This document shows, in pieces, positions 1 to 59,096 of a stretch of 59,096 nt of DNA. Position 1 is the stretch's first letter. Every line of letters starts with the position of its first letter. Under the pieces are notes generated by a model. That model searched no databases, was not told where the DNA came from, and was given only the letters and a program-made list of their open reading frames with translations. A program made the position numbers and the translations under genes. The stretch comes from a virus, in IMG/VR virus record IMGVR_UViG_3300017782_000016, positions 1 through 59,096 of that record. One strand, given 5' to 3'.

Positions 1-269
1 CGTCAGAGGAAGCTGAAGAGGTTTCAGAAAACGAAACTTCAGAAGAAGCAGTCGAAGAAACTGAAACTCAAGCGGAAGCAGAAATAATGGAGACTCCTGT
101 TGACAACGATCCAGTAGATGAAATAACACCACATTCAAATGTAGAAAGTAACGATGCTGGAGGATTTGAAGATATCCCTCAAGTAGAAACACCATTTTTT
201 GATAACCCTAGTGTGAGACCAGTATCACCAGTGTCGTCAAACAACCAATCAATATCACCAACAACATAA
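1..269 (+). CDS. Acidic C-terminal end of a protein cut by the window edge
   Basis: The open frame runs in from the left edge (first whole codon at base 3), so the Met at base 87 is probably internal. The visible 89 residues are dominated by Glu with Ser, Thr and Val, followed by a Pro/Ser/Asn-rich tail ending SNNQSISPTT. This is a disordered, strongly acidic tail, as often found at the C-terminus of phage structural or scaffold proteins, but no domain is visible and no function is assigned. Its TAA overlaps the next ATG (TAATG), so the two genes are probably translationally coupled. Confidence 0.6.
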   Translation, partial: SEEAEEVSENETSEEAVEETETQAEAEIMETPVDNDPVDEITPHSNVESNDAGGFEDIPQVETPFFDNPSVRPVSPVSSNNQSISPTT

Positions 270-577
270 TGGAATTAGATTTCACAGAACAAATTAAGAG
301 TAACGCCAGTCTTTGGGAGAATATCCGCAAAAAGAAAGAGCGTATTAAACGAGGCTCACCAGAAAAAATGCGTAAGCCTGGAGAAAAGGGTGCACCCACA
401 AAAGAGCAAATCGAAAGAGCTAAAGGTGAGGCAATGACCCCCGCCCAAAAGAAAAAGTTTATGAGGCTTGAAAAAGAGGTCTCATTAAAAGATTTCATAA
501 AAAAATATGGCGAAGAAAAAGGCAAAGCTATTTATTACGCAACACTCACAAAAATGGCTAAAGCTACGTGTAAATAA
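269..577 (+). CDS. Small basic, probably virion-associated protein
   Basis: A 102-aa Lys/Glu-rich protein. It carries a SPEKMRKPGEKGAPTKEQIERAKGE segment shortened here to its core KMRKPGEKGAPTKEQ, and a C-terminal helix-rich part with KKYGEEKGKAIYYATLTKMA. The latter kind of motif recurs in small proteins of marine tailed phages that accompany head genes (family recollection, not searched). The first six residues MELDFT are the same as those of the head-associated protein starting at 46764, suggesting a shared N-terminal targeting or processing peptide. Start chosen for the TAATG overlap with the preceding gene. Function is unproven; a packaged or head-assembly protein is the best guess. Confidence 0.7.
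   Translation: MELDFTEQIKSNASLWENIRKKKERIKRGSPEKMRKPGEKGAPTKEQIERAKGEAMTPAQKKKFMRLEKEVSLKDFIKKYGEEKGKAIYYATLTKMAKATCK
568..573 (+). promoter_or_regulatory. GTGTAA promoter-like element, 9 bp before the ATG at 583
   Basis: Copy of the recurrent hexamer; it lies inside the last codons of the preceding gene and precedes the small membrane-protein gene. Confidence 0.55.
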
Positions 578-582
578 ATAAG

Positions 583-750
583 ATGATATCCGAAATACTA
601 AATCAATCCACAGGTGAACTTTTCAAGATGGCTTTATCGCTCGTCGGTATTACTTGCTTGATTTTGCACATACTACCTAAAAGCGAGAAAAAATCTGGCT
701 TCTTCGGATTCATACAAGAAATCATGAAATTTTTAAAAGCCAAAAAATGA
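583..750 (+). CDS. 55-aa single-pass membrane peptide
   Basis: A short gene with start ATG 583 and stop TGA 748-750. The product begins MISEILNQSTGELFKM, then has one hydrophobic stretch (about residues 17-31, ALSLVGITCLILHIL), then a Lys-rich tail with GFFGFIQEIMKFLKAKK. It is preceded at 9 bp by the GTGTAA element and its stop overlaps the ATG of the PEP-CTERM gene (ATGA), which supports it as a real gene. Possible roles are a holin/antiholin-type peptide or a membrane partner of the surface protein that follows; neither is shown by the sequence. Confidence 0.6.
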   Translation: MISEILNQSTGELFKMALSLVGITCLILHILPKSEKKSGFFGFIQEIMKFLKAKK

Positions 751-1415
751 AAAACCTAATTGCTACTCTCCTTTTCGCTACCACTACATTATCTGCCCTT
801 TCTCTGGAGCCACCAGACCTAACGCCAGATACAAGTTTAAATCTAACTTGGATGACCTTACAAAGTTTTGATTTAACCAAAAATCAAAATTATACAAGAC
901 CAGATGGAGAAGATTGGGGTTATGATGATGATGAATACTTCTACAATGTAGCAAAATTCAGTATTGAAACCCTTGGTACTTATTCAGTGCTCAATACATC
1001 TTTCAATGCAGATTATATAGGTGTAGACAGACAGTTCGGAGAAAATGAAACTTTACTACCTAACGGCACACCAGTTTGGATGAGAGACACAATGATTTAT
1101 ATTTATGATGATATATTTAATCCTTTGACACCAACAAATCCTTTATACTTTGCTGACAATGACGACTATGACGAGTACGAAGGCGAGTTAGAAGATGGTG
1201 ATTTATTGTTCTTTTTGGAATTAGATGATTTAGAGATAGATACAGAATATTATGCAGTTATTACAACTTATGAACCTAAAGTTGCTGGAGATGGCTGGAT
1301 GATGATTACTGGTCCAGGTGCAGTATCAATTGATATCATTCCAGAGCCTGCTTCGTATGCTTTGATGATTGGATTTGCATCATTCCTTTACATAGCGATC
1401 AAACGCCGTAAATAA
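747..1415 (+). CDS. PEP-CTERM sorted surface protein encoded by phage
   Basis: A 222-aa protein with all parts of an exosortase substrate. These are an N-terminal signal peptide (about residues 1-19, ending ALS), an acidic Tyr-rich body, and a C-terminal signal: PEP at 199-201, a hydrophobic segment about 203-217, and the basic end KRRK. The body (GTYSVLNTSFNADY..., a YDDIFNPLTPTNPL segment, then a YYAVITTY strand and ITGPGAVSI) resembles the beta-sandwich of bacterial secreted PEP-CTERM proteins. By family knowledge such proteins are exported by Sec and cleaved and anchored by host exosortase (EpsH/XrtA type). The gene overlaps the 55-aa membrane gene and is probably host-derived. Likely places of action are the host cell surface or extracellular matrix, for example masking receptors; that is inference. 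Confidence 0.85.
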   Translation: MKNLIATLLFATTTLSALSLEPPDLTPDTSLNLTWMTLQSFDLTKNQNYTRPDGEDWGYDDDEYFYNVAKFSIETLGTYSVLNTSFNADYIGVDRQFGENETLLPNGTPVWMRDTMIYIYDDIFNPLTPTNPLYFADNDDYDEYEGELEDGDLLFFLELDDLEIDTEYYAVITTYEPKVAGDGWMMITGPGAVSIDIIPEPASYALMIGFASFLYIAIKRRK

Positions 1416-1421
1416 GTGTAA
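1416..1421 (+). promoter_or_regulatory. GTGTAA promoter-like element, 8 bp before the ATG at 1430
   Basis: The element forms part of a small inverted repeat AAGTGTaaaaACACTT just before the start codon. It begins at the stop of the PEP-CTERM gene. Confidence 0.6.
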
Positions 1422-1429
1422 AAACACTT

Positions 1430-2299
1430 ATGGCAAGTGAAGGCGGAGACGAATATATAATCCTAAGTAAATTTGGTAGTGACACTACTCATCTTCTAAC
1501 TGGCGTACAAGATGTTTCGTTTAGCCAAAACGTTCAAGAAGAATCTGTAATGTTATTAGGTACAGATCACACTGATTACAATATAACGGGCCCAACAACA
1601 ACTAATTTAACTTTTAGTAAAGTATTTGCTAATGACGATATTGTCGACTCTACATTAACGGGTCAACGCTTAAGTGGAGCCTTTGTATATGGTGATAGGG
1701 CAATGGTTTTTGATTTTAGTTACATTGTAGGTTATTCTATAAATGTAAATATGGGAGATGTGCCCAGACTGCAATGTTCCATAAATGTTTTAGGGGACTT
1801 AAGTGGAGACAGCAGTAATGGTAACTTGTCTCATGTACAAGATCACTTTTTAAAACCAGCGTTAAAAGAAACACCAATGGAGTTGATTCCACAAACAGGA
1901 ATTAACATCACTTATGATAAATCAACAACGTTAGACCAAGTACAAAGTTTTTCTTTATCTAGGGCTTTTCCTTGGGATCCTTACTATCGTATAGGTTCTT
2001 TAGGTCCAGCTCAAGCTGTTTTAAATGGACCTATTTCTGAAGAGGTGTCTATAGATTTTGAAGTCGAAGATTATGTATTTGAAAATAAAACTGGATATAA
2101 TTCTTCAGCACCTGGTGCAAGCACAATTAGAAACAGTAATGAAATCAGCTTATCTATTTCATCAACAACTGGACTTTTGAAAACATACACGGTAAATAAT
2201 CACAGATTAGTTTCAGAAAACATATCAACCAGAGTTTCAGATACTCCAATAGCATCTTTAACATATAGAGGAATTCGCCCTGGAATCAGACCAAACTAA
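1430..2299 (+). CDS. Two-domain tail-tube-like protein
   Basis: A 289-aa beta-rich protein made of two related halves. Each opens with a VQ-x16-G signature: VQDVSFSQNVQEESVMLLG at residue 26 and VQSFSLSRAFPWDPYYRIG at residue 171. The same signature occurs twice in the minus-strand tail-tube candidate (15416-16810) and twice in the 1651-aa tail adhesin (30130-35085), so these form a paralogous family. A tail-tube or tail-terminator fold fits the pattern and the phage context, but the assignment rests on this internal comparison. No Shine-Dalgarno sequence is seen before the ATG; only the GTGTAA element precedes it. Confidence 0.7.
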   Translation: MASEGGDEYIILSKFGSDTTHLLTGVQDVSFSQNVQEESVMLLGTDHTDYNITGPTTTNLTFSKVFANDDIVDSTLTGQRLSGAFVYGDRAMVFDFSYIVGYSINVNMGDVPRLQCSINVLGDLSGDSSNGNLSHVQDHFLKPALKETPMELIPQTGINITYDKSTTLDQVQSFSLSRAFPWDPYYRIGSLGPAQAVLNGPISEEVSIDFEVEDYVFENKTGYNSSAPGASTIRNSNEISLSISSTTGLLKTYTVNNHRLVSENISTRVSDTPIASLTYRGIRPGIRPN

Positions 2300-2307
2300 T
2301 AAAATAG

Positions 2308-2313
2308 GTGTAA
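2308..2313 (+). promoter_or_regulatory. GTGTAA promoter-like element, 9 bp before the ATG at 2323
   Basis: Sits in the 23-bp gap between two tail-tube-like genes; no ribosome binding site accompanies it. Confidence 0.55.
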
Positions 2314-2322
2314 TAAATATAT

Positions 2323-3156
2323 ATGGCATACATAAGTTTTAGGGATTTACCAATTTACATAGCGGCTGGCGACAACGCCTTAGCAGAAGGAGAAAGCAGT
2401 TCATTAATGGTTCACGCTAACCAAGGTTCTATTTCATACACTCCTAATGTACAATCAACTAGACTTTTAGGTCAAACACCAGATGCTGGTAAAGATTATT
2501 TAATCGCTGGACCATTTTCTGCGAGTTTATCATTTTCTTTCTTTTTAAAAAATGGTGAATTTATACCTACTGCTCATACTGGTGATAGTAAGCTGTCCTT
2601 TGCGTTTGGAGATAAAGATGGACTAAGGGGTACTAACATGTATTTAAATTCATTTTCTTATACGTTAGCGCCATATGCACCCGTGCAAGTTAATTGTGAG
2701 TTTGGCATATACTCAAAACCAGAAGGGAAAATAGCATCAGTTGGCACTACTAATCTAGGACCACAACCAGGCGCAGCTGCTAGTAGTCAATATGCACACG
2801 GAGCATATTCTACTCTTACTAATCCAGTCGCAGGTACATTAACAGTCGAAAATGCGGCTTATCAATTTACAACAAGTAGACAACCAGTATACGCAATCGG
2901 AGCACTAACTCCAAGTGAAGTTTTACAATTAACTGCAGAACATCAAGTTAGTATAGCGGGAGATAACATTGACGCACTCGTAGGAGTCGGCGGAGTTGAG
3001 GAAGGAGCTGCAGTTTTAGATTTAAAAGCTCCATCTGCTCCCACCGTTACAATTATGAAATCAACTGTCAATGGTATAGTTACTGCACAAACTATGAATG
3101 CAAGTGCTGGAGGAGTAGCTCAAGGCACTACTACTATACAACAATCCTTGTTGTAG
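2323..3156 (+). CDS. Tail-tube-like protein, single copy of the family domain
   Basis: A 277-aa beta-rich protein. It has a slightly altered version of the family signature (ANQGSISYTPNVQSTRLLG near residue 33), then GPFSASLSFSFFLKNGEF and NMYLNSFSYTLAPYAPVQVN. The last of these aligns by eye with the GNCYLSDYTVDASVGDFPTV segment of the main tail-tube candidate. The C-terminal third is Ala/Val/Thr-rich and has no recognisable domain. It is probably a virion protein of the tail or neck. Divergence from its neighbour suggests an old duplication. Confidence 0.65.
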   Translation: MAYISFRDLPIYIAAGDNALAEGESSSLMVHANQGSISYTPNVQSTRLLGQTPDAGKDYLIAGPFSASLSFSFFLKNGEFIPTAHTGDSKLSFAFGDKDGLRGTNMYLNSFSYTLAPYAPVQVNCEFGIYSKPEGKIASVGTTNLGPQPGAAASSQYAHGAYSTLTNPVAGTLTVENAAYQFTTSRQPVYAIGALTPSEVLQLTAEHQVSIAGDNIDALVGVGGVEEGAAVLDLKAPSAPTVTIMKSTVNGIVTAQTMNASAGGVAQGTTTIQQSLL

Positions 3157-3191
3157 TGTTGAATTTTTACGCAAATCGTTTACTATAAAAT

Positions 3192-3515
3192 ATGATTAAG
3201 TTTTGTTCCGAGTGTGGTGCGAAGGCTGAATATAAATTCAGTCCTCCTAAATTTTGTTCTAGTTGCGGTACCCCTATGGGTGTTGCTGCAAAAAACGAAT
3301 CTCGTCCATTGGATAGAAATGTAAATGCAAGCAGAAAAATACAAGCCATAGCAGACGACGAAACAGATGCGGAATTTGTACCACAAATAAATAAATTAGA
3401 ATATGAAATAGATACATATGACGATCAATACAATCATACAATCGGCTCTCTTGCAGGGAAAGCTCCTATGTCAAGAAGAAGAGCAACGAGGAAACATATT
3501 GATGATCTTAAGTAA
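3192..3515 (+). CDS. Zinc-ribbon protein
   Basis: A 107-aa protein with an N-terminal four-cysteine zinc ribbon, two CxxC knuckles about 17 residues apart (FCSECGAKAEYKF and FCSSCGTPMG). A charged, mostly helical tail ends in MSRRRATRKHIDDLK. Such ribbons act in transcription or DNA packaging proteins; the target is not evident. The next gene, a sigma-like factor, starts at the base after its stop, so the two may act together. Upstream there is an A/T-rich TATAAAAT directly before the ATG but no GTGTAA element. Confidence 0.7.
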   Translation: MIKFCSECGAKAEYKFSPPKFCSSCGTPMGVAAKNESRPLDRNVNASRKIQAIADDETDAEFVPQINKLEYEIDTYDDQYNHTIGSLAGKAPMSRRRATRKHIDDLK

Positions 3516-4187
3516 ATGTATAATTTTGAGGACAAACTCGAACAAATAGAAAGAGCACTAGAAAAAAAACGAAGTAAATGGGATCTAGATGCGGTACCCT
3601 CCGTTGATTACGATGATATAAAACAAATTATCATGACCCACATTTACAAGAAGTGGCATTTGTGGGATCAGACTAAACCGATTGAACCTTGGTTGAGTCG
3701 AGTCGTTGCTAATCAATTTAAAAATTTGTTACGTAATCATTATGGTAATTATGCCAGACCTTGTTTAAGGTGTGAACATAATTTAGGCGGTGACTCGTGC
3801 GGCCTTAATTCAAGCGGTAGGCAGGACAATTCTTGTCAGTTGTATGCAGATTGGGAAAAAAGAAAAAAATCAGCATACGATATAAAACTAGCGGTTACAA
3901 TCGAAAACCACACAAACGAAATCAACCAAAGACAAGATGAATTTATAGATATAGCAGATGCCACAGAAAGAATTTCTGAGCATCTCAAGCCACATTTAAA
4001 TTTAAAGCAGTACATGGCTTTCCGTATGCTTTTTATCGAAAACCACTCTGAGGAAAAGGTCGCTTCGTATTTAGGTTACAAAACCAACGAAAAGAAACGA
4101 TCAGCAGGGTACAAACAAATTAAAAATCTAAAAAAGATTTTTCAAGAGAAAGTCAAAGAAATTTTAGATAACAACGACATACTATGA
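3516..4187 (+). CDS. Sigma-factor-like protein with a cysteine-rich insertion
   Basis: A 223-aa protein. The N-terminal part (about residues 25-75) resembles sigma region 2: VDYDDIKQIIMTHIYKKW, WDQTKPIEPWLSRVVANQF, KNLLRNHYG. It is followed by a likely zinc-binding insertion with five cysteines (CLRCEHN, DSCGLN, NSCQLY; about 84-112). The C-terminal part (about 155-215) has a region-4-like helix-turn-helix, HSEEKVASYLGYKTNEKKRSAG. It lies in the packaging/head region between a zinc ribbon and the terminase genes and overlaps the next gene by 4 bp. It may direct RNA polymerase to phage promoters; an alternative is a non-sigma DNA-binding protein of the packaging machine. Confidence 0.6.
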   Translation: MYNFEDKLEQIERALEKKRSKWDLDAVPSVDYDDIKQIIMTHIYKKWHLWDQTKPIEPWLSRVVANQFKNLLRNHYGNYARPCLRCEHNLGGDSCGLNSSGRQDNSCQLYADWEKRKKSAYDIKLAVTIENHTNEINQRQDEFIDIADATERISEHLKPHLNLKQYMAFRMLFIENHSEEKVASYLGYKTNEKKRSAGYKQIKNLKKIFQEKVKEILDNNDIL

Positions 4188-5221
4188 CAGACTTAACGCA
4201 AGAACAAAAAGATAGAATCTTGGAGGAGTTCCAAAAGAACCCCAACATAATCGACATTACTAAGATTGTATTTAACGATGACACTTTGGACGGTAGGTCA
4301 AAGGAGGGACGATCTGTGACGAAGTTTCTAGCTTCTAACGGATTGAAGGCTCAGACCACGAAACATGTCAAGGTGGAATCAGTAGAATTAAATGATGAGC
4401 AAAAATCTATCATTGAAGAGCGACATGGAGACGGATGGTCTTCTTTACAGATAGCAAAAGAACTTTTTGGAAACTCAACCAAAAAGTTAAGCAAAGAACA
4501 AAGAACTGTGCATGAGTATACATCATCTATTGAAGAAGAGCCTACAACCAATGAAAGTTTTCACTACGCTGCGCCACACGCTATTTCGAGAATTATTAAA
4601 AAAATTAATGATTCAACGGGATACGGTCTAGAAGAAGGTAAGATGTCTAGGAACCAATTGACATGCTGTGAAAGATTGCGAATAAATTTAAACAACTCAA
4701 GATTCATAGCCATCGTTAATAACTACAACAACCCAAGAGACAGGGAACTTTTTGAACAAGAGTTTATTAGGCTAACATGGGATAAGCCAGATCTAACGGC
4801 AGATGAAATTAACCTATACATGAATGTGGGCAAAGAGATTATTAATTTAGAATTAATTACGTCACACCTACAAAAATTAAATGATATGTTTGAATCAGCG
4901 GACGACCAGGACGAAATGACTGTGCGTTTAGCGGAAATTATTAAAGCTAAGAGTGCTGAGTATCATCAGTGTGAAAGTCGTATAGAAAATTTAACAAAGA
5001 AACTCCAAGGCGATAGAGGTGAAAGGATGAAGAACAAACAAAAAGAAACTGCATCATTTCTATCTATTGTGCAATTGTTTCAAGAAGAAGAAGAGCGCAA
5101 GAACATGGTACACATAGCCGAAATGCAAAAGCAAATCATTAAAGAGGAAGCGAAAAAGATTGAGGGTATGGCCGCTTGGAAAGCTAGAGTTTTGGGGATT
5201 GGTATTAATGATGTCTTATAA
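4184..5221 (+). CDS. Candidate small terminase subunit (HTH, coiled coil)
   Basis: A 345-aa protein. It has two helix-turn-helix-like segments near the N-terminus (NPNIIDITKIVF... about 18-40 and HGDGWSSLQIAKELF about 80-95), a middle helical region, and a long charged coiled coil (about 225-320). The position is the main argument: it lies just upstream of a nuclease and the large terminase, with short overlaps. DNA-binding plus oligomerising helices are what a small terminase needs. No database comparison was possible, so another DNA-binding regulator remains open. Confidence 0.5.
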   Translation: MTDLTQEQKDRILEEFQKNPNIIDITKIVFNDDTLDGRSKEGRSVTKFLASNGLKAQTTKHVKVESVELNDEQKSIIEERHGDGWSSLQIAKELFGNSTKKLSKEQRTVHEYTSSIEEEPTTNESFHYAAPHAISRIIKKINDSTGYGLEEGKMSRNQLTCCERLRINLNNSRFIAIVNNYNNPRDRELFEQEFIRLTWDKPDLTADEINLYMNVGKEIINLELITSHLQKLNDMFESADDQDEMTVRLAEIIKAKSAEYHQCESRIENLTKKLQGDRGERMKNKQKETASFLSIVQLFQEEEERKNMVHIAEMQKQIIKEEAKKIEGMAAWKARVLGIGINDVL

Positions 5222-6134
5222 ATGTAAAGAGTGCGGAGAAGAGTTTGACTCAGAAAAAGCGTTACATGCACATATAAAAAAGCATGGTTTTTATGTTGCG
5301 GATTATTATGTACAACATTATCCAAGATATAATAAACTAACTGGCGCACCAATACAATTTAAAAACAAAGATCAATACTTCAACACAGACTTTGCAAGAC
5401 GAAGTCAAATGAAGGAATGGTGCAAAACATCTGATCAAGACGAAGTAAAACAATACATACTGAAAGTATTAGCCGAAAGAGTGATTAGAAAAAAATGGGA
5501 ACACACACCCTCTTATGTTGAGCTCTACAAAGCGAAATTGCCAGACATCAGTATATACAAAAAACATTTTGGTTCTTATACCAAGGCGTCACAAGAGATA
5601 GGTTTAGAACCGCTATTTAATCAGCATTTGACGAAGAAATTCTTTGACGACTATAATGAAAAAATATTTATAGATACAAGAGAACAACAACCACTATATT
5701 TCAAAAACAGCGAATCTTTAAAATTAGCTTTCGGTGATTATACATTATCTGGAGATAAATTTACAAATACGTTTGTAGATAGAAAAAGCGCGACAGATTT
5801 TATAGGGACTTTCGGTAACGGATTCAAAAGATTCCAAAGAGAAATGCAGAGATGTGTGGAAGTGGATTGTTATATGTATATTGTTGTAGAAAAAAGCATT
5901 AAGGCAATATATAAAGATTATTTTCCTGGTAAAAGGTTATCAACCTTGAATTGGGCTTTTTCCAACATGGTCAAGCTTCAACATCAGTTTGCTGGAAACT
6001 GTCAATTCATATTTACCGAGAATAGAACGCAGAGCGAAATAATTATACCTAAGTTATTGGCATTGGGTAAAGAGCTTTGGGAAACTGACATGCAATATTA
6101 CATAGAAGAAGAAAATGTCTTGGGAGACAGGTAA
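5208..6134 (+). CDS. C2H2 zinc finger fused to an ERCC4/XPF-type nuclease
   Basis: A 308-aa protein from the ATG at 5208 (5211 is also possible). It opens with a canonical C2H2 finger, CKECGEEFDSEKALHAHIKKH (C-x2-C-x12-H-x3-H). A middle region with a KxWGS-type repeat homing-endonuclease-associated look (HTPSYVELYKAKLPDISIYK, HFGSYTKASQEIG) follows. Then comes an ERCC4 nuclease core: IFIDTREQQPL, FGDYTLSG, VDRKSATDFIG, and later YIVVEKS. The D-TREQ / GDY / (E/D)RKS triad is the catalytic signature of XPF/Mus81-family nucleases, which cut branched DNA. It sits between the candidate small and the large terminase, overlapping the latter by 20 bp. It may trim or resolve branched concatemers before packaging (inference). 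An alternative is a degenerate homing nuclease. Confidence 0.8.
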   Translation: MMSYKCKECGEEFDSEKALHAHIKKHGFYVADYYVQHYPRYNKLTGAPIQFKNKDQYFNTDFARRSQMKEWCKTSDQDEVKQYILKVLAERVIRKKWEHTPSYVELYKAKLPDISIYKKHFGSYTKASQEIGLEPLFNQHLTKKFFDDYNEKIFIDTREQQPLYFKNSESLKLAFGDYTLSGDKFTNTFVDRKSATDFIGTFGNGFKRFQREMQRCVEVDCYMYIVVEKSIKAIYKDYFPGKRLSTLNWAFSNMVKLQHQFAGNCQFIFTENRTQSEIIIPKLLALGKELWETDMQYYIEEENVLGDR

Positions 6135-7968
6135 TCAAAAACCCCTTAAAAGGGAAAATGTTAATCAACAAGTTTTAGAACTTGAGGGATACCTTGAGGA
6201 CAATAAAGCTAAATATTGGTTGTACAAATTTCTTAAAGATAACATTACGTTTTCAACGCAATTACTTACTGGTATAGAATTGTTTCCGTTTCAACACATG
6301 GCAGTTAAGGCTATGATGGAGAATGATTATTTTCTAGGGGTGTGGTCGCGTGGTATGTCAAAATCCTTTTCTACGGGTATTTTTGCGCTTTTGGACGCAT
6401 CTCTGAACCAAGGGGTACATATAGGAATTATATCAAAGTCTTTTAGGCAGTCAAAAATGATCTTTAGAAAGATAGAAGATATAGCTGCAGATAAAAAAGC
6501 CGAGTTGTTTCAACAATGCATAGGCAAAGTGACCAAGTCAAATGATGAGTGGTCTATGCAAATAGGTAAAAGCCGTATTACAGCTTTGCCTTTAGGTGAC
6601 GGTGAAAAACTTCGTGGTTTCCGTTTCCAAAGAATTATTATTGACGAGTTATTGCTCATGCCAGAGAAAATTTATAATGAAGTTATTATGCCGTTCTTGG
6701 CTGTTGTTGAAAACCCAACAGAAAGACAAAAGATTAAAGATGCTGAAGATGAAATGATAAAGTTAGGTAAAATGACAGAAGAAGAAAGAACTGAGTGGCC
6801 AAGTAATAAAATGATAGGACTTTCATCTGCGTCTTACAAGTTTGAGTATTTATATAAGCTATATCAAGCATATGAGAATATGATATTTAATCCTGGAGCA
6901 AAAAACCAAGGTAGAAGATGTATTATGCAGTTTTCTTATGATGCGGCACCTAAAGCTTTGTATGATGAAAACTTAATTAGCCAAGCTAGGGGTTCTATGA
7001 GTCAGTCTCAAATTGATCGAGAGTTTAATGCTATATTTACTGATGATAGCGCAGGTTACTTTAAAATTAGTAAGATGGCCGATTGCACGATTGTGGATGG
7101 AGAATCTCCCTGTGTTGAAGTAGCAGGCGATCCAGATGCAGAATATATCATGGCGTTTGACCCATCGTGGTCCGAATCTGAAACATCTGATGATTTTGCT
7201 ATACAAGTCCTTAAATTAATGCCTCAAGAAAAGAAAGCTGTTGTGGTGCACAGTTATGCTTTACCAGGAACAAATCTAAAGAAGCACATAATATATTTCA
7301 AATACATATTAGAACACTTCAATATTATCATGATTGTAGGGGACTACAATGGTGGTGTACAATTTTTAAACTCAGCAAATGAAAGTGACATATTTAAACG
7401 AGCTAACTTACATATTGGCTGTTTTGATGCGGATTTTATAAACCCACAGAACTATGTATCAGATTTAAAAGAAGCCAGAAGACAATATAATGTTTCTAGT
7501 CGTGTGATATGTAATTTACGTAAACCAACATCTCAATGGATCAGAAACGGAAACGAAATGTTACAAACTTCTTTTGATAGAAGAAAATTATACTTTGCAG
7601 CCACAGCCATGGATGATAACTATTCGTTACAGAAATCCAAAAAAATACCTATCAAGGATTTAAAGTTTTCTAAATACGAAGACGAAAAGAATGTTGGCGC
7701 AAAAATGATAGAGTTTATAGAGCATCAAAAAGATATGCTAGACTTAACAAAAGCAGAATGTGCGCTTATACAGGTTACAACCTCCGTAGGAGGCACACAA
7801 AACTTTGACTTACCACCTAATTTAAAAAGACAAAAGGGAGCAGATAGACCTAGAAAGGACTCTTATTCTGCTTTAGTGCTTGGAAACTGGGGCATGAACA
7901 TATATTACGACATGATGGACATACCTTTAGACAATAATATTGGCTTTACTCCAATGTTTATTAATTAA
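6115..7968 (+). CDS. terL: Large terminase subunit (packaging ATPase/nuclease)
   Basis: A 617-aa protein, about the length of T4 gp17. The N-terminal ATPase has a Walker-A-like SRGMSKS at 78-84, preceded by the adenine-motif-like FPFQHMAV. Walker B is IIIDE with D177 and E178, and a GLSSASYK coupling-type motif follows. The C-terminal RNase H-like nuclease shows acidic residues in MAFDPSW (about D349) and VGDYNGG (about D410). By family knowledge it translocates DNA through the portal and cuts concatemers. Start chosen by the 20-bp overlap with the nuclease gene. It is followed by a 53-bp regulatory gap. Confidence 0.93.
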   Translation: MSWETGNQKPLKRENVNQQVLELEGYLEDNKAKYWLYKFLKDNITFSTQLLTGIELFPFQHMAVKAMMENDYFLGVWSRGMSKSFSTGIFALLDASLNQGVHIGIISKSFRQSKMIFRKIEDIAADKKAELFQQCIGKVTKSNDEWSMQIGKSRITALPLGDGEKLRGFRFQRIIIDELLLMPEKIYNEVIMPFLAVVENPTERQKIKDAEDEMIKLGKMTEEERTEWPSNKMIGLSSASYKFEYLYKLYQAYENMIFNPGAKNQGRRCIMQFSYDAAPKALYDENLISQARGSMSQSQIDREFNAIFTDDSAGYFKISKMADCTIVDGESPCVEVAGDPDAEYIMAFDPSWSESETSDDFAIQVLKLMPQEKKAVVVHSYALPGTNLKKHIIYFKYILEHFNIIMIVGDYNGGVQFLNSANESDIFKRANLHIGCFDADFINPQNYVSDLKEARRQYNVSSRVICNLRKPTSQWIRNGNEMLQTSFDRRKLYFAATAMDDNYSLQKSKKIPIKDLKFSKYEDEKNVGAKMIEFIEHQKDMLDLTKAECALIQVTTSVGGTQNFDLPPNLKRQKGADRPRKDSYSALVLGNWGMNIYYDMMDIPLDNNIGFTPMFIN

Positions 7969-7992
7969 AGTTATCAAAGTTACTTTAACTTT
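7967..7992 (+). repeat. AAAGTTA direct and inverted repeats before the portal gene
   Basis: Two copies of AAAGTTA (7967-7973 and 7976-7982) are followed by the inverse TAACTTT (7986-7992); the last two can form a 7-bp stem with a 3-base loop. Directly downstream are the GTGTAA element and a TATAAT box, so this may be an operator or an RNA hairpin. Confidence 0.5.
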
Positions 7993-8011
7993 GTGTAAAG
8001 AACTTTATAAT
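7993..8011 (+). promoter_or_regulatory. GTGTAA-N7-TATAAT promoter before the portal gene
   Basis: GTGTAA at 7993-7998 and TATAAT at 8006-8011, with 7 bp between. The same arrangement and spacing recur at 14230-14248. The start codon is 23 bp from the hexamer, so a short leader would exist if transcription starts after TATAAT. Confidence 0.6.
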
Positions 8012-8021
8012 ACATATTGAT

Positions 8022-9968
8022 ATGCCAAGAAAATATACAAAAAAATCAGATTATTGGAATAAATTCAACCAACCACAACAAGTTGTTTCAGAGGCTTCGG
8101 TAAACGTAGAGCCTGCTAGTTTAGGAGCAGCTTATCATGTTTCAGAAGCTTCATACGGTCGAGCTGGTGCAGCAAACGCAACAAGTCAAAGATCTAGCGC
8201 TAGAATCAATAGATCCGCAGTAACTCCCGCACTTAATAAATATAGTCAAATTCGAGGTGGATTGTTACCTTTTGAATTAACAACAGATGGTGTTAATGTT
8301 AGGGACGCTATAGAGCTTTGCCAAAAAGCTTATGCCAATGTTCCGATTTTTAGAAATACTATAGATATGATGTCCGAGTTTGCTAATACGGATATATATC
8401 TAGAGGGAGGTAACGAAAGTTCCAGAAACTTCTTTGATAAGTTATTTACGAGAATTAAATTATGGGATTTGAAAGACCAGTATTTCAGAGAGTATTATAG
8501 AAGTGGCAATATCTTTTTATACAGAATAGATGGTAAATTTAATTTAGAAGATTTTAAAAAGTTCTCTAGAAGTGTCACGGAAGAGCCTGGAGAGAACAAA
8601 TTTCCACTAAAGTATATTGTTTTAAATCCGTTTGAGATTGTAGCAAAACGAAGCACTGTGTTTAATACCTCTGACGGAGCTTATGCTAAAATACTTTCTG
8701 AGTTTGATTTAGAAAGATTAGCAAACCCTAAAAATGACTATGATCAAGCTATATATGATGCATTAGATCCAGAAGTCAAAAAGCAAATTAAAGATGGAGC
8801 ATATTTTAAGGATGGATTAAAAATTAATCTAAAGAACGACAGATTGGCATATTCCTTCTATAAAAAACAAGATTATGAGCCATTTGCTATACCTTTTGGA
8901 TTTCCAGTATTAGAAGATATTAATGCTAAAATGGAAATGAAGAAGATGGACCAAGCAATCATGAGAACCGTAGAAAATGTGATACTTATGATTACAATGG
9001 GTACTGAACCCGAAAAAGGTGGTATCAATCATCACAATGTCAAAGCAATGCAATCTCTGTTTGCAAATGAATCAGTAGGTCGTGTATTAGTATCTGATTA
9101 TACTACAAAAGCTGATTTCATTATTCCAGATATCAATAAGGTTGTTGGCCCAGGTAAATACGAAGTAATTAACAAAGATATCAAGGAAGGTCTTCAAAAC
9201 ATCATACTTAATGAAGATAAGTACAATGGTGCACAAATCAAAGCTAGAGTTTTCTTGGATAGATTAAAAGAAGCTAGAGAAGCTTTCATTAACGATTTTC
9301 TACAACCAGAAATAAGAAGGGTGGCAAAAGATTTAGGTTTTAGATCTTACCCAACAGTTAAATTTAAAGATATAGATTTAAGGGACGAAGTACAACTGAT
9401 GAGAGTGGCAACTAGACTTATGGAGCTAGGCATTCTTACAGCTGAACAAGGTATGGATATTATTCATACAGGTCGATTCCCAGAATCACAAGAATTAGAA
9501 CAAGCGCAAGATAAGTTTGTTGAACAGCGTAAGAAAGGGCATTACAACCCGATTGTTGGTGGTATACCGATGATAGAAGACGATGCAATTGACGCTCCTA
9601 AACAGAATGTACCTGGAGTTCCAGGACGACCTGTAACAAAACCACAAAACAGAATATCAAGAGAAGCAATACAAGCTACAGTGTATGAAATTGAAGCTTT
9701 GCACTCTTTAGCATCAGAAGAAATGTTAAAGAAAATTAACAAGAAAAAGCTTAATAAAAACCAAACTTCAATGATCAATAAATTGTGCGAATCTGTTGTG
9801 TGTAGCACTGCAAAAGAAAATTGGACAAATTTAGCTATTTCTTGTGTAAATGATTTTACTAACATTGAGAAACTAAGCATTTTAAACGAAGTTTATGATG
9901 TTTCAGATTCACACCAATTAGAAATTTATCCATCAGCAATTTTATACCATTCAAATGAACAAAAATAA
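8022..9968 (+). CDS. Portal protein
   Basis: A 648-aa protein directly downstream of the large terminase and upstream of core, protease and capsid genes, the usual portal location. The N-terminus (about 1-75) is Ala/Ser/Gln-rich and likely flexible. The body contains VRDAIELCQKAYANVPIFRN, FREYYRSGNIFLYRIDG and the helical FVEQRKKGHYNPIVGG, typical of long myovirus-like portals that form the dodecameric DNA gate. The C-terminal 90 residues carry a Lys-rich helix and an acidic end. It overlaps the core protein gene by 14 bp. Identity is inferred from length, position and style, not from a conserved catalytic motif. Confidence 0.8.
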   Translation: MPRKYTKKSDYWNKFNQPQQVVSEASVNVEPASLGAAYHVSEASYGRAGAANATSQRSSARINRSAVTPALNKYSQIRGGLLPFELTTDGVNVRDAIELCQKAYANVPIFRNTIDMMSEFANTDIYLEGGNESSRNFFDKLFTRIKLWDLKDQYFREYYRSGNIFLYRIDGKFNLEDFKKFSRSVTEEPGENKFPLKYIVLNPFEIVAKRSTVFNTSDGAYAKILSEFDLERLANPKNDYDQAIYDALDPEVKKQIKDGAYFKDGLKINLKNDRLAYSFYKKQDYEPFAIPFGFPVLEDINAKMEMKKMDQAIMRTVENVILMITMGTEPEKGGINHHNVKAMQSLFANESVGRVLVSDYTTKADFIIPDINKVVGPGKYEVINKDIKEGLQNIILNEDKYNGAQIKARVFLDRLKEAREAFINDFLQPEIRRVAKDLGFRSYPTVKFKDIDLRDEVQLMRVATRLMELGILTAEQGMDIIHTGRFPESQELEQAQDKFVEQRKKGHYNPIVGGIPMIEDDAIDAPKQNVPGVPGRPVTKPQNRISREAIQATVYEIEALHSLASEEMLKKINKKKLNKNQTSMINKLCESVVCSTAKENWTNLAISCVNDFTNIEKLSILNEVYDVSDSHQLEIYPSAILYHSNEQK

Positions 9969-10710
9969 AAACGAACTAATCGCAAATATTGACCGTAAAA
10001 ATGGCAATATAGAAATAGCTCTCGCCAACAAATATAGCGAAGCAGAAGCACCAGTGCGTGAAACTTTCCTAGCTGCGTGTGCTATGAAAGATACATACGC
10101 TGTAGACACATCCACAATGGATGACGAACAAACGGTCTCATCATGTGCATCAGCATACGACAATTCAGTTAGACCAATGATAGCAAAAATTCAAGCTAAT
10201 GTAGAAACTTTCTTAGCAAGCTTAGATAAACCACTTATGGCAATCGAAGATTATGCGAAAGCAATCGAAAATTACGCTATTGAAGATTATGCGCAAGAAA
10301 CATTTCTAGCTAATCAAGAAACCTTTTTGGCAAACCAAGAAACTTTCTTAGCAAACCAGGAAACATTTTTAGCTCGATTCCAACCGCTAATGGCTAAATT
10401 TACAAATTCATTTATGGCTGGACTAACTGATCGTCAGAAAAAGAATTTACCTCCAGCTTTACGCAAGGCAATTGTTAAGAAGATGGAATCAGAAGGAAAA
10501 ATCACCCCAGAAGAATCAAAAGCTATGGATCCTTTACTTGCTAATATGGAAACATTCTTAGCAAAAGAAAGAGCTAAAGCTCAAGAAACTTTTTTAGCAA
10601 ACGACCCTCTTTTAGCAGAAGATCAAGATATGTTATCTAAAGATGATGTTAAAAAAGATGTAGTTGCACCTCAAGACGATATCAAAGTTATAGAAAAACC
10701 TAAAAGTTAA
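9955..10710 (+). CDS. Prohead core protein with ETFLA repeats
   Basis: A 251-aa Ala/Glu/Lys-rich helical protein. It contains eight ETFLA copies: residues 36-40, 84-88, four in perfect tandem as QETFLAN/R at 114-141, then 199-203 and 211-215. Shorter relatives are PLMA (two), PLLA (two), PMIA, SFMA and ELIA. Each ends hydrophobic-Ala, like a protease site. The gene lies between portal and prohead protease, exactly where T4 has core genes 67 and 68, whose products are cleaved to peptides in the head. I infer an internal core protein processed by the adjacent protease. No homologue was recognised. The stop abuts the next ATG. Confidence 0.65.
   Translation: MNKNKNELIANIDRKNGNIEIALANKYSEAEAPVRETFLAACAMKDTYAVDTSTMDDEQTVSSCASAYDNSVRPMIAKIQANVETFLASLDKPLMAIEDYAKAIENYAIEDYAQETFLANQETFLANQETFLANQETFLARFQPLMAKFTNSFMAGLTDRQKKNLPPALRKAIVKKMESEGKITPEESKAMDPLLANMETFLAKERAKAQETFLANDPLLAEDQDMLSKDDVKKDVVAPQDDIKVIEKPKS
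10294..10377 (+). repeat. Four tandem 21-bp repeats coding QETFLAN
   Basis: Units start at 10294, 10315, 10336 and 10357. They differ mainly at third codon positions and in synonymous Leu codons, so the peptide is conserved more strictly than the DNA. Confidence 0.9.
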
Positions 10711-12272
10711 TGTCAAAATACAACTACACAGCTAGTTTTGATTTTGAAATTACTGCTGGTACTAAAATTGCTGACTTTAATTTATCGGAAGCTAACCTTC
10801 AAAATCTAGAATCTTTAATACCTAAACAAGTCGATCTGAAAAGAAATTCTGACTTGTTAGGTGTTGCGTTCAATGCTGCAGTGGTTAACGAGTTTAACAA
10901 AAATGGAGATGGAATGTGCACAAAAACCGCGATTGATTGTGTGCAACAATTTGTTCATAAGCCAACTAACATCGAACATAATAAAAAGAAAATAGTTGGT
11001 CATATAGTTAATGCTGGATTTAGTGATTATTCCGATAGCACTATTCTAGTTAACGTCGATGAGGATGAAAAGGATCCATTCAATATAGCTCTAGGAGCTG
11101 TGGTTTATAAAACCGTTGATAAGGACTTCTTTGATACGATAAGCAGAAGTGCTCAAAAAGCAAGTAATTTACATAAGGCTGTTTCTGCTAGTTGGGAAGT
11201 TGGGTTTAGTGATTATCAAATTGCTGTAGGAAGTAAAAACCTAAGAGATGCTGAAATCATTACTGATAAGGCGCAAATAGCCAAGATAAAACCTATGCTA
11301 AAAGGCTTTGGTGGCAAAGGAAGATTGGACGATGGAACACCAATTTTCCGTTTAATTTGTGGTACTGTATATCCACTTGGTATTGGTTATACGATGAAAC
11401 CAGCCGCTAATGTAAAAGGTGTAATTGCTGATGAAGAAGGGCTTGAAAATATCGTAAAAGAAAAAGAACAAAAAACAGAAGCAGAGAAAGTAATAGAAAT
11501 AAATACAAAACAAAGCGAACAACTAGAAAAAGTTGCAGCGAAAATTTCACAAAGTTTAAAAAATACTGTAAACAATAACAAAATTATGGACTTAGAAAAC
11601 CTATTAACAGAACTCAAGAGCGATCTTCAAGAGAAGAAATTTTCTCAAGAAGCTATTGCAGGCATGACATCAACATTTGCTGATGCCATTAAAACCAAAG
11701 ATGAAGAGTACAAAGCTTCTCTTGAGACTGCAGAAAATGAGAAGGCGGAAATCGCATCTGCGAATGAAGAACTCAAGAATTCTGTAGAATCAATTAAAGA
11801 GGAACTAGCTACTGCTCAAGAACGCATTGCTGAGTTTGAAAAAGCGCAAGCTGCTGTAGCGGCAGAAGCTACTTTCAATGCTCGCATGGAAGAAATTGAT
11901 TCTATCTACGATTTAGAAGAAAGTGATGCAACTTTCATTGCTGAAAAAATTAAAGGACTTGATTCATCAGAAGAGGCATATGCTTCTTTCAAATCAGAAC
12001 TTGAAGTATTTTGGTCATCTAAAAACAAAGAAGCTAAAGCTAAGATCGAGCAAGAAATTAAAGCTCGTGTCGAAGAAGAAGTTTCTGCTAGATTGAAAAA
12101 TGAGGATTACTATGCTGTAGAGGCTTCAGAAGATGTCAAAGTAGAAGATGCTTTAGACAGCGCAGAAGCAACAACAACAGAAATTCCAAACAATAACGAA
12201 GCTCAAGCTTCATCAACAACTTTAAAAGATAGATTCGCCGCTGCTTTCAGCCGTGAAAATATCACATCATAA
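10710..12272 (+). CDS. Prohead protease with C-terminal scaffold domain
   Basis: A 520-aa protein. Residues 1 to about 230 resemble the T4 gp21-type serine protease group: NEFNKNGDGMC at 60-70, a candidate catalytic His in NIEHNKKKIVGHI (H90), and candidate catalytic Ser in KAVSASWEVGFS (S159 or S161). Residues from about 250 on are acidic coiled coil (SDLQEKKFSQE..., EELATAQERIAEFEKAQ), a typical scaffolding domain. By family knowledge such proteases digest the core and trim capsid proteins during maturation. In T4 the protease and scaffold (gp21, gp22) are separate; here they are fused. Met293 (base 11586), at the start of the scaffold part, could be an internal start giving free scaffold, but no ribosome site precedes it. 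Confidence 0.78.
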   Translation: MSKYNYTASFDFEITAGTKIADFNLSEANLQNLESLIPKQVDLKRNSDLLGVAFNAAVVNEFNKNGDGMCTKTAIDCVQQFVHKPTNIEHNKKKIVGHIVNAGFSDYSDSTILVNVDEDEKDPFNIALGAVVYKTVDKDFFDTISRSAQKASNLHKAVSASWEVGFSDYQIAVGSKNLRDAEIITDKAQIAKIKPMLKGFGGKGRLDDGTPIFRLICGTVYPLGIGYTMKPAANVKGVIADEEGLENIVKEKEQKTEAEKVIEINTKQSEQLEKVAAKISQSLKNTVNNNKIMDLENLLTELKSDLQEKKFSQEAIAGMTSTFADAIKTKDEEYKASLETAENEKAEIASANEELKNSVESIKEELATAQERIAEFEKAQAAVAAEATFNARMEEIDSIYDLEESDATFIAEKIKGLDSSEEAYASFKSELEVFWSSKNKEAKAKIEQEIKARVEEEVSARLKNEDYYAVEASEDVKVEDALDSAEATTTEIPNNNEAQASSTTLKDRFAAAFSRENITS

Positions 12273-12291
12273 ATTTTAACACTTTAATATT

Positions 12292-12978
12292 ATGTCACTA
12301 AGATTATTACCATTCAGACAATATGACGAAAATGACGTCATAAATCTGTTTCGTTTAGGTGACGGTTTAGCAAATGCTCAAATCGACACTGTAGGAAACG
12401 GAGACAACGGGGTGTTTGTCAAAATCGCAACAGGAGATTTCAATCTCGAAACTGTCACATACGGAGCAGATTCTTACCTTGGTAAGACAGATTATCCTTT
12501 TGTCGCTGGCGACCAATATCCTTCAAATCCATTAAGTGTCATCCCTGCTACTAAGAATGATCGCCCATTAGGCCTCACTCTTCAACAAACAGCTAAAGCG
12601 GATGAAAATGGAGAAAAACTATTATATAACGTAACTAAAAAAGAAGAAGCTCAAGCCGTTCTTCCTGGTCAAACTGTTCCTGTTGCAACAAAGGGTATCT
12701 TTACTCTTAGCACAAACGCATTTGACAATCCAAACGGTTTAGAAGGATTCTATGCAGTTGGAACAGGTATTGCTATCGGCGCAACAGACGGTAAAGTAAG
12801 TGGTTCAGCCTTAACGGGTTCATCATTAACAAGCTACTCTAGTAAAAACTTCTCTGAGCACACAGTGTTCGGTACAGTTATTGGTACTGGAAGCCGCCAA
12901 GGTGCATCAAACAGCACAGCATCTACTATCGCAGATCAATTCTCTGGAAACTATATCGTTGTAAAAATCGATTGCTAA
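12292..12978 (+). CDS. Candidate capsid decoration protein
   Basis: A 228-aa protein beginning SLRLLPFRQYDENDVINLFRLG, then a Gly/Thr/Ser-rich beta body including LPGQTVPVATKGIFTLSTNAFDNP. It lies between the protease/scaffold gene and the major capsid gene, the usual place of head decoration or stabilising proteins, and its composition fits. No GTGTAA element or clear ribosome site precedes it. Virion presence is likely; the exact role is inferred. Confidence 0.6.
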   Translation: MSLRLLPFRQYDENDVINLFRLGDGLANAQIDTVGNGDNGVFVKIATGDFNLETVTYGADSYLGKTDYPFVAGDQYPSNPLSVIPATKNDRPLGLTLQQTAKADENGEKLLYNVTKKEEAQAVLPGQTVPVATKGIFTLSTNAFDNPNGLEGFYAVGTGIAIGATDGKVSGSALTGSSLTSYSSKNFSEHTVFGTVIGTGSRQGASNSTASTIADQFSGNYIVVKIDC

Positions 12979-12999
12979 TAGAAAGGAAATATTACAAAA

Positions 13000-14169
13000 A
13001 TGAAAATTACATTAAAAAATACTCCAGAACAAGTTGAGCTTATCAAAGCTATGGCTTCTCGCAACCGCAGTGTTGCTTACGAAGCTCAAACAGCTTTAGC
13101 TGAGTTCATCGGACCAGTGTTAGCAGAAGTCGTAAACCAAGCTCCAGCTTTGTCAAACCTTTTTACAACACTTCAGTACAATTCAGAGGACAATCCTTCA
13201 ATCCCATTAGATCTCTATTTTGATATCACAGATGAGGATTACGTACAGGTATTCTCTCAGTCACGTGCTGGTGGTCTTGCTACTTCAGAAGTTCTTCCAA
13301 CATCATCTGAGTTGAAAGTTGCTACATATTCACTTGATTCAGCTGTAAGCTTCGACAGACGCTACGCTGCTAAATCTCGCATGGATGTAGTTGCTAAAAC
13401 AATGACTCGTGTTGCACAAGAAATTCTTTTAAAACAAAATACAATTTCAGCAAATGTTATTATGCGTGCATTAGCATCTGCAGCAAAGAGCAATGGTCTT
13501 CAATTAGAAGAGTCACATGCTGACAAACGTTTTGTTCTTGCAGACTTAAATCGTATGTTAACTCGTGCAAAAAGAGTTAACACATCATTCGTTGGTGGTA
13601 CTCCAGACGCTCGTCAAGGAAAAGGTATTACAGATATTATCGTTTCCCCAGAGATCGTTGAAGAGTTAAGAGCTATTGCTTATAACCCAATTAGTACAAA
13701 AGAAGCTCCTATTAGTGCAGCTCTTAAAACTTCTAATAATGCTCCAGACTTCATCGCTCAACAAGCATACAGCGCAGCTGGTGCTCCTAGCTTCTATGGT
13801 ATCAACATCATAGAGTTAAGCGAAATGGGTGGTTCTGGACTTGGTGGTTCATCACGCCGCTTTAACGACATCTTCGTTAAAGAGTATGGTGCTCTTGATG
13901 GTACTAACAATATCGCTAAACCTCAAGGTGGAAGTGCTGATGCAGAATTCGCAGCTGCTGACGACTTAGTACTTGGTATTGACCGCACTCGTGAGTCATT
14001 ACTACGTCCTGTAGCAGTCGACGCTGAGAATGGCGCTGAGTTTAACCTTATCGCTGATGATCAATACAGCATCCGTCAAAACAAGATCGGTTACTTCGGT
14101 TCTCTCGAAGAAGGTCGTATTGTTGTTGACAATCGTGCTTTGATTGGTACAGCAGTTAAGGGTGCATAA
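13000..14169 (+). CDS. Major capsid protein
   Basis: A 389-aa protein downstream of protease, scaffold and decoration genes and followed by a strong terminator. It has a helical N-terminal arm (about 1-55, with TALAEFIGPVLAEVVNQAPALSN), a stretch with LPLDLYFDI-like beta strands (IPLDLYFDITDEDYVQVFSQS), a long helical spine, and a C-terminal LIADDQYSIRQNKIGYFGSLEEGRIVVDNRALIGTA part shortened here to its core QYSIRQNKIGYFGSLEEGR. That last motif is typical of HK97-fold capsid P/A-domain ends in T4-like marine phages. AGAAAGGA lies 15-22 bp before the ATG and is one of the few purine-rich ribosome-binding-like sites here. Codon use shifts to more C-ending codons, consistent with very high expression. 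Confidence 0.85.
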   Translation: MKITLKNTPEQVELIKAMASRNRSVAYEAQTALAEFIGPVLAEVVNQAPALSNLFTTLQYNSEDNPSIPLDLYFDITDEDYVQVFSQSRAGGLATSEVLPTSSELKVATYSLDSAVSFDRRYAAKSRMDVVAKTMTRVAQEILLKQNTISANVIMRALASAAKSNGLQLEESHADKRFVLADLNRMLTRAKRVNTSFVGGTPDARQGKGITDIIVSPEIVEELRAIAYNPISTKEAPISAALKTSNNAPDFIAQQAYSAAGAPSFYGINIIELSEMGGSGLGGSSRRFNDIFVKEYGALDGTNNIAKPQGGSADAEFAAADDLVLGIDRTRESLLRPVAVDAENGAEFNLIADDQYSIRQNKIGYFGSLEEGRIVVDNRALIGTAVKGA

Positions 14170-14191
14170 ACATTCTTAAAACCTTTAAATT

Positions 14192-14222
14192 GGGTCACTC
14201 TTCGGAGTGGCCCTTTTTTTTT
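14192..14222 (+). terminator. Rho-independent terminator after the capsid gene
   Basis: Stem GGGTCACTC / GAGTGGCCC closed by a TTCG tetraloop (one T-G wobble), followed by nine T (14214-14222). Placed 22 bp after the capsid stop, it would insulate the abundant head transcript. Confidence 0.95.
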
Positions 14223-14229
14223 AGAAAAA

Positions 14230-14248
14230 GTGTAAATTAATTTATAAT
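14230..14248 (+). promoter_or_regulatory. GTGTAA-N7-TATAAT promoter before the connector genes
   Basis: GTGTAA 14230-14235 and TATAAT 14243-14248, directly after the capsid terminator and 18 bp (from the hexamer) before the ATG at 14254. It restarts transcription for the following genes. Confidence 0.65.
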
Positions 14249-14253
14249 ATATT

Positions 14254-14874
14254 ATGGAAGAAGACAAATCCCTACACGAATTAAAAGAAGAAACGATCGA
14301 AGATATGGCTACAGCTATCGAAAATGATGAAGTAGCGATACCTTTAGAAGCTAATGGCAAAGAAGAAGAAGAAGAAGAAGAAGAGGAAAATACTCCAGAT
14401 TTAGGCGATTTAGAGTATGCTGATGGTAAGGTTAGAGATGAATTAGATCTAATAGAGGAAGAAGAAAAAATCTATGGAACAGATCTATTAAGTCCATTTA
14501 AAACCGCCGATATAAGAGTTCTAAAAAGAAAATTAGAAACAATGTCTATGGAGAAAATGCAAGATATAGCAGACAAAGTAGCTGCAAGACATTACTCATC
14601 ATCTGAAGATCAAAAGCAAGAAATAATAGATGCATTTAGAAATTGGTCGTCGACAAACGGGTCTTTTCAAACAGATGCCACAATAAAAGCTGAAAAAGGT
14701 GCAAGATCTGATGCATTTGAAGATGCTGAAAGTGTAAACAAATTAGAGGAAAAGCTAAAATCTAAAACACTGTCAGACCTTCAAGCTACAGCAGCGAGAC
14801 TAGGGTTCAATCCTGGCTTTGATAGAGAAAAGCTTATTACTGTAATTAAGCAAGAATATCGAAGACAATCATGA
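14254..14874 (+). CDS. Acidic head-associated protein with SAP-like ends
   Basis: A 206-aa protein. The first 75 residues are very acidic, with a run of nine Glu (37-45) coded by (GAA)7-GAG-GAA. Two segments, LKRKLETMSMEKMQDIADKV and LEEKLKSKTLSDLQATAARL, are related to each other and look like the helix-turn-helix SAP/Rho-N fold that binds nucleic acid or protein. It follows the capsid gene and overlaps the next by 4 bp. A head-completion or DNA-end-binding role is plausible; no specific family was recognised. Confidence 0.55.
   Translation: MEEDKSLHELKEETIEDMATAIENDEVAIPLEANGKEEEEEEEEENTPDLGDLEYADGKVRDELDLIEEEEKIYGTDLLSPFKTADIRVLKRKLETMSMEKMQDIADKVAARHYSSSEDQKQEIIDAFRNWSSTNGSFQTDATIKAEKGARSDAFEDAESVNKLEEKLKSKTLSDLQATAARLGFNPGFDREKLITVIKQEYRRQS
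14362..14382 (+). repeat. (GAA)7 trinucleotide run
   Basis: In-frame run coding the Glu tract of the acidic protein; length changes would add or remove Glu without shifting frame. Confidence 0.9.
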
Positions 14875-15332
14875 ACATAATTGACCTAGCGAACGAAGTA
14901 TATCACAACGAGTTTGATTCCACTGGAGTTTCACCCACAACTATATCTGGTTGGTTCGCTAATAACTTAGGCACGCTTAATACGTACATATACACAAGCT
15001 TCTCTGGAGCCGATGGTGCAATCTCTAATTTTGGCCTAGAAGAGGCTGATATCTATAAAGAGATGTACATGTATCACCACTACACAAAACAAGCTAGAAA
15101 CACGCTTAGAGGCATCGCTACGGACACAAATGGAAACATATTAAGTGTGCGTGACGGGGACAACAGCATTACCTTCGTAAATAAGAACGAAGTAACTAAA
15201 GTTTATAAAAGTTTAGCCAATGATTCTTACGACAAAATGTTAAGAATGATACAGAGCTATAATAGTTATAATGCCTCTCCGAGACAAGTTGGTGGCGTAG
15301 AAAGCTTAGTGAGCATAAGTGGCACTTATTAA
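14871..15332 (+). CDS. Candidate head-tail adaptor protein
   Basis: A 153-aa helical protein (NIIDLANEVYHNEF, ISGWFANNLGTLNTYIYT, EEADIYKEMYMYHHYTKQARNTL). The size, helical content and place after the capsid resemble head-tail adaptors (HK97 gp6 / SPP1 gp15 type). Its "WF..NLG.LN..I" opening recurs in such proteins of marine phages by my recollection. It overlaps the previous gene by 4 bp and is the last plus-strand gene before a bidirectional terminator. Confidence 0.55.
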   Translation: MNIIDLANEVYHNEFDSTGVSPTTISGWFANNLGTLNTYIYTSFSGADGAISNFGLEEADIYKEMYMYHHYTKQARNTLRGIATDTNGNILSVRDGDNSITFVNKNEVTKVYKSLANDSYDKMLRMIQSYNSYNASPRQVGGVESLVSISGTY

Positions 15333-15368
15333 TATTTAAAATACGAAACACTGATTATGTGAGTATAC

Positions 15369-15395
15369 AAAAAAACCCGCCTTTCGGCGGGTTTT
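15369..15395. terminator. Bidirectional terminator between converging genes
   Basis: Six-bp GC stem CCCGCC / GGCGGG with TTTC loop, flanked by an A run on the left and TTTT on the right, so it works for the plus-strand connector genes and the minus-strand tail-tube operon. Confidence 0.95.
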
Positions 15396-15415
15396 GTGTT
15401 TTGTAAATTTGATTA

Positions 15416-16810
15416 CTAGTTTGCTCTGACGAAGTTAGATCCGAACACTCTCTTTGTATCATCTGGATGACCATGTTGGCCAGAGAAGAAAATGTTATTG
15501 TTGGTATCATCTGGACCACCGATTGTAACAGAGAATGTCAAATCGACTGTTTTGTTAGGTCCGATACTTGAACTAACTGATTCTGATTCTATTTTAGCAT
15601 TCTTTAGTGTGTACTCAACTTGTTTAGCACCTGCTGTATTAGAGAATGAGAATGATAATTGATCAATGAAATCATCGTTTGCAATAATGTCGTGCAAAGC
15701 TTGTTGTTTAGCAGAATTAACAACAGCACTAACTGATAGTGTTGGAGTAATTGGGAAATCTGCCACACGAGCGAAAGCGAATGTTGAACCAAGTTTTTCA
15801 ATTGGTGTTCTAGATAAAGGAACACTTAATGAAATACTTTGAACGTGACCAGCGCTTGAATCACTTGCATCAACGTTAAAGAATGATTTTCCATTGGTTA
15901 GTGTCAATGTCATGTCACCTGGTTTTAAAGCTGTTGTAAGCGCAGTTTGACCTACACCAGTAGCTTCTGAAGGCCCTTCTAGAACGATTCCAGATTTCAT
16001 AACTGATAACTGATTTCCGTCAACAACGTTAACACCTACACCACTAACTGCACCAGATGCACCGATAAAGTTAGTATCTTCTGGATCAACAGCAAGCATT
16101 TTCACTTGTTCTTGTCTTTTTGTTTCTCCATCAGAACCTGTTAATAAACCTGCATCTCTAGGATGTCCACCGACACCAAAAGATAATACTTTAGGTCCAA
16201 AACTTGCTTGGTGATGATTTTTTTCTGCTGCTGCAGAGGCACCTTCGATGTCTCCACCGTGAGCTCCAAGTCCTGTCACACCAACAACTCCTGTTGTAGA
16301 ATTAGCATTAAGACCTTCAAGAGAAACTGTAACAGTTGGGAAATCTCCAACTGAAGCATCTACAGTATAATCTGATAGATAACAATTTCCTAGTCCAATA
16401 ACATTGTTGTCAAAATCTTGAGTAGTTCTTGCAACGTTAGCGTCAACACCTTCTGGTGTTGTTAACATATAAAGATTAATTCCACTAGTTGCCTGCTCTG
16501 ATGTTGCAGAAATCTGATTTGAAATAAATCCTGTAGCGAGAGAACCAGAGGTAAACGAAAATCCTAGAGCTGACTCATTGTAACCATCTCCAAGCAAATA
16601 ACTTAAATCAACTGACACAGTTGGTGTCTCTAGGATGGTTGAGTCAATTCTGGCAAGTTGACCAAACTGGTTCACGTCGGTTCTATTAACGTTAAAGGAG
16701 TAATTAGCAGATTGAACTCGTCTTAATTGCTGGTGTTCATCGATACCAGTGGAACGAACTGATTTACTCGCGTATAACGCATCTGATTGATAAATGATTC
16801 TATTAGCCAT
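15416..16810 (-). CDS. Major tail-tube protein candidate, duplicated domain
   Basis: A 464-aa protein with two family domains. VQSANYSFNVNRTDVNQFG starts at residue 32, with ETPTVSVDLSYLLGDGYNES and GNCYLSDYTVDASVGDFPTV following. VQSISLSVPLSRTPIEKLG is at 323, with FPITPTLSVSAVV following. Alternating beta strands and NCYLSDYTV-type hairpins fit a tail tube. A Gly/Ala-rich segment (about 175-320) separates the two. It is the last gene of a minus-strand neck/tail operon ending at the bidirectional terminator; a 43-bp gap upstream holds only a weak CTGTAA variant. Being next to neck genes makes this the best candidate for the main tube protein. Confidence 0.7.
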   Translation of the reverse strand: MANRIIYQSDALYASKSVRSTGIDEHQQLRRVQSANYSFNVNRTDVNQFGQLARIDSTILETPTVSVDLSYLLGDGYNESALGFSFTSGSLATGFISNQISATSEQATSGINLYMLTTPEGVDANVARTTQDFDNNVIGLGNCYLSDYTVDASVGDFPTVTVSLEGLNANSTTGVVGVTGLGAHGGDIEGASAAAEKNHHQASFGPKVLSFGVGGHPRDAGLLTGSDGETKRQEQVKMLAVDPEDTNFIGASGAVSGVGVNVVDGNQLSVMKSGIVLEGPSEATGVGQTALTTALKPGDMTLTLTNGKSFFNVDASDSSAGHVQSISLSVPLSRTPIEKLGSTFAFARVADFPITPTLSVSAVVNSAKQQALHDIIANDDFIDQLSFSFSNTAGAKQVEYTLKNAKIESESVSSSIGPNKTVDLTFSVTIGGPDDTNNNIFFSGQHGHPDDTKRVFGSNFVRAN

Positions 16811-16853
16811 AATATTTTAATATTCTTTACAGTTAAACTTTATAAATGTGAAA

Positions 16854-18086
16854 TTAAGCACGAGGAAATCTGTTAATCGATACATCAAAATCTATAAAAC
16901 CAACTTTTACACTATCTGGTAGAGAATTTTCCGTTCTTTCAGAAAGTTTAGAGGTAATTACATCCTCTATGTAATACTCTCCATTTTTTAAGTTGGTGGA
17001 TGTAGTATTGTAACTATAAAGTCCATCTTTAACGTCGCCTAATTCAGTAATTGGATGACCTGTAAAAGGTAGATGATTAAAGGTTTTGTAACGAGTATCT
17101 GAGAAGATAGATAACGCTCCATCAAGCTGATATTGATTTTCTGCCATTACCACAGCTTTGATAGAAGTAACCGTTTTATCTTCGCCACCAAAAGCAAAAC
17201 CTTCGTTTCTCATAGACTCTGAATTAATAAAAATAGCAGGTAATATTTTATCGTACGGCTTTACCCCAGAAAGTGACTTTTCATATCTACTATTTAGTTC
17301 GAAAGCGCTGTTTAAAATTAAATCTTCTTCTGTATCATTTGTTAAATATATATTAAAATCTTTAACTGCAAAAGTGCCAGTGATATCCGCATCAGCTAAT
17401 AAAGAACCGCCAGTTTCTAATATTCTTCCATTTTCAAAATCCATAACAAACCCAGAAGATCCACTAACCAAAAAATCTGAGAACACTGGACCAGATCCTA
17501 CATTAGCAAGAGCGTTTTGCCTTTGCCAACCCGTAACAGTCCAAGGATAAGCGAAGGGAGTTTGTGACTCTCCTATACCAGTTGTTGTGGCACGCCAAGC
17601 TGCTCTATTTATAGGAGCTCCAGCTCTAATTTCCCATAAACCAGAAGTTTCTGGCTTACTAACTGTGCCTTGATTTAAGGTAATTCTGTGATTAGCGACT
17701 GTATCGCTATTAAATATACGTCTACCATTTGAGTTTAAAACACCAACGTTGATGGTGTAGGTTGAATCAAAACTATCACTAGACCCAACCAAAGCAGCAC
17801 CAACACCTTGTAATTTAAAACCTGTTATAGCTGAATTATTAGCGGCTGTTTGACTACGACCAGTCCCCATAAACTCTGTTGGAATTATAGCGCCAGGTAC
17901 AGAAGAATCAGTTACCCACTGTTTATAGGAACTAGCAAATGCGTTATAACTAGAAGGTAATCTATCATCTTTATGATAGTATAATTTACCTGTTTGATTC
18001 GAAAAGGCAGAACCTTTGGTTAATAAATGATTGTCAAACCAAAGCATAAAGCTAGTCATTAATTCATGTTGAAATTGTGGTCTCAT
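16854..18086 (-). CDS. Neck or tail structural protein, unrecognised
   Basis: A 410-aa beta-rich protein (opening RPQFQHELMTSFMLWFDNHLL; later SGFVMDFENGRILETGGSL, FAVKDFNIYLTNDTEED, ending KVGFIDFDVSINRFPRA). No family recognised. It starts 4 bp inside the end of the previous gene (overlap 18083-18086) and precedes the tail-tube candidate, so it is most likely part of the neck or tail. The middle contains an FKLQGVGAALVGSSDSFDSTYTI-type beta repeat, possibly a surface domain. Confidence 0.5.
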   Translation of the reverse strand: MRPQFQHELMTSFMLWFDNHLLTKGSAFSNQTGKLYYHKDDRLPSSYNAFASSYKQWVTDSSVPGAIIPTEFMGTGRSQTAANNSAITGFKLQGVGAALVGSSDSFDSTYTINVGVLNSNGRRIFNSDTVANHRITLNQGTVSKPETSGLWEIRAGAPINRAAWRATTTGIGESQTPFAYPWTVTGWQRQNALANVGSGPVFSDFLVSGSSGFVMDFENGRILETGGSLLADADITGTFAVKDFNIYLTNDTEEDLILNSAFELNSRYEKSLSGVKPYDKILPAIFINSESMRNEGFAFGGEDKTVTSIKAVVMAENQYQLDGALSIFSDTRYKTFNHLPFTGHPITELGDVKDGLYSYNTTSTNLKNGEYYIEDVITSKLSERTENSLPDSVKVGFIDFDVSINRFPRA

Positions 18087-18661
18087 AGTTGTATGTTTTC
18101 AAACTCCTTTTTGTATCTTTTGAGAAAGTCTGATATATATTTAGTATTTGCAAATTTTACCTTTCTTACACGTTTTTCTACTTGGATACCCAAACCAGAT
18201 CTACTAGAATTAGAAGGTTTTTTAATGTAGTATCCTAGTCCAGATAAGCCAGTTTCTATAGATCTAGCCCAACTTCTGCCAGGCATATAAGGTAAAGGTG
18301 TCACTTCAAAAATTTCTTTTGGCGTAGGTAAAATAACGGAAAATACAATTTTTTGACCTACGGCTCTACCTAAGTCTAAATTAGTTTTTTGTAATAGTTC
18401 TATGATGGGTTGTAATGGATCGGTACCCTGTTCGAAGCCTATAAAAGAAAAAAGATTTGTAATACCATTTAATGTCCCGCTTATATTTTCGGCTTCTACT
18501 CCACCTTTAATTTCTAACGAAACTGGGTGGTTTAAAAAATCTGCAATCATTTCATTTTTCTTTTTTTGAAAGCTGGATTTTACTATTTTCCTAGTTTGTT
18601 GTAAAGCTATAGTTGGTATTTGTCTCCTTAGAGATTTTTGAATTTCTAAATTTAAAGCCAT
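18083..18661 (-). CDS. Candidate tail-completion protein
   Basis: A 192-aa basic protein. It has an N-terminal amphipathic helix (ALNLEIQKSLRRQIPTIALQQTRKIVKSSFQKKKNEMI), a middle PTPKEIFEVTPLPYMPGRSWARSIETGLSGLGYYI, and a Lys-rich C-terminus. Position between the head-closure candidate and the tail operon, with overlap on both sides, suggests a neck or tail-terminator component (HK97 gp10 kind). No conserved motif proves this. Confidence 0.5.
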   Translation of the reverse strand: MALNLEIQKSLRRQIPTIALQQTRKIVKSSFQKKKNEMIADFLNHPVSLEIKGGVEAENISGTLNGITNLFSFIGFEQGTDPLQPIIELLQKTNLDLGRAVGQKIVFSVILPTPKEIFEVTPLPYMPGRSWARSIETGLSGLGYYIKKPSNSSRSGLGIQVEKRVRKVKFANTKYISDFLKRYKKEFENIQL

Positions 18662-19119
18662 TATTCTTCCATTGGTTTGAGGTAGAAGTGATAATATTGT
18701 GGGCCAAATATACCAGTGGGATTTCCTTTACTATCTATTGTGTATTTTCTACCTTCAAATTCACATCTTGTAGCATCTTTAAGTAATTCAAAACCAGCGT
18801 TATCTACAGTAATTCTAACCTCTCCATCCATTAATTTAAAGTCTAATTGACTACCCACATTACCATCTACAAATCCTTGTTCTTTTGCATCGATATATTT
18901 AATTCTAGCTAGGATAGTTGTAGATGAAACGGTTTTAGTAACTGTTTTTTCTCCGCCCCCACTTCTCCCATATATGCCGTTAAACTCAGCACTAGCAGCT
19001 ATAGAGACTGTTTGCCCTTCCTTATATACAGTTATATTTCTAGCGAATGTTTGGTGGATATCATCTATGATAGATTTGATAGTATTCTTCTGGGATTCTG
19101 ATATGAGTGGAGTTGCCAT
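18661..19119 (-). CDS. Candidate head-closure protein
   Basis: A 152-aa protein with a helical start (SESQKNTIKSIIDDIHQTF) followed by beta strands (NITVYKEGQTVSIAAS, SSTTILARIKYID, GEVRITVDN, RKYTIDSKGNPTGIFGPQYY). This helix-then-beta-barrel plan is like head-tail stopper proteins (SPP1 gp16 / phage "head closure" type). It is the first gene of the minus-strand neck operon, driven by a GTGTAA element exactly 8 bp from its ATG. Its stop overlaps the next ATG by 1 bp. Confidence 0.55.
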   Translation of the reverse strand: MATPLISESQKNTIKSIIDDIHQTFARNITVYKEGQTVSIAASAEFNGIYGRSGGGEKTVTKTVSSTTILARIKYIDAKEQGFVDGNVGSQLDFKLMDGEVRITVDNAGFELLKDATRCEFEGRKYTIDSKGNPTGIFGPQYYHFYLKPMEE

Positions 19120-19127
19120 ATTACTTT

Positions 19128-19133
19128 TTACAC
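19128..19133 (-). promoter_or_regulatory. GTGTAA element (minus strand), 8 bp before the start at 19119
   Basis: It is the left arm of a divergent pair TTACAC-N7-GTGTAA and drives the neck operon leftward. Confidence 0.65.
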
Positions 19134-19140
19134 TTTTTAT

Positions 19141-19146
19141 GTGTAA
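19141..19146 (+). promoter_or_regulatory. GTGTAA element (plus strand) before the tail operon
   Basis: Right arm of the divergent pair. The start codon is 19 bp away, and here GAGGAATAAGG lies between them as a ribosome binding site. Confidence 0.6.
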
Positions 19147-19165
19147 ATAAACAGAGGAATAAGGT

Positions 19166-19465
19166 ATGATAGCTCAAGATTTTTTAAATGATCGGTCTCA
19201 TCATCATATAAGGTTTTTATTTAAATCTTATTTAATGCTGTTAGAAGACTTAAAGAAAGAACACGATATGCGTTTTCAGAAGCTATACGACATACTACCC
19301 GAAGACCAGCACGATCTAATTAAGATAAGTGATTACTTTGACGAAGAATATTACAATAATTACAGAAAAAAAGTATTAGATATTGGAAATTCTGTTTTGC
19401 GAGATTATAATAGTGAACTAGAGAACTTAGTAGTAGAATTTAGATTTAAAAATAATGGACAATAA
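19166..19465 (+). CDS. Small protein at the head of the tail operon
   Basis: A 99-aa charged helical protein (HHIRFLFKSYLMLLEDLKKEHDMRFQKLYDILPEDQHDLI). No family recognised. It has a clear purine-rich ribosome site and overlaps the first tail-assembly chaperone candidate by 11 bp, which places it in the tail-assembly transcript. Confidence 0.55.
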   Translation: MIAQDFLNDRSHHHIRFLFKSYLMLLEDLKKEHDMRFQKLYDILPEDQHDLIKISDYFDEEYYNNYRKKVLDIGNSVLRDYNSELENLVVEFRFKNNGQ

Positions 19466-20183
19466 TAAAAATATATATCAATTTCAAGTAAACCGCGAAA
19501 TTATCGAAAAAGTTGAAACGACAAAAGAGGGCAAAGATGGTGAAGAGATTGTCACTACAAAAAACAAGAAGACTAAAAAACCAGTAACAATTGTTTTAAA
19601 AAAGCCAACCAGAAGAATGGTGGATGAAGCAGAGGAGTATTTTGCTATTGAGTTAAGTAAAAATGTAAAAAAGGGTATTGTTACAAAAGCTATGTTGGTT
19701 AAGAAATACGCTGACACAGGAGGCGCCTTAACCGAGGAAGAAAGTAAGGACATGATTCGTGCCGTACAAAAAAGCAACGAATTAACAAACAAGATACAAA
19801 TGATGGTGGCTACAAAAGCCAGCAAAGAGGAAATAGAACCCTTAGAGAAAGAATTATTTGAAGTTCGTAAAAATCTTGTAGATTTGGAAAGTTCTTTACA
19901 GGGTGTGTATAATAATACTGCAGATGCTCGAGCAGAAAGATCAACAATTGTATGGTATCTTTTAAATGTAACCAAAATTCTTAATGAACTTGGTGACGAA
20001 TTAGATTATTTTGAGGGTATATTATTAGAAGATAAACTTGACAATATGTATGATAAGGATGAAAGTGGAGATTTTTTTGATCAAGAAGTTTTGAATAAAG
20101 TTATGAGAATCATATCCTATTGGCATTATACTGGAGACACATCTAAAGAAAAAATAGATGAGTTTATCAAAGATGCAGGATGA
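19455..20183 (+). CDS. Tail-assembly chaperone candidate, first reading frame
   Basis: A 242-aa Lys/Glu-rich protein with helices (LKKPTRRMVDEAEEYFAIELSKNVKKGIV, EEIEPLEKELFEVRKNLVDLESSLQGVYNNTADARAERSTIVWYLLNV, shortened to their cores). It is one of two overlapping genes immediately before the tape measure. That is the classic location of the lambda G/GT pair that chaperones the tape measure, so the role is inferred from position. It ends 26 bp inside the next gene, which is in the +1 frame. Confidence 0.6.
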   Translation: MDNNKNIYQFQVNREIIEKVETTKEGKDGEEIVTTKNKKTKKPVTIVLKKPTRRMVDEAEEYFAIELSKNVKKGIVTKAMLVKKYADTGGALTEEESKDMIRAVQKSNELTNKIQMMVATKASKEEIEPLEKELFEVRKNLVDLESSLQGVYNNTADARAERSTIVWYLLNVTKILNELGDELDYFEGILLEDKLDNMYDKDESGDFFDQEVLNKVMRIISYWHYTGDTSKEKIDEFIKDAG

Positions 20184-21153
20184 TTTTTTCATAGAATTAA
20201 TAGCTGATATATTTAACGAATATTCGATTGTCGAAAATTCTTTAGGTACAATATATTTAAAACATTTTAATCAAATACGCACCACTAGTAATCTTAGTAA
20301 AAAAAAGATATATGTGGAAGCGGCTCGCAAGAGAGGTTTATCCTCAGAGAAAGATGCCTTAGATTATTTAATTAAAGAAGACATGTGGGATCTTGAAAAG
20401 GAGCAACTTATTCAAGACAAAACAAAATTCTTAGAAAATTTAAAAAAATCTACGTCTAAAATTTTGCTACCATCTCAAAGAGAGAAGCATAAAGAACTAA
20501 TTCAGTTTGAAGAAAAAAACCTAAGAAACATTTCTCTTGAAAGAGCTGAACTAATTGGATTAACTGCTGAAAAACATGCAGAAAAAAAAGTTAATAGAGA
20601 CTTTTTTGAGTCTATAGCTTATTTTGATGTCGATTTTAAAAACCCAGTTTTGCACAATCTGGAGTACGATAATCGAGAAACTGAAAGAATTATTAATGAG
20701 GTTCAAGATGATTTTTTCAATAAGTTCAGAGATGCTAACATATCTAAAGCTGCTTTGTCTAATGCATATTCTCCATACTTGTCTTTTTCAGAAAATCCAT
20801 ACGAAATATATGGTAAACCATTAAAAGATATGTCTAGTTTTCAACTTAAATTATCTAGTTATGGCAAAACGTTTTTGAGTATATTTAAAAACACTAGCAA
20901 AGAAATTCCAGAAAATATAGCTAAAGATCCAGAATTATTAATAGAATTTGCTGAAGCTCAAAGAAATGATAAACGTGCTGCTACTAAAAAATCTAACGAA
21001 AATGATGGAGGATCAGCTATATTTGGAGCCTCTTCAACGGATATACAGGCCATAAAAACAGAGACTGAAGATGCTATTACCTTGGATCAAGCACTAAAGC
21101 AGAGCGGAGGTAGCATGAACATGAAAGATTTGATGAAAATGCATGGCGTTTAG
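20158..21153 (+). CDS. Tail-assembly chaperone candidate, second reading frame
   Basis: A 331-aa helical protein. Its first 26 bp overlap the preceding gene in the +1 frame. Starts at 20158 or at the Met codon 20173 (MQDDFFIELIADIF) are both possible, since no ribosome site separates them. It contains YGKPLKDMSSFQLKLSSYGKTFLSIFKN and ends QALKQSGGSMNMKDLMKMHG. In many tailed phages the second product is made by frameshift; no classic X-XXY-YYZ slippery heptamer is seen in the overlap, so reinitiation is more likely here. Confidence 0.55.
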   Translation: MSLSKMQDDFFIELIADIFNEYSIVENSLGTIYLKHFNQIRTTSNLSKKKIYVEAARKRGLSSEKDALDYLIKEDMWDLEKEQLIQDKTKFLENLKKSTSKILLPSQREKHKELIQFEEKNLRNISLERAELIGLTAEKHAEKKVNRDFFESIAYFDVDFKNPVLHNLEYDNRETERIINEVQDDFFNKFRDANISKAALSNAYSPYLSFSENPYEIYGKPLKDMSSFQLKLSSYGKTFLSIFKNTSKEIPENIAKDPELLIEFAEAQRNDKRAATKKSNENDGGSAIFGASSTDIQAIKTETEDAITLDQALKQSGGSMNMKDLMKMHGV

Positions 21154-21159
21154 GTGTAA
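21154..21159 (+). promoter_or_regulatory. GTGTAA element before the tape-measure gene
   Basis: Located just after the preceding stop, 16 bp before the ATG; the gap is filled by a perfect palindrome. Confidence 0.5.
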
Positions 21160-21160
21160 T

Positions 21161-21176
21161 TATCCTATATAGGATA
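21161..21176 (+). promoter_or_regulatory. 16-bp perfect palindrome touching the tape-measure ATG
   Basis: TATCCTATATAGGATA reads the same on both strands and ends on the A of the start codon. It could be a repressor site at the transcription start; in RNA its AGGAU would also sit where a ribosome site belongs and could be hidden in a stem. Confidence 0.6.
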
Positions 21177-24100
21177 TGGCTAACGCAAAAATAGGAATAG
21201 ATTTTGATCCAGTAAGAACCCAAAAGGTTGAGGCAGCTTTAAGACGCATACAAGCTCAAGCTAAAGGTGTTGATTTTGGCGGAGGAGCAAGATCCCTAGA
21301 TAAGTTGTCCAGACCACTTGGTAAAATTACTGGTCAAGCCAATGAATTCCAAAAATCCTTAGAAGCATCCAATGCTCGTGTTTTAGCTTTCGGAGCTTCA
21401 GTTTTAGTTATTAATAAACTTTCAGAAGCCTTTCAACAGCTTGTTAATAATACAATTAAAGTTGAAGCCGCTTTCACTAAGATAGGAATTATTTTAGACG
21501 GCACCGCTCAAGACTTGCAAAAATTTGGTGATGGTATATTTAGAGTAGCCCAAAAAACTGGTAACGCATTTGATGAAGTTGCCGAGGGAGCCTTAGAGTT
21601 GGCACGTCAAGGTTTAAGTGTTGAGGAATCTTTATCAAGAGTTGAAACAGCTCTAAAATTGGTTAGAGTAGCTGGTATTGACTCACAGAAAGCAGTGGGT
21701 GGTTTAACAGCTGCTATCAAAAACTTTGAGGGTGCTGGTCTCACTGTAGCAGAAATAGCAGATAAGATTGCAGAAGTTGATACAAAATTCGCTACGTCAA
21801 CAGATGATTTAATAGATGGTCTTAAAAGAGCCTCTGCATCTGCCCAGGTAGCTGGAGTTAGTTTTGATGAATTGCTTAGTGCAATTACGGTTGTAGAAGA
21901 AAGAACTCAACGTGGCGGTGCTGTTATAGGTAATGCTTTCAAAACAATCTTTGCCAGGATAAGACGTACTGATGTTTTAGACGCTTTAAAAAGTGTCGGA
22001 ATAGAAGTGTTAAACACAGAAGGTAATATCAGAGGAGCTATACCACTTATTCAAGATTTAGGTGTTGTTTTAGAAGAGGTTGGTATGCGAAGCGAAGCAG
22101 CTGGTAAACTGATTGAAAAGGTTGCTGGTGTTAGGCAGGGAGATATTTTAATTAATTTAATTAGAGATTTGCAATCTGGACAAAGTCAATTTGCAAAATC
22201 TTTACAAGTATCGGCAGGCGCCTTTGGCTCTTTAGATAAAAAGAATGCTGAATATAATAAAACACTTGACGCCACAATTAATAAATTAACCGTTGCTGGA
22301 CAAAAACTAGCATTTACTGTTGGAGAAACTGGATTTGCTGATGCCGCTAAAAATTTAATAAATACTTTTGAGGGTGCAGTCACTAGAATTACCGATGTTT
22401 TAGATGGAGATACAATAGGTGGCAAGTTTGCTAGAGGATTGATCAAGGGTATTGGAAACGTTTTAACTGGCCCTGGTTTGGCTTTGGTGGGTGCGATATT
22501 TATAAAGCTATTTAAAGACTTAGCTGTTTTTGGTTTAGATTCGTTAAAAACGTTGCTAGGGGTAAATAGGGCAGCCAAAGAACAAGCTCTTCTACAACAA
22601 TCTGTTTTACAAACATTAGTATCTAATCAAGCTATACAAGCACAGATTTTAAAACTAGAGGGCGACAAGGTTGCTCAAGAACAATTACTTTTACAAATAT
22701 ATAATCAACAAGCTGCCGCTTTACAAAGGGTTCAAAATATTGCAAAGAATGTAAGCCCTGGTTTATACGGAGCTGGACTTCGTGGTGGAGCTGGTGGTGT
22801 AGAAAGAGCAAGTGGCAAAGCTTCTGGAGGATACGTTGCTGGAGAAGCTAGAGATGTTTCTAGGGGTGTAGGCGGAGCTTCACCAAGTTCTAAAGTTGTA
22901 TCAATTCCAAATTTTGCATTTGGTGGTGGACAACGAGGAACTATGATAGCAAATTCTAGTGAGTATTATGTTCCAAACTATGCTGGTGGAGGCGATGCTA
23001 TATTTAACCAAAATATGGTAAAGTCAATGGGTTTACCATCTGGCGCTAAAAAACTTAGGGGCGCTAATGGATTCATTCCTAATTTTGCTCTGAAAGGCAG
23101 TTCAGATTATTTTTATAACCTTAGAAGAAAAGAAGCAAACGGTCAAAAATTATCAGCAGAAGAGCAAAAAGATTTAAAAGCTTATTACTCTAAAAAGGGA
23201 TCCACACTAGTTATGGATGCGTCTAATCAACTTGGTGTTGCATCTATATTTCCAGGTGGAGCCAAGGCTAACACAAGCACTACAAAATTATCTGGACCAG
23301 AAAAAGCTATTCTTAAAGGAGCTTATCCAGACAGCAATATAAAAAGAGTTGCTTTAAATAATATACAAGTTAGATCTTTAGAAAATGTAGAAAAAAGTTT
23401 AAAGTCAGAAAGAGCTGATAGAAATTTAATTTCTAAATTATTTTCTGGCCCAACATATGATTACGGATCTCAGTTAATGGATTTCTTTAATAACGATGAA
23501 AGATCCAAGACATTAAACGCAATGAAGAAAAGAACGAAAGGTCCAAGTTTATTTTCTTCTGCAGTTATGGGTGGTATTTTTGAAAGCGCTGTTAGATTGG
23601 TGACTAGAGGAGCGGCAGGGATTACAGACTTTGATAGCAACTTGGGTGATCAAACACCTTTTGACTTTGAAGAAGGTCGTGCAGCGACATCAAGATTTAA
23701 CAAAAGATTTGGATTTACCCCAAATGTATTTAAGGCTGATGCTAAAAGAACGTCTACGCCAGAAGCAATTAGAAGTATAATTGGTAAAAGCATTAGAGAT
23801 AAAAATGTTTTCGGAAGGTTAAACAAAACTATGTCGGCAGCTTTTGGTTACATACCAAATTTTGCAGATCCATTGTCAGACGCGATAGAAAGAGAAAAAG
23901 CTGCTGGTGTTCCAATTAATCAAATTAGAATTAATCAAAGCAGTAAAGTTAGAAACGGGCAAAACCCATTAGGTTTAGCTGTAACAAATACAAGGGATGA
24001 ACCTACTGGTGCTATACCAAACTTCGCTGCCAAACCTGGAGGTACAGGAGGCGAAATGGGAATGGATAAAGCTTTTGGTTTAATTTTGATTTCTCAAGTA

Positions 24101-27100
24101 GCTGGCGGTTTTGCTCAATCTTTAACACAAGGTAATGCTCAACTTGAAAAATTTACAACTGGGTTAATGAATGGTATTACAACCTTTGCAACACTAACTT
24201 TATTAAATGAGCCAATTAAAAAAGGTATAGAAAATTTAAAAGGTTTTGCAGAGGGTTTGCAATCACAAACCGTTACTGGTAAGTATGGTGGCACAAGAAC
24301 ATTTAGGGGTAAAGCTCCAGGTGTAGGAGGAGCTCTAAGTAAAGTAGCCGCAGGAGCAAGTAGATTACTTGGGCCAGCTGCTATAGCAGCTTCTGTAGCT
24401 CCTTTGATTTTAGAATTAACAAAAGTTAAAGACAAGTTTGGTGAATTAAATTCGGCTTTAAGTAATTTAAAAATAAACGACTTTGCAAATGGAACAGATG
24501 CTTCTTTAAAAGCTGTAATATCTGGGACAAGAGCCCAAATAGACTATAACCGTTCTTTAGATCAAGCTGCAAATAGATCGGGCGTAGATAGAAGAGGAGC
24601 TTTTGGCGGCAAAAAAAATGAGGATAAAGTATTGCAGCAAATAGCTAAATCAGCATTACAGTCGGGATCAAATAGACAATCAGCAGCAGGTACAGGAATA
24701 ATAAATAGATTAGGTAAGGACGATTTAACTAATCTAGGAAAAATTGCAACAATAACAAATCAAGAAGGCGCAAATATAGGTGAAGACATTTTAAGGCAAG
24801 CAAGAAGCAAAGCTACAACTGTAAGTGGCAATGCAAGGAATCAAAGGACCACGTTTGACGAAAACAGATTTAACGAAGAAATAGAAAAATTAGTACAAGC
24901 TGAACTTGATAAAAGACAACAAGCGGACGCTAAACAAACTTTAACTAAAGTAGGAGATAGAACAACATTTGATACTAGACAAGCTGGGTTACAAATTGAC
25001 TCAACAGCTTCTGCTTTAGGTCAACAAAGGCAAAGAACATTTCAAACAGAAATAGCTAAACTTGATAAAGAACTTCTTGGAGACGGAGGAAGAGGTGTTA
25101 CTCGAGAAAGACAAAATCAAATTGAAATTCAAAAGCAAGAACTTGCACTGAGTAAAGAAATAGAACAACAAAGACTTGGTATTGAGCAATCGTTTGCTAA
25201 AGAAGTTATTAATACCCAAAAACTCAATGATATACAAAAAGATAGTTTAGATTCTATATTAAAACAAGTAGATGGAAAAGGTACAATAGCAGAATTAGAG
25301 CAAAAAATATTGACAGCTTTATATGGAGAAGGTGAGGCAACAAGTGTTCAAAAAGCCGCTGTTAAAAAGATAGCGGAAAATTATCAAAACCAAGAAACCA
25401 CTATTACTGACATTCAAACAACAAGAGCGAGTCAAATTGAAAATGAAAAAGAGCTGCTTGAACTTAATGAAGACAATTTAAAAATCGAAGAAGAAAGATT
25501 AAAAACTTTCCAACAAGAAATTACAGAATTAGAAAAAAAAATAGCTAAAGAACAACAATCCAACGCTTTAGCGAAAGAAAGAAATCAAAATGTCTTAAGA
25601 GAAAGTCGAGGCAAACTTTCACCTCAAGCAAAAAGACAACTTGTTTATGAAGAACAAATAAATGGCTTTAACGAAGAAAAAGTCAGAGCGGAAGTTCGTC
25701 TAACAAAAGCCCAAGCAGACAAACAGTTTTACTTAGATAATGAAGTTAATCAAAATGCCGCAAAATTACAAAGTTATAGTGCTTCAATAGATGCAGCTCA
25801 ACAAGAGTTGGAAGCAGTTATAGCATTGAATGAAGAAAGAAAAAAGGGTTCAGAATTTGACAAAGACAGAACAGCATATGATCAATATATAGAAAGTGTT
25901 AATCAAAGACTTGCTGGAATGTCAGAACAAATGCCAGTTACATTAAGTCAAAATTTAGAAAATGGACTTATGAAAGCTATGGATACAGTAGCAAGAGAAG
26001 GTGTTGATGGTATTGGAAAAGCATTAGGAGATATTGCACTAGATTTTGGTAGAGAGATACAAAGACAACTAATGCAAAAAGCCGCAGATACACTTGTATC
26101 TAGTATTGGTAGTACTGGCGTTCTTAAAAATATTAGCGAATCCCTGGGATTTGCTTCTGGTGGTATGGTTAGTGGAGGTGGTGGCATTAAAGACGACGTT
26201 CCCGCAATGCTCACTAGTGGAGAATATGTTGTTAGAAAATCAGCTGTACAAAAATATGGAACCGCGTTTTTAGATTCTCTAAATAGCGGAAGCATGGGAG
26301 GATACAATAAAGGAGGGCCAGTTGAACAAGGAATGCCCGAATATAATGGCGGAAAATTCTGGGATAATCCAGGGGGTAATGTGTTAGGTGGATCTTTATC
26401 TAACGAAAGACTTAAAAAAGCATTAGCAAAAGAATATTTTACACCAGGAACAGAAAGGGGTGACACAACATTTGGAAGAATTGAAAGTAAGGAAGCTTTG
26501 TTAGCGTTTTCTATGCAAAATGTGACCAGTGGTTCAACAGACATTATAAGTTCTGGTTCGGTTAATTTAGAAACACAAAGTAAAAGATTATCTACATTAG
26601 CTAGAATGCGAGACACTCCAGAAAGAAGACAACTCAAAGAGGCTCAAAAGCAAGCGTTTGAAATTTTCTTAGCTCAAGTTGCAGATGAAAGAGCTGTAAT
26701 AGAAGAAAACAAACAAGCTAAAAAACAAAGAGACGATATGTTTAAGGCACAAATCCAAGGTGCATTTGTTAATTCGCTTATTAGTGCTGGAGCAGCTGGT
26801 TTGGGTAATACGATGAAGGGCGGAGATTTCTTTGGTAAAAAGGTTGACCCAACACTAGGTGCTAAAGGCCTTAAGACGGACACTGGATTCAATATGGGTA
26901 ACCTTGGTGATAGATTTATTGATAATAGTGGTGATGTTGTAACACTAACTCAAACAGGTAAAGATATGGTAGGCACCATTAATTACATGAATGAATTAGG
27001 AATGGATACTGCGGCTTTCACAGACACTTTGTCTAGAAGATACGCTGGAAAAGCAACTGGCGGACCGATTGGAACAAAAATGAACGCTATGTTAACTGCT

Positions 27101-27433
27101 GGTGAATATGTCGTGGGTAGAGATTCTGCTAAAGCTATTGGCACAGATACTTTAGATGATATTAATGCCATGAATTTCCAAAACGGTGGAAGTGTTGGAT
27201 CTCCAGTTATGAAAAAAACAGGTGGTAGTGGTGGTAATGTAGGATCTATTAATATTACTGTTAATGTTGATAAGAGCGGATCTACTACACAAACTCAAAG
27301 CACTAGCGGAGGTAGCGCAGCAGATGAAGAAGCTGGAGGAAAAGGATTAGCAGAAAGAATAAGATCAACTGTTGTTAATGTTATTAACGAAGAAAAAAGA
27401 GTATCTGGTTCACTGTTTACAAGAAGTAAGTAA
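21176..27433 (+). CDS. Tail tape measure protein
   Basis: A 2085-aa protein, the longest here. Its length implies a tail of roughly 300 nm if about 1.5 Angstrom per residue holds. The N-terminal region (about 40-400) has the helical TMP-type core (FDEVAEGALELARQGLSVEE, AGVSFDELLSAITVVEERT). A hydrophobic segment lies near 425-450. IPNFA-type motifs occur near 577, 634, 893 and 947 with a YVPNYA variant near 600. Coiled coils fill about 1250-1560. Two copies of a PAMLTSGEYVVRKSA-like motif (about 1680 and 1978) resemble the C-terminal segment found in many tape measures. By family knowledge it sets tail length and is ejected with DNA. The stop overlaps the next ATG (TAATG). Confidence 0.9.
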   Translation: MANAKIGIDFDPVRTQKVEAALRRIQAQAKGVDFGGGARSLDKLSRPLGKITGQANEFQKSLEASNARVLAFGASVLVINKLSEAFQQLVNNTIKVEAAFTKIGIILDGTAQDLQKFGDGIFRVAQKTGNAFDEVAEGALELARQGLSVEESLSRVETALKLVRVAGIDSQKAVGGLTAAIKNFEGAGLTVAEIADKIAEVDTKFATSTDDLIDGLKRASASAQVAGVSFDELLSAITVVEERTQRGGAVIGNAFKTIFARIRRTDVLDALKSVGIEVLNTEGNIRGAIPLIQDLGVVLEEVGMRSEAAGKLIEKVAGVRQGDILINLIRDLQSGQSQFAKSLQVSAGAFGSLDKKNAEYNKTLDATINKLTVAGQKLAFTVGETGFADAAKNLINTFEGAVTRITDVLDGDTIGGKFARGLIKGIGNVLTGPGLALVGAIFIKLFKDLAVFGLDSLKTLLGVNRAAKEQALLQQSVLQTLVSNQAIQAQILKLEGDKVAQEQLLLQIYNQQAAALQRVQNIAKNVSPGLYGAGLRGGAGGVERASGKASGGYVAGEARDVSRGVGGASPSSKVVSIPNFAFGGGQRGTMIANSSEYYVPNYAGGGDAIFNQNMVKSMGLPSGAKKLRGANGFIPNFALKGSSDYFYNLRRKEANGQKLSAEEQKDLKAYYSKKGSTLVMDASNQLGVASIFPGGAKANTSTTKLSGPEKAILKGAYPDSNIKRVALNNIQVRSLENVEKSLKSERADRNLISKLFSGPTYDYGSQLMDFFNNDERSKTLNAMKKRTKGPSLFSSAVMGGIFESAVRLVTRGAAGITDFDSNLGDQTPFDFEEGRAATSRFNKRFGFTPNVFKADAKRTSTPEAIRSIIGKSIRDKNVFGRLNKTMSAAFGYIPNFADPLSDAIEREKAAGVPINQIRINQSSKVRNGQNPLGLAVTNTRDEPTGAIPNFAAKPGGTGGEMGMDKAFGLILISQVAGGFAQSLTQGNAQLEKFTTGLMNGITTFATLTLLNEPIKKGIENLKGFAEGLQSQTVTGKYGGTRTFRGKAPGVGGALSKVAAGASRLLGPAAIAASVAPLILELTKVKDKFGELNSALSNLKINDFANGTDASLKAVISGTRAQIDYNRSLDQAANRSGVDRRGAFGGKKNEDKVLQQIAKSALQSGSNRQSAAGTGIINRLGKDDLTNLGKIATITNQEGANIGEDILRQARSKATTVSGNARNQRTTFDENRFNEEIEKLVQAELDKRQQADAKQTLTKVGDRTTFDTRQAGLQIDSTASALGQQRQRTFQTEIAKLDKELLGDGGRGVTRERQNQIEIQKQELALSKEIEQQRLGIEQSFAKEVINTQKLNDIQKDSLDSILKQVDGKGTIAELEQKILTALYGEGEATSVQKAAVKKIAENYQNQETTITDIQTTRASQIENEKELLELNEDNLKIEEERLKTFQQEITELEKKIAKEQQSNALAKERNQNVLRESRGKLSPQAKRQLVYEEQINGFNEEKVRAEVRLTKAQADKQFYLDNEVNQNAAKLQSYSASIDAAQQELEAVIALNEERKKGSEFDKDRTAYDQYIESVNQRLAGMSEQMPVTLSQNLENGLMKAMDTVAREGVDGIGKALGDIALDFGREIQRQLMQKAADTLVSSIGSTGVLKNISESLGFASGGMVSGGGGIKDDVPAMLTSGEYVVRKSAVQKYGTAFLDSLNSGSMGGYNKGGPVEQGMPEYNGGKFWDNPGGNVLGGSLSNERLKKALAKEYFTPGTERGDTTFGRIESKEALLAFSMQNVTSGSTDIISSGSVNLETQSKRLSTLARMRDTPERRQLKEAQKQAFEIFLAQVADERAVIEENKQAKKQRDDMFKAQIQGAFVNSLISAGAAGLGNTMKGGDFFGKKVDPTLGAKGLKTDTGFNMGNLGDRFIDNSGDVVTLTQTGKDMVGTINYMNELGMDTAAFTDTLSRRYAGKATGGPIGTKMNAMLTAGEYVVGRDSAKAIGTDTLDDINAMNFQNGGSVGSPVMKKTGGSGGNVGSINITVNVDKSGSTTQTQSTSGGSAADEEAGGKGLAERIRSTVVNVINEEKRVSGSLFTRSK

Positions 27434-30129
27434 TGAGCACAATCAGCACAGATTTTGTATATAATAGAGATGTTATTACAGAGCCGCAACTGTTTAAGTA
27501 TGTATGTATGATATCGGTTGCTTCAACTGCAACAGAGCCTGTAAAGGTTTCAATTTGTTACCCTAACACTACTATATATGAAGAAGATTTAGATGGGTCA
27601 AATAGAGTTAAAATATTAGAAGCTCACGAACCTGGATTAAGAATAGGCGCATTTTCTGTCACAGCTGGTAAAGTTTACTATGGTACTAGAAATGTATCTA
27701 TGTTTGTTAATGATAGGCATCATGTAATGGTTCCCTTTAGTTTTGCGGGTTTAAATTTTAGTATTTTTAATGAAAGATCAGCGCCTAGACAGTTTTATAT
27801 TTTTCCACTTTATGATAACACTTTATTAAAAATTGGCGATAAAACATCTGCTTTATCTCCTACGGAAACAGTAACACTAACATCACAAACTGTTAATACG
27901 GCATTCACTCAAGATGAAAATGATCAGTTAACAAATTTTTCAGCTAGTAGACCTGTTTTAATTTCAAGTGCCGCTATTAACGATGATGATACCATGTTAC
28001 ATCCACCTTGTTCTAATGTTATATTTGCAAGAAATTTTGGTGGGTCTAGACGTTTGCATAAATTTGACAGTACTGAGGTAGACTCAAGTTCAACTACAAT
28101 GGGTACTTCTTACAGCAATGGAAATAAAAGAGTTTTTTATAATCCCTTTAAACCTGGATCGTTTTTTAACCCAGAAAACGACCAAGGGGACAAAAATTTA
28201 ATGATTACTGAAGTGGGCGATGGAGATGGTAGTGAAGGAGTTCAAGCTTGCCCTTACGAACTTTTAAGAACTACTTTTACATTACCAGAAAGTATAAAAG
28301 GTTATCATATTGTTTCGCCAAGGGGAACACAAGTCGATGTTTATTACAGGTCGGGCAATAAATGGGTTTTGTTTGCTAAGGAACAAATTGTTGCAGGGCA
28401 AAATGCGGCAATTGAATCAATTAGAATTGATTCTACTAACGACGGAAATACTAATAGTTATGTCAATGCATTGGGTCCAGGTTATCTTATGAGACATAGT
28501 GCTGGAACAAATATACAATCAACTTCTAGTACAAGTACACTTGTTAGTAGCTCAACGAGACAGTGGAGATTTGAAGCCAAGGATCCAGTAGCTATATGGG
28601 TAGAAGAAGCAGATGGTAATGAATATCTACTTCCTGGTTGGGGCACGAAACAAATCGCGCCAAGTATTGGAACAAAAATGGCATTCAAATCAGAGAATTC
28701 TGTTTGGTATGGACAGGGTAAAAGTTTGAATATTATGCCCGTAGGTTTAAACAACATTGCCATGAAGTGCGACTTAAATTTTCAATTACCTAAATTACAA
28801 GCTAGTGGTTTAATAGAGAAATTAGAAAATTGCACACATGGGGTTAAAACTGGAGACGCCGCTTTTAAAGGTTTAAATAATTTTGATTTTGGCACAGATG
28901 GAGAAAGTCCTCAAATTGTAAATTTAGATGAAAATATATATAATAATGTAAATGGATCTTTAGTAAGAAACTTTAATATAGATAATATGGGTGGCGATAA
29001 CTACAGTATTAATGTTGAATTAGTCAATAATAAAGTATCATCTATTATGAATACTGGTATGGGATTTGTTTCAAATCAACTGGTTGCTCCAACAACTACT
29101 CCTAAAAATAAATTTGATGTATTTTTTGAAGACACTAATGCAAACTCTAATAAATTTGATAATTTTTATTATATGAGCCAGGATGATGATAACGCATTTG
29201 CTACTTTTGAAAGGGCAACACATTCTAATGGTGGTTCTTTTGTAAGCTTTCATTCAACTCCAACAACTTTAAAATGTTTTACATCGGCGAGTCCTGGAGG
29301 TGATGGAACTATTAGAGCTGTTTCTTCCTTACCAGATAAAATTGAAGTAGAAACAGCAAACAATGTAAAAGTAAAATTAAGATGTTTTGTTGATAATATT
29401 ACGACATCTAACGGAATAGAGTTTAAACCAACTAATTCAATTGGTAATAATGGTTATGGGGCTTATAATGGCACTAACCATAAAAAGAATGGTGAAGATT
29501 TCGGAGGGGTTCTACAATTTGTTCAAGCCGACAAGGGAAAATTTGTAGAAATGGAATTTGAAGGAGATAATTCGCAAAATAATCTCCATCTTGGTTCGGT
29601 GATAATTCTCTTAGGTGCAAGTGAGCTGATTGAACTATCCCAAATTTCAATAAGTTACGAATTAAATACTTTTGTTGGTGATTTATCTGGAGAGGGTTCA
29701 AATTTAAAAGGTCCAATAACTTATGAGGGTTATGGATTAAGTCCTAGTAATTTTAATTTACATGCTACAAGAACATTTTTCTTTAGACCAGATCAATCTA
29801 CCGATTTATCTTTTGATCATTCGGCTAGACTAAATAAGATGAGAGGTACTTTTGCTCAGTTTATCAACACTTCTAATAACCAAAATTCGTTAGGAGAAAT
29901 AGACTTACGTTTCAGCAACAGAACTGATAAGGAGGCGTACGCTATTTTACATTTTTTAGAAACACATTTGGGATATAAAACATTTGTGTATAAATATGAT
30001 GATAACATAATTAATCAAAATAGAATTTTTTATTGCGACTTTTGGGAGCATGTAATTAATTTTAAAGATTCAAACACTATTTCTGCAAAATTTACAGAGG
30101 TAGCAAACCCAGTAACCCCTAATTTTTAA
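27433..30129 (+). CDS. Tail-tip protein with lambda gpM-like C-terminus
   Basis: An 898-aa beta-rich protein following the tape measure. The last ~120 residues (776-898) match the lambda minor tail protein M pattern: ARLNKMRGTFAQF, LRFSNRTDKEAYAILHFLET, HLGYKTFVYKYDDNI, YCDFWEHVINF, then a terminal FTEV. That domain sits between tail tube and tip in siphoviruses. The large N-terminal part contains SRPVLISSAAINDDDTMLHP and other strands but no family I can name; it may be an adhesion or distal-tail region. It starts 1 bp inside the tape-measure stop, and the next gene begins at the base after its own stop. Confidence 0.7.
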   Translation: MSTISTDFVYNRDVITEPQLFKYVCMISVASTATEPVKVSICYPNTTIYEEDLDGSNRVKILEAHEPGLRIGAFSVTAGKVYYGTRNVSMFVNDRHHVMVPFSFAGLNFSIFNERSAPRQFYIFPLYDNTLLKIGDKTSALSPTETVTLTSQTVNTAFTQDENDQLTNFSASRPVLISSAAINDDDTMLHPPCSNVIFARNFGGSRRLHKFDSTEVDSSSTTMGTSYSNGNKRVFYNPFKPGSFFNPENDQGDKNLMITEVGDGDGSEGVQACPYELLRTTFTLPESIKGYHIVSPRGTQVDVYYRSGNKWVLFAKEQIVAGQNAAIESIRIDSTNDGNTNSYVNALGPGYLMRHSAGTNIQSTSSTSTLVSSSTRQWRFEAKDPVAIWVEEADGNEYLLPGWGTKQIAPSIGTKMAFKSENSVWYGQGKSLNIMPVGLNNIAMKCDLNFQLPKLQASGLIEKLENCTHGVKTGDAAFKGLNNFDFGTDGESPQIVNLDENIYNNVNGSLVRNFNIDNMGGDNYSINVELVNNKVSSIMNTGMGFVSNQLVAPTTTPKNKFDVFFEDTNANSNKFDNFYYMSQDDDNAFATFERATHSNGGSFVSFHSTPTTLKCFTSASPGGDGTIRAVSSLPDKIEVETANNVKVKLRCFVDNITTSNGIEFKPTNSIGNNGYGAYNGTNHKKNGEDFGGVLQFVQADKGKFVEMEFEGDNSQNNLHLGSVIILLGASELIELSQISISYELNTFVGDLSGEGSNLKGPITYEGYGLSPSNFNLHATRTFFFRPDQSTDLSFDHSARLNKMRGTFAQFINTSNNQNSLGEIDLRFSNRTDKEAYAILHFLETHLGYKTFVYKYDDNIINQNRIFYCDFWEHVINFKDSNTISAKFTEVANPVTPNF

Positions 30130-33100
30130 ATGAGCGATAATTCACAACGACCAGTCATAGGATATGAAAATATAGCATTATTCCAAGGGAATAGTGATGC
30201 AAATCTTACTGGATCTAATAGTGGAGACGCACTAAAGTTTATTCCTCAAGTTCAAAATTTATCGTTTAGTTTTAGCAACAATCAAGTAAATATAAATGGT
30301 TTGGGATCAAAGAAAACTTTAATTAACCAAAATACTTTAGCCCCAGATATTAGATTGAATATTTCTAAGGTAGAAGATTTTGAAAATGATTTATTCTCTA
30401 CTTTAATACCTTATGGAGATTTTAAAGATGGCGATTTAAATAAGGACAGAAATTTTTATGCAATTATTGGAGATATTAAAGGGTCTGATGTTTCATCTAA
30501 AACTTTGTCTGGCAAAAATGTAATTAGTTTTGGTAATTGTTTCCTAGAGAATGTAACATTAACACAGGATGCTAATGCTATGTTGATGTCCAACTATTCT
30601 TTTGTGGCAAGCAATATACAAGCTCAAACATTTTCTCCTAGAGTAATTTATCATAATAGTTTTGAACAATTGCAAACTGGGGATTATAGCCCATATTATG
30701 GTGGTGGAACTGTTGAAGCAAAAGATTTAGAAGATAGTATTGGATTATTAAGAATAACAAATCACGGAATACAAGGCGCTATTGGAACAGGAGAAGGTAT
30801 TGTACTTTCTGATCAAGACACAAAAGCTAGAGGGTATGAAACTGTCACTGGATTTAGGAGTTTGGCTATATATGATGGGGCTATAATTAACGGTATTGCT
30901 TTTCATAATAAAACTGGAGACGGTCTTTCTTTACCTACTGATGAATATTATCATAGTGGCAATCTATCAACTGGGATATTTAATACAAATTCTATATATG
31001 AAGTTACTGGTAACTTTAGAACTAATAATGATGCAGCGTATTTAGATATATTTTTCCAAACTGGTGATGGAATATCTTCCAATAATTTACACGCCACTGT
31101 AAGAAAGACTATTAAACCTAATTTAACAACTAGAACAGACGATCACGCTGGAACTTATATTTCAACACCATTCAGTGTTACTGGAAGTTTTAATCCAGAT
31201 CATTATGGAGCCGTCAAGGGTTCTGGCGCTCCAAGTGGTTGTATAATGATAAGTTCTAGGAAACTAAATGGTTACGGTGGATTAACAGGAATTAAAGTAG
31301 AACCAAGAGATTCAACTTATAAATATGTATCTGTACCAGGTGGCATTACATTTGAAAACGCATTTAATCAAGCTGTCCAAAACCATAACGGAAGATTAGC
31401 TGTCATAGATACATTAGAAAAATTTCACAAATTTACTGGCACGTTTGCAAACGATGCAAAGGATCAGTCTATATTGGCAAATGGTTGGGTGGCATTAACT
31501 GACAGTGAGTCTTATGGGGCATCAGAAAGTAACGCAGAATCAACATTGGCGTTAAAAAGAGCTAAATTTAAATGGTCAAACGGTGTTGAAAATATATTCA
31601 CGGATGATATTTATTGGAATGATTTAGAGCCTAATAATGCTGGCGGTTTAGAAGATTTTATTCATTTTAGAGGTACTACTTTAACACCATCGACCACTGA
31701 AGGTGTGCCAGCAACCGCTTCATCTGGACCGTGGAATGATTTAAATGCAACTAGCACAACACCTACGGGTTTTTATATAGAGCAAATTAATTCAGCTGTA
31801 TTTATATCTGATTTGACTATTAGAAAATTGGATGAATTCCAACTAGACGCACCGTCTATAGATTTAACTGGGCCACAAATACAAAACACTACAGGTTATT
31901 TTAACGAGTTAAACACTTACTACAAAAGTCCTGCAAAAAACTTTTCTAAGGGTAAAAATACAAAAATAGTAATAAAGAAAAAAAATGAAGGAACAATAGT
32001 ATTTAAAGATAATTTCGCTAGTGGTATAGTTGATAATGATTATGCTGTAGCGCCAAGTGGTGTTGAGGGTTTTTCTTTTTCACGGTTATTCCATAATGGT
32101 TTAAATTCAGAAGCTGGAGATGAAGTAACCACAGGTATCAACAGAGCAGATTTCTTTAATCAGACTCAAGGTAATCCAGCAATACAATCTTCACCACCAT
32201 CTTTGGAAATAAAAATTAATGTTGGAGACACAGGTTTTGCTTATGGAAACCCAAGTAGTGTTTACAGTGGCGCTAAAGCAGCTGCTGTAAGAATTGGTCA
32301 AGATATAATAGGTGGAGGAAATAATGGAACTGGTTTTAAGGCTAGTGGAAATTACATTTTACAAGGTGAATTTAGGGTTTCTATGCCTGGTGGATATACT
32401 GGAGCTGTTGCGAGAGTTGATATTTCTGATTACGAATCACATAACACACCACAAGTGACTCCTGGTGGTTTAATGGGAGATGGATTTGCAACACAATCAC
32501 AAACATTTGTTCCGTTTGATATGAGAATAACTGGTTTTAACCAGAGAGACGCAAGAACTAGTGGTAATTTTAAGTGGTTTGATCTTACTGTTTTCAGTCA
32601 AAAGGGTGGTTTCCCTAATGCTCAAACATTAAATCCTCCTTCGCCAGATGGATCAACATCTTTTACAAATTTTTTAAATTCTGGATCTTGTGCCGCTCAA
32701 TTTAGAAACATAACAGTAAGAGAAGTTCAAAACTTTGAAGAAGAAAACTTTTTGTTTGAGACTGATACTGTACAAAATTTTGATATAACTTTACCTGTTG
32801 AAAGAAAATCTGTATATCAAATTGGCAACAAATATCCAAGCAAAAGAAAAAGGCTTTATCCAAATAATTGTGAAATTAGTCTTGCGGCTTTAGTGTCAAA
32901 CATTAACAAAGAAAATGAAACTGAATACGAAAGATATTTAACAGTAGACTCTGCTAAGAAAACCACAACAGCTAATTTAAAAAGTTTTATAGAAGAAAAT
33001 GCAAAATACGAAATACTAATATCTGGTGTTGGCGACAATGATAAAAAATATTCTTTACATATAGATGATGCATATCTTACTGCACAAGATATATCAAGCT

Positions 33101-35085
33101 CTATGGATAATTTTTCTTTAGCTAATTTGTCTTTTGGTTTTGACATGCAAGATTTTAAAAACAAAAACTACTTAAACAATTTTGATGCTGCTAGAATATA
33201 TGTAGATAGAAAGAATGAAAGATGCGTGCCTAATACTGGAGGTTTAGAGGTATTTGATATATCGGACAAACCTTTAAACACACCTTATCCAGAGACAAGT
33301 ACAAATTTAAACTTCGCTCATCCAGAGGTCAGCCCAGGTGTGGCTAACTTAAGTTCGAGAAATGTTAGCGGTAAAGTGGGATTAAGTGAAGACGGTTTTG
33401 TTTTTGACCCATTGTATACTGCTGGCAAAGTTTATACTGATAAGACTTTAGATGGTAATCGTTACTATTTAAGTAATTTCTTTTCTACTGTAGGAGAAAG
33501 GAGTAATTTTGATTTTGTAAATGCTCCAATGTTACAATTCGCAAATGAAAGTAGTTTCCTTGATGATGGTGCTGCGGAATTAAATTCAGCCTTAACTTAT
33601 TTATTGTGGATAAAACCTTATACATTGCCTTATTTTCAAAGTAATACTTTTAAGAGTAAAAGTGCTAGTAGGTTATCTACTTTAATGAGTCAAGCTTTAA
33701 ACAATGAATCTAGGCCTAGATTTACCGTTGATAGTTTTGGCGCTCTTGGTTTTCAATCTTGGAGTATGCATGGTCAAGTTTTTACTGGCGACACTTTTAC
33801 AAATGCCAATGGTCGTCAAATACAAAGATTAGATATACCTAGAATTTTTGATACTGGTTCAAAAGTAGCCACAACTAGAATGCAGCTTTCTGGTAGTTCA
33901 ATAATAGCTAAAAGAGATGGAGTTGCGTATACTGATCAAAATGCTGGCACTAATACAAATTTCTCTGGAACAAGAGGTGCATCTGTTAATACATTTAAAT
34001 TTAGTTCAGAACAAGTAGTTCAAACTGGGGTCTGGCAACAAGTTGTTATGACCTTAGAAAACAGAACTGGTAGTTTAGGTATAGATCATAGTGATTTTGG
34101 AACAACATTACAGTTTTATCGCAACGACACTAAACTAAACACAATTGACATATTATCAACAAGATCAGAATATAATGGTGGTAGTACTAATTTTGCTACA
34201 AATGGTTTGATAGATTTAAGTGATCAAGCTAATTTTGGGGCAAATGCTTTACCTTCTAGTGGTATTGGTGTTATTCAAAATCTTGGTAGAGCAAGTGAAG
34301 GTTTTAGAATTGGTGGCACTTTTGCTGGTGATGAAGAACCTTACGATTTGTTTAAAGGTGAAATAGCGGTAGCAGCCGTATATAACAAGGCATTAACTCA
34401 TGAAGAAGTTAAAGATAATTACAATAGAATTAGACAAAGGTTTGATCACAAGGAAAGGTCAAATGCTAAAAGTATACAGGTTAGAAGGCAGGGTACTTTA
34501 TTCCAACCAGGAGCCAATAATTGCGAACTAAATGGAAGCGAATTGAAAGAAGATTATGTAACTTTTTTTGCTACTGAGTCTGATAGAGAATTTATGTTAG
34601 TTTATCTTGAAGAATCTGATTATTTAAATATTGAAGGTACATCTTTTGAAATAGAAAACGTAACTACAAATATTAATGGCACATATGTTTTTCACGGTCC
34701 TAACGATGCTTTTCCAGGTAATTTTGTTCATCAAGACCGTCCATCGTATAGATTTTTTAGAGATAAGAAAAAATGGAAATTCTATAATAGTGGCGTTACT
34801 ATTGAAGAAACAGCACGAATAAGAGGTAACAAGGTTTATGATGCTGACTATGACTTGGGTTCAGATGGCACTATAAGCAACAGGTATTCTATTGCAGAAT
34901 TTACTTCACCTCCTAATTTTGTAAATGTCGTTGAAGTTGAACCGTTAATTACAATAGATGAAGGTGAAGCTAAGATAGGCAAGGTGTATTATGAAAAAGA
35001 TGATGATAGTTTTAGATTTATAGTTTACGATATAAAATCAAATGTAAAAATAACTATCAATACAATAGACGCACAAAATAATTAA
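30130..35085 (+). CDS. Tail adhesin with tube-like, C-type lectin and LamG domains
   Basis: A 1651-aa multidomain protein. Residues about 26-170 form a tail-tube-like domain (VQNLSFSFSNNQVNINGLG). At about 396-553 there is a C-type lectin fold with its hallmarks: WVALTDSE near 452, FKWSNG, YWNDLEPNN near 495-503, GPWNDL, and GFYIE. At about 879-1015 there is a second tube-like domain (VQNFDITLPVERKSVYQIG). At about 1140-1440 there is a LamG/concanavalin-like domain (LTYLLWIKPYTLP, WQQVVMTLENRTG, FKGEIAVAAVYNKALTHEEV). The EPN triplet in the lectin is the mannose-type ligand motif in known C-type lectins. I infer a receptor-binding tail-tip protein. Its stop overlaps the stop of the convergent gene by 4 bp. 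Confidence 0.75.
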   Translation: MSDNSQRPVIGYENIALFQGNSDANLTGSNSGDALKFIPQVQNLSFSFSNNQVNINGLGSKKTLINQNTLAPDIRLNISKVEDFENDLFSTLIPYGDFKDGDLNKDRNFYAIIGDIKGSDVSSKTLSGKNVISFGNCFLENVTLTQDANAMLMSNYSFVASNIQAQTFSPRVIYHNSFEQLQTGDYSPYYGGGTVEAKDLEDSIGLLRITNHGIQGAIGTGEGIVLSDQDTKARGYETVTGFRSLAIYDGAIINGIAFHNKTGDGLSLPTDEYYHSGNLSTGIFNTNSIYEVTGNFRTNNDAAYLDIFFQTGDGISSNNLHATVRKTIKPNLTTRTDDHAGTYISTPFSVTGSFNPDHYGAVKGSGAPSGCIMISSRKLNGYGGLTGIKVEPRDSTYKYVSVPGGITFENAFNQAVQNHNGRLAVIDTLEKFHKFTGTFANDAKDQSILANGWVALTDSESYGASESNAESTLALKRAKFKWSNGVENIFTDDIYWNDLEPNNAGGLEDFIHFRGTTLTPSTTEGVPATASSGPWNDLNATSTTPTGFYIEQINSAVFISDLTIRKLDEFQLDAPSIDLTGPQIQNTTGYFNELNTYYKSPAKNFSKGKNTKIVIKKKNEGTIVFKDNFASGIVDNDYAVAPSGVEGFSFSRLFHNGLNSEAGDEVTTGINRADFFNQTQGNPAIQSSPPSLEIKINVGDTGFAYGNPSSVYSGAKAAAVRIGQDIIGGGNNGTGFKASGNYILQGEFRVSMPGGYTGAVARVDISDYESHNTPQVTPGGLMGDGFATQSQTFVPFDMRITGFNQRDARTSGNFKWFDLTVFSQKGGFPNAQTLNPPSPDGSTSFTNFLNSGSCAAQFRNITVREVQNFEEENFLFETDTVQNFDITLPVERKSVYQIGNKYPSKRKRLYPNNCEISLAALVSNINKENETEYERYLTVDSAKKTTTANLKSFIEENAKYEILISGVGDNDKKYSLHIDDAYLTAQDISSSMDNFSLANLSFGFDMQDFKNKNYLNNFDAARIYVDRKNERCVPNTGGLEVFDISDKPLNTPYPETSTNLNFAHPEVSPGVANLSSRNVSGKVGLSEDGFVFDPLYTAGKVYTDKTLDGNRYYLSNFFSTVGERSNFDFVNAPMLQFANESSFLDDGAAELNSALTYLLWIKPYTLPYFQSNTFKSKSASRLSTLMSQALNNESRPRFTVDSFGALGFQSWSMHGQVFTGDTFTNANGRQIQRLDIPRIFDTGSKVATTRMQLSGSSIIAKRDGVAYTDQNAGTNTNFSGTRGASVNTFKFSSEQVVQTGVWQQVVMTLENRTGSLGIDHSDFGTTLQFYRNDTKLNTIDILSTRSEYNGGSTNFATNGLIDLSDQANFGANALPSSGIGVIQNLGRASEGFRIGGTFAGDEEPYDLFKGEIAVAAVYNKALTHEEVKDNYNRIRQRFDHKERSNAKSIQVRRQGTLFQPGANNCELNGSELKEDYVTFFATESDREFMLVYLEESDYLNIEGTSFEIENVTTNINGTYVFHGPNDAFPGNFVHQDRPSYRFFRDKKKWKFYNSGVTIEETARIRGNKVYDADYDLGSDGTISNRYSIAEFTSPPNFVNVVEVEPLITIDEGEAKIGKVYYEKDDDSFRFIVYDIKSNVKITINTIDAQNN

Positions 35086-35492
35086 TCTTCTATCTTTAAG
35101 CCAGCTTTGTCAGCTTTTGCTTTAGTCTTTTCCCAGTTTTCTTTCATTTGCTGTGGGTGTAATTTACCGTTTGTCATTTTACTATAATCGGCATATTGTT
35201 TTTGTTTTACTGGGTCTACACCATTTTTTTGAGCTCTTTTTTCTGAAGCTTCTGCAGACTTATCAAAAAGTTCTCCGTATGTGTAATTTTTATTTTGAGC
35301 GGAGGTTACGAATGATTTATCGCTATACTCGTCTACATTAGTGTCAAAAGATAGGTTAGGATTAACATAAACACGTCTCCAGAGGCCTTTCTCGCGACCG
35401 TTGGTACCGTGATACTCGTGCTTCTCCATCATCCCTTGAAAGACCTCTACGACCTCTCCTGTTTCTTCGTTTTCGTATAAATATAATGGCAT
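35082..35492 (-). CDS. FmdB-like small protein without the zinc cysteines
   Basis: A 136-aa protein starting MPLYLYENEETGEVVEVFQGM, the layout of FmdB-type zinc ribbons (MPTYEYRC...FEVFQSM) but with no cysteines at all. Charged helices follow (LFDKSAEASEKRAQKNGVDP). FmdB-like genes are frequent in marine phages; function is unknown. It is isolated from the upstream Hsp20 gene by a terminator. Confidence 0.5.
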   Translation of the reverse strand: MPLYLYENEETGEVVEVFQGMMEKHEYHGTNGREKGLWRRVYVNPNLSFDTNVDEYSDKSFVTSAQNKNYTYGELFDKSAEASEKRAQKNGVDPVKQKQYADYSKMTNGKLHPQQMKENWEKTKAKADKAGLKIED

Positions 35493-35511
35493 AAATTTAA
35501 ATATTTTTTTT

Positions 35512-35551
35512 AAAAAAAATCCCCCCTATGTTTTTTACACATAAGAGGGAT
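35512..35551 (-). terminator. Terminator after the Hsp20 gene (minus strand)
   Basis: Reading leftward: stem ATCCC...TATGT pairing with ACATA...GGGAT (35519-35551, with an internal loop), then eight T (A at 35512-35519 on the plus strand). The hairpin loop contains GTGTAA on the minus strand. Confidence 0.8.
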
Positions 35552-35564
35552 ATTTTAGATTATG

Positions 35565-35891
35565 CTAAGACACCTTAACTTGAATAGATTCTGCAACTTC
35601 GCGTTTAGGCAAAGTAATTTGCAGAATACCATCTTCTAATTTAGATGAAATTGAATTTATATCTACCAAACCACCAAGGTTAATTTTTCTTAGTAGTTTT
35701 TTGTCCTTATCTTCTGTAAGGAAAACTTTTAAAAAATCGTTTGTAGCAGAGATAGAAACTTTATTTTTCTTAACTCCAGGCATTACGATTTTAGCTTGGT
35801 AAACATCACCTAATGATTTAACCCCATCGATAGATGCGTTGTCGATACCATATAGGTCGTTGAATATAATGTCTAATAATGAATTGTTCAT
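35565..35891 (-). CDS. Small heat-shock protein (Hsp20 / alpha-crystallin)
   Basis: A 108-aa protein. It has an alpha-crystallin beta-sandwich: VYQAKIVMPGVKKNKVSISA, FLKVFLTED, and the signature SSKLEDGILQITLPKRE followed by SIQVKVS. Length is short for the family, with only a brief N-terminal arm. Hsp20 proteins hold unfolding proteins in solution; phage copies are known in marine T4-like phages and may assist virion assembly. Located between a glycosyltransferase gene and a terminator on the minus strand. Confidence 0.85.
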   Translation of the reverse strand: MNNSLLDIIFNDLYGIDNASIDGVKSLGDVYQAKIVMPGVKKNKVSISATNDFLKVFLTEDKDKKLLRKINLGGLVDINSISSKLEDGILQITLPKREVAESIQVKVS

Positions 35892-35924
35892 GCATTTATT
35901 TTTGCATTTACCGTGCCAAAAACA

Positions 35925-37010
35925 CTAAAGGCTCTCTAGCTCAGTAAGTAAGCGGTCTGCAGTCTTTTCATAAGAAAATTGCTCTCTTAATTTTTCTCCT
36001 TCTGGGTTATTTTGTCCCTTTTTAGAGACAGCTTGATCCATTGCTTGTGACACAGTGTCACTATCCCAAGTGTGTATATTACCTTGGTTAAATGGCTGAT
36101 CCTCTATGAAGAATTTACCATCATAAGCTGGTTCGGTCCCATTAGGTTCGATAAGGATACAATTATCTTTATTGGCCCAATCTTTATGTGAAGTGTGATT
36201 AACAACTAAACTCCATTTGCCTAAAGCAGTAGCATTAAAGGCAGGTAAGTTCCAACCCTCAGCCCCACTTAAACCTGTTAGGTCAACATCAATAGAATTT
36301 AAAAATTCATTTACCTCTGAGTTTTTGTTTAAGAATGGTAAAAAATTTATATTAGTATACCTCTTGCCATCCAAACAATTTAGAAGAATGTTTTGCATTT
36401 CTTCTGGCTTAAAGAACGGATTGTTAACGCAAACACTTAATTGATAATCGTTATTATTGCCATATTTTTGTAGCCATAATCTAATTATTTTTTCAGTATT
36501 TTTGCGTTTTTCAAATTTACCCATCAAACCAAAATGCACAACATTTTTGCTAAGATACTCTTTATCTGTTTTAACAAAGTCTTCATCGAAACCCATTGAT
36601 ACAGAACCACAATCAACATTGTGATTTTTGAAAAGGTCCTCTGAAAACTTACTAGAAAATAAAGTTTTAGTTTGAAATTTAGCAATATTAATTTCAGATG
36701 CTGTGGCTTGATCTAATTCATGAAACGTAAGAAGCAATTGTTTGGGCGATATTCTTGTCTGACTCCCATTCAAATGCCACATTTTAAATGTTGGTTTATC
36801 CTTAGATAATTTAGCATTTGCTTCCATTGCTGATTGATGTAACCAGTCGTGAAATTTAGGGTCTACTTTATCGTAAACATTTAAATCTATTCCGCCTCCA
36901 ATTGGATAAAGGGCAACGTCAACACCCTTCCGCCAAAATTGACGGAGGATGTTGTATGTAACATTCCCAAACGAAAGTGAGTTTAATGGTGCTTCTACTA
37001 TAATTTCCAT
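35925..37010 (-). CDS. Glycosyltransferase, GT-B (group 1) type
   Basis: A 361-aa protein. The C-terminal Rossmann half has the pattern of GT4 enzymes: FGLMGKFEKRKNTEKIIRLW, then IDVDLTGLSGAEGWNLPAFNATALGKW, the E-x7-type nucleotide-sugar site, and an N-terminal acceptor half (EAPLNSLSFGNVTYNILRQF). It starts in a TAATG overlap with the SSB gene, so it sits inside a replication/nucleotide operon, apart from the main glycan cassette. The substrate cannot be read from the sequence; DNA-base, virion or host glycan are all possible. Confidence 0.75.
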   Translation of the reverse strand: MEIIVEAPLNSLSFGNVTYNILRQFWRKGVDVALYPIGGGIDLNVYDKVDPKFHDWLHQSAMEANAKLSKDKPTFKMWHLNGSQTRISPKQLLLTFHELDQATASEINIAKFQTKTLFSSKFSEDLFKNHNVDCGSVSMGFDEDFVKTDKEYLSKNVVHFGLMGKFEKRKNTEKIIRLWLQKYGNNNDYQLSVCVNNPFFKPEEMQNILLNCLDGKRYTNINFLPFLNKNSEVNEFLNSIDVDLTGLSGAEGWNLPAFNATALGKWSLVVNHTSHKDWANKDNCILIEPNGTEPAYDGKFFIEDQPFNQGNIHTWDSDTVSQAMDQAVSKKGQNNPEGEKLREQFSYEKTADRLLTELESL

Positions 37011-37363
37011 TAGAAAGGAATTTCGTCGTCTGAACTAGATGCTGCAGCAGCTTCTGTTTCCTTTTTAGAACTTAGGAACTGCACATTATCACCCTTAATA
37101 TATAATTTAGAGTTTTTCTTGCCATCTTTTTCCCACACATCTTGGAATAAGCGACCTTCTACTAGAACTTTACTACCCTTAGATAGGTATTTTGCAGTGT
37201 TTTCTGCAGTTTTATTCCACGTTTCTACATCAATGTAATGAGCTTTATCTTTCTTCACTACATCATTAACAGCTACTACTAGCCGTGTCACTTGGTTGTC
37301 TCCAACCTTCTTATTTTCTGGATCTCTTGCGAGATTGCCCATGATTATTGATTTATTGAACAT
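37010..37363 (-). CDS. ssb: Single-stranded DNA-binding protein
   Basis: A 117-aa OB-fold protein of the bacterial SSB family: MFNKSIIMGNLARDPENKKVG, RLVVAVNDVV, HYIDVETWNKTAENTAKYLSKGSKVLVEGRL. It ends in the classic acidic tip DDEIPF that recruits partner proteins. It coats single-stranded DNA in replication and recombination. It overlaps the sigma-like gene upstream by 11 bp and the glycosyltransferase downstream by 1 bp. It may work with the UvsX recombinase encoded at the right end. Confidence 0.93.
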   Translation of the reverse strand: MFNKSIIMGNLARDPENKKVGDNQVTRLVVAVNDVVKKDKAHYIDVETWNKTAENTAKYLSKGSKVLVEGRLFQDVWEKDGKKNSKLYIKGDNVQFLSSKKETEAAAASSSDDEIPF

Positions 37364-37922
37364 ATTTTTTTATCTCCTTTAAATAGTTATTATGTATATT
37401 AATACATCCTTGTATCGATAAGTCAAGCTCTTTTGCAATTTTTTTCCAAGGAACTAGTTTTTTATCGTCTGAATATCTAAGCTGAAAGATTTTTTTAACT
37501 CTTTCATCTTTAGATTTATTAACAGCTTTAAATATTTTTTTGATGCTTTCGTTCTCTTCGAGAACTTTTATGCCTGGATCGCAAGCGATCTCATTTAATT
37601 GTTTGACTTTAATATTTTCAAACGATTGGTGTGGGAATTTTAAATTTTTATTATATATATTTAAGCATTTCCATTTAGTTATATTACCTAGATATGTGCT
37701 GAATTTAGTGTTTTTTGTTTCATCATAATTGATTATAGCATCATAGATACGGTAATTTTTTTCATCAAGTATATCTTCTTTTCTGATACCTTCGAATGTA
37801 TTAGGTATATACCTATTTACCATTTCAACATAGATGCCAGAATGCTTTTCAATCAAGAGTTTTAAAGAGCTTTCGTCTTTATTTTCTTTTACGTTTTTAA
37901 TTAATTCAAATTCTGTTTCCAT
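37353..37922 (-). CDS. RNA polymerase sigma factor, phage type
   Basis: A 189-aa protein, near the size of the T4 late sigma gp55 (185 aa). Region 2 lies at about 20-90: LIEKHSGIYVEMVNRYI, KEDILDEKNYRIYDAIINYDETKNTKFSTYLGNITKW (core YDETKNTKFSTYLG). Region 4 lies at about 140-185 with a helix-turn-helix: RVKKIFQLRY, PWKKIAKELDLSIQGCINIHNNYL. It overlaps the dNMP kinase by 22 bp and SSB by 11 bp in a minus-strand operon. I infer that it directs host RNA polymerase to phage promoters; the GTGTAA elements are the obvious candidate targets. Confidence 0.8.
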   Translation of the reverse strand: METEFELIKNVKENKDESSLKLLIEKHSGIYVEMVNRYIPNTFEGIRKEDILDEKNYRIYDAIINYDETKNTKFSTYLGNITKWKCLNIYNKNLKFPHQSFENIKVKQLNEIACDPGIKVLEENESIKKIFKAVNKSKDERVKKIFQLRYSDDKKLVPWKKIAKELDLSIQGCINIHNNYLKEIKKYVQ

Positions 37923-38476
37923 TTTTCTTTAATATAATGAGGGGTCATTTGCCATAAAATTTCGGCGTGATCATCACACTCTGACATATTATCAGCCAAT
38001 GGTGGCCAAGAGTGACACTGGTCTGAAATTGCTGCAACTTTTGGGTCATTCTCTTTTTCGGTTTCGTTTGGTGCTTCATTACCCGTTTTTTCTATATGGA
38101 TAACCCATCCATCTTTTTCAGAGATGTGTTTAGCTTCAAAATCAAATCTTACGTCTGCGACAATATAAAGTTTTTTATCTTTTCTGCTTGCAAGTTTTTC
38201 TTCTAGTTTATCTAACCAAACTCGCTCGCCCCATTTTTCTTTCATAGCTTCACCGTAAGCTACAAGGATTGGTCTAATCAAATTTTTATCATCAGTATTA
38301 TCGGTTCTTACTGGGAAATGAAAATTACAAGCTATAAGTTTATCTAAGTCAGACTTAATTTGATCTGCTAAAGATACGATTTCAACTTCACATTCAAACT
38401 CTCGTTCTATGATTTTTTTTAAACACAATGCTAATGTGTCTTTTCCAGATCTTGCTATACCACTAATCCCTATCAT
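37901..38476 (-). CDS. Deoxynucleoside monophosphate kinase-like P-loop enzyme
   Basis: A 191-aa protein with an N-terminal P-loop GIARSGKDT (residues 6-14), then a helix, ...SLADQIKSDLDKL, a middle LVAYGEAMKEKWGERVWLDKL and IVADVRFDFEAKHI (Walker-B-like strand). This is the plan of T4 gene 1 dNMP kinase-like proteins, which make dNDPs for phage DNA. It overlaps the unknown gene upstream by 14 bp. It fits with the adjacent ribonucleotide reductase in supplying precursors. Confidence 0.75.
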   Translation of the reverse strand: MIGISGIARSGKDTLALCLKKIIEREFECEVEIVSLADQIKSDLDKLIACNFHFPVRTDNTDDKNLIRPILVAYGEAMKEKWGERVWLDKLEEKLASRKDKKLYIVADVRFDFEAKHISEKDGWVIHIEKTGNEAPNETEKENDPKVAAISDQCHSWPPLADNMSECDDHAEILWQMTPHYIKEKWKQNLN

Positions 38477-38759
38477 TATTTAACAACTCCCTTAACGCTT
38501 GTGATTCTTTATACATACCTATGTCAGATAACATTTCATCCATTCTAAACAGTTCATCAGAAATTTCAACTTCTTCGTTGATTTTTTTTACTCTAATGAC
38601 AGCTGCGACGTTAGCACCTAAACCTAATTCATCTATTATGTAGGTTAAAGCCTTATTTGCGGCTTCGTTCTTATTTTCAGCTATGACTACTGTAGTCCAA
38701 TCAGAACTACTACATAGATAAAAATCTTCTTTTTCTCCATCTAATTTTATTAAGAACAT
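38463..38759 (-). CDS. Unknown small protein
   Basis: A 98-aa protein beginning MFLIKLDGEKEDFYLCSSSDWTTVVIAENKNEAANKALTYI, then a charged C-terminal half. The VIAENKNEAANKAL part looks like a small alpha/beta repeat, not a named domain. It is the first gene of the minus-strand nucleotide/replication operon, with a divergent regulatory region upstream. Confidence 0.55.
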   Translation of the reverse strand: MFLIKLDGEKEDFYLCSSSDWTTVVIAENKNEAANKALTYIIDELGLGANVAAVIRVKKINEEVEISDELFRMDEMLSDIGMYKESQALRELLNNDRD

Positions 38760-38816
38760 GAAAAGAAGATATAATAAAAATTTCTAAAAGTCAATATTAC
38801 TTTTATATATTTATTA

Positions 38817-38834
38817 AAATACTTTAAAGTATTT
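38817..38834. repeat. 18-bp perfect palindrome AAATACTTTAAAGTATTT
   Basis: Perfect dyad in the divergent control region; a dimeric repressor or activator site is a natural reading. Confidence 0.6.
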
Positions 38835-38861
38835 AAGATATTTTATATGTATATATATTAA

Positions 38862-38883
38862 CTCGCTCGCCCTTGCTCGCTCG
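38862..38883. repeat. CTCG tandem element
   Basis: CTCGCTCG, then CCCTTG, then CTCGCTCG: two identical octamers in an otherwise AT-rich gap, conspicuous for base composition. Confidence 0.6.
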
Positions 38884-38979
38884 TTAAACAACTTTATGTT
38901 ACACTGAAACTTACAAAATTCAAGTAAAAAATTTTATTTTTATTTTTTCAGCAAAAAGTATTGACTAATCAGAATGACA

Positions 38980-38985
38980 GTGTAA
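38980..38985 (+). promoter_or_regulatory. GTGTAA element, 13 bp before the nrdB-like ATG
   Basis: Overlaps the sigma70-like -10 (TAAATT 38983-38988), so this start may be read by either polymerase form. Confidence 0.5.
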
Positions 38986-38998
38986 ATTCTTATTACAT

Positions 38999-39970
38999 AT
39001 GCTATTCGAGGAACAAGTATCAAGGAAACCAAATCTCTATCCGTGGACAGAGGAATTTGTAAACGCCATGCATAATGGCTTCTGGACCGACAAGGAGTTT
39101 AACTTCCAGTCTGATGTGCAGGATTTTAAAGTAAATCTCAACGATCAAGAGCGAGAAATTGTTAAAAGGACGCTGTCAGCTATTGGTCAAGTAGAGGTTT
39201 CTGTTAAGAAATTTTGGGCTAACTTAGGTAATCACCTACCGCATCCAGGAATTACTGATTTAGGTTATGTGATGGCCAACATAGAAGTTATTCATAACAA
39301 CGCATATGAGCGACTTTTGAGCGTTCTAGAGCTAGAAGACGTATTTGAAGAGAACCTAAAACTACCAATTATTAAGGGTAGGATAGACTATCTAAAAAAA
39401 TATCTAGAAAAATGCTACAAAGACGACAAAAAACAATATATCTATTCTATGATTTTGTTTACCTTGTTTGTAGAAAATGTTTCTTTGTTTAGTCAATTTT
39501 ATATTATTAACTGGTTTAACAGGTTTGACAATGTGCTAAAAGATACAGCGCAGCAAGTAGCATACACAAGTCGTGAAGAAAATATTCACGGTTTAGTTGG
39601 GACAAAAATTCTCAATACATTAAGAGAAGAGTACCCAGAGCTTTTCAATGCTGATTTACCAGATAGATTAAAAGAAGAAGCCCAGTGTGCATTTGAGGCA
39701 GAATCAGATATCATTGACTGGATCATAGGCGATTATGACAGAGAAGGATTAAATGCCGACATTTTAAAAGAATTTATAAAAAACAGATTAAATGAGTCAC
39801 TAGAACAAATTGGCTTTGATAAGGTTTTTGAGGTTGACAAAAAGAAACTTTCTCTTACTATATGGTTTGATGAGGATGTATTAGGTAATTCTGCTACAGA
39901 TTTTTTCTTTAAAAGACCTACCGAATACTCTAAAAAAGACAAATCATTTGACGAAGAGGACTTATTTTAA
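38999..39970 (+). CDS. nrdB: Class I ribonucleotide reductase, small (beta) subunit
   Basis: A 323-aa protein with the metal-ligand pattern of class I beta chains: E66, E96 and H99 (ANIEVIHNNAY), E159 (LFVENVSLF), E194 and H197 (SREENIH). The radical tyrosine corresponds to Y103. By my alignment the first ligand is Glu where E. coli NrdB has Asp84. It generates the radical used by the alpha subunit to reduce ribonucleotides. It overlaps the alpha gene by 1 bp. Supplies dNTPs for phage DNA synthesis. Confidence 0.9.
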   Translation: MLFEEQVSRKPNLYPWTEEFVNAMHNGFWTDKEFNFQSDVQDFKVNLNDQEREIVKRTLSAIGQVEVSVKKFWANLGNHLPHPGITDLGYVMANIEVIHNNAYERLLSVLELEDVFEENLKLPIIKGRIDYLKKYLEKCYKDDKKQYIYSMILFTLFVENVSLFSQFYIINWFNRFDNVLKDTAQQVAYTSREENIHGLVGTKILNTLREEYPELFNADLPDRLKEEAQCAFEAESDIIDWIIGDYDREGLNADILKEFIKNRLNESLEQIGFDKVFEVDKKKLSLTIWFDEDVLGNSATDFFFKRPTEYSKKDKSFDEEDLF

Positions 39971-41616
39971 TGAAAGATTATTACTGGCTTAACAGAGATT
40001 CAAGAACATTCTTGAAGAGAGGATACCTGGACGATGGAGAAACTCCAGAGGAAAGAATTAAAAACATAGCTGACGCAGCTCAAGAATTACTATCCATACC
40101 AGGTTTTTCTGAGAAGTTCCAGAGTTATATGTCTAAAGGATGGTATTCTTTATCATCTCCAATATGGGCTAATTTTGGTAAGAAAAGAGGCTTACCTATA
40201 TCATGTTTCGGATCTTACATTGATGATACTATGGAATCTATCCTTAAAAAATCATCAGAAGTAGGAATGATGACAAAGTGTGGGGGTGGTACATCTGGTT
40301 ATTTTGGGGCCATAAGAGAACGTGGCTCTGACATTGGAAGTGGTGGAAAATCTAATGGACCAATACACTTCTTAGAAATATTTGAAACAATTGCAAATGT
40401 CGTATCTCAATCAAATGTTCGTCGTGGTAGCTTTGCTGCTTATTTACCTGTTGAGCATCCAGATATTTTAGAGTTTTTGCAAATCAGAAATGATGGCCAT
40501 GCAATTCAAAACTTATCTATTGGTGTCACAATTGGAGACGCCTGGATGAAAGAAATGCTAGCTGGCGACAAGGACAAAAGAAAAGTTTGGGGAGCTATTA
40601 TTAAAAAACGTTTTGAGAGCGGATACCCCTATATCTTCTACAAAAACGCAATGAATAGAAATGCTCCTTTAGTATATCAAGACAAAGGATTGGAAATTTA
40701 TGCAAGTAATTTATGCTCTGAAATCGCATTACATTCAAATACAGAAGAATCATTTGTTTGTAATTTATCATCTTTAAACGTCTTACATTACGATGAATGG
40801 AAGGATACAGATGCACCAGAAATACTTACTTATTTCTTAGATGCAGTAATGACTGAATTTATTGATAAATGTAAAAGTAAACCATTTATGGATGCACCTA
40901 GAAATTTTGCTAAAAACCAAAGAGCTTTAGGTATAGGTGTTTTAGGTTGGCATTCCTTATTACAATCTAAAATGATTGCATTTGAGTCTATGGAAGCTAA
41001 GTTTTTAAATCAAGAAATACATAAAAAAATTCAAGAAAAAACTAAATATGCAACCAAAGAGTTAGCTAAAGTTTACGGAGAACCGCCCCTACTTAAAGGT
41101 TATGGAGAACGTAATGTCACAACAATGGCTATTGCTCCAACCACTTCTAGTTCATTTATTCTTGGTCAAGTATCCCCAAGTATTGAGCCATTGAACTCAA
41201 ATTATTTTGTTAAAGACTTAGCTAAAGGGAAATTTACATACAAAAATCCATATTTAGAAGCCTTACTAGAAGAAAAAGAACAAAACACACAAGCAGTTTG
41301 GAAAACAATACTAGTTAAGGGTGGATCCGTACAACATTTGAATTTTCTAACAGATGAGGAAAAATCTGTATTTAAGACTTTTGGAGAAATCAGTCAGAAA
41401 GAAATCATTATACAAGCCGCTCAGAGACAGAAGTTTATAGATCAGTCTCAAAGCTTAAACATAATGGTACACCCTAAATCTTCACCCAAAGATGTCAGTC
41501 AACTAATGATTTTTGCTTGGGAGCAAGGAATTAAGACCTTATACTATCAAAGAGGCACAAACCCTTCTCAAGAGCTAAGTAGGAATTTATTAGAATGTGC
41601 ATCATGTGAGGGATAA
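39970..41616 (+). CDS. nrdA: Class I ribonucleotide reductase, large (alpha) subunit
   Basis: A 548-aa protein, much shorter than E. coli NrdA (761 aa) because the N-terminal ATP-cone is missing. Active-site parts are present: C79 (PISCFGSY), N247-C249-E251 (SNLCSEI), C264 (FVCNLSSLN) and a C-terminal Cys pair C543/C546 (ECASCEG) for re-reduction. MTKCGGGTSGYFGAIRERG is the usual substrate loop. Without an ATP-cone, overall activity control by ATP/dATP is likely absent, as expected of a phage enzyme. Ends 18 bp before the tail-fibre operon. Confidence 0.92.
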   Translation: MKDYYWLNRDSRTFLKRGYLDDGETPEERIKNIADAAQELLSIPGFSEKFQSYMSKGWYSLSSPIWANFGKKRGLPISCFGSYIDDTMESILKKSSEVGMMTKCGGGTSGYFGAIRERGSDIGSGGKSNGPIHFLEIFETIANVVSQSNVRRGSFAAYLPVEHPDILEFLQIRNDGHAIQNLSIGVTIGDAWMKEMLAGDKDKRKVWGAIIKKRFESGYPYIFYKNAMNRNAPLVYQDKGLEIYASNLCSEIALHSNTEESFVCNLSSLNVLHYDEWKDTDAPEILTYFLDAVMTEFIDKCKSKPFMDAPRNFAKNQRALGIGVLGWHSLLQSKMIAFESMEAKFLNQEIHKKIQEKTKYATKELAKVYGEPPLLKGYGERNVTTMAIAPTTSSSFILGQVSPSIEPLNSNYFVKDLAKGKFTYKNPYLEALLEEKEQNTQAVWKTILVKGGSVQHLNFLTDEEKSVFKTFGEISQKEIIIQAAQRQKFIDQSQSLNIMVHPKSSPKDVSQLMIFAWEQGIKTLYYQRGTNPSQELSRNLLECASCEG

Positions 41617-41620
41617 AAAT

Positions 41621-41626
41621 GTGTAA
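41621..41626 (+). promoter_or_regulatory. GTGTAA element, 8 bp before the ATG at 41635
   Basis: Fills the 18-bp gap after the ribonucleotide reductase genes; marks the switch from metabolism to tail-fibre genes. Confidence 0.6.
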
Positions 41627-41634
41627 ATACCTGT

Positions 41635-41970
41635 ATGGCAGCAGGCACACATAATATCACAATTGAAAAAAAGGCTAGTTTTAGTTTTTCAGCTACCTTT
41701 AAACAACCAAATGGATCAGCTTTAAACCTAACGGACAGAACACCATCTGCTCAAATACGTAGAGATTTCGACAATGGTCTTCAAGCCACATTTACAGTTG
41801 TTAAAACAGATGCTACTAATGGAATCGCTACTTTATCTCTCACTTCCGCTCAAACTAGCGCCTTAACAGAAGACCCAAGTCATTATGATTTATTCTTTAC
41901 TTTGAGTAACGGAACTGTAGAAAAAGTTTTGCAAGGATCCGTCTCAATCATTAAGAATGTAACAACATAA
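41635..41970 (+). CDS. Small fibre-associated Ig-like protein
   Basis: A 111-aa all-beta protein (HNITIEKKASFSFSATFKQPNG, LTDRTPSAQIRRDF, GIATLSLTSAQTSAL, YDLFFTL). The arrangement is that of small Ig-like or BppU-N-terminal proteins found beside phage receptor-binding proteins. It overlaps the fibre gene by 1 bp (TAATG). Role as an attachment or chaperone domain for the fibre is inferred. Confidence 0.6.
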   Translation: MAAGTHNITIEKKASFSFSATFKQPNGSALNLTDRTPSAQIRRDFDNGLQATFTVVKTDATNGIATLSLTSAQTSALTEDPSHYDLFFTLSNGTVEKVLQGSVSIIKNVTT

Positions 41971-44900
41971 TGTCAGATGTTAATATTAGAATCACTACTA
42001 CAGAAGGAGCAACCGTTATCACATCAACAACGGGTGCTAGTCATGTAGTAAATGATAGCGCATCTATACAAGCTTCTGTTATTGCTTCTACTGACCCAGC
42101 TGCAGAAATCAGCACAACCAGTGATGGCGCGGCTGATGTAACAATTGATGATACTTTTTTTGAACCAACAATTGCCAGTGATCTTCTAGAACTAAGAACT
42201 GCCACTGGTTTATTAGATACATCAACTGGACTTTTACAAAGTTCCATTACTGGTTTAACTGGTGCTACTGGAGAGTTGTTTGATTTAGTCACAGGTCTGA
42301 CTGGCGCAACAGGTGAGTTATCTAGTTCTGTTACTGGGTTGATAGGAGCAACTGGGGAACTAAGCACTGCTACAGGCATTTTAAAAACATTATCTGATAA
42401 TTTCGATACTTCGCTCAACAATACTGTTAACAATAAATTAGATACAAACAACCCAACAGCCACAGGTTTCTTTAGTTTGGATGGGGTTAGTGGCAATAAG
42501 TTAGCTTTTTTACTTAATGATGGAACAGCGCGCATTACACCTAGAAATGGTGTTGGTCTACATTTAAAAACAAATGCAACAAACAATGCTGCAGTTTCAC
42601 TAAAAGTTGAAGGCACAACTACAGTAACCCATGATTTTTTTAAAGACAGTGGTCAAACTAATGGGTTTGCCGATAATTCAAATCACTTTCATGACATCAC
42701 AACTATTAATCAAATTACACAGCAAGGCATTGGTAATAATCTAAATTTAGAAAGACTACAAGAAAGATATTATGCAGTCACTGATAACTTCGTTAGATTA
42801 GCGACAGGGTTGCAAGCAACCGATGTATTTTCAATATATCCAGATTCTCTTTGCCACGGTTTTGAAGGAGTAATGGACGGCAATAATGTAGTCCAACATA
42901 GTGGACTTCATTTAGGTATAGCAACTGGAACTGGTACACATATCGTAGAAACTGGAGTCACTGGTCAAGCAGCCTTTTTAAGTAAACACAGGGTCGCAAG
43001 AACAATAGGCACTAACGATATAGTAGAAACAAATTCTAACGGAGATGTTATAGGTTCAGCTGTTTTAAATATTACTGGTTTAGTCGCAAGCTCTAATAGA
43101 AGCGCTAATGCGCAAAGATTTTTTGTTTCTAACACTACACCGTTAGGTAAAAGTGAGCCATTAGAAATTAATTTTAATTTTGATCACCCACTAAAAATAG
43201 GTCAAAATGTTAGAATGAATTTTTCTCAATCTTTCGAAGGTCCAATAGTAGCAGCTTCTTTATTTGGTACTGTATCTAATACGGGATCTGGCAATGGAGT
43301 AATAACACCACAAACAGCTGACATAGAATTATTTGGTGGTAATTACAAAACTACTAATGAGGTTCCAGCTAACGCTTTAGATTTAACTGGTTTAGCTCAC
43401 GGCTGGAGTTTAGAGTCATTATCAAATGGAACTAGATTAGGTAGAGAGGGTGTTTTATCCCTACAAGATAAATCTTATACAGGTTTACCAGGTGGACCCA
43501 GATCTTATAATGAGCTTCTGCATATCACCTTTACTGGAGGTCAACAACACGGTTTAGAACAAAACGAAACAGTTACTCTTATTACTAATGGTCAAAATGA
43601 TTTGATTGTACATCAAAATGCATATGTTATAGATGCTCATGCTACTGGTGCACCAACAGGTATGTTTGCAATTACAGGAGCAGTAACATTTCAACCAAAT
43701 AATTTAAACACATTATCTAATTTTAATAGCACCTTAAAACCTTTTTTAAGTGGTCAAATCCTTAAAAGCATTTCTAATACAACTGGTTTCAATATAAATG
43801 GCTCAACCGTTAGTATTAATACTACAGAAGATCACGGTTTAAATGTTTTTGATACAGTTACAATTAACGGTTTAGGTAATCTACCCACAGATGGAGCTTC
43901 TTCGCCACTTGATGGTACAGCTGATACTGTTAGACATTTAGATGGGACATTCTTAGTTGTTGACACGCCAAGTGCTAAGAATTTTAAGTATTTAAGAGTT
44001 TTAGGGGATGCAAAAGACGGGAGCACACTTTATCAAATTACAGGTAGGGGTGGAGCTGTCGGTTCTACAGTTAGCCATTATCCTAACGCTACAGCTTTAA
44101 CTAGTGGGTCAGCTGCTATACTTTCTTATGGTCGTTTAATTAGACAACACAATCTACAAACAATTGAACCCCAAACAGGTAACTGGACAATACATAGAGG
44201 TAGTTTAGACGGTATACATAACGAAACCTTGGGCGATCAACTTTATACATTTTTTGCAGATAATAGTGGTCACTATAAAAGTTATCAGATTGGCCCTGGT
44301 TCTCAAGTAGATACTCACGGTATAGCATTAGGCAAAAGCGTTTATAATAATAATTACGAAACAATAAAAATCGGTTATAATACTGAAAAAACAAGTCCTA
44401 GTTTAAGTTTGGGCCCAAATCAAAAATCAGCAATTTGTCTAGAATCCGCTCAAGAAACTTTCAATATTACAGATGATATAGGTAATATTATTACATCTGT
44501 TTCTAAAACAGGTCTTCTATTTAATACTGATATAACCGCTAATGGCAGTATTTCAAGCAGTGGTCTTGTAGTAGGATTAACTGGAGCCAGATTTAATGAT
44601 GTTGTAGATGTTACTGGGAGTATAGGTGCTCAAAGAATAAGCATTAATGCTAGTGGCCCAAATGATGTTGCTGGCGTCTTAGAAGTTGGTGGGCATGCAG
44701 AATTTATTAGTACTGTAAATGTCGGCACAAGTCGAGATGATGTTAATAGATTGCAACTTACTTCAAGCAGTTTAGGGTTTGTATATGGGGGAACTATAAG
44801 TAATATCACTCGATTAAATGTTGATAAAATTGTTCCCGCTATAAGTTCAAATTTAGAATTAGAAGCTTCAAACACGACCATTGATATGCAAAAAACATTC

Positions 44901-45080
44901 AGTACAGGAACCTTAACTGTTTTGGGTAATGAGCATATTAGTGGAAATTTAACAGTTAGCGGCAACCTAACAGTAGATGGAACAGGCTTACACTTACCAA
45001 ACCTAACCTCTGGTGATCCAAGTATCAGTGGTCAAATTTATTATGATGCAAACGGCTTTTTAAAGCGCTCTTTTGGCTAA
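41970..45080 (+). CDS. Tail fibre
   Basis: A 1036-aa protein. Near the N-terminus (about 85-150) three TGLxGATGEL repeats and related LLDTSTGLLQ segments suggest a trimeric repeat shaft. The body is Gly/Thr/Ser/Asn-rich beta sequence, with NNLNLERLQERYYAVTDNFV in the middle and beta-helix-like repeats near the end (ISGNLTVSGNLTVDGTG). The tail ends SGQIYYDANGFLKRSFG, as in many fibres of marine phages. Probably a trimeric side or tip fibre binding the host surface. Confidence 0.75.
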   Translation: MSDVNIRITTTEGATVITSTTGASHVVNDSASIQASVIASTDPAAEISTTSDGAADVTIDDTFFEPTIASDLLELRTATGLLDTSTGLLQSSITGLTGATGELFDLVTGLTGATGELSSSVTGLIGATGELSTATGILKTLSDNFDTSLNNTVNNKLDTNNPTATGFFSLDGVSGNKLAFLLNDGTARITPRNGVGLHLKTNATNNAAVSLKVEGTTTVTHDFFKDSGQTNGFADNSNHFHDITTINQITQQGIGNNLNLERLQERYYAVTDNFVRLATGLQATDVFSIYPDSLCHGFEGVMDGNNVVQHSGLHLGIATGTGTHIVETGVTGQAAFLSKHRVARTIGTNDIVETNSNGDVIGSAVLNITGLVASSNRSANAQRFFVSNTTPLGKSEPLEINFNFDHPLKIGQNVRMNFSQSFEGPIVAASLFGTVSNTGSGNGVITPQTADIELFGGNYKTTNEVPANALDLTGLAHGWSLESLSNGTRLGREGVLSLQDKSYTGLPGGPRSYNELLHITFTGGQQHGLEQNETVTLITNGQNDLIVHQNAYVIDAHATGAPTGMFAITGAVTFQPNNLNTLSNFNSTLKPFLSGQILKSISNTTGFNINGSTVSINTTEDHGLNVFDTVTINGLGNLPTDGASSPLDGTADTVRHLDGTFLVVDTPSAKNFKYLRVLGDAKDGSTLYQITGRGGAVGSTVSHYPNATALTSGSAAILSYGRLIRQHNLQTIEPQTGNWTIHRGSLDGIHNETLGDQLYTFFADNSGHYKSYQIGPGSQVDTHGIALGKSVYNNNYETIKIGYNTEKTSPSLSLGPNQKSAICLESAQETFNITDDIGNIITSVSKTGLLFNTDITANGSISSSGLVVGLTGARFNDVVDVTGSIGAQRISINASGPNDVAGVLEVGGHAEFISTVNVGTSRDDVNRLQLTSSSLGFVYGGTISNITRLNVDKIVPAISSNLELEASNTTIDMQKTFSTGTLTVLGNEHISGNLTVSGNLTVDGTGLHLPNLTSGDPSISGQIYYDANGFLKRSFG

Positions 45081-45085
45081 TTTAT

Positions 45086-45091
45086 GTGTAA
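45086..45091 (+). promoter_or_regulatory. GTGTAA element, 9 bp before the ATG at 45101
   Basis: Placed in the 20-bp gap between fibre and holin-like genes. Confidence 0.6.
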
Positions 45092-45100
45092 AACATTTTA

Positions 45101-45388
45101 ATGCCCGAAAATGAAGATAGACTAACTCGAATGGAGGAGAAGATAGATAAACTATCTGATGCTGTTATTTCAATTGCTAGAGCCGAAGAAAAATTAATTC
45201 AATTAGGAACTCTTACAGATGTTTTATTTAAAAAAATAGATGACATGGGAGAAAGAATGATTGAGATGGAAAAAACCTCGGCCGAAACAAAAGCCTTTAT
45301 GAATGGATTTAATAAAATTACTTGGGTATTTGTTAGTGGACTACTTACAGCATTAGCTGGTATAGTTGCATATAATTTGTGGGGTTAA
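45101..45388 (+). CDS. Holin-like protein (XhlA plan)
   Basis: A 95-aa protein with a coiled coil (RLTRMEEKIDKLSDAVISIARAEEKL, then KKIDDMGERMIEMEKT) and a single C-terminal membrane segment (ITWVFVSGLLTALAGIVAYNLW). This is the architecture of XhlA-type holin accessory proteins, which sit in the inner membrane at lysis. No endolysin is visible nearby in this window, so lysis genes must lie elsewhere or be unrecognised. Confidence 0.65.
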   Translation: MPENEDRLTRMEEKIDKLSDAVISIARAEEKLIQLGTLTDVLFKKIDDMGERMIEMEKTSAETKAFMNGFNKITWVFVSGLLTALAGIVAYNLWG

Positions 45389-45400
45389 TCTCCATTTTAT

Positions 45401-45406
45401 GTGTAA
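45401..45406 (+). promoter_or_regulatory. GTGTAA element, 8 bp before the ATG at 45415
   Basis: One of four such elements (41621, 45086, 45401, 46750) that each precede a single gene or gene pair in this region. Confidence 0.6.
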
Positions 45407-45414
45407 AATAGCTT

Positions 45415-46746
45415 ATGTCCAGAGAACATGTCAATTTATTCAGATCTGAAATCAAATCAGAAACAGGTGTAGACCAAACTACATACGAAGTACTTAGAAA
45501 AAAAATAATAAGAACCTTCATGGATACAGTTGAGGGCGCACCAAGACACGATTATGATAGTCGTCTGATCAGAGAATTTAATAATAGATGCGATCAATTA
45601 GGTTTCGACGATTCTATAAAAATAGTTCCAACAGATGCTGGAGGCACTTATATAGGTAATTTTGCTGGAATCCCAGCGCCAGTAGAAAACAACGCAATAC
45701 CTAATGAAAATTTTACAGGAAATAACACCCAAGATACTAATCCTGGTATTTATGGCTTTTTGTTTGAAAATTTTAACGGACATCCCGTAGGTCCAAGTGC
45801 TAATACCAATACAGAAGTCCAAATGTCTGGTTGGTATTTTCATTCACCAATGTTTACTAACACTTACAATTACAATACTTTAATGTTGGGCGCATTATTT
45901 TCTAAAGAATCCTATAACTTACTTGAAAGCGGACAACTGCTTGGTTATGGCGATTTTATGCAAGATAGAGTTTTAAAACTTTTTGGTCAAAATAACGCCA
46001 TGGCTTCTCCAGGCGTTAACTCTGATTTTAATTCAGAATTAAATAGATTATTTTTTAATGGTAGCCTTTTTACTAGCCCAATTACTATGATGGGAAATAC
46101 AGCTGGTGCTCCAGGATTAAATAGTTTTCAAACAGGTTATTGGTGTAGATATGATATTGGTTTTAACCTTGGAGAAAATGATTTTGCGCCATCGATTCCA
46201 ACAAATACAACAGGAATTTCTTTTGGCTGTTATGTTAAAATTGAAAAAGATGACCCCTTACTGGATTTAAACTTTGGTGGTATGTATATTAGACAAATAA
46301 CTGGTGATGGTACTAATCAAAGAGATTTTGTTGACGTTTTACAAGTAAAAGGCTCTAATTTTACGCAAACGCCAAGTATGATGGGCACAACTGATTACGC
46401 TACTGTAGCTGGTACTAACGGTTGTTATAATTGGGGTAATGGTCGTTCTCTTGAATCCGCTGGAGGTGGAGCGCAATTAAAATTATTGGAAACATTTCCC
46501 CCATTCGGAACTTCCGTAAGGGCTTTAGAAACAAAATTACAAACTGATGCAAGAGATTGGGTTTTACTCTCTGGTCGAACACCATACCTCACGGGAGATA
46601 TTAACCATATTCCACATACTGGAATTAATGCAGTTTTATTTTATGGGGAGAATCATGAGCATTTAGGTAAAGGGGTTAGTGGATTAAGTATTGACGATCC
46701 AGGTGCTATATATTTCTCACAACCTTTTGTAGAATTTTTATCATAA
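45415..46746 (+). CDS. Probable virion adhesin, unrecognised
   Basis: A 443-aa protein. The first ~65 residues are helical and charged (SREHVNLFRSEIKSETGVDQ, RKKIIRTFMDTVEG). The rest is Gly/Asn/Thr/Phe-rich beta sequence (NFNGHPVGPSANTNTEVQMS, GYWCRYDIGFNLGENDFAP). It looks like an attachment helix followed by a surface domain, consistent with a second tail or head decoration fibre. No domain can be named. Confidence 0.5.
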   Translation: MSREHVNLFRSEIKSETGVDQTTYEVLRKKIIRTFMDTVEGAPRHDYDSRLIREFNNRCDQLGFDDSIKIVPTDAGGTYIGNFAGIPAPVENNAIPNENFTGNNTQDTNPGIYGFLFENFNGHPVGPSANTNTEVQMSGWYFHSPMFTNTYNYNTLMLGALFSKESYNLLESGQLLGYGDFMQDRVLKLFGQNNAMASPGVNSDFNSELNRLFFNGSLFTSPITMMGNTAGAPGLNSFQTGYWCRYDIGFNLGENDFAPSIPTNTTGISFGCYVKIEKDDPLLDLNFGGMYIRQITGDGTNQRDFVDVLQVKGSNFTQTPSMMGTTDYATVAGTNGCYNWGNGRSLESAGGGAQLKLLETFPPFGTSVRALETKLQTDARDWVLLSGRTPYLTGDINHIPHTGINAVLFYGENHEHLGKGVSGLSIDDPGAIYFSQPFVEFLS

Positions 46747-46749
46747 AAA

Positions 46750-46755
46750 GTGTAA
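46750..46755 (+). promoter_or_regulatory. GTGTAA element, 8 bp before the ATG at 46764
   Basis: Last exact 8-bp copy in the window; it could also serve the glycan operon downstream, which has none of its own. Confidence 0.6.
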
Positions 46756-46763
46756 TATATGAT

Positions 46764-47759
46764 ATGGAGTTAGATTTTACAAAGAAAATTTTAGAGATGT
46801 TCGCGAGTCGCCCTGGACCTAAGAGCGGTGCACAAACACCTTCTAAGCCAGAAGAGCGAAAAAAGGGATCTTCTAAAAACGAACCTGGTTCGGCAGGCAC
46901 ATCTCCAAACTCCAAAGAAAAATCGAAAAAAATCCTAAAGAGACAGGACGATAAGACATTAATAAAAGAATCACAAGCTAAAATTACTTTTAGTGAAAAA
47001 GTCACAAACTCTTTAAAGAAAAAAGTAAAAGAGCACAACGAAAAACACTCCAGAAAAGTGACTCTGGGTATGCTTAAAAAAGTTTATCGAAGAGGGGCTG
47101 GCGCTTTTTCGGGTTCTCATAGACCTGGGCAGTCACGTGCGTCTTGGGCTATGGCTCGCGTTAACACCTTCCTTAGAATGATGAGAGGTGGAAAAGTCAA
47201 AGATTCTTACAGAAAAGCCGATTCAGATATTGCTCGAGCATCTGATGAGGCGATTGCAAGTTTGCCAGATAACTTTGATGTTTGGTCGCCTTCTGATTTC
47301 GATGCACAAAGAGACACTACAAAGATAGAATGGTCACTAGCTCGCATCGACTTATTAGCTTCTGGTTCAACATTGGACGAGATTCTAGAATCAGATTTTT
47401 GTTTCGATGAGGAAGTAGCAGAAGCAAAAGAAAAAAAAACCCTAAATAAACCGTTTAGATTAAAAGACGGCAAAAAGAAATTTGGCGTATACGTCAAAAA
47501 TGACAAAGGTAATGTTGTTATGGTAAAATTTGGCGACCCAAATATGGAAATCAAAAGAGATGATCCAGAGCGTCGCAAGTCTTTCAGAGCTCGCCACAAA
47601 TGTGACACAAACCCAGGCCCCAAATATAAAGCGAGATATTGGTCTTGTAGACAATGGCAATCTGGTAAAAAGGTAGAAGCAGAACTTGAGTCTAACGCTA
47701 GTTTATTAGATATAGACCCAAATTTAGTTTATGCAGAAATAGTTGAAGATATGGATTGA
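46764..47759 (+). CDS. Head-associated protein with DUF5824-like domain
   Basis: A 331-aa basic protein. It starts MELDFTKKILEMF, sharing MELDFT with the 102-aa protein at 269. A Lys/Ser-rich linker follows, then a DUF5824-like module (VTLGMLKKVYRRGAGAFSGS, HRPGQSRASWAMARVNTFLR). The C-terminal part contains RLKDGKKKFGVYVKNDKGN, MEIKRDDPERRKSFRARHKC and KARYWSCRQW. The last part is widespread in marine T4-like phages, often fused to prohead or head proteins (from memory, not searched). Probably virion-internal or head-assembly. Its stop is 27 bp before the glycan cassette. Confidence 0.65.
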   Translation: MELDFTKKILEMFASRPGPKSGAQTPSKPEERKKGSSKNEPGSAGTSPNSKEKSKKILKRQDDKTLIKESQAKITFSEKVTNSLKKKVKEHNEKHSRKVTLGMLKKVYRRGAGAFSGSHRPGQSRASWAMARVNTFLRMMRGGKVKDSYRKADSDIARASDEAIASLPDNFDVWSPSDFDAQRDTTKIEWSLARIDLLASGSTLDEILESDFCFDEEVAEAKEKKTLNKPFRLKDGKKKFGVYVKNDKGNVVMVKFGDPNMEIKRDDPERRKSFRARHKCDTNPGPKYKARYWSCRQWQSGKKVEAELESNASLLDIDPNLVYAEIVEDMD

Positions 47760-47769
47760 TTTTTTTATT

Positions 47770-47788
47770 ATGCGGTTTAGTATCGCAT
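47770..47788 (+). promoter_or_regulatory. Hairpin overlapping the start codon of the first glycan gene
   Basis: ATGCG (47770-47774) and CGCAT (47784-47788) form a 5-bp stem with a 9-base loop that includes the A and U of the AUG at 47787. It could limit translation of the cassette; no T run follows, so it is not a terminator. Confidence 0.4.
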
Positions 47789-48677
47789 GATGAAAGTTTT
47801 ATTTGTATCTGATTTTGCTAGTGATAAACCAGGAGGAGCTCAATTAAGTAATCGTAAGATTATTGAAAAAGGTCGTGATTTGGGTTTTGATATTACTGAA
47901 TTAAACATAAACTCAAGCAGATTACCATTATCTTTTCAATATGATGTTGTTATAACTTCTAATTTTGATTGGTTTTTAAAAGAACCAGACATTAATTTTA
48001 TTTTTGATAAGATTACAGAACACTCGTGTCACGTTAGATACGAACACGATTCCTGCACTTATTTCGCTCCACAAATAAGAAAAAAATTTATGGAATCGGT
48101 CAAATTAAATCTTTTTCTATCTGATTTCCATTTACAGTTTTTTCAAAATGATTACGGTGATTTATATCACAACAATGCTATCATTTACGATCCGATAGAC
48201 ACAAAGATATTTAAAACTAAAGATGTAGAAAAAGAGTATGATTACATCTACTGTGGTTATGTACATCCCTTAAAAGGTTTTTTAAACTATGCCAGATTGG
48301 TAGAACAAAATCCAGATAAAAAGTTTTGTTTAATAGGTTGGAGCGATGATAGTTCCCACGATCATTTTAGACACCACAATTTTAATTTACAAAAATTTCT
48401 AGAAAACAATAAGAATTTAACTTTGTTGAATTATCAGACACAAGAAAAGGTAGCTGAATATTTTCAAAAAAGTAAAAAGATATTTCACAAACCAATGGTC
48501 AACGAGCCTTTTTGCAGAATGGTTGCTGAAGCACTTTTGTGTGGTTGTGAATTTGAAGGTAATAAAAATACAATCGGTAGCTATTTAGAATACAATAAAC
48601 ATGGCGCAGAGGCTTTTAAAGAAGGATGTAAAAACGCTGCAGATTTATTTTGGGCGCAAATTAAGGAAAATCTATGA
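47787..48677 (+). CDS. Glycosyltransferase, GT-B fold
   Basis: A 296-aa protein opening with the GT4-like MMKVLFVSDFASDKPGGAQL (a start at 47790 is equally possible). Then YDYIYCGYVHPLKGFLNYARLVEQ, the start of the donor-binding Rossmann half, and MVNEPFCRMVAEALLCGCEF, which corresponds to the E-x7-E donor site. First gene of a run of thirteen coupled genes. It transfers a sugar from a nucleotide donor; the sugar cannot be read. Overlaps the next gene by 4 bp. Confidence 0.75.
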   Translation: MMKVLFVSDFASDKPGGAQLSNRKIIEKGRDLGFDITELNINSSRLPLSFQYDVVITSNFDWFLKEPDINFIFDKITEHSCHVRYEHDSCTYFAPQIRKKFMESVKLNLFLSDFHLQFFQNDYGDLYHNNAIIYDPIDTKIFKTKDVEKEYDYIYCGYVHPLKGFLNYARLVEQNPDKKFCLIGWSDDSSHDHFRHHNFNLQKFLENNKNLTLLNYQTQEKVAEYFQKSKKIFHKPMVNEPFCRMVAEALLCGCEFEGNKNTIGSYLEYNKHGAEAFKEGCKNAADLFWAQIKENL

Positions 48678-49360
48678 AGATATCTATAATCTGTTCTGTA
48701 TACAACGCCTCAAAATATTTAATAAATTATTTAAATATGGCAAACGATCAACTTTTAAAAGAATTTGAAATTATTTTTGTTGACGCCAACTCTACAGATA
48801 ATTCTTTAGATTTAATTGAGTCTTTTAAATTTAGAAACGGTATTGAGGTTAAAATACTTCCGCAAAAAGAAAGGGTTACAATATACGATGCTTGGAATAT
48901 AGCTATTAAAGAATCAACTTGCCACTATGTTATGAATTGGAATACGGATGATTTACTATTTCCAAATGCATTACTCACCTATCAGAATTACATTAAATCT
49001 TTTCCAGACGTTGATGTATTTTATAGTCCCTGTGGCATAGTAAATAAGCATTCTTTCGATGCGTACACAGGAATTAGTAACTGGCCTCAATATAGTCACG
49101 ATACGCTACTACAATTATGTATATGTGGGCCATTCCCACTACTAAGAAAGTCTGCAGTAGAAGCTTGTGGATATTTTAACCCAAAATATATTTCTTCTGG
49201 AGATTACGAAATGTGGCTAAAGCTTTCTAAAAATAAATACACATTTAAAAAAATACCAGATATCATAGGTTCTTTTTTATACAGAGCTGATTCCACATCA
49301 AATCAAAAAATTAAAGAAGCACAAAAAGAAGATTTAGAGATACAAGAATTATACCGATGA
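48674..49360 (+). CDS. Glycosyltransferase family 2
   Basis: A 228-aa GT-A enzyme: SIICSVYNASKYLINYLNMA, IIFVDANSTDNSLDLIESF, and NWNTDDLLFPNALL where TDD takes the place of the metal-binding DxD. ISSGDYEMWLKLSKN is the acceptor-side ED-like motif of GT2. GGAAAA before the ATG is a modest ribosome site. It likely adds one residue to the glycan; 4-bp overlaps on both sides mean tight coupling. Confidence 0.85.
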   Translation: MKISIICSVYNASKYLINYLNMANDQLLKEFEIIFVDANSTDNSLDLIESFKFRNGIEVKILPQKERVTIYDAWNIAIKESTCHYVMNWNTDDLLFPNALLTYQNYIKSFPDVDVFYSPCGIVNKHSFDAYTGISNWPQYSHDTLLQLCICGPFPLLRKSAVEACGYFNPKYISSGDYEMWLKLSKNKYTFKKIPDIIGSFLYRADSTSNQKIKEAQKEDLEIQELYR

Positions 49361-50040
49361 AAAAAATAATATCATTTAGTTTGTGGGGAGACAACCCAAG
49401 ATATACTTTAGGAGCTATTAGAAATTGTGAGTTAGCATTAAAAATTTATCCAGATTGGATTTGTCGATTTCATGTTGGGTTAAGTACACCCAAAGATATC
49501 ATAGATTGTTTAGATGATTTTCCAAATTCAGAAATCCTTATGAAAGAAGATGAAGGAAATTGGACAGGTATGTTTTGGAGATTCGAAGATGCATCAGACC
49601 CAACTGTAGATGTCATGATATCTAGAGATTGTGACAGTAGATTAACATTAAGAGAAAAAAATGCAGTAGATGAATGGTTGAATAGTGGTGAATATTTTCA
49701 CATTATGAGGGACAATATAGCCCACGCTACACAAATTCTTGGAGGTATGTGGGGCGTAAGAGATGGATTTTTAAAAAACATTCATAATATGATAGAAGAA
49801 TATTCGAAAGGTAATTTTTGGCAGGTGGATCAAAACTTTCTTAGAGAAAAAATATATCCAATAGTTAAAGATAATTGTTATGTTCATACTGAATTAGTAA
49901 AAATGATGGGAGAAAACTCTTTTTCTTTTAGTGATGAAAGAGATCCACAACACTTTATAGGTCAAGCTTATGATGGTAATGACAAAATATTAGACCAAGA
50001 TGATTATTTTATAGATAGATTATATGAAAGTACACACTAA
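49357..50040 (+). CDS. Glycosyltransferase-like protein with DCD motif
   Basis: A 227-aa protein: KKIISFSLWGDNPRYTLGAIRN, then VMISRDCDSRLTLREKNAVDEW with a D91-C-D93 metal/nucleotide motif, and HATQILGGMWGVRDG. This is the plan of a GT-A family seen in LPS and phage glycan clusters, close to galactosyltransferase-like domains. It overlaps the next gene by 17 bp. Confidence 0.7.
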   Translation: MKKIISFSLWGDNPRYTLGAIRNCELALKIYPDWICRFHVGLSTPKDIIDCLDDFPNSEILMKEDEGNWTGMFWRFEDASDPTVDVMISRDCDSRLTLREKNAVDEWLNSGEYFHIMRDNIAHATQILGGMWGVRDGFLKNIHNMIEEYSKGNFWQVDQNFLREKIYPIVKDNCYVHTELVKMMGENSFSFSDERDPQHFIGQAYDGNDKILDQDDYFIDRLYESTH

Positions 50041-50851
50041 CACAATATTCAAAAACGAAGCAGTTTTATTAAAAGAAGTTTTACCTATATGGGAAAAATA
50101 TCCAGTAGATAAGTTTGTCTTTTATGATGATAACTCTACGGACGAAAGTGTAGATATAATCAAAGAAATACTTGAAGATAGGTGTGTTATACTGAATAAT
50201 AATCTAAAGGATTTCCACGAATCACATCACCGATCTACTATTTTAGAATATAGTAGAGAAAATAATGCAACACACGTAGTTTCAATAGACTGTGATGAGC
50301 TTTTATCTACTAATCTTCTACAGAATTTTAATGAAATTGTTTCTACGTGTGATAAATATAACCTACATTTATATCAATACAATGTAGTTAACGGTCTAGA
50401 TTTTTATAGACAAGATCCAGCTTACGAAAACAATTATAGGAATTTTATTATATCACTGAAAAAAACCCATAAGTTTGACACCAGTCAATCTAAATTTCAC
50501 ACACCCAGAATACCAAAAGTTAATTTAGTGCCAGTAATGTTAAAAGATGCTGGCTTCATACATCTACAAGCCATCAATAGAAAATTTTACGCCCTAAAAC
50601 AATTATGGTATAAACATTACGAATACAGAAATTATGATCACACAATCGGCCAAATTAATCAAAGATATGACCCAGTGGTCAATGGTTTAAATTTTAAACC
50701 AGTTACAACACCAAAAAATATTATTGACGGTATAAAATTTGACATTTCAATTTATGATAGTTTAGAGGAAATGAAAGGTTACAAGAAATACATCTTAGAA
50801 AAACCAGTAGATGAACTTATTACATTTGGCAAAGCTTATTTAGAACTATGA
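50024..50851 (+). CDS. Glycosyltransferase, GT2/GT92-like
   Basis: A 275-aa GT-A protein with TNTIFKNEAVLLKEVLPIWE, KFVFYDDNSTDESVDIIKEIL and VVSIDCDELLS (D89-C-D91). The NEA...LPIW opening is that of "glycosyltransferase family 92 / GT2-like" enzymes. The C-terminal half (FIHLQAINRKFYALKQLWYKH) is probably the acceptor region. Confidence 0.7.
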   Translation: MKVHTNTIFKNEAVLLKEVLPIWEKYPVDKFVFYDDNSTDESVDIIKEILEDRCVILNNNLKDFHESHHRSTILEYSRENNATHVVSIDCDELLSTNLLQNFNEIVSTCDKYNLHLYQYNVVNGLDFYRQDPAYENNYRNFIISLKKTHKFDTSQSKFHTPRIPKVNLVPVMLKDAGFIHLQAINRKFYALKQLWYKHYEYRNYDHTIGQINQRYDPVVNGLNFKPVTTPKNIIDGIKFDISIYDSLEEMKGYKKYILEKPVDELITFGKAYLEL

Positions 50852-51543
50852 ATTTAAATATATACCATCATCTAGGTTTAGGCGATCATTTTGATTGTAA
50901 CGGCATGGTACGACACTATGCTTCTAATTTTGACTATGACTCAATTGGCGTTTTTGCAAAGTCTAATTATTATGAAATGGTCAAGTATATGTATAGAGAT
51001 GATGAAAGAATTAATGTAATTAAGGTTGATAAAAACAATGAACAAGGTGGTGTACAAAAATATTTACTAGAAAATACAGGCCATCATTTTTTAAAGGTTG
51101 GTCACGAACATTACAAAAACCAAGAAAATAAAAATTGTTGGGAAATATTTTACGAACAAGTGGACTTACCATTAGAAACTAGATATGAAAAATTCCATGT
51201 AGAAAGAGATAAGGAGGCAGAAGATTTACTTTATCAAGAACTTACCAACAACGAACCATATATTTTTGTTCACGATGATCCATCTCGTGGTTTTACTTTA
51301 GATAGATCTCATATAGAAAACAAAGATATTAGAATTATTGAAAATGATGTATCTAAAAATATTTTTTATTTTATAAAAATTATAGAAAACGCAGAAGAAA
51401 TACATTGTATGGAAAGCTCTTTTAAAACATTAATAGATATTTATGCTAAACAAGAAAAATTATTTTTTCATAACTTTAGGAACCACCCACTTGGGACTCA
51501 AAGCAACAAAAATTGGAAAACAGTAAATTATGAAACAAAATAA
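50848..51543 (+). CDS. Putative GT-B glycosyltransferase, heptosyltransferase-like
   Basis: A 231-aa protein opening MNLNIYHHLGLGDHFDCNGMVRHYA, a GLGDxxxxNG motif known from heptosyl- and related GT-B enzymes. Later it has PYIFVHDDPSRGFTLD and NAEEIHCMESSFKTLIDIYA, which look like the donor half. It is shorter than a full GT-B enzyme, so the two halves are compact. Assignment is moderate. Confidence 0.6.
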   Translation: MNLNIYHHLGLGDHFDCNGMVRHYASNFDYDSIGVFAKSNYYEMVKYMYRDDERINVIKVDKNNEQGGVQKYLLENTGHHFLKVGHEHYKNQENKNCWEIFYEQVDLPLETRYEKFHVERDKEAEDLLYQELTNNEPYIFVHDDPSRGFTLDRSHIENKDIRIIENDVSKNIFYFIKIIENAEEIHCMESSFKTLIDIYAKQEKLFFHNFRNHPLGTQSNKNWKTVNYETK

Positions 51544-52162
51544 ACCATGGTCTTTAACAGAAGTGGCTAACGCTCATAAGTATTTTTCGGAATCTGATCA
51601 AAATGATCCAGTGCATCATCACGATATTTTTGCTGGTTTTTTAAAAACCAAAAAGAATCCTAAAGTTTTAGACATAGGATGTGGAAATTCTAGAGTCTTA
51701 AATAGTATTTCACATTATTCTAAATACCTTGGCGTAGATTTGTGCGAAGATTTAATTACATCTTGTAATAAAAGATTTAAAGATAATACTGAGGTGAGTT
51801 TTTTAGCAATGGATATAGAATCTGATGACTGGCCAAAAGAAATAAAAGAATATAATGTAGCGTATTTAGATAGCACTTTTACAATGATGGAAAATCCAGA
51901 TTTATTATTTAAAAGGTTAATAAAAACTTTTGAAACTATTTTTTTTAATAGAACTCGCATTTATCGAAATTATGATAATATTGAAATGATAAAAACAAAT
52001 CATCGTTGGGCGGGTATGAAAGAAATGTCCCCATTATGGAAGTTTGGGCCACAATATTTTATAAATTTTTGTGATTCTTACGGAGGCGGGTGTGCAGCTT
52101 ACGCAGAAGATATTGTGATTTACGAACAAAACAAAAAATTTGAGCGATTTTTAAAGGTATGA
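51530..52162 (+). CDS. SAM-dependent methyltransferase
   Basis: A 210-aa class I methyltransferase. Motif I is VLDIGCGNSRVLNSI (46-60), then YLGVDLCEDLITSCNKRF (acidic end of strand 2) and FLAMDIESDDW. Within a glycan cassette it most likely O- or N-methylates a sugar, though other substrates are possible. Overlaps neighbours by 14 and 4 bp. Confidence 0.8.
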   Translation: MKQNKPWSLTEVANAHKYFSESDQNDPVHHHDIFAGFLKTKKNPKVLDIGCGNSRVLNSISHYSKYLGVDLCEDLITSCNKRFKDNTEVSFLAMDIESDDWPKEIKEYNVAYLDSTFTMMENPDLLFKRLIKTFETIFFNRTRIYRNYDNIEMIKTNHRWAGMKEMSPLWKFGPQYFINFCDSYGGGCAAYAEDIVIYEQNKKFERFLKV

Positions 52163-53016
52163 GTAATTTAAAATTTATTAACTATAACTGGTATGGAACA
52201 ATCGCTGATCATTGTGTGGATTTTACAGAGCAAGAATACATTGATTGTGGGGTAACTAAATTACATAATAAAAATTTAATCCCAGAAAATGTAAAAGAAA
52301 ACGATATTATCTTTGTTAAGGTAGATTATATATATAATGGCCTTTTTCAAAGTGAGTTTTTACCCAGAATATCCAATAAATTTTACTTAATCACAGCAAA
52401 CTCTTCTTACGATGTTACCAAAGGAGCAAACATCACAAGTATTATTTCTAATAAATTTTTACAAAAATGGTATTGTACAAACGCCCCACAAGATTTAAGC
52501 GATAAAATAGTCCCTATACCAATCGGATTCGAGGAAAAAGAAAGGTTTGGTGGTGATCAAGACATAATAGATAAATGCTTTAAAAATAAAAAACCATATA
52601 GCGAAAAAAAAGATAAGATACTTCTGCCATATCATAATGTTTCAACAAACTCAGAAAGAGCTGCTAATGTAAAATATTTATCTTCTCTACATCACGTCGA
52701 TGTACAAACAGAAAAACTACCTTTTGAAGATTACCTTAATTTACTAAATGAATACAAGTATGTTATTTGTTTAGAGGGTGCTGGTCAAGATTTACATAGA
52801 TTTTATGAAACCTTACTAGTTGGTTCAGTGCCGATAGGTATTAAAAACTCTATTGAATTTTTATTTAAATACTGGGATTTACCTGGACATTTTGTGCGTA
52901 AATGGTATATTGATCAAATGTGGGTTGACATATTTAAAAAAGAACATACATTTAAAAATGTAGAAAATTTTCTTACAATAGAACATCACACAAAAAATAT
53001 TAAAAATGAAAGTTGA
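52159..53016 (+). CDS. Exostosin-like glycosyltransferase
   Basis: A 285-aa protein. The key segment is YKYVICLEGAGQDLHRFYETLLVGSVPI, which matches the exostosin (GT47) pattern F-x-L-x-G-x-G-x-D-x-HR-x-x-E-x-L-x-G-x-x-P-I. The N-terminal half (NWYGTIADHCVDFTEQEYID) is unassigned. It probably transfers a sugar in the same glycan. Confidence 0.7.
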   Translation: MSNLKFINYNWYGTIADHCVDFTEQEYIDCGVTKLHNKNLIPENVKENDIIFVKVDYIYNGLFQSEFLPRISNKFYLITANSSYDVTKGANITSIISNKFLQKWYCTNAPQDLSDKIVPIPIGFEEKERFGGDQDIIDKCFKNKKPYSEKKDKILLPYHNVSTNSERAANVKYLSSLHHVDVQTEKLPFEDYLNLLNEYKYVICLEGAGQDLHRFYETLLVGSVPIGIKNSIEFLFKYWDLPGHFVRKWYIDQMWVDIFKKEHTFKNVENFLTIEHHTKNIKNES

Positions 53017-53401
53017 AGTAGCAATAGGAGAAATATTTGACAAGATTACAATCTTGGATATTAAACTAAAAAGAATTACAGATCAAGCTAGACTAGATTT
53101 TGTTAGAACTGAAAGAGTGGCATTAGCAGACGCTTTATTTGAAGAGGGTGTCGTTATGCAAGACGAGTTATACGCAGAACTAAAAAGCATCAATACTAAA
53201 ATATGGGACACCGAAGCTGGTTTTAGAGAAAAGGAAGCCAAAAAAGAATTTGATGATGAGTTTATAGAATTTGCTAGATTAAATGCAAAATACAACGATG
53301 AAAGATTTGTAGTAAAAAATAAAATAAACACACACTACGAATCTAAAATTAGAGAACAAAAATCTTACGACGCCTTATATGAATCCGATAATTCAAATTG
53401 A
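53006..53401 (+). CDS. DUF6165-like protein
   Basis: A 131-aa helical protein with KVEVAIGEIFDKITILDIKLKRI, IWDTEAGFREKE, FIEFARLNAKYNDERFVVKN and KIREQKSYDAL. The VEVxxGEIxDKxTIxxIKxxRI opening and the ND-R-x-x-K-N-x-I end are those I recall from DUF6165, seen beside LPS and glycan genes. Biochemical role is unknown. It overlaps neighbours by 11 and 23 bp. Confidence 0.65.
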   Translation: MKVEVAIGEIFDKITILDIKLKRITDQARLDFVRTERVALADALFEEGVVMQDELYAELKSINTKIWDTEAGFREKEAKKEFDDEFIEFARLNAKYNDERFVVKNKINTHYESKIREQKSYDALYESDNSN

Positions 53402-54473
53402 ACCTTGGATTGACAATAGTGAATTGATACAACTCAAAAAGGTTATCAAATCAACTTTTGTTTCTGAGCATAAATTAAACCAAGAGTTTGAAGATAAAAT
53501 TAAGAAAATTACTGGTTCAAAATATGCAGTTTCTATGACGAATGGAACTGCCGCAACTTTTTGCGCTTTAAAAGCTTTAGGTATTGGTAAAGGTGACGAA
53601 GTTATTGTTCCAAACATGACATTCATTGCTTCATCTAACGCTGTAATTTTTGCTGGCGCTACGCCCGTTTTATGTGACATAGAAGAAGATACGATGTGTA
53701 TGTGTCCTAAAGATCTTGCAAAAAGAATCACATCTAAAACTAAAGCTATAATGCCTGTACATCTGTACGGAAGAAGCTGTAACATGACTGAACTACGTAA
53801 GATAGCGGCCGCTAAAAAAATTAAAATTATCGAGGATGCTGCTCAAGGTATGGGAGTTCTTTATAGAGGTCAACACGTTGGAACATTTGGTCACGCTGGT
53901 ATTCTTTCTTTTTATGCAAACAAAACAATTACATGTGGAGAAGGTGGCGTTGTATTAGCCCCCAACAAAAGAGTCATAGAAGATTGTTACAAGATGAAAA
54001 ACCACGGTAGAGCAAAAAAGGGTGTATTTGTACACGAATCTATAGGTTTTAATTTTTCTTTTACCGAAATGCAAGCCGCTGTTGGCGTATCACAACTAAA
54101 CAAACTCAAAAGAGTTATAGCAAAAAAACAAAAGATTTATAATTTTTACAAAAAACATATTGATAACGAATACCTTATAGATATACCAATTAATAAAGAC
54201 ACAACACCAGTTCACTGGTTTAGTTCTTACTATACAGACCATAAAAAAAGCTTTATCAAACATATGAAAGACCACAACATACAAACTAGAGAGTTTTTCT
54301 ATCCATTGAATTTACAACCCTGTTACAAAAAAAGTAATCTAATTAAAATTAAGGATGATATGCCAGTAAGTAAAAAAGTTTTTGATCGTGGAATATCCTT
54401 ACCTTCTGCTTATAATATCTCTACCAATCAATTAAAATATGTTTGCGACACTATTAATAAATTTAAACCATGA
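53379..54473 (+). CDS. DegT/DnrJ/EryC1 sugar aminotransferase, PerA-like
   Basis: A 364-aa PLP enzyme. The pyridoxal Lys is K182 in GILSFYANKTITCGEGGVV; also MTNGTAATFCALKALGIGKG and IIEDAAQGMG. Overall layout resembles GDP-perosamine synthase PerA, which aminates C4 of GDP-4-keto-6-deoxymannose, the product of the Gmd encoded three genes downstream. Related 3- or 4-aminotransferases cannot be excluded. The start at 53379 overlaps the previous gene by 23 bp. Confidence 0.8.
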   Translation: MNPIIQIEPWIDNSELIQLKKVIKSTFVSEHKLNQEFEDKIKKITGSKYAVSMTNGTAATFCALKALGIGKGDEVIVPNMTFIASSNAVIFAGATPVLCDIEEDTMCMCPKDLAKRITSKTKAIMPVHLYGRSCNMTELRKIAAAKKIKIIEDAAQGMGVLYRGQHVGTFGHAGILSFYANKTITCGEGGVVLAPNKRVIEDCYKMKNHGRAKKGVFVHESIGFNFSFTEMQAAVGVSQLNKLKRVIAKKQKIYNFYKKHIDNEYLIDIPINKDTTPVHWFSSYYTDHKKSFIKHMKDHNIQTREFFYPLNLQPCYKKSNLIKIKDDMPVSKKVFDRGISLPSAYNISTNQLKYVCDTINKFKP

Positions 54474-55624
54474 TTAAATTAGTTAAAGATACAATATCCA
54501 AAGATGAAATAAATAGCTTAATTAACTGGCTAGAGACCGACCCTAGATTAACTAAGGGCGATCTTACCGTTCAATACGAAAAACAGTGGTCTCAAAAAAT
54601 AGGTTGTAAACACTCTGTGTTTGTAAACTCTGGCTCGTCTGCTATTTTAATTTCCCTATATGCTTTAATTGCAAACGGTACACTTAAAAAGGGAGATAGT
54701 GTTATAGTTCCAGCTCTTGCTTGGGCTACGGATTTATCTCCAGTTGTTCAATTAGGATTAAAACCTATTTTGTGTGATTGTAATATGGAGAATTTATCAG
54801 TAGATCCGCACTACTTAAGATCTATTGTGTCAAACCATAAACCTAAAGCTTTAATATTAGTTTCAGTGCTAGGTTTAGTTCCAGATATGGATTTTATAGT
54901 TAATTTTTGTGAAGATAACGATATAGTTCTTATTGAAGATGCTTGCGAATCTTTGGGCTCTCAATATAAAGGTAAAAATTTAGGTAATTTTGGTTTGCTA
55001 TCTTGCTTTTCTACTTACTATGGGCATCACATTTCTACTATTGAAGGAGGCATGGTTTGCACTAATGACGATGAACTTTATAATTTATTAAAATCTTTAA
55101 GAAGCCATGGTTGGGACAGAGACATGGACCCAGAGTATTCTAAAGAGCTAAAAGAAACATTTAATATCAATGATGATTTTGATTCTTTATATAAATTTTA
55201 TTACTTTGGATTTAATCTTAGGTCTACAGATTTACAAGCTTTTATTGGTATCAATCAATTAGATAGGCTGTCAGATATTATTAGTAAAAGGAACTCTAAT
55301 TATAATCTATATCGTGATTTATTATCCGATTACCAGTGGCAACCACCAGCATCAACAGATGAAAATTACATATCTAATTTTGCGTACCCTATTATACATC
55401 CAAATAGAAACGAAATTATCAACAAGTTAAAGAAACAAAACATAGAATCAAGACCTTTAATTTGTGGGTCTATGGGTAAACAACCTTTTTGGATTAAAAA
55501 CTTTGGCTCTATTAGACTTCCTCACGCTGATCACATAAATGATTTTGGTTTGTACTTGCCCAATAATCATCAACTAGAAGAAGAAGAGATTAACCTCATA
55601 GCTGAAACAATTAAAGATATATGA
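54470..55624 (+). CDS. DegT-family PLP enzyme with His instead of the PLP lysine (ColD/E1-like)
   Basis: A 384-aa DegT-fold protein: FVNSGSSAILISLYAL, VIVPALAWATDLSP, VLIEDACESLGSQYKG. At the PLP-lysine position it reads FSTYYGHHISTIEGGM, with His186-His187 in place of the Lys seen in the neighbour. In this superfamily His at that site marks the sugar 3-dehydratases (ColD on GDP-4-keto-6-deoxymannose; E1/RfbH on CDP sugars), which remove the C3 hydroxyl. SLRSHGWDRDMDPEYS is a further shared feature. With Gmd nearby, a ColD-like step toward a 3,6-dideoxyhexose is the best guess. Confidence 0.78.
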   Translation: MIKLVKDTISKDEINSLINWLETDPRLTKGDLTVQYEKQWSQKIGCKHSVFVNSGSSAILISLYALIANGTLKKGDSVIVPALAWATDLSPVVQLGLKPILCDCNMENLSVDPHYLRSIVSNHKPKALILVSVLGLVPDMDFIVNFCEDNDIVLIEDACESLGSQYKGKNLGNFGLLSCFSTYYGHHISTIEGGMVCTNDDELYNLLKSLRSHGWDRDMDPEYSKELKETFNINDDFDSLYKFYYFGFNLRSTDLQAFIGINQLDRLSDIISKRNSNYNLYRDLLSDYQWQPPASTDENYISNFAYPIIHPNRNEIINKLKKQNIESRPLICGSMGKQPFWIKNFGSIRLPHADHINDFGLYLPNNHQLEEEEINLIAETIKDI

Positions 55625-56433
55625 AAATTTTAGTTACAGGCTCTTCTGGGTTTGTTGGCTCACACATAGTTCAACAACTAAGAGATTTAGGTTTTGATGT
55701 AGTACCACTAGATGTTAAAGTAAAACAGTATAACGTCTGTGATTATAATTATATTCGACCTTTGTTTATGGGTGTTGATTGTGTTTTGCATTTAGCCGCA
55801 GAGGTTAGAATACAAGATACACTGAAAGACCCAATACTAGCAGCAAAAACTAATGTTATGGGCACTGCTACGGTTTTAAGACTAGCTCAAGAACATGGCG
55901 TAAAAAGATTTGTGTTTAGCTCTACGGCTGCCGCCTACACAGATAATCCAAATCCATATTCTATTACAAAAATAGCTGGTGAAGAATATTGCAAAATGTA
56001 CACAAATTTATTTGGCTTACAAACTGTTATTTTAAGATACTTTAATATATACGGAGAGGGACAACCTACAAAAGGTCAATATGCTCCAGTAATGGGCATT
56101 TTCTTAGATCAAAAGAGAAACAACAAACCAATGACAATTGTTGGCGACGGGTCTCAACGCAGAGATTTTATACATGTATCTGATGTTGCTAAAGCTAATA
56201 TCGCTTGCTTAGATTTAGAAAACAAAGATATTGTTGGGAAAACATTTGACATAGGAACTGGCACAAGTCATTCTATATTAGATATAAAGAATATGATAGG
56301 TGGAAAACATATACACTTACCCGAAAGGAAAGCGGAAATCAAAAATTCGGTTGCTGACATAGAAAACACATTAGAACTTTTAGATTGGAAACCAGAAATA
56401 AAACTTGAAAACTGGATTAAACAAGTAATATAA
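55621..56433 (+). CDS. NAD(P)-dependent sugar epimerase/dehydratase (SDR)
   Basis: A 270-aa extended SDR: Rossmann TGSSGFVGSH (6-15), active-site Ser/Thr FSSTAAAY (100-102), Y113-x3-K117 (YSITK), and the substrate-side ILRYFNIYGEGQ and GDGSQRRDFIHVSDVA. It is of the UDP-glucose 4-epimerase / GDP-fucose-synthase kind, short at 270 aa. It could reduce or epimerise the 4-keto sugar made by Gmd. Six bp separate it from the Gmd gene. Confidence 0.82.
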   Translation: MKILVTGSSGFVGSHIVQQLRDLGFDVVPLDVKVKQYNVCDYNYIRPLFMGVDCVLHLAAEVRIQDTLKDPILAAKTNVMGTATVLRLAQEHGVKRFVFSSTAAAYTDNPNPYSITKIAGEEYCKMYTNLFGLQTVILRYFNIYGEGQPTKGQYAPVMGIFLDQKRNNKPMTIVGDGSQRRDFIHVSDVAKANIACLDLENKDIVGKTFDIGTGTSHSILDIKNMIGGKHIHLPERKAEIKNSVADIENTLELLDWKPEIKLENWIKQVI

Positions 56434-56439
56434 TTAAAG

Positions 56440-57564
56440 ATGAATCAACTACAAAAAAATAAAATAATCGATACGGTTGATATTTTAAATATTGACGAAG
56501 CAACAAAACTAGCACAAGGTCAAAAATGTGTTATAGTTACAGGCGTAACAGGTCAAGATGGTAGTTATATGGTAGAGCACTTGTTGGAAAATACAGACTA
56601 TCTAATTTTTGGTGGCGTACGCAGATTGAGCGTATATAATCACGAAAACCTTTCTACAATTAGTTCAGATAGATTTAAATTAATTAATTTTGACTTAACA
56701 GATAGTCATACTATTTCTAGAATTATTGAAAAGTTACAACCAAGTTATTTTATTAATTTTGCTGCACAAAGCTTTGTTGGTAGCAGTTGGGATTTTCCGC
56801 AACAAACTTGGCATACAAACACTACATCTGTAATTGATATATTGGAAGCAATTAGACTTTATAACCCTTCTTGTAAATTTTATCAAGCTGGGTCTTCGGA
56901 AGAATTTGGAGATGTACAATACACACCTCAAGATTCTAAACACCCATTAAGACCAAGAAGTCCATATGGTGCATCTAAAGCAGCCGCACGACAAGTTGTC
57001 AAAGTATGGAGAGACTCTTACGATTTGTTTGCAGTTCAAGGTTGGTTGTTTAATCACGAATCAGAAAGAAGAGGGGAAGAATTTGTAACTAGAAAAATCA
57101 CTAAAAACGTAGCTAGAATCAAAAAAGCTATTGATAACAGTGAAGATTTTGAACCAATAGAATTAGGTAATATGGAAGCCAAAAGAGATTGGAGTCACTC
57201 TGCAGATTTTGTAGAGGCGGTTTGGTTGATGTTGAATCAAGAAAAACCTAAAGATTATGTTTTAGCTTCTGGAGAAACCCATACAGTAAAAGAATTTGTA
57301 GAAAAATCTTTTGAGTATGCTGGTATTGGTGTGCATTGGTACGAGGATGAAGAAAATCCAATGCTAAACAAACTCATGGATAAAAACACTGGTAAAATTT
57401 TAGTTAGAATAAATCCTAAATACTATCGTCCAGCGGAAGTTGAATTACTCTTAGGCGATCCAACAGAAGCGGAAAGTGAACTAAATTGGCAAAAAAGAGT
57501 TGACTTTTCAGAATTAGTTCGTAGGATGGTTATTAATGACATCGAAAAAATTAACGCCATTTAG
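56440..57564 (+). CDS. gmd: GDP-mannose 4,6-dehydratase
   Basis: A 374-aa SDR with Gmd-specific motifs: TGVTGQDGSYM (34-44), AAQSFVGSSW, QAGSSEEFGDVQ, SPYGASK (Y176, K180), and NHESERRGEEFVTRKITKNV. It converts GDP-D-mannose to GDP-4-keto-6-deoxy-D-mannose, entry point to GDP-fucose, rhamnose, perosamine and colitose. The ~30 residues before the Rossmann fold are an extension. Overlaps the next gene by 29 bp. Confidence 0.93.
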   Translation: MNQLQKNKIIDTVDILNIDEATKLAQGQKCVIVTGVTGQDGSYMVEHLLENTDYLIFGGVRRLSVYNHENLSTISSDRFKLINFDLTDSHTISRIIEKLQPSYFINFAAQSFVGSSWDFPQQTWHTNTTSVIDILEAIRLYNPSCKFYQAGSSEEFGDVQYTPQDSKHPLRPRSPYGASKAAARQVVKVWRDSYDLFAVQGWLFNHESERRGEEFVTRKITKNVARIKKAIDNSEDFEPIELGNMEAKRDWSHSADFVEAVWLMLNQEKPKDYVLASGETHTVKEFVEKSFEYAGIGVHWYEDEENPMLNKLMDKNTGKILVRINPKYYRPAEVELLLGDPTEAESELNWQKRVDFSELVRRMVINDIEKINAI

Positions 57565-57895
57565 AAGAAGACAACTAACTATTGAAAGGTTAGTTAAAGG
57601 TGCCGTAGATAATAAAAGCAGACAATTCTGGAAAATTCAGATGAAAATGCTGAATGAACTAGAAGAGAAATATTCTTTAGAATTTTTAGAGGTTTTAACC
57701 CTAGACTTTCAAGTTGATCAAATGGCATCCTTGGGACATAAAAACTTTAAATCAAAAATTGACAGAAAGTGGCGTAATTTTAACTTTAAAGTTGACTTAT
57801 CGAAATATACAGTATACGATATATCAGAAAAATGTGGAAAAGACTACGAATCCATATATAATAAACCGAAAAATACAAAAGATTTATTTAAATGA
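57536..57895 (+). CDS. Unknown protein coupled to UvsX
   Basis: A 119-aa basic, mostly helical protein (LTPFRRRQLTIERLVKGAVD, KSRQFWKIQMKMLNELEEKY, ending YNKPKNTKDLFK). No family recognised. It starts 29 bp inside Gmd and its stop overlaps the UvsX start by 4 bp, so it links the glycan run with the recombination gene. Confidence 0.55.
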   Translation: MTSKKLTPFRRRQLTIERLVKGAVDNKSRQFWKIQMKMLNELEEKYSLEFLEVLTLDFQVDQMASLGHKNFKSKIDRKWRNFNFKVDLSKYTVYDISEKCGKDYESIYNKPKNTKDLFK

Positions 57896-59004
57896 GTGAT
57901 ATAGATTCAGAATTATTAGACAAGTTTCTCAAAGCCAAGAAGGATGATCACTACAATTTTGAGAAAACAATTGATTATAAAGCATCAAGCGGCTCCTTAC
58001 AGCTTGATTTAAACTTAAATGGTGGGTTTGGCCCAGGTTTGCATAGATTCGTAGGCATGAACGAGGGTGGTAAAACAAGTGCCGCTCTTGAAGTTATGAA
58101 GAATATGCTTAATACACAAAAAGACGCAAAAGGTTTTTATATTAAGGCTGAAGGTCGCCTATCTAACGAAATGGTGGCGAGGTCGGGTATAAATTTTGTC
58201 TATGACGCTAAAGAATGGAAAACAGGGACTTGTTTTGTCTTTGAAAGTAACATTTATGAAGTTGTAGTTGACGCTATTAAGACTTTGGTAGAACAAAACG
58301 AAGATGAACATAAATACTGCTTCACACTAGACTCTGTAGATGGTTTAATTTCCAAACAAGATATAGATAAATCCTTCTATGACTCTAATAAAGTTGCAGG
58401 TGGCGCTGTAATCGCAGCCAACTTTATGAAGAGAATGTCCATATCCCTTGCAAAAAGGGGTCATATGGCCATTTTTATTAGTCAAGTAAGGGCAGATATC
58501 AAACTAGACCCATACACCAAAGCTCCGATACGTCAGACGTCAGCAACGGGCGGTAATGCATTATTGCACTTTGCTAATTACATTATAGAGTTTGAGCCAA
58601 GGTTTAAATCAGACCTAATTTTACAAAATCCATCAATTAAACAGCCAGATCCCAAAACAAATCCAATTATTGGACATTGGGCAAAAGCTACAATCAAAAA
58701 ATCACCCAACGAAAAGACTAATAACACCATTTCATATCCAATTAGATATGGTAGAGTTGGTGGAAAATCAATTTGGGTGGAGAAAGAATTAGTAGATTTA
58801 CTTTATATGTGGGAATTTGTCACTAAAAAAGGTGCTTGGATTACAATTGAAGAAGAATTTAGAGAATTGGTAGCTGAATCCGCTTCAGACCTACCAGAAA
58901 AGATACAAGGAGAAGCTAATTTATTCAAATTAATTGAAGAAAATGAAGCTTTGTGTACTTTCTTGATCGATTATTTCAAAACAAATATAGCCGAACTAGT
59001 GTAA
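57892..59004 (+). CDS. uvsX: RecA/UvsX-like recombinase
   Basis: A 370-aa protein with Walker A GMNEGGKT (55-62), a strand FTLDSVDGL as Walker B, then IFISQVRADI and TSATGGNALLHFANYIIEF, the DNA-binding loop L2 region of the RecA core. It has the RecA ATPase core and no second P-loop; the length and style are of T4 UvsX-like phage recombinases. It pairs homologous DNA in recombination-dependent replication, with the SSB of the minus-strand operon as natural partner. Confidence 0.88.
   Translation: MSDIDSELLDKFLKAKKDDHYNFEKTIDYKASSGSLQLDLNLNGGFGPGLHRFVGMNEGGKTSAALEVMKNMLNTQKDAKGFYIKAEGRLSNEMVARSGINFVYDAKEWKTGTCFVFESNIYEVVVDAIKTLVEQNEDEHKYCFTLDSVDGLISKQDIDKSFYDSNKVAGGAVIAANFMKRMSISLAKRGHMAIFISQVRADIKLDPYTKAPIRQTSATGGNALLHFANYIIEFEPRFKSDLILQNPSIKQPDPKTNPIIGHWAKATIKKSPNEKTNNTISYPIRYGRVGGKSIWVEKELVDLLYMWEFVTKKGAWITIEEEFRELVAESASDLPEKIQGEANLFKLIEENEALCTFLIDYFKTNIAELV
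58999..59004 (+). promoter_or_regulatory. GTGTAA at the UvsX stop, upstream of the last partial gene
   Basis: The hexamer includes the stop codon and lies 36 bp before the ATG at 59041, farther than other copies, so it may be chance. Confidence 0.3.
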
Positions 59005-59040
59005 AGGCTACCTAGCCCTCAGTAGGGGTTGATTTAAGTT

Positions 59041-59096
59041 ATGGAAATACTAAAAAATAATAAGATTAAAGTGGGACTTGTTGTCGCAGCTATTGC
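59041..59096 (+). CDS. Start of a membrane protein, cut by the window end
   Basis: ATG at 59041 opens an uninterrupted frame MEILKNNKIKVGLVVAAI running off the edge. A short Lys-rich start followed by a hydrophobic run suggests an N-terminal membrane anchor or signal sequence. Nothing more can be said. Confidence 0.5.
   Translation, partial: MEILKNNKIKVGLVVAAI

Follow-up and report, generated by a model that had tools for sequence, protein, structure and literature searches.

GTGTAA is very likely the single -10-type element of a late phage promoter, which would be read by a phage sigma factor with the host core polymerase and would give mostly leaderless mRNAs. It was studied in the window, which is the whole 59-kb virus record analysed here and within whose full length all positions are counted, and in related contigs from an uncultured, mostly marine phage group that carries the same element. 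Single-element phage-sigma promoters, leaderless phage late mRNAs and -10 elements located 6-7 bp before ORFs are already known; what is new is that a distinct promoter specificity, tied to the start codon, and its candidate sigma factor occur across an uncultured phage group, and that GTGTAA promoters stand beside host-type promoters tied to start codons likewise. No relevant paper on GTGTAA as a phage promoter turned up in the literature searched.

Gene starts were throughout those of first-ATG ORFs, and spacing is given as the bases separating GTGTAA from the ATG. GTGTAA is found at a spacing of 8-9 bp at 8 of the 56 window starts, where 0.03 are expected (mean of 20,000 circular shifts of the starts); the maximum in the shifts was 2 matches, and none of the 20,000 reached 8. 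None of the 1,873 non-start ATGs in the window has GTGTAA at this distance. The element ranks first among all 4,096 hexamers at the 8-9 bp position in the window, with 7 occurrences against 2 for the next unrelated hexamer; the gene set used for this ranking omits the 55-aa ORF at 583, hence 7 rather than 8. The original prediction had listed eight genes with GTGTAA at 8-9 bp and five more at 13-23 bp; all thirteen coordinates are correct, and the spacings were reproduced on measurement (Table 1). It had also held that such a hexamer would occur by chance, but not at a fixed distance from starts. The window holds 28 copies against 33.8 expected; the number is not raised, and the position alone is unusual.

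Table 1. GTGTAA elements preceding genes of the window, and associated promoters, terminator and sigma factor gene
Feature	Position	Strand	Context
GTGTAA	568..573	+	9 bp before ATG 583 (55-aa ORF 583-750)
GTGTAA	1416..1421	+	8 bp before ATG 1430; near in 7/10 family members (relatives)
GTGTAA	2308..2313	+	9 bp before ATG 2323; near in 3/3 family members
GTGTAA	7993..7998	+	23 bp before ATG 8022 (gene after terminase); short leader predicted
Intrinsic terminator GGGTCACTCTTCGGAGTGGCCC-T9	14192..14213	+	Ends 16 bp before GTGTAA 14230
GTGTAA	14230..14235	+	18 bp before ATG 14254, directly behind terminator 14192-14213
GTGTAA	19128..19133	-	8 bp before ATG of 18661-19119(-); near in 7/8 family members
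GTGTAA	19141..19146	+	19 bp before ATG 19166
GTGTAA	21154..21159	+	16 bp before ATG 21176 (tape measure protein)
Phage sigma factor, 189 aa	37353..37922	-	Region 2 + C-terminal helix-turn-helix; proposed GTGTAA reader
Host-type promoter TTGACT-N17-TATCTT	38766..38794	-	6 bp before ATG at 38759; heads operon holding sigma gene
Host-type promoter TTGACT-N16-TAAATT	38961..38988	+	Before nrdB; conserved in G001, G002, G003, G009
GTGTAA	38980..38985	+	13 bp before ATG 38999 (nrdB); overlaps host-type promoter
GTGTAA	41621..41626	+	8 bp before ATG 41635
GTGTAA	45086..45091	+	9 bp before ATG 45101
GTGTAA	45401..45406	+	8 bp before ATG 45415
GTGTAA	46750..46755	+	8 bp before ATG 46764 (DUF5824 protein)

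The two elements at 19128-19133 (-) and 19141-19146 (+) lie back to back, and the leader of gene 19166 includes an SD-like GAGGAATAAGG. The element at 46750-46755 heads the glycosyltransferase operon 47787-59004, which is long and encodes several glycosyltransferases and an aminotransferase behind this one GTGTAA promoter. At the 8022 promoter, GTGTAA and a downstream TTATAAT are kept in about 25 relatives, and the distance of TTATAAT is fixed to GTGTAA, not to the ATG. The same region (window 7960-8022) has a conserved palindromic motif, AAAGTT..AAAGT(N)ACTTT(AA), just upstream of GTGTAA and shared with orthologues in contigs L001-L080 and L129; palindrome and TTATAAT are possibly an operator or a tandem promoter. 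Another GTGTAA, at 58999-59004, overlaps the stop codon of 57892-59004; the next gene, which leaves the window, has its ATG 36 bp further on, and genes in a similar location in G001-G003 have the element at 8-10 bp. Perhaps by chance, a copy at 35535-35540 (-) falls within the loop of a hairpin that resembles a terminator (ATCCCTC..GGGGGAT, then T8) and precedes 35082-35492 (-). A bidirectional terminator at 15372-15395 separates convergent units.

No deposited phage closely matched the first 25 kb of the window at the DNA level, but at least 160 relatives of the window terminase were found in viral metagenome contigs. GTGTAA lies exactly 8 bp before the ATG 67 times in 656 distinct upstream regions, where about 1.6 are expected. 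In nine long related contigs (window included), which are fragments and partly related to each other, the element is 8-10 bp from the ATG in 77 genes, which belong to 42 protein families; 49 of these are at 8, 17 at 9 and 11 at 10, with few at other single distances. Families were counted because the enrichment lists also hold other hexamers, apparently from single orthologous genes. Against the 77 for GTGTAA, 90 anagram hexamers average 1.6 in the nine contigs, and the two runners-up overlap the same site. A sharp peak close to start codons had been anticipated, and the scan of the window and its relatives gave one at spacing 8. The logo of 66 non-redundant sites has the consensus WWWWA-GTGTAA-WA, W-rich just upstream and WA just downstream, with no conserved sequence in the place of a -35 partner. 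No GTGTAA peak was found in T4 or in Pelagibacter phage HTVC008M.

Bacterial transcription starts prefer a pyrimidine at -1 and a purine at +1. T or C precedes the ATG in 48 of the 49 genes with spacing 8, versus 38% of overlapping genes. The pyrimidine-purine (Y-R) step keeps the same offset from GTGTAA even when the ATG is more distant, being found at nt 8-9 after the element in 73% of genes with spacing 10, in 55% with spacing 11-30 and in 30% of other GTGTAA; genes with spacing 9 are less clear, having the step at nt 9-10 in 71%. Read as a hexamer, TGTAAW lies 7 bp before the ATG, which fits the leaderless geometry of a -10 adjacent to the ORF (6-7 bp). Judged from sequence, this signature favours a promoter whose predicted transcription start is at the AUG.

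The candidate reader is the product of 37353-37922 (-), which matches phrog_351 (E=3e-10), Sigma70_r2 (E=7e-4) and, over residues 21-187, TIGR02937 (E=6e-9, below the curated cut-off). Its AF2 model (50 relatives; pLDDT 87, pTM 0.51) retrieved sigma32, sigmaH and sigmaE folds in Foldseek; the global TM is modest, which probably reflects a different placement of the two domains. By profile and model it is a divergent sigma-70-family protein with predicted region 2 and region 4 domains, the predicted C-terminal helix-turn-helix carrying a nearly invariant SIQGCINIH motif. A helix-turn-helix in region 4 would read a -35 element, yet none is seen at GTGTAA, and this counts against the best explanation. 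As its operon starts with a host-type promoter (Table 1), the sigma factor would be made early by the host polymerase; the operon also encodes SSB, a dNMP kinase and an HSP20-like protein. When viral contigs were scanned by the sigma alone, 248 had a relative. Contigs chosen only by sigma (L131-L205) show GTGTAA at 8-12 bp; among the 65 fetched loci whose sigma is only 41-49% identical, 84 genes from 17 families have the element at this distance from the ATG. The link between sigma and GTGTAA is a correlation within one phage lineage, and shared ancestry could explain it. One contig, G004, has the GTGTAA element with no sigma detected, possibly because the contig is incomplete. No convincing match to an RpoB/RpoC-like gene (PF04997, PF00562) was found in 8 and 17 records, with positive controls, although these contigs may be incomplete; the T7-type RNA polymerase profile PF00940 had no match, but its control was silent too. 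Compared with gp55 of HTVC008M, the sigma gave an hhalign probability of about 4% and only generic sigma region 2 similarity. The loci with a more distant sigma (L141-L205) have a broader GTGTAA-ATG spacing of 8-12 with a peak at 11, and short leaders of 2-3 nt are therefore suggested there.

Promoters of the form TTGAC-N16/17-TAnnnT are present in the same phages (TTGAC 75 versus 11 expected). Their -10 ends 5-9 bp before the ATG in 33 intergenic cases versus 0.1 in shuffles, and 5-8 bp before it in 30 of 45 in a second, independent set of contigs. These promoters match the standard consensus, and therefore -10 elements in these phages sit against start codons; GTGTAA, read as G + TGTAAW, shares the register of the host-type -10. 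The view that leaderlessness is peculiar to GTGTAA thus had to be corrected, as host-type early promoters in relatives also end 6-8 bp before the ATG. In G003, host-type promoters precede a DnaB-type helicase gene and a 229-aa gene located two genes before the PolIII-alpha gene; the helicase gene carries TTGAC/TAnnnT and lacks GTGTAA, the element found ahead of tail and tape-measure genes. The nrdB genes carry both promoter types and G003 72677, a GTGTAA gene, is inside the replication region, so the separation of early and late is not absolute. Bacteroidota sigma promoters (TTG..TAnnTTTG) were considered and were not enriched; the match at nrdB is better read as TTGAC-N16-TAAATT.

The element could instead act in translation, as a non-canonical signal for ribosome binding that takes the position of a Shine-Dalgarno sequence inside a longer leader. 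Its distance of about 8 bp is within the Shine-Dalgarno range, and the genes that carry it have no Shine-Dalgarno sequence of their own (0/64 in the main group and 0/84 in the second set); this lack, which the original prediction had pointed out, says little by itself, since few genes of these phages have SD-like sites in any case (about 10-16%, against a background of about 8%). A ribosome-binding signal is needed equally by operon-internal and overlapping genes, yet GTGTAA was found at none of the genes that overlap their upstream neighbour in the window, at 0 of about 275 in the nine contigs and at 1 of 505 in the second set; the claim that it marks breaks between units and is absent where genes overlap was upheld. 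The T-run of a terminator abuts the GTGTAA of one gene in G002 and G003, the stem ending 4 bp before it, and the promoter must therefore sit in the same last few bases before the ATG. Divergent genes with a more distant GTGTAA (in the 11-30 bp class, at 18-24 bp) carry SD-like sites instead (7/12, mostly one orthologous family). The -1 pyrimidine/+1 A signature and the host-type promoters that take the same place before the ATG also argue against a translation signal, which is very improbable.

If the element is transcriptional, it might be the -10 of a variant extended -10 promoter for the host's own sigma, with no need of a phage sigma. TGTAAW differs little from TATAAT, and the nrdB promoters pair TTGAC with a TAAATT that overlaps GTGTAA. 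However, TTGAC is found at only 2 of the 77 GTGTAA sites, both of them nrdB orthologues, the two motifs mark separate gene classes, and contigs selected by the phage sigma share GTGTAA; we regard this reading as unlikely. Binding of a phage transcription activator or repressor over host promoters would agree with the palindromic AAAGT(N)ACTTT at the 8022 promoter and its orthologues, but GTGTAA is non-palindromic, strictly oriented and held at a set distance from the start, and for most genes no separate -10 can be seen in the bases from GTGTAA to the ATG, which makes such a role extremely improbable. The lone -10-like phage promoter with (nearly) leaderless mRNAs that had originally been put forward came out as the best-supported reading in every computational test available: the peak at 8, the lack of a -35, the location at unit breaks only, the abutting terminators, the -1 pyrimidine/+1 A, the constant Y-R offset and the like behaviour of host-type promoters all point to it.

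Under the proposed mechanism, the phage sigma would be made early in infection from its host-sigma70-type promoter and, with the host core RNA polymerase, would open the DNA at GTGTAA without -35 contact. WWWWA-GTGTAA-WA would be the lone -10-type element of the late promoter, in which G + TGTAAW would take the place of a TATAAT hexamer, about 7 bp upstream of the transcription start, and transcription would begin about 9 nt downstream of GTGTAA. In most late units this would put the start on the A of the ATG or 1-2 nt upstream; with the start at or next to the ATG, the mRNA would be leaderless and so translated without a Shine-Dalgarno sequence. For a minority (genes 8022, 14254, 19166, 21176 and 38999) the start would lie 4-15 nt upstream of the ATG, leaving a short leader.

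A more doubtful extension is that nearly the whole phage programme runs on leaderless mRNAs, in a host that translates these as its main route or is reprogrammed by the phage; it is based on host-type early and phage-sigma late promoters both being tied to start codons by a fixed spacing. Flavobacteriaceae and Patescibacteria were considered as hosts from terminase relatives in one MAG each, but this assignment is too weak because of binning, and the leaderless promoter pattern in the Patescibacteria MAG was not above control. Separately, window 747-1415 and L089:4416-5090 encode a phage protein with a PEP-CTERM-like C-terminus (PEP, hydrophobic stretch, RRK) that scores just under the NCBIfam cut-off; exosortase sorting in the host may be hinted at by this protein. 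With the element, early and late transcription can be mapped from sequence alone across a widespread uncultured phage group, and a candidate new specificity of promoter recognition is defined for a small phage sigma. Whether these phages and their hosts translate leaderless mRNAs becomes directly testable, and the start codons and operon limits of these genomes are corrected as well.

Among known systems, gp36 of phiEco32 is the closest working analogue, a phage sigma acting with the host core polymerase on a single element with no -35 (PMC8948821). Its middle/late promoters have the consensus tAATGTAtA, with no -35 and a start 6-8 bp downstream, and the passages considered here do not describe them as leaderless (PMC8948821). 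One conserved element without a -35 (66-site logo) and the TGTA within it are common to both, whereas the consensus here is AGTGTAAWA; region 4 is missing from gp36, whereas the window sigma has a predicted C-terminal helix-turn-helix. The Y-R step at nt 8-9 would leave 8 nt between element and predicted start; the distance in phiEco32 is 6-8 bp. T4 late promoters have the consensus TATAAATA and use gp55 with gp33 and the clamp (PMC2988020). The analogy to them drawn in the original prediction stands as a functional likeness (a lone -10-like element, no -35, late genes), with no detectable relationship to gp55 (hhalign about 4%); TATAAATA is not matched here, and the T4 sites mostly end 24-28 bp before the ATG, leaving a leader. 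In HTVC008M (KC465899; L207-L209) a T4-type ATAAATA ends exactly 5 bp before the ATG in 8 genes, suggesting that late mRNAs of this T4-like phage may be leaderless too, unlike those of T4 itself.

The late promoters of phiKZ and AR9 also have a short element close to the start, and are read by phage multisubunit RNA polymerases (PMC5312081). Unlike in those phages, no such polymerase was found here in the 8 and 17 records searched. We know of no promoter or sigma in common with the Thermus phage phiYS40. Most middle and late mRNAs of that phage are leaderless (PMC3594737). In Deinococcus-Thermus a -10 about 6-7 bp before the ORF has been shown experimentally to drive leaderless mRNA (PMC12340547). 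The same -10-to-ORF geometry is present here, known from sequence, but where those bacteria use a host sigma and TANNNT, these phages have the phage-specific GTGTAA, and TTGAC-TAnnnT for the other class of genes.
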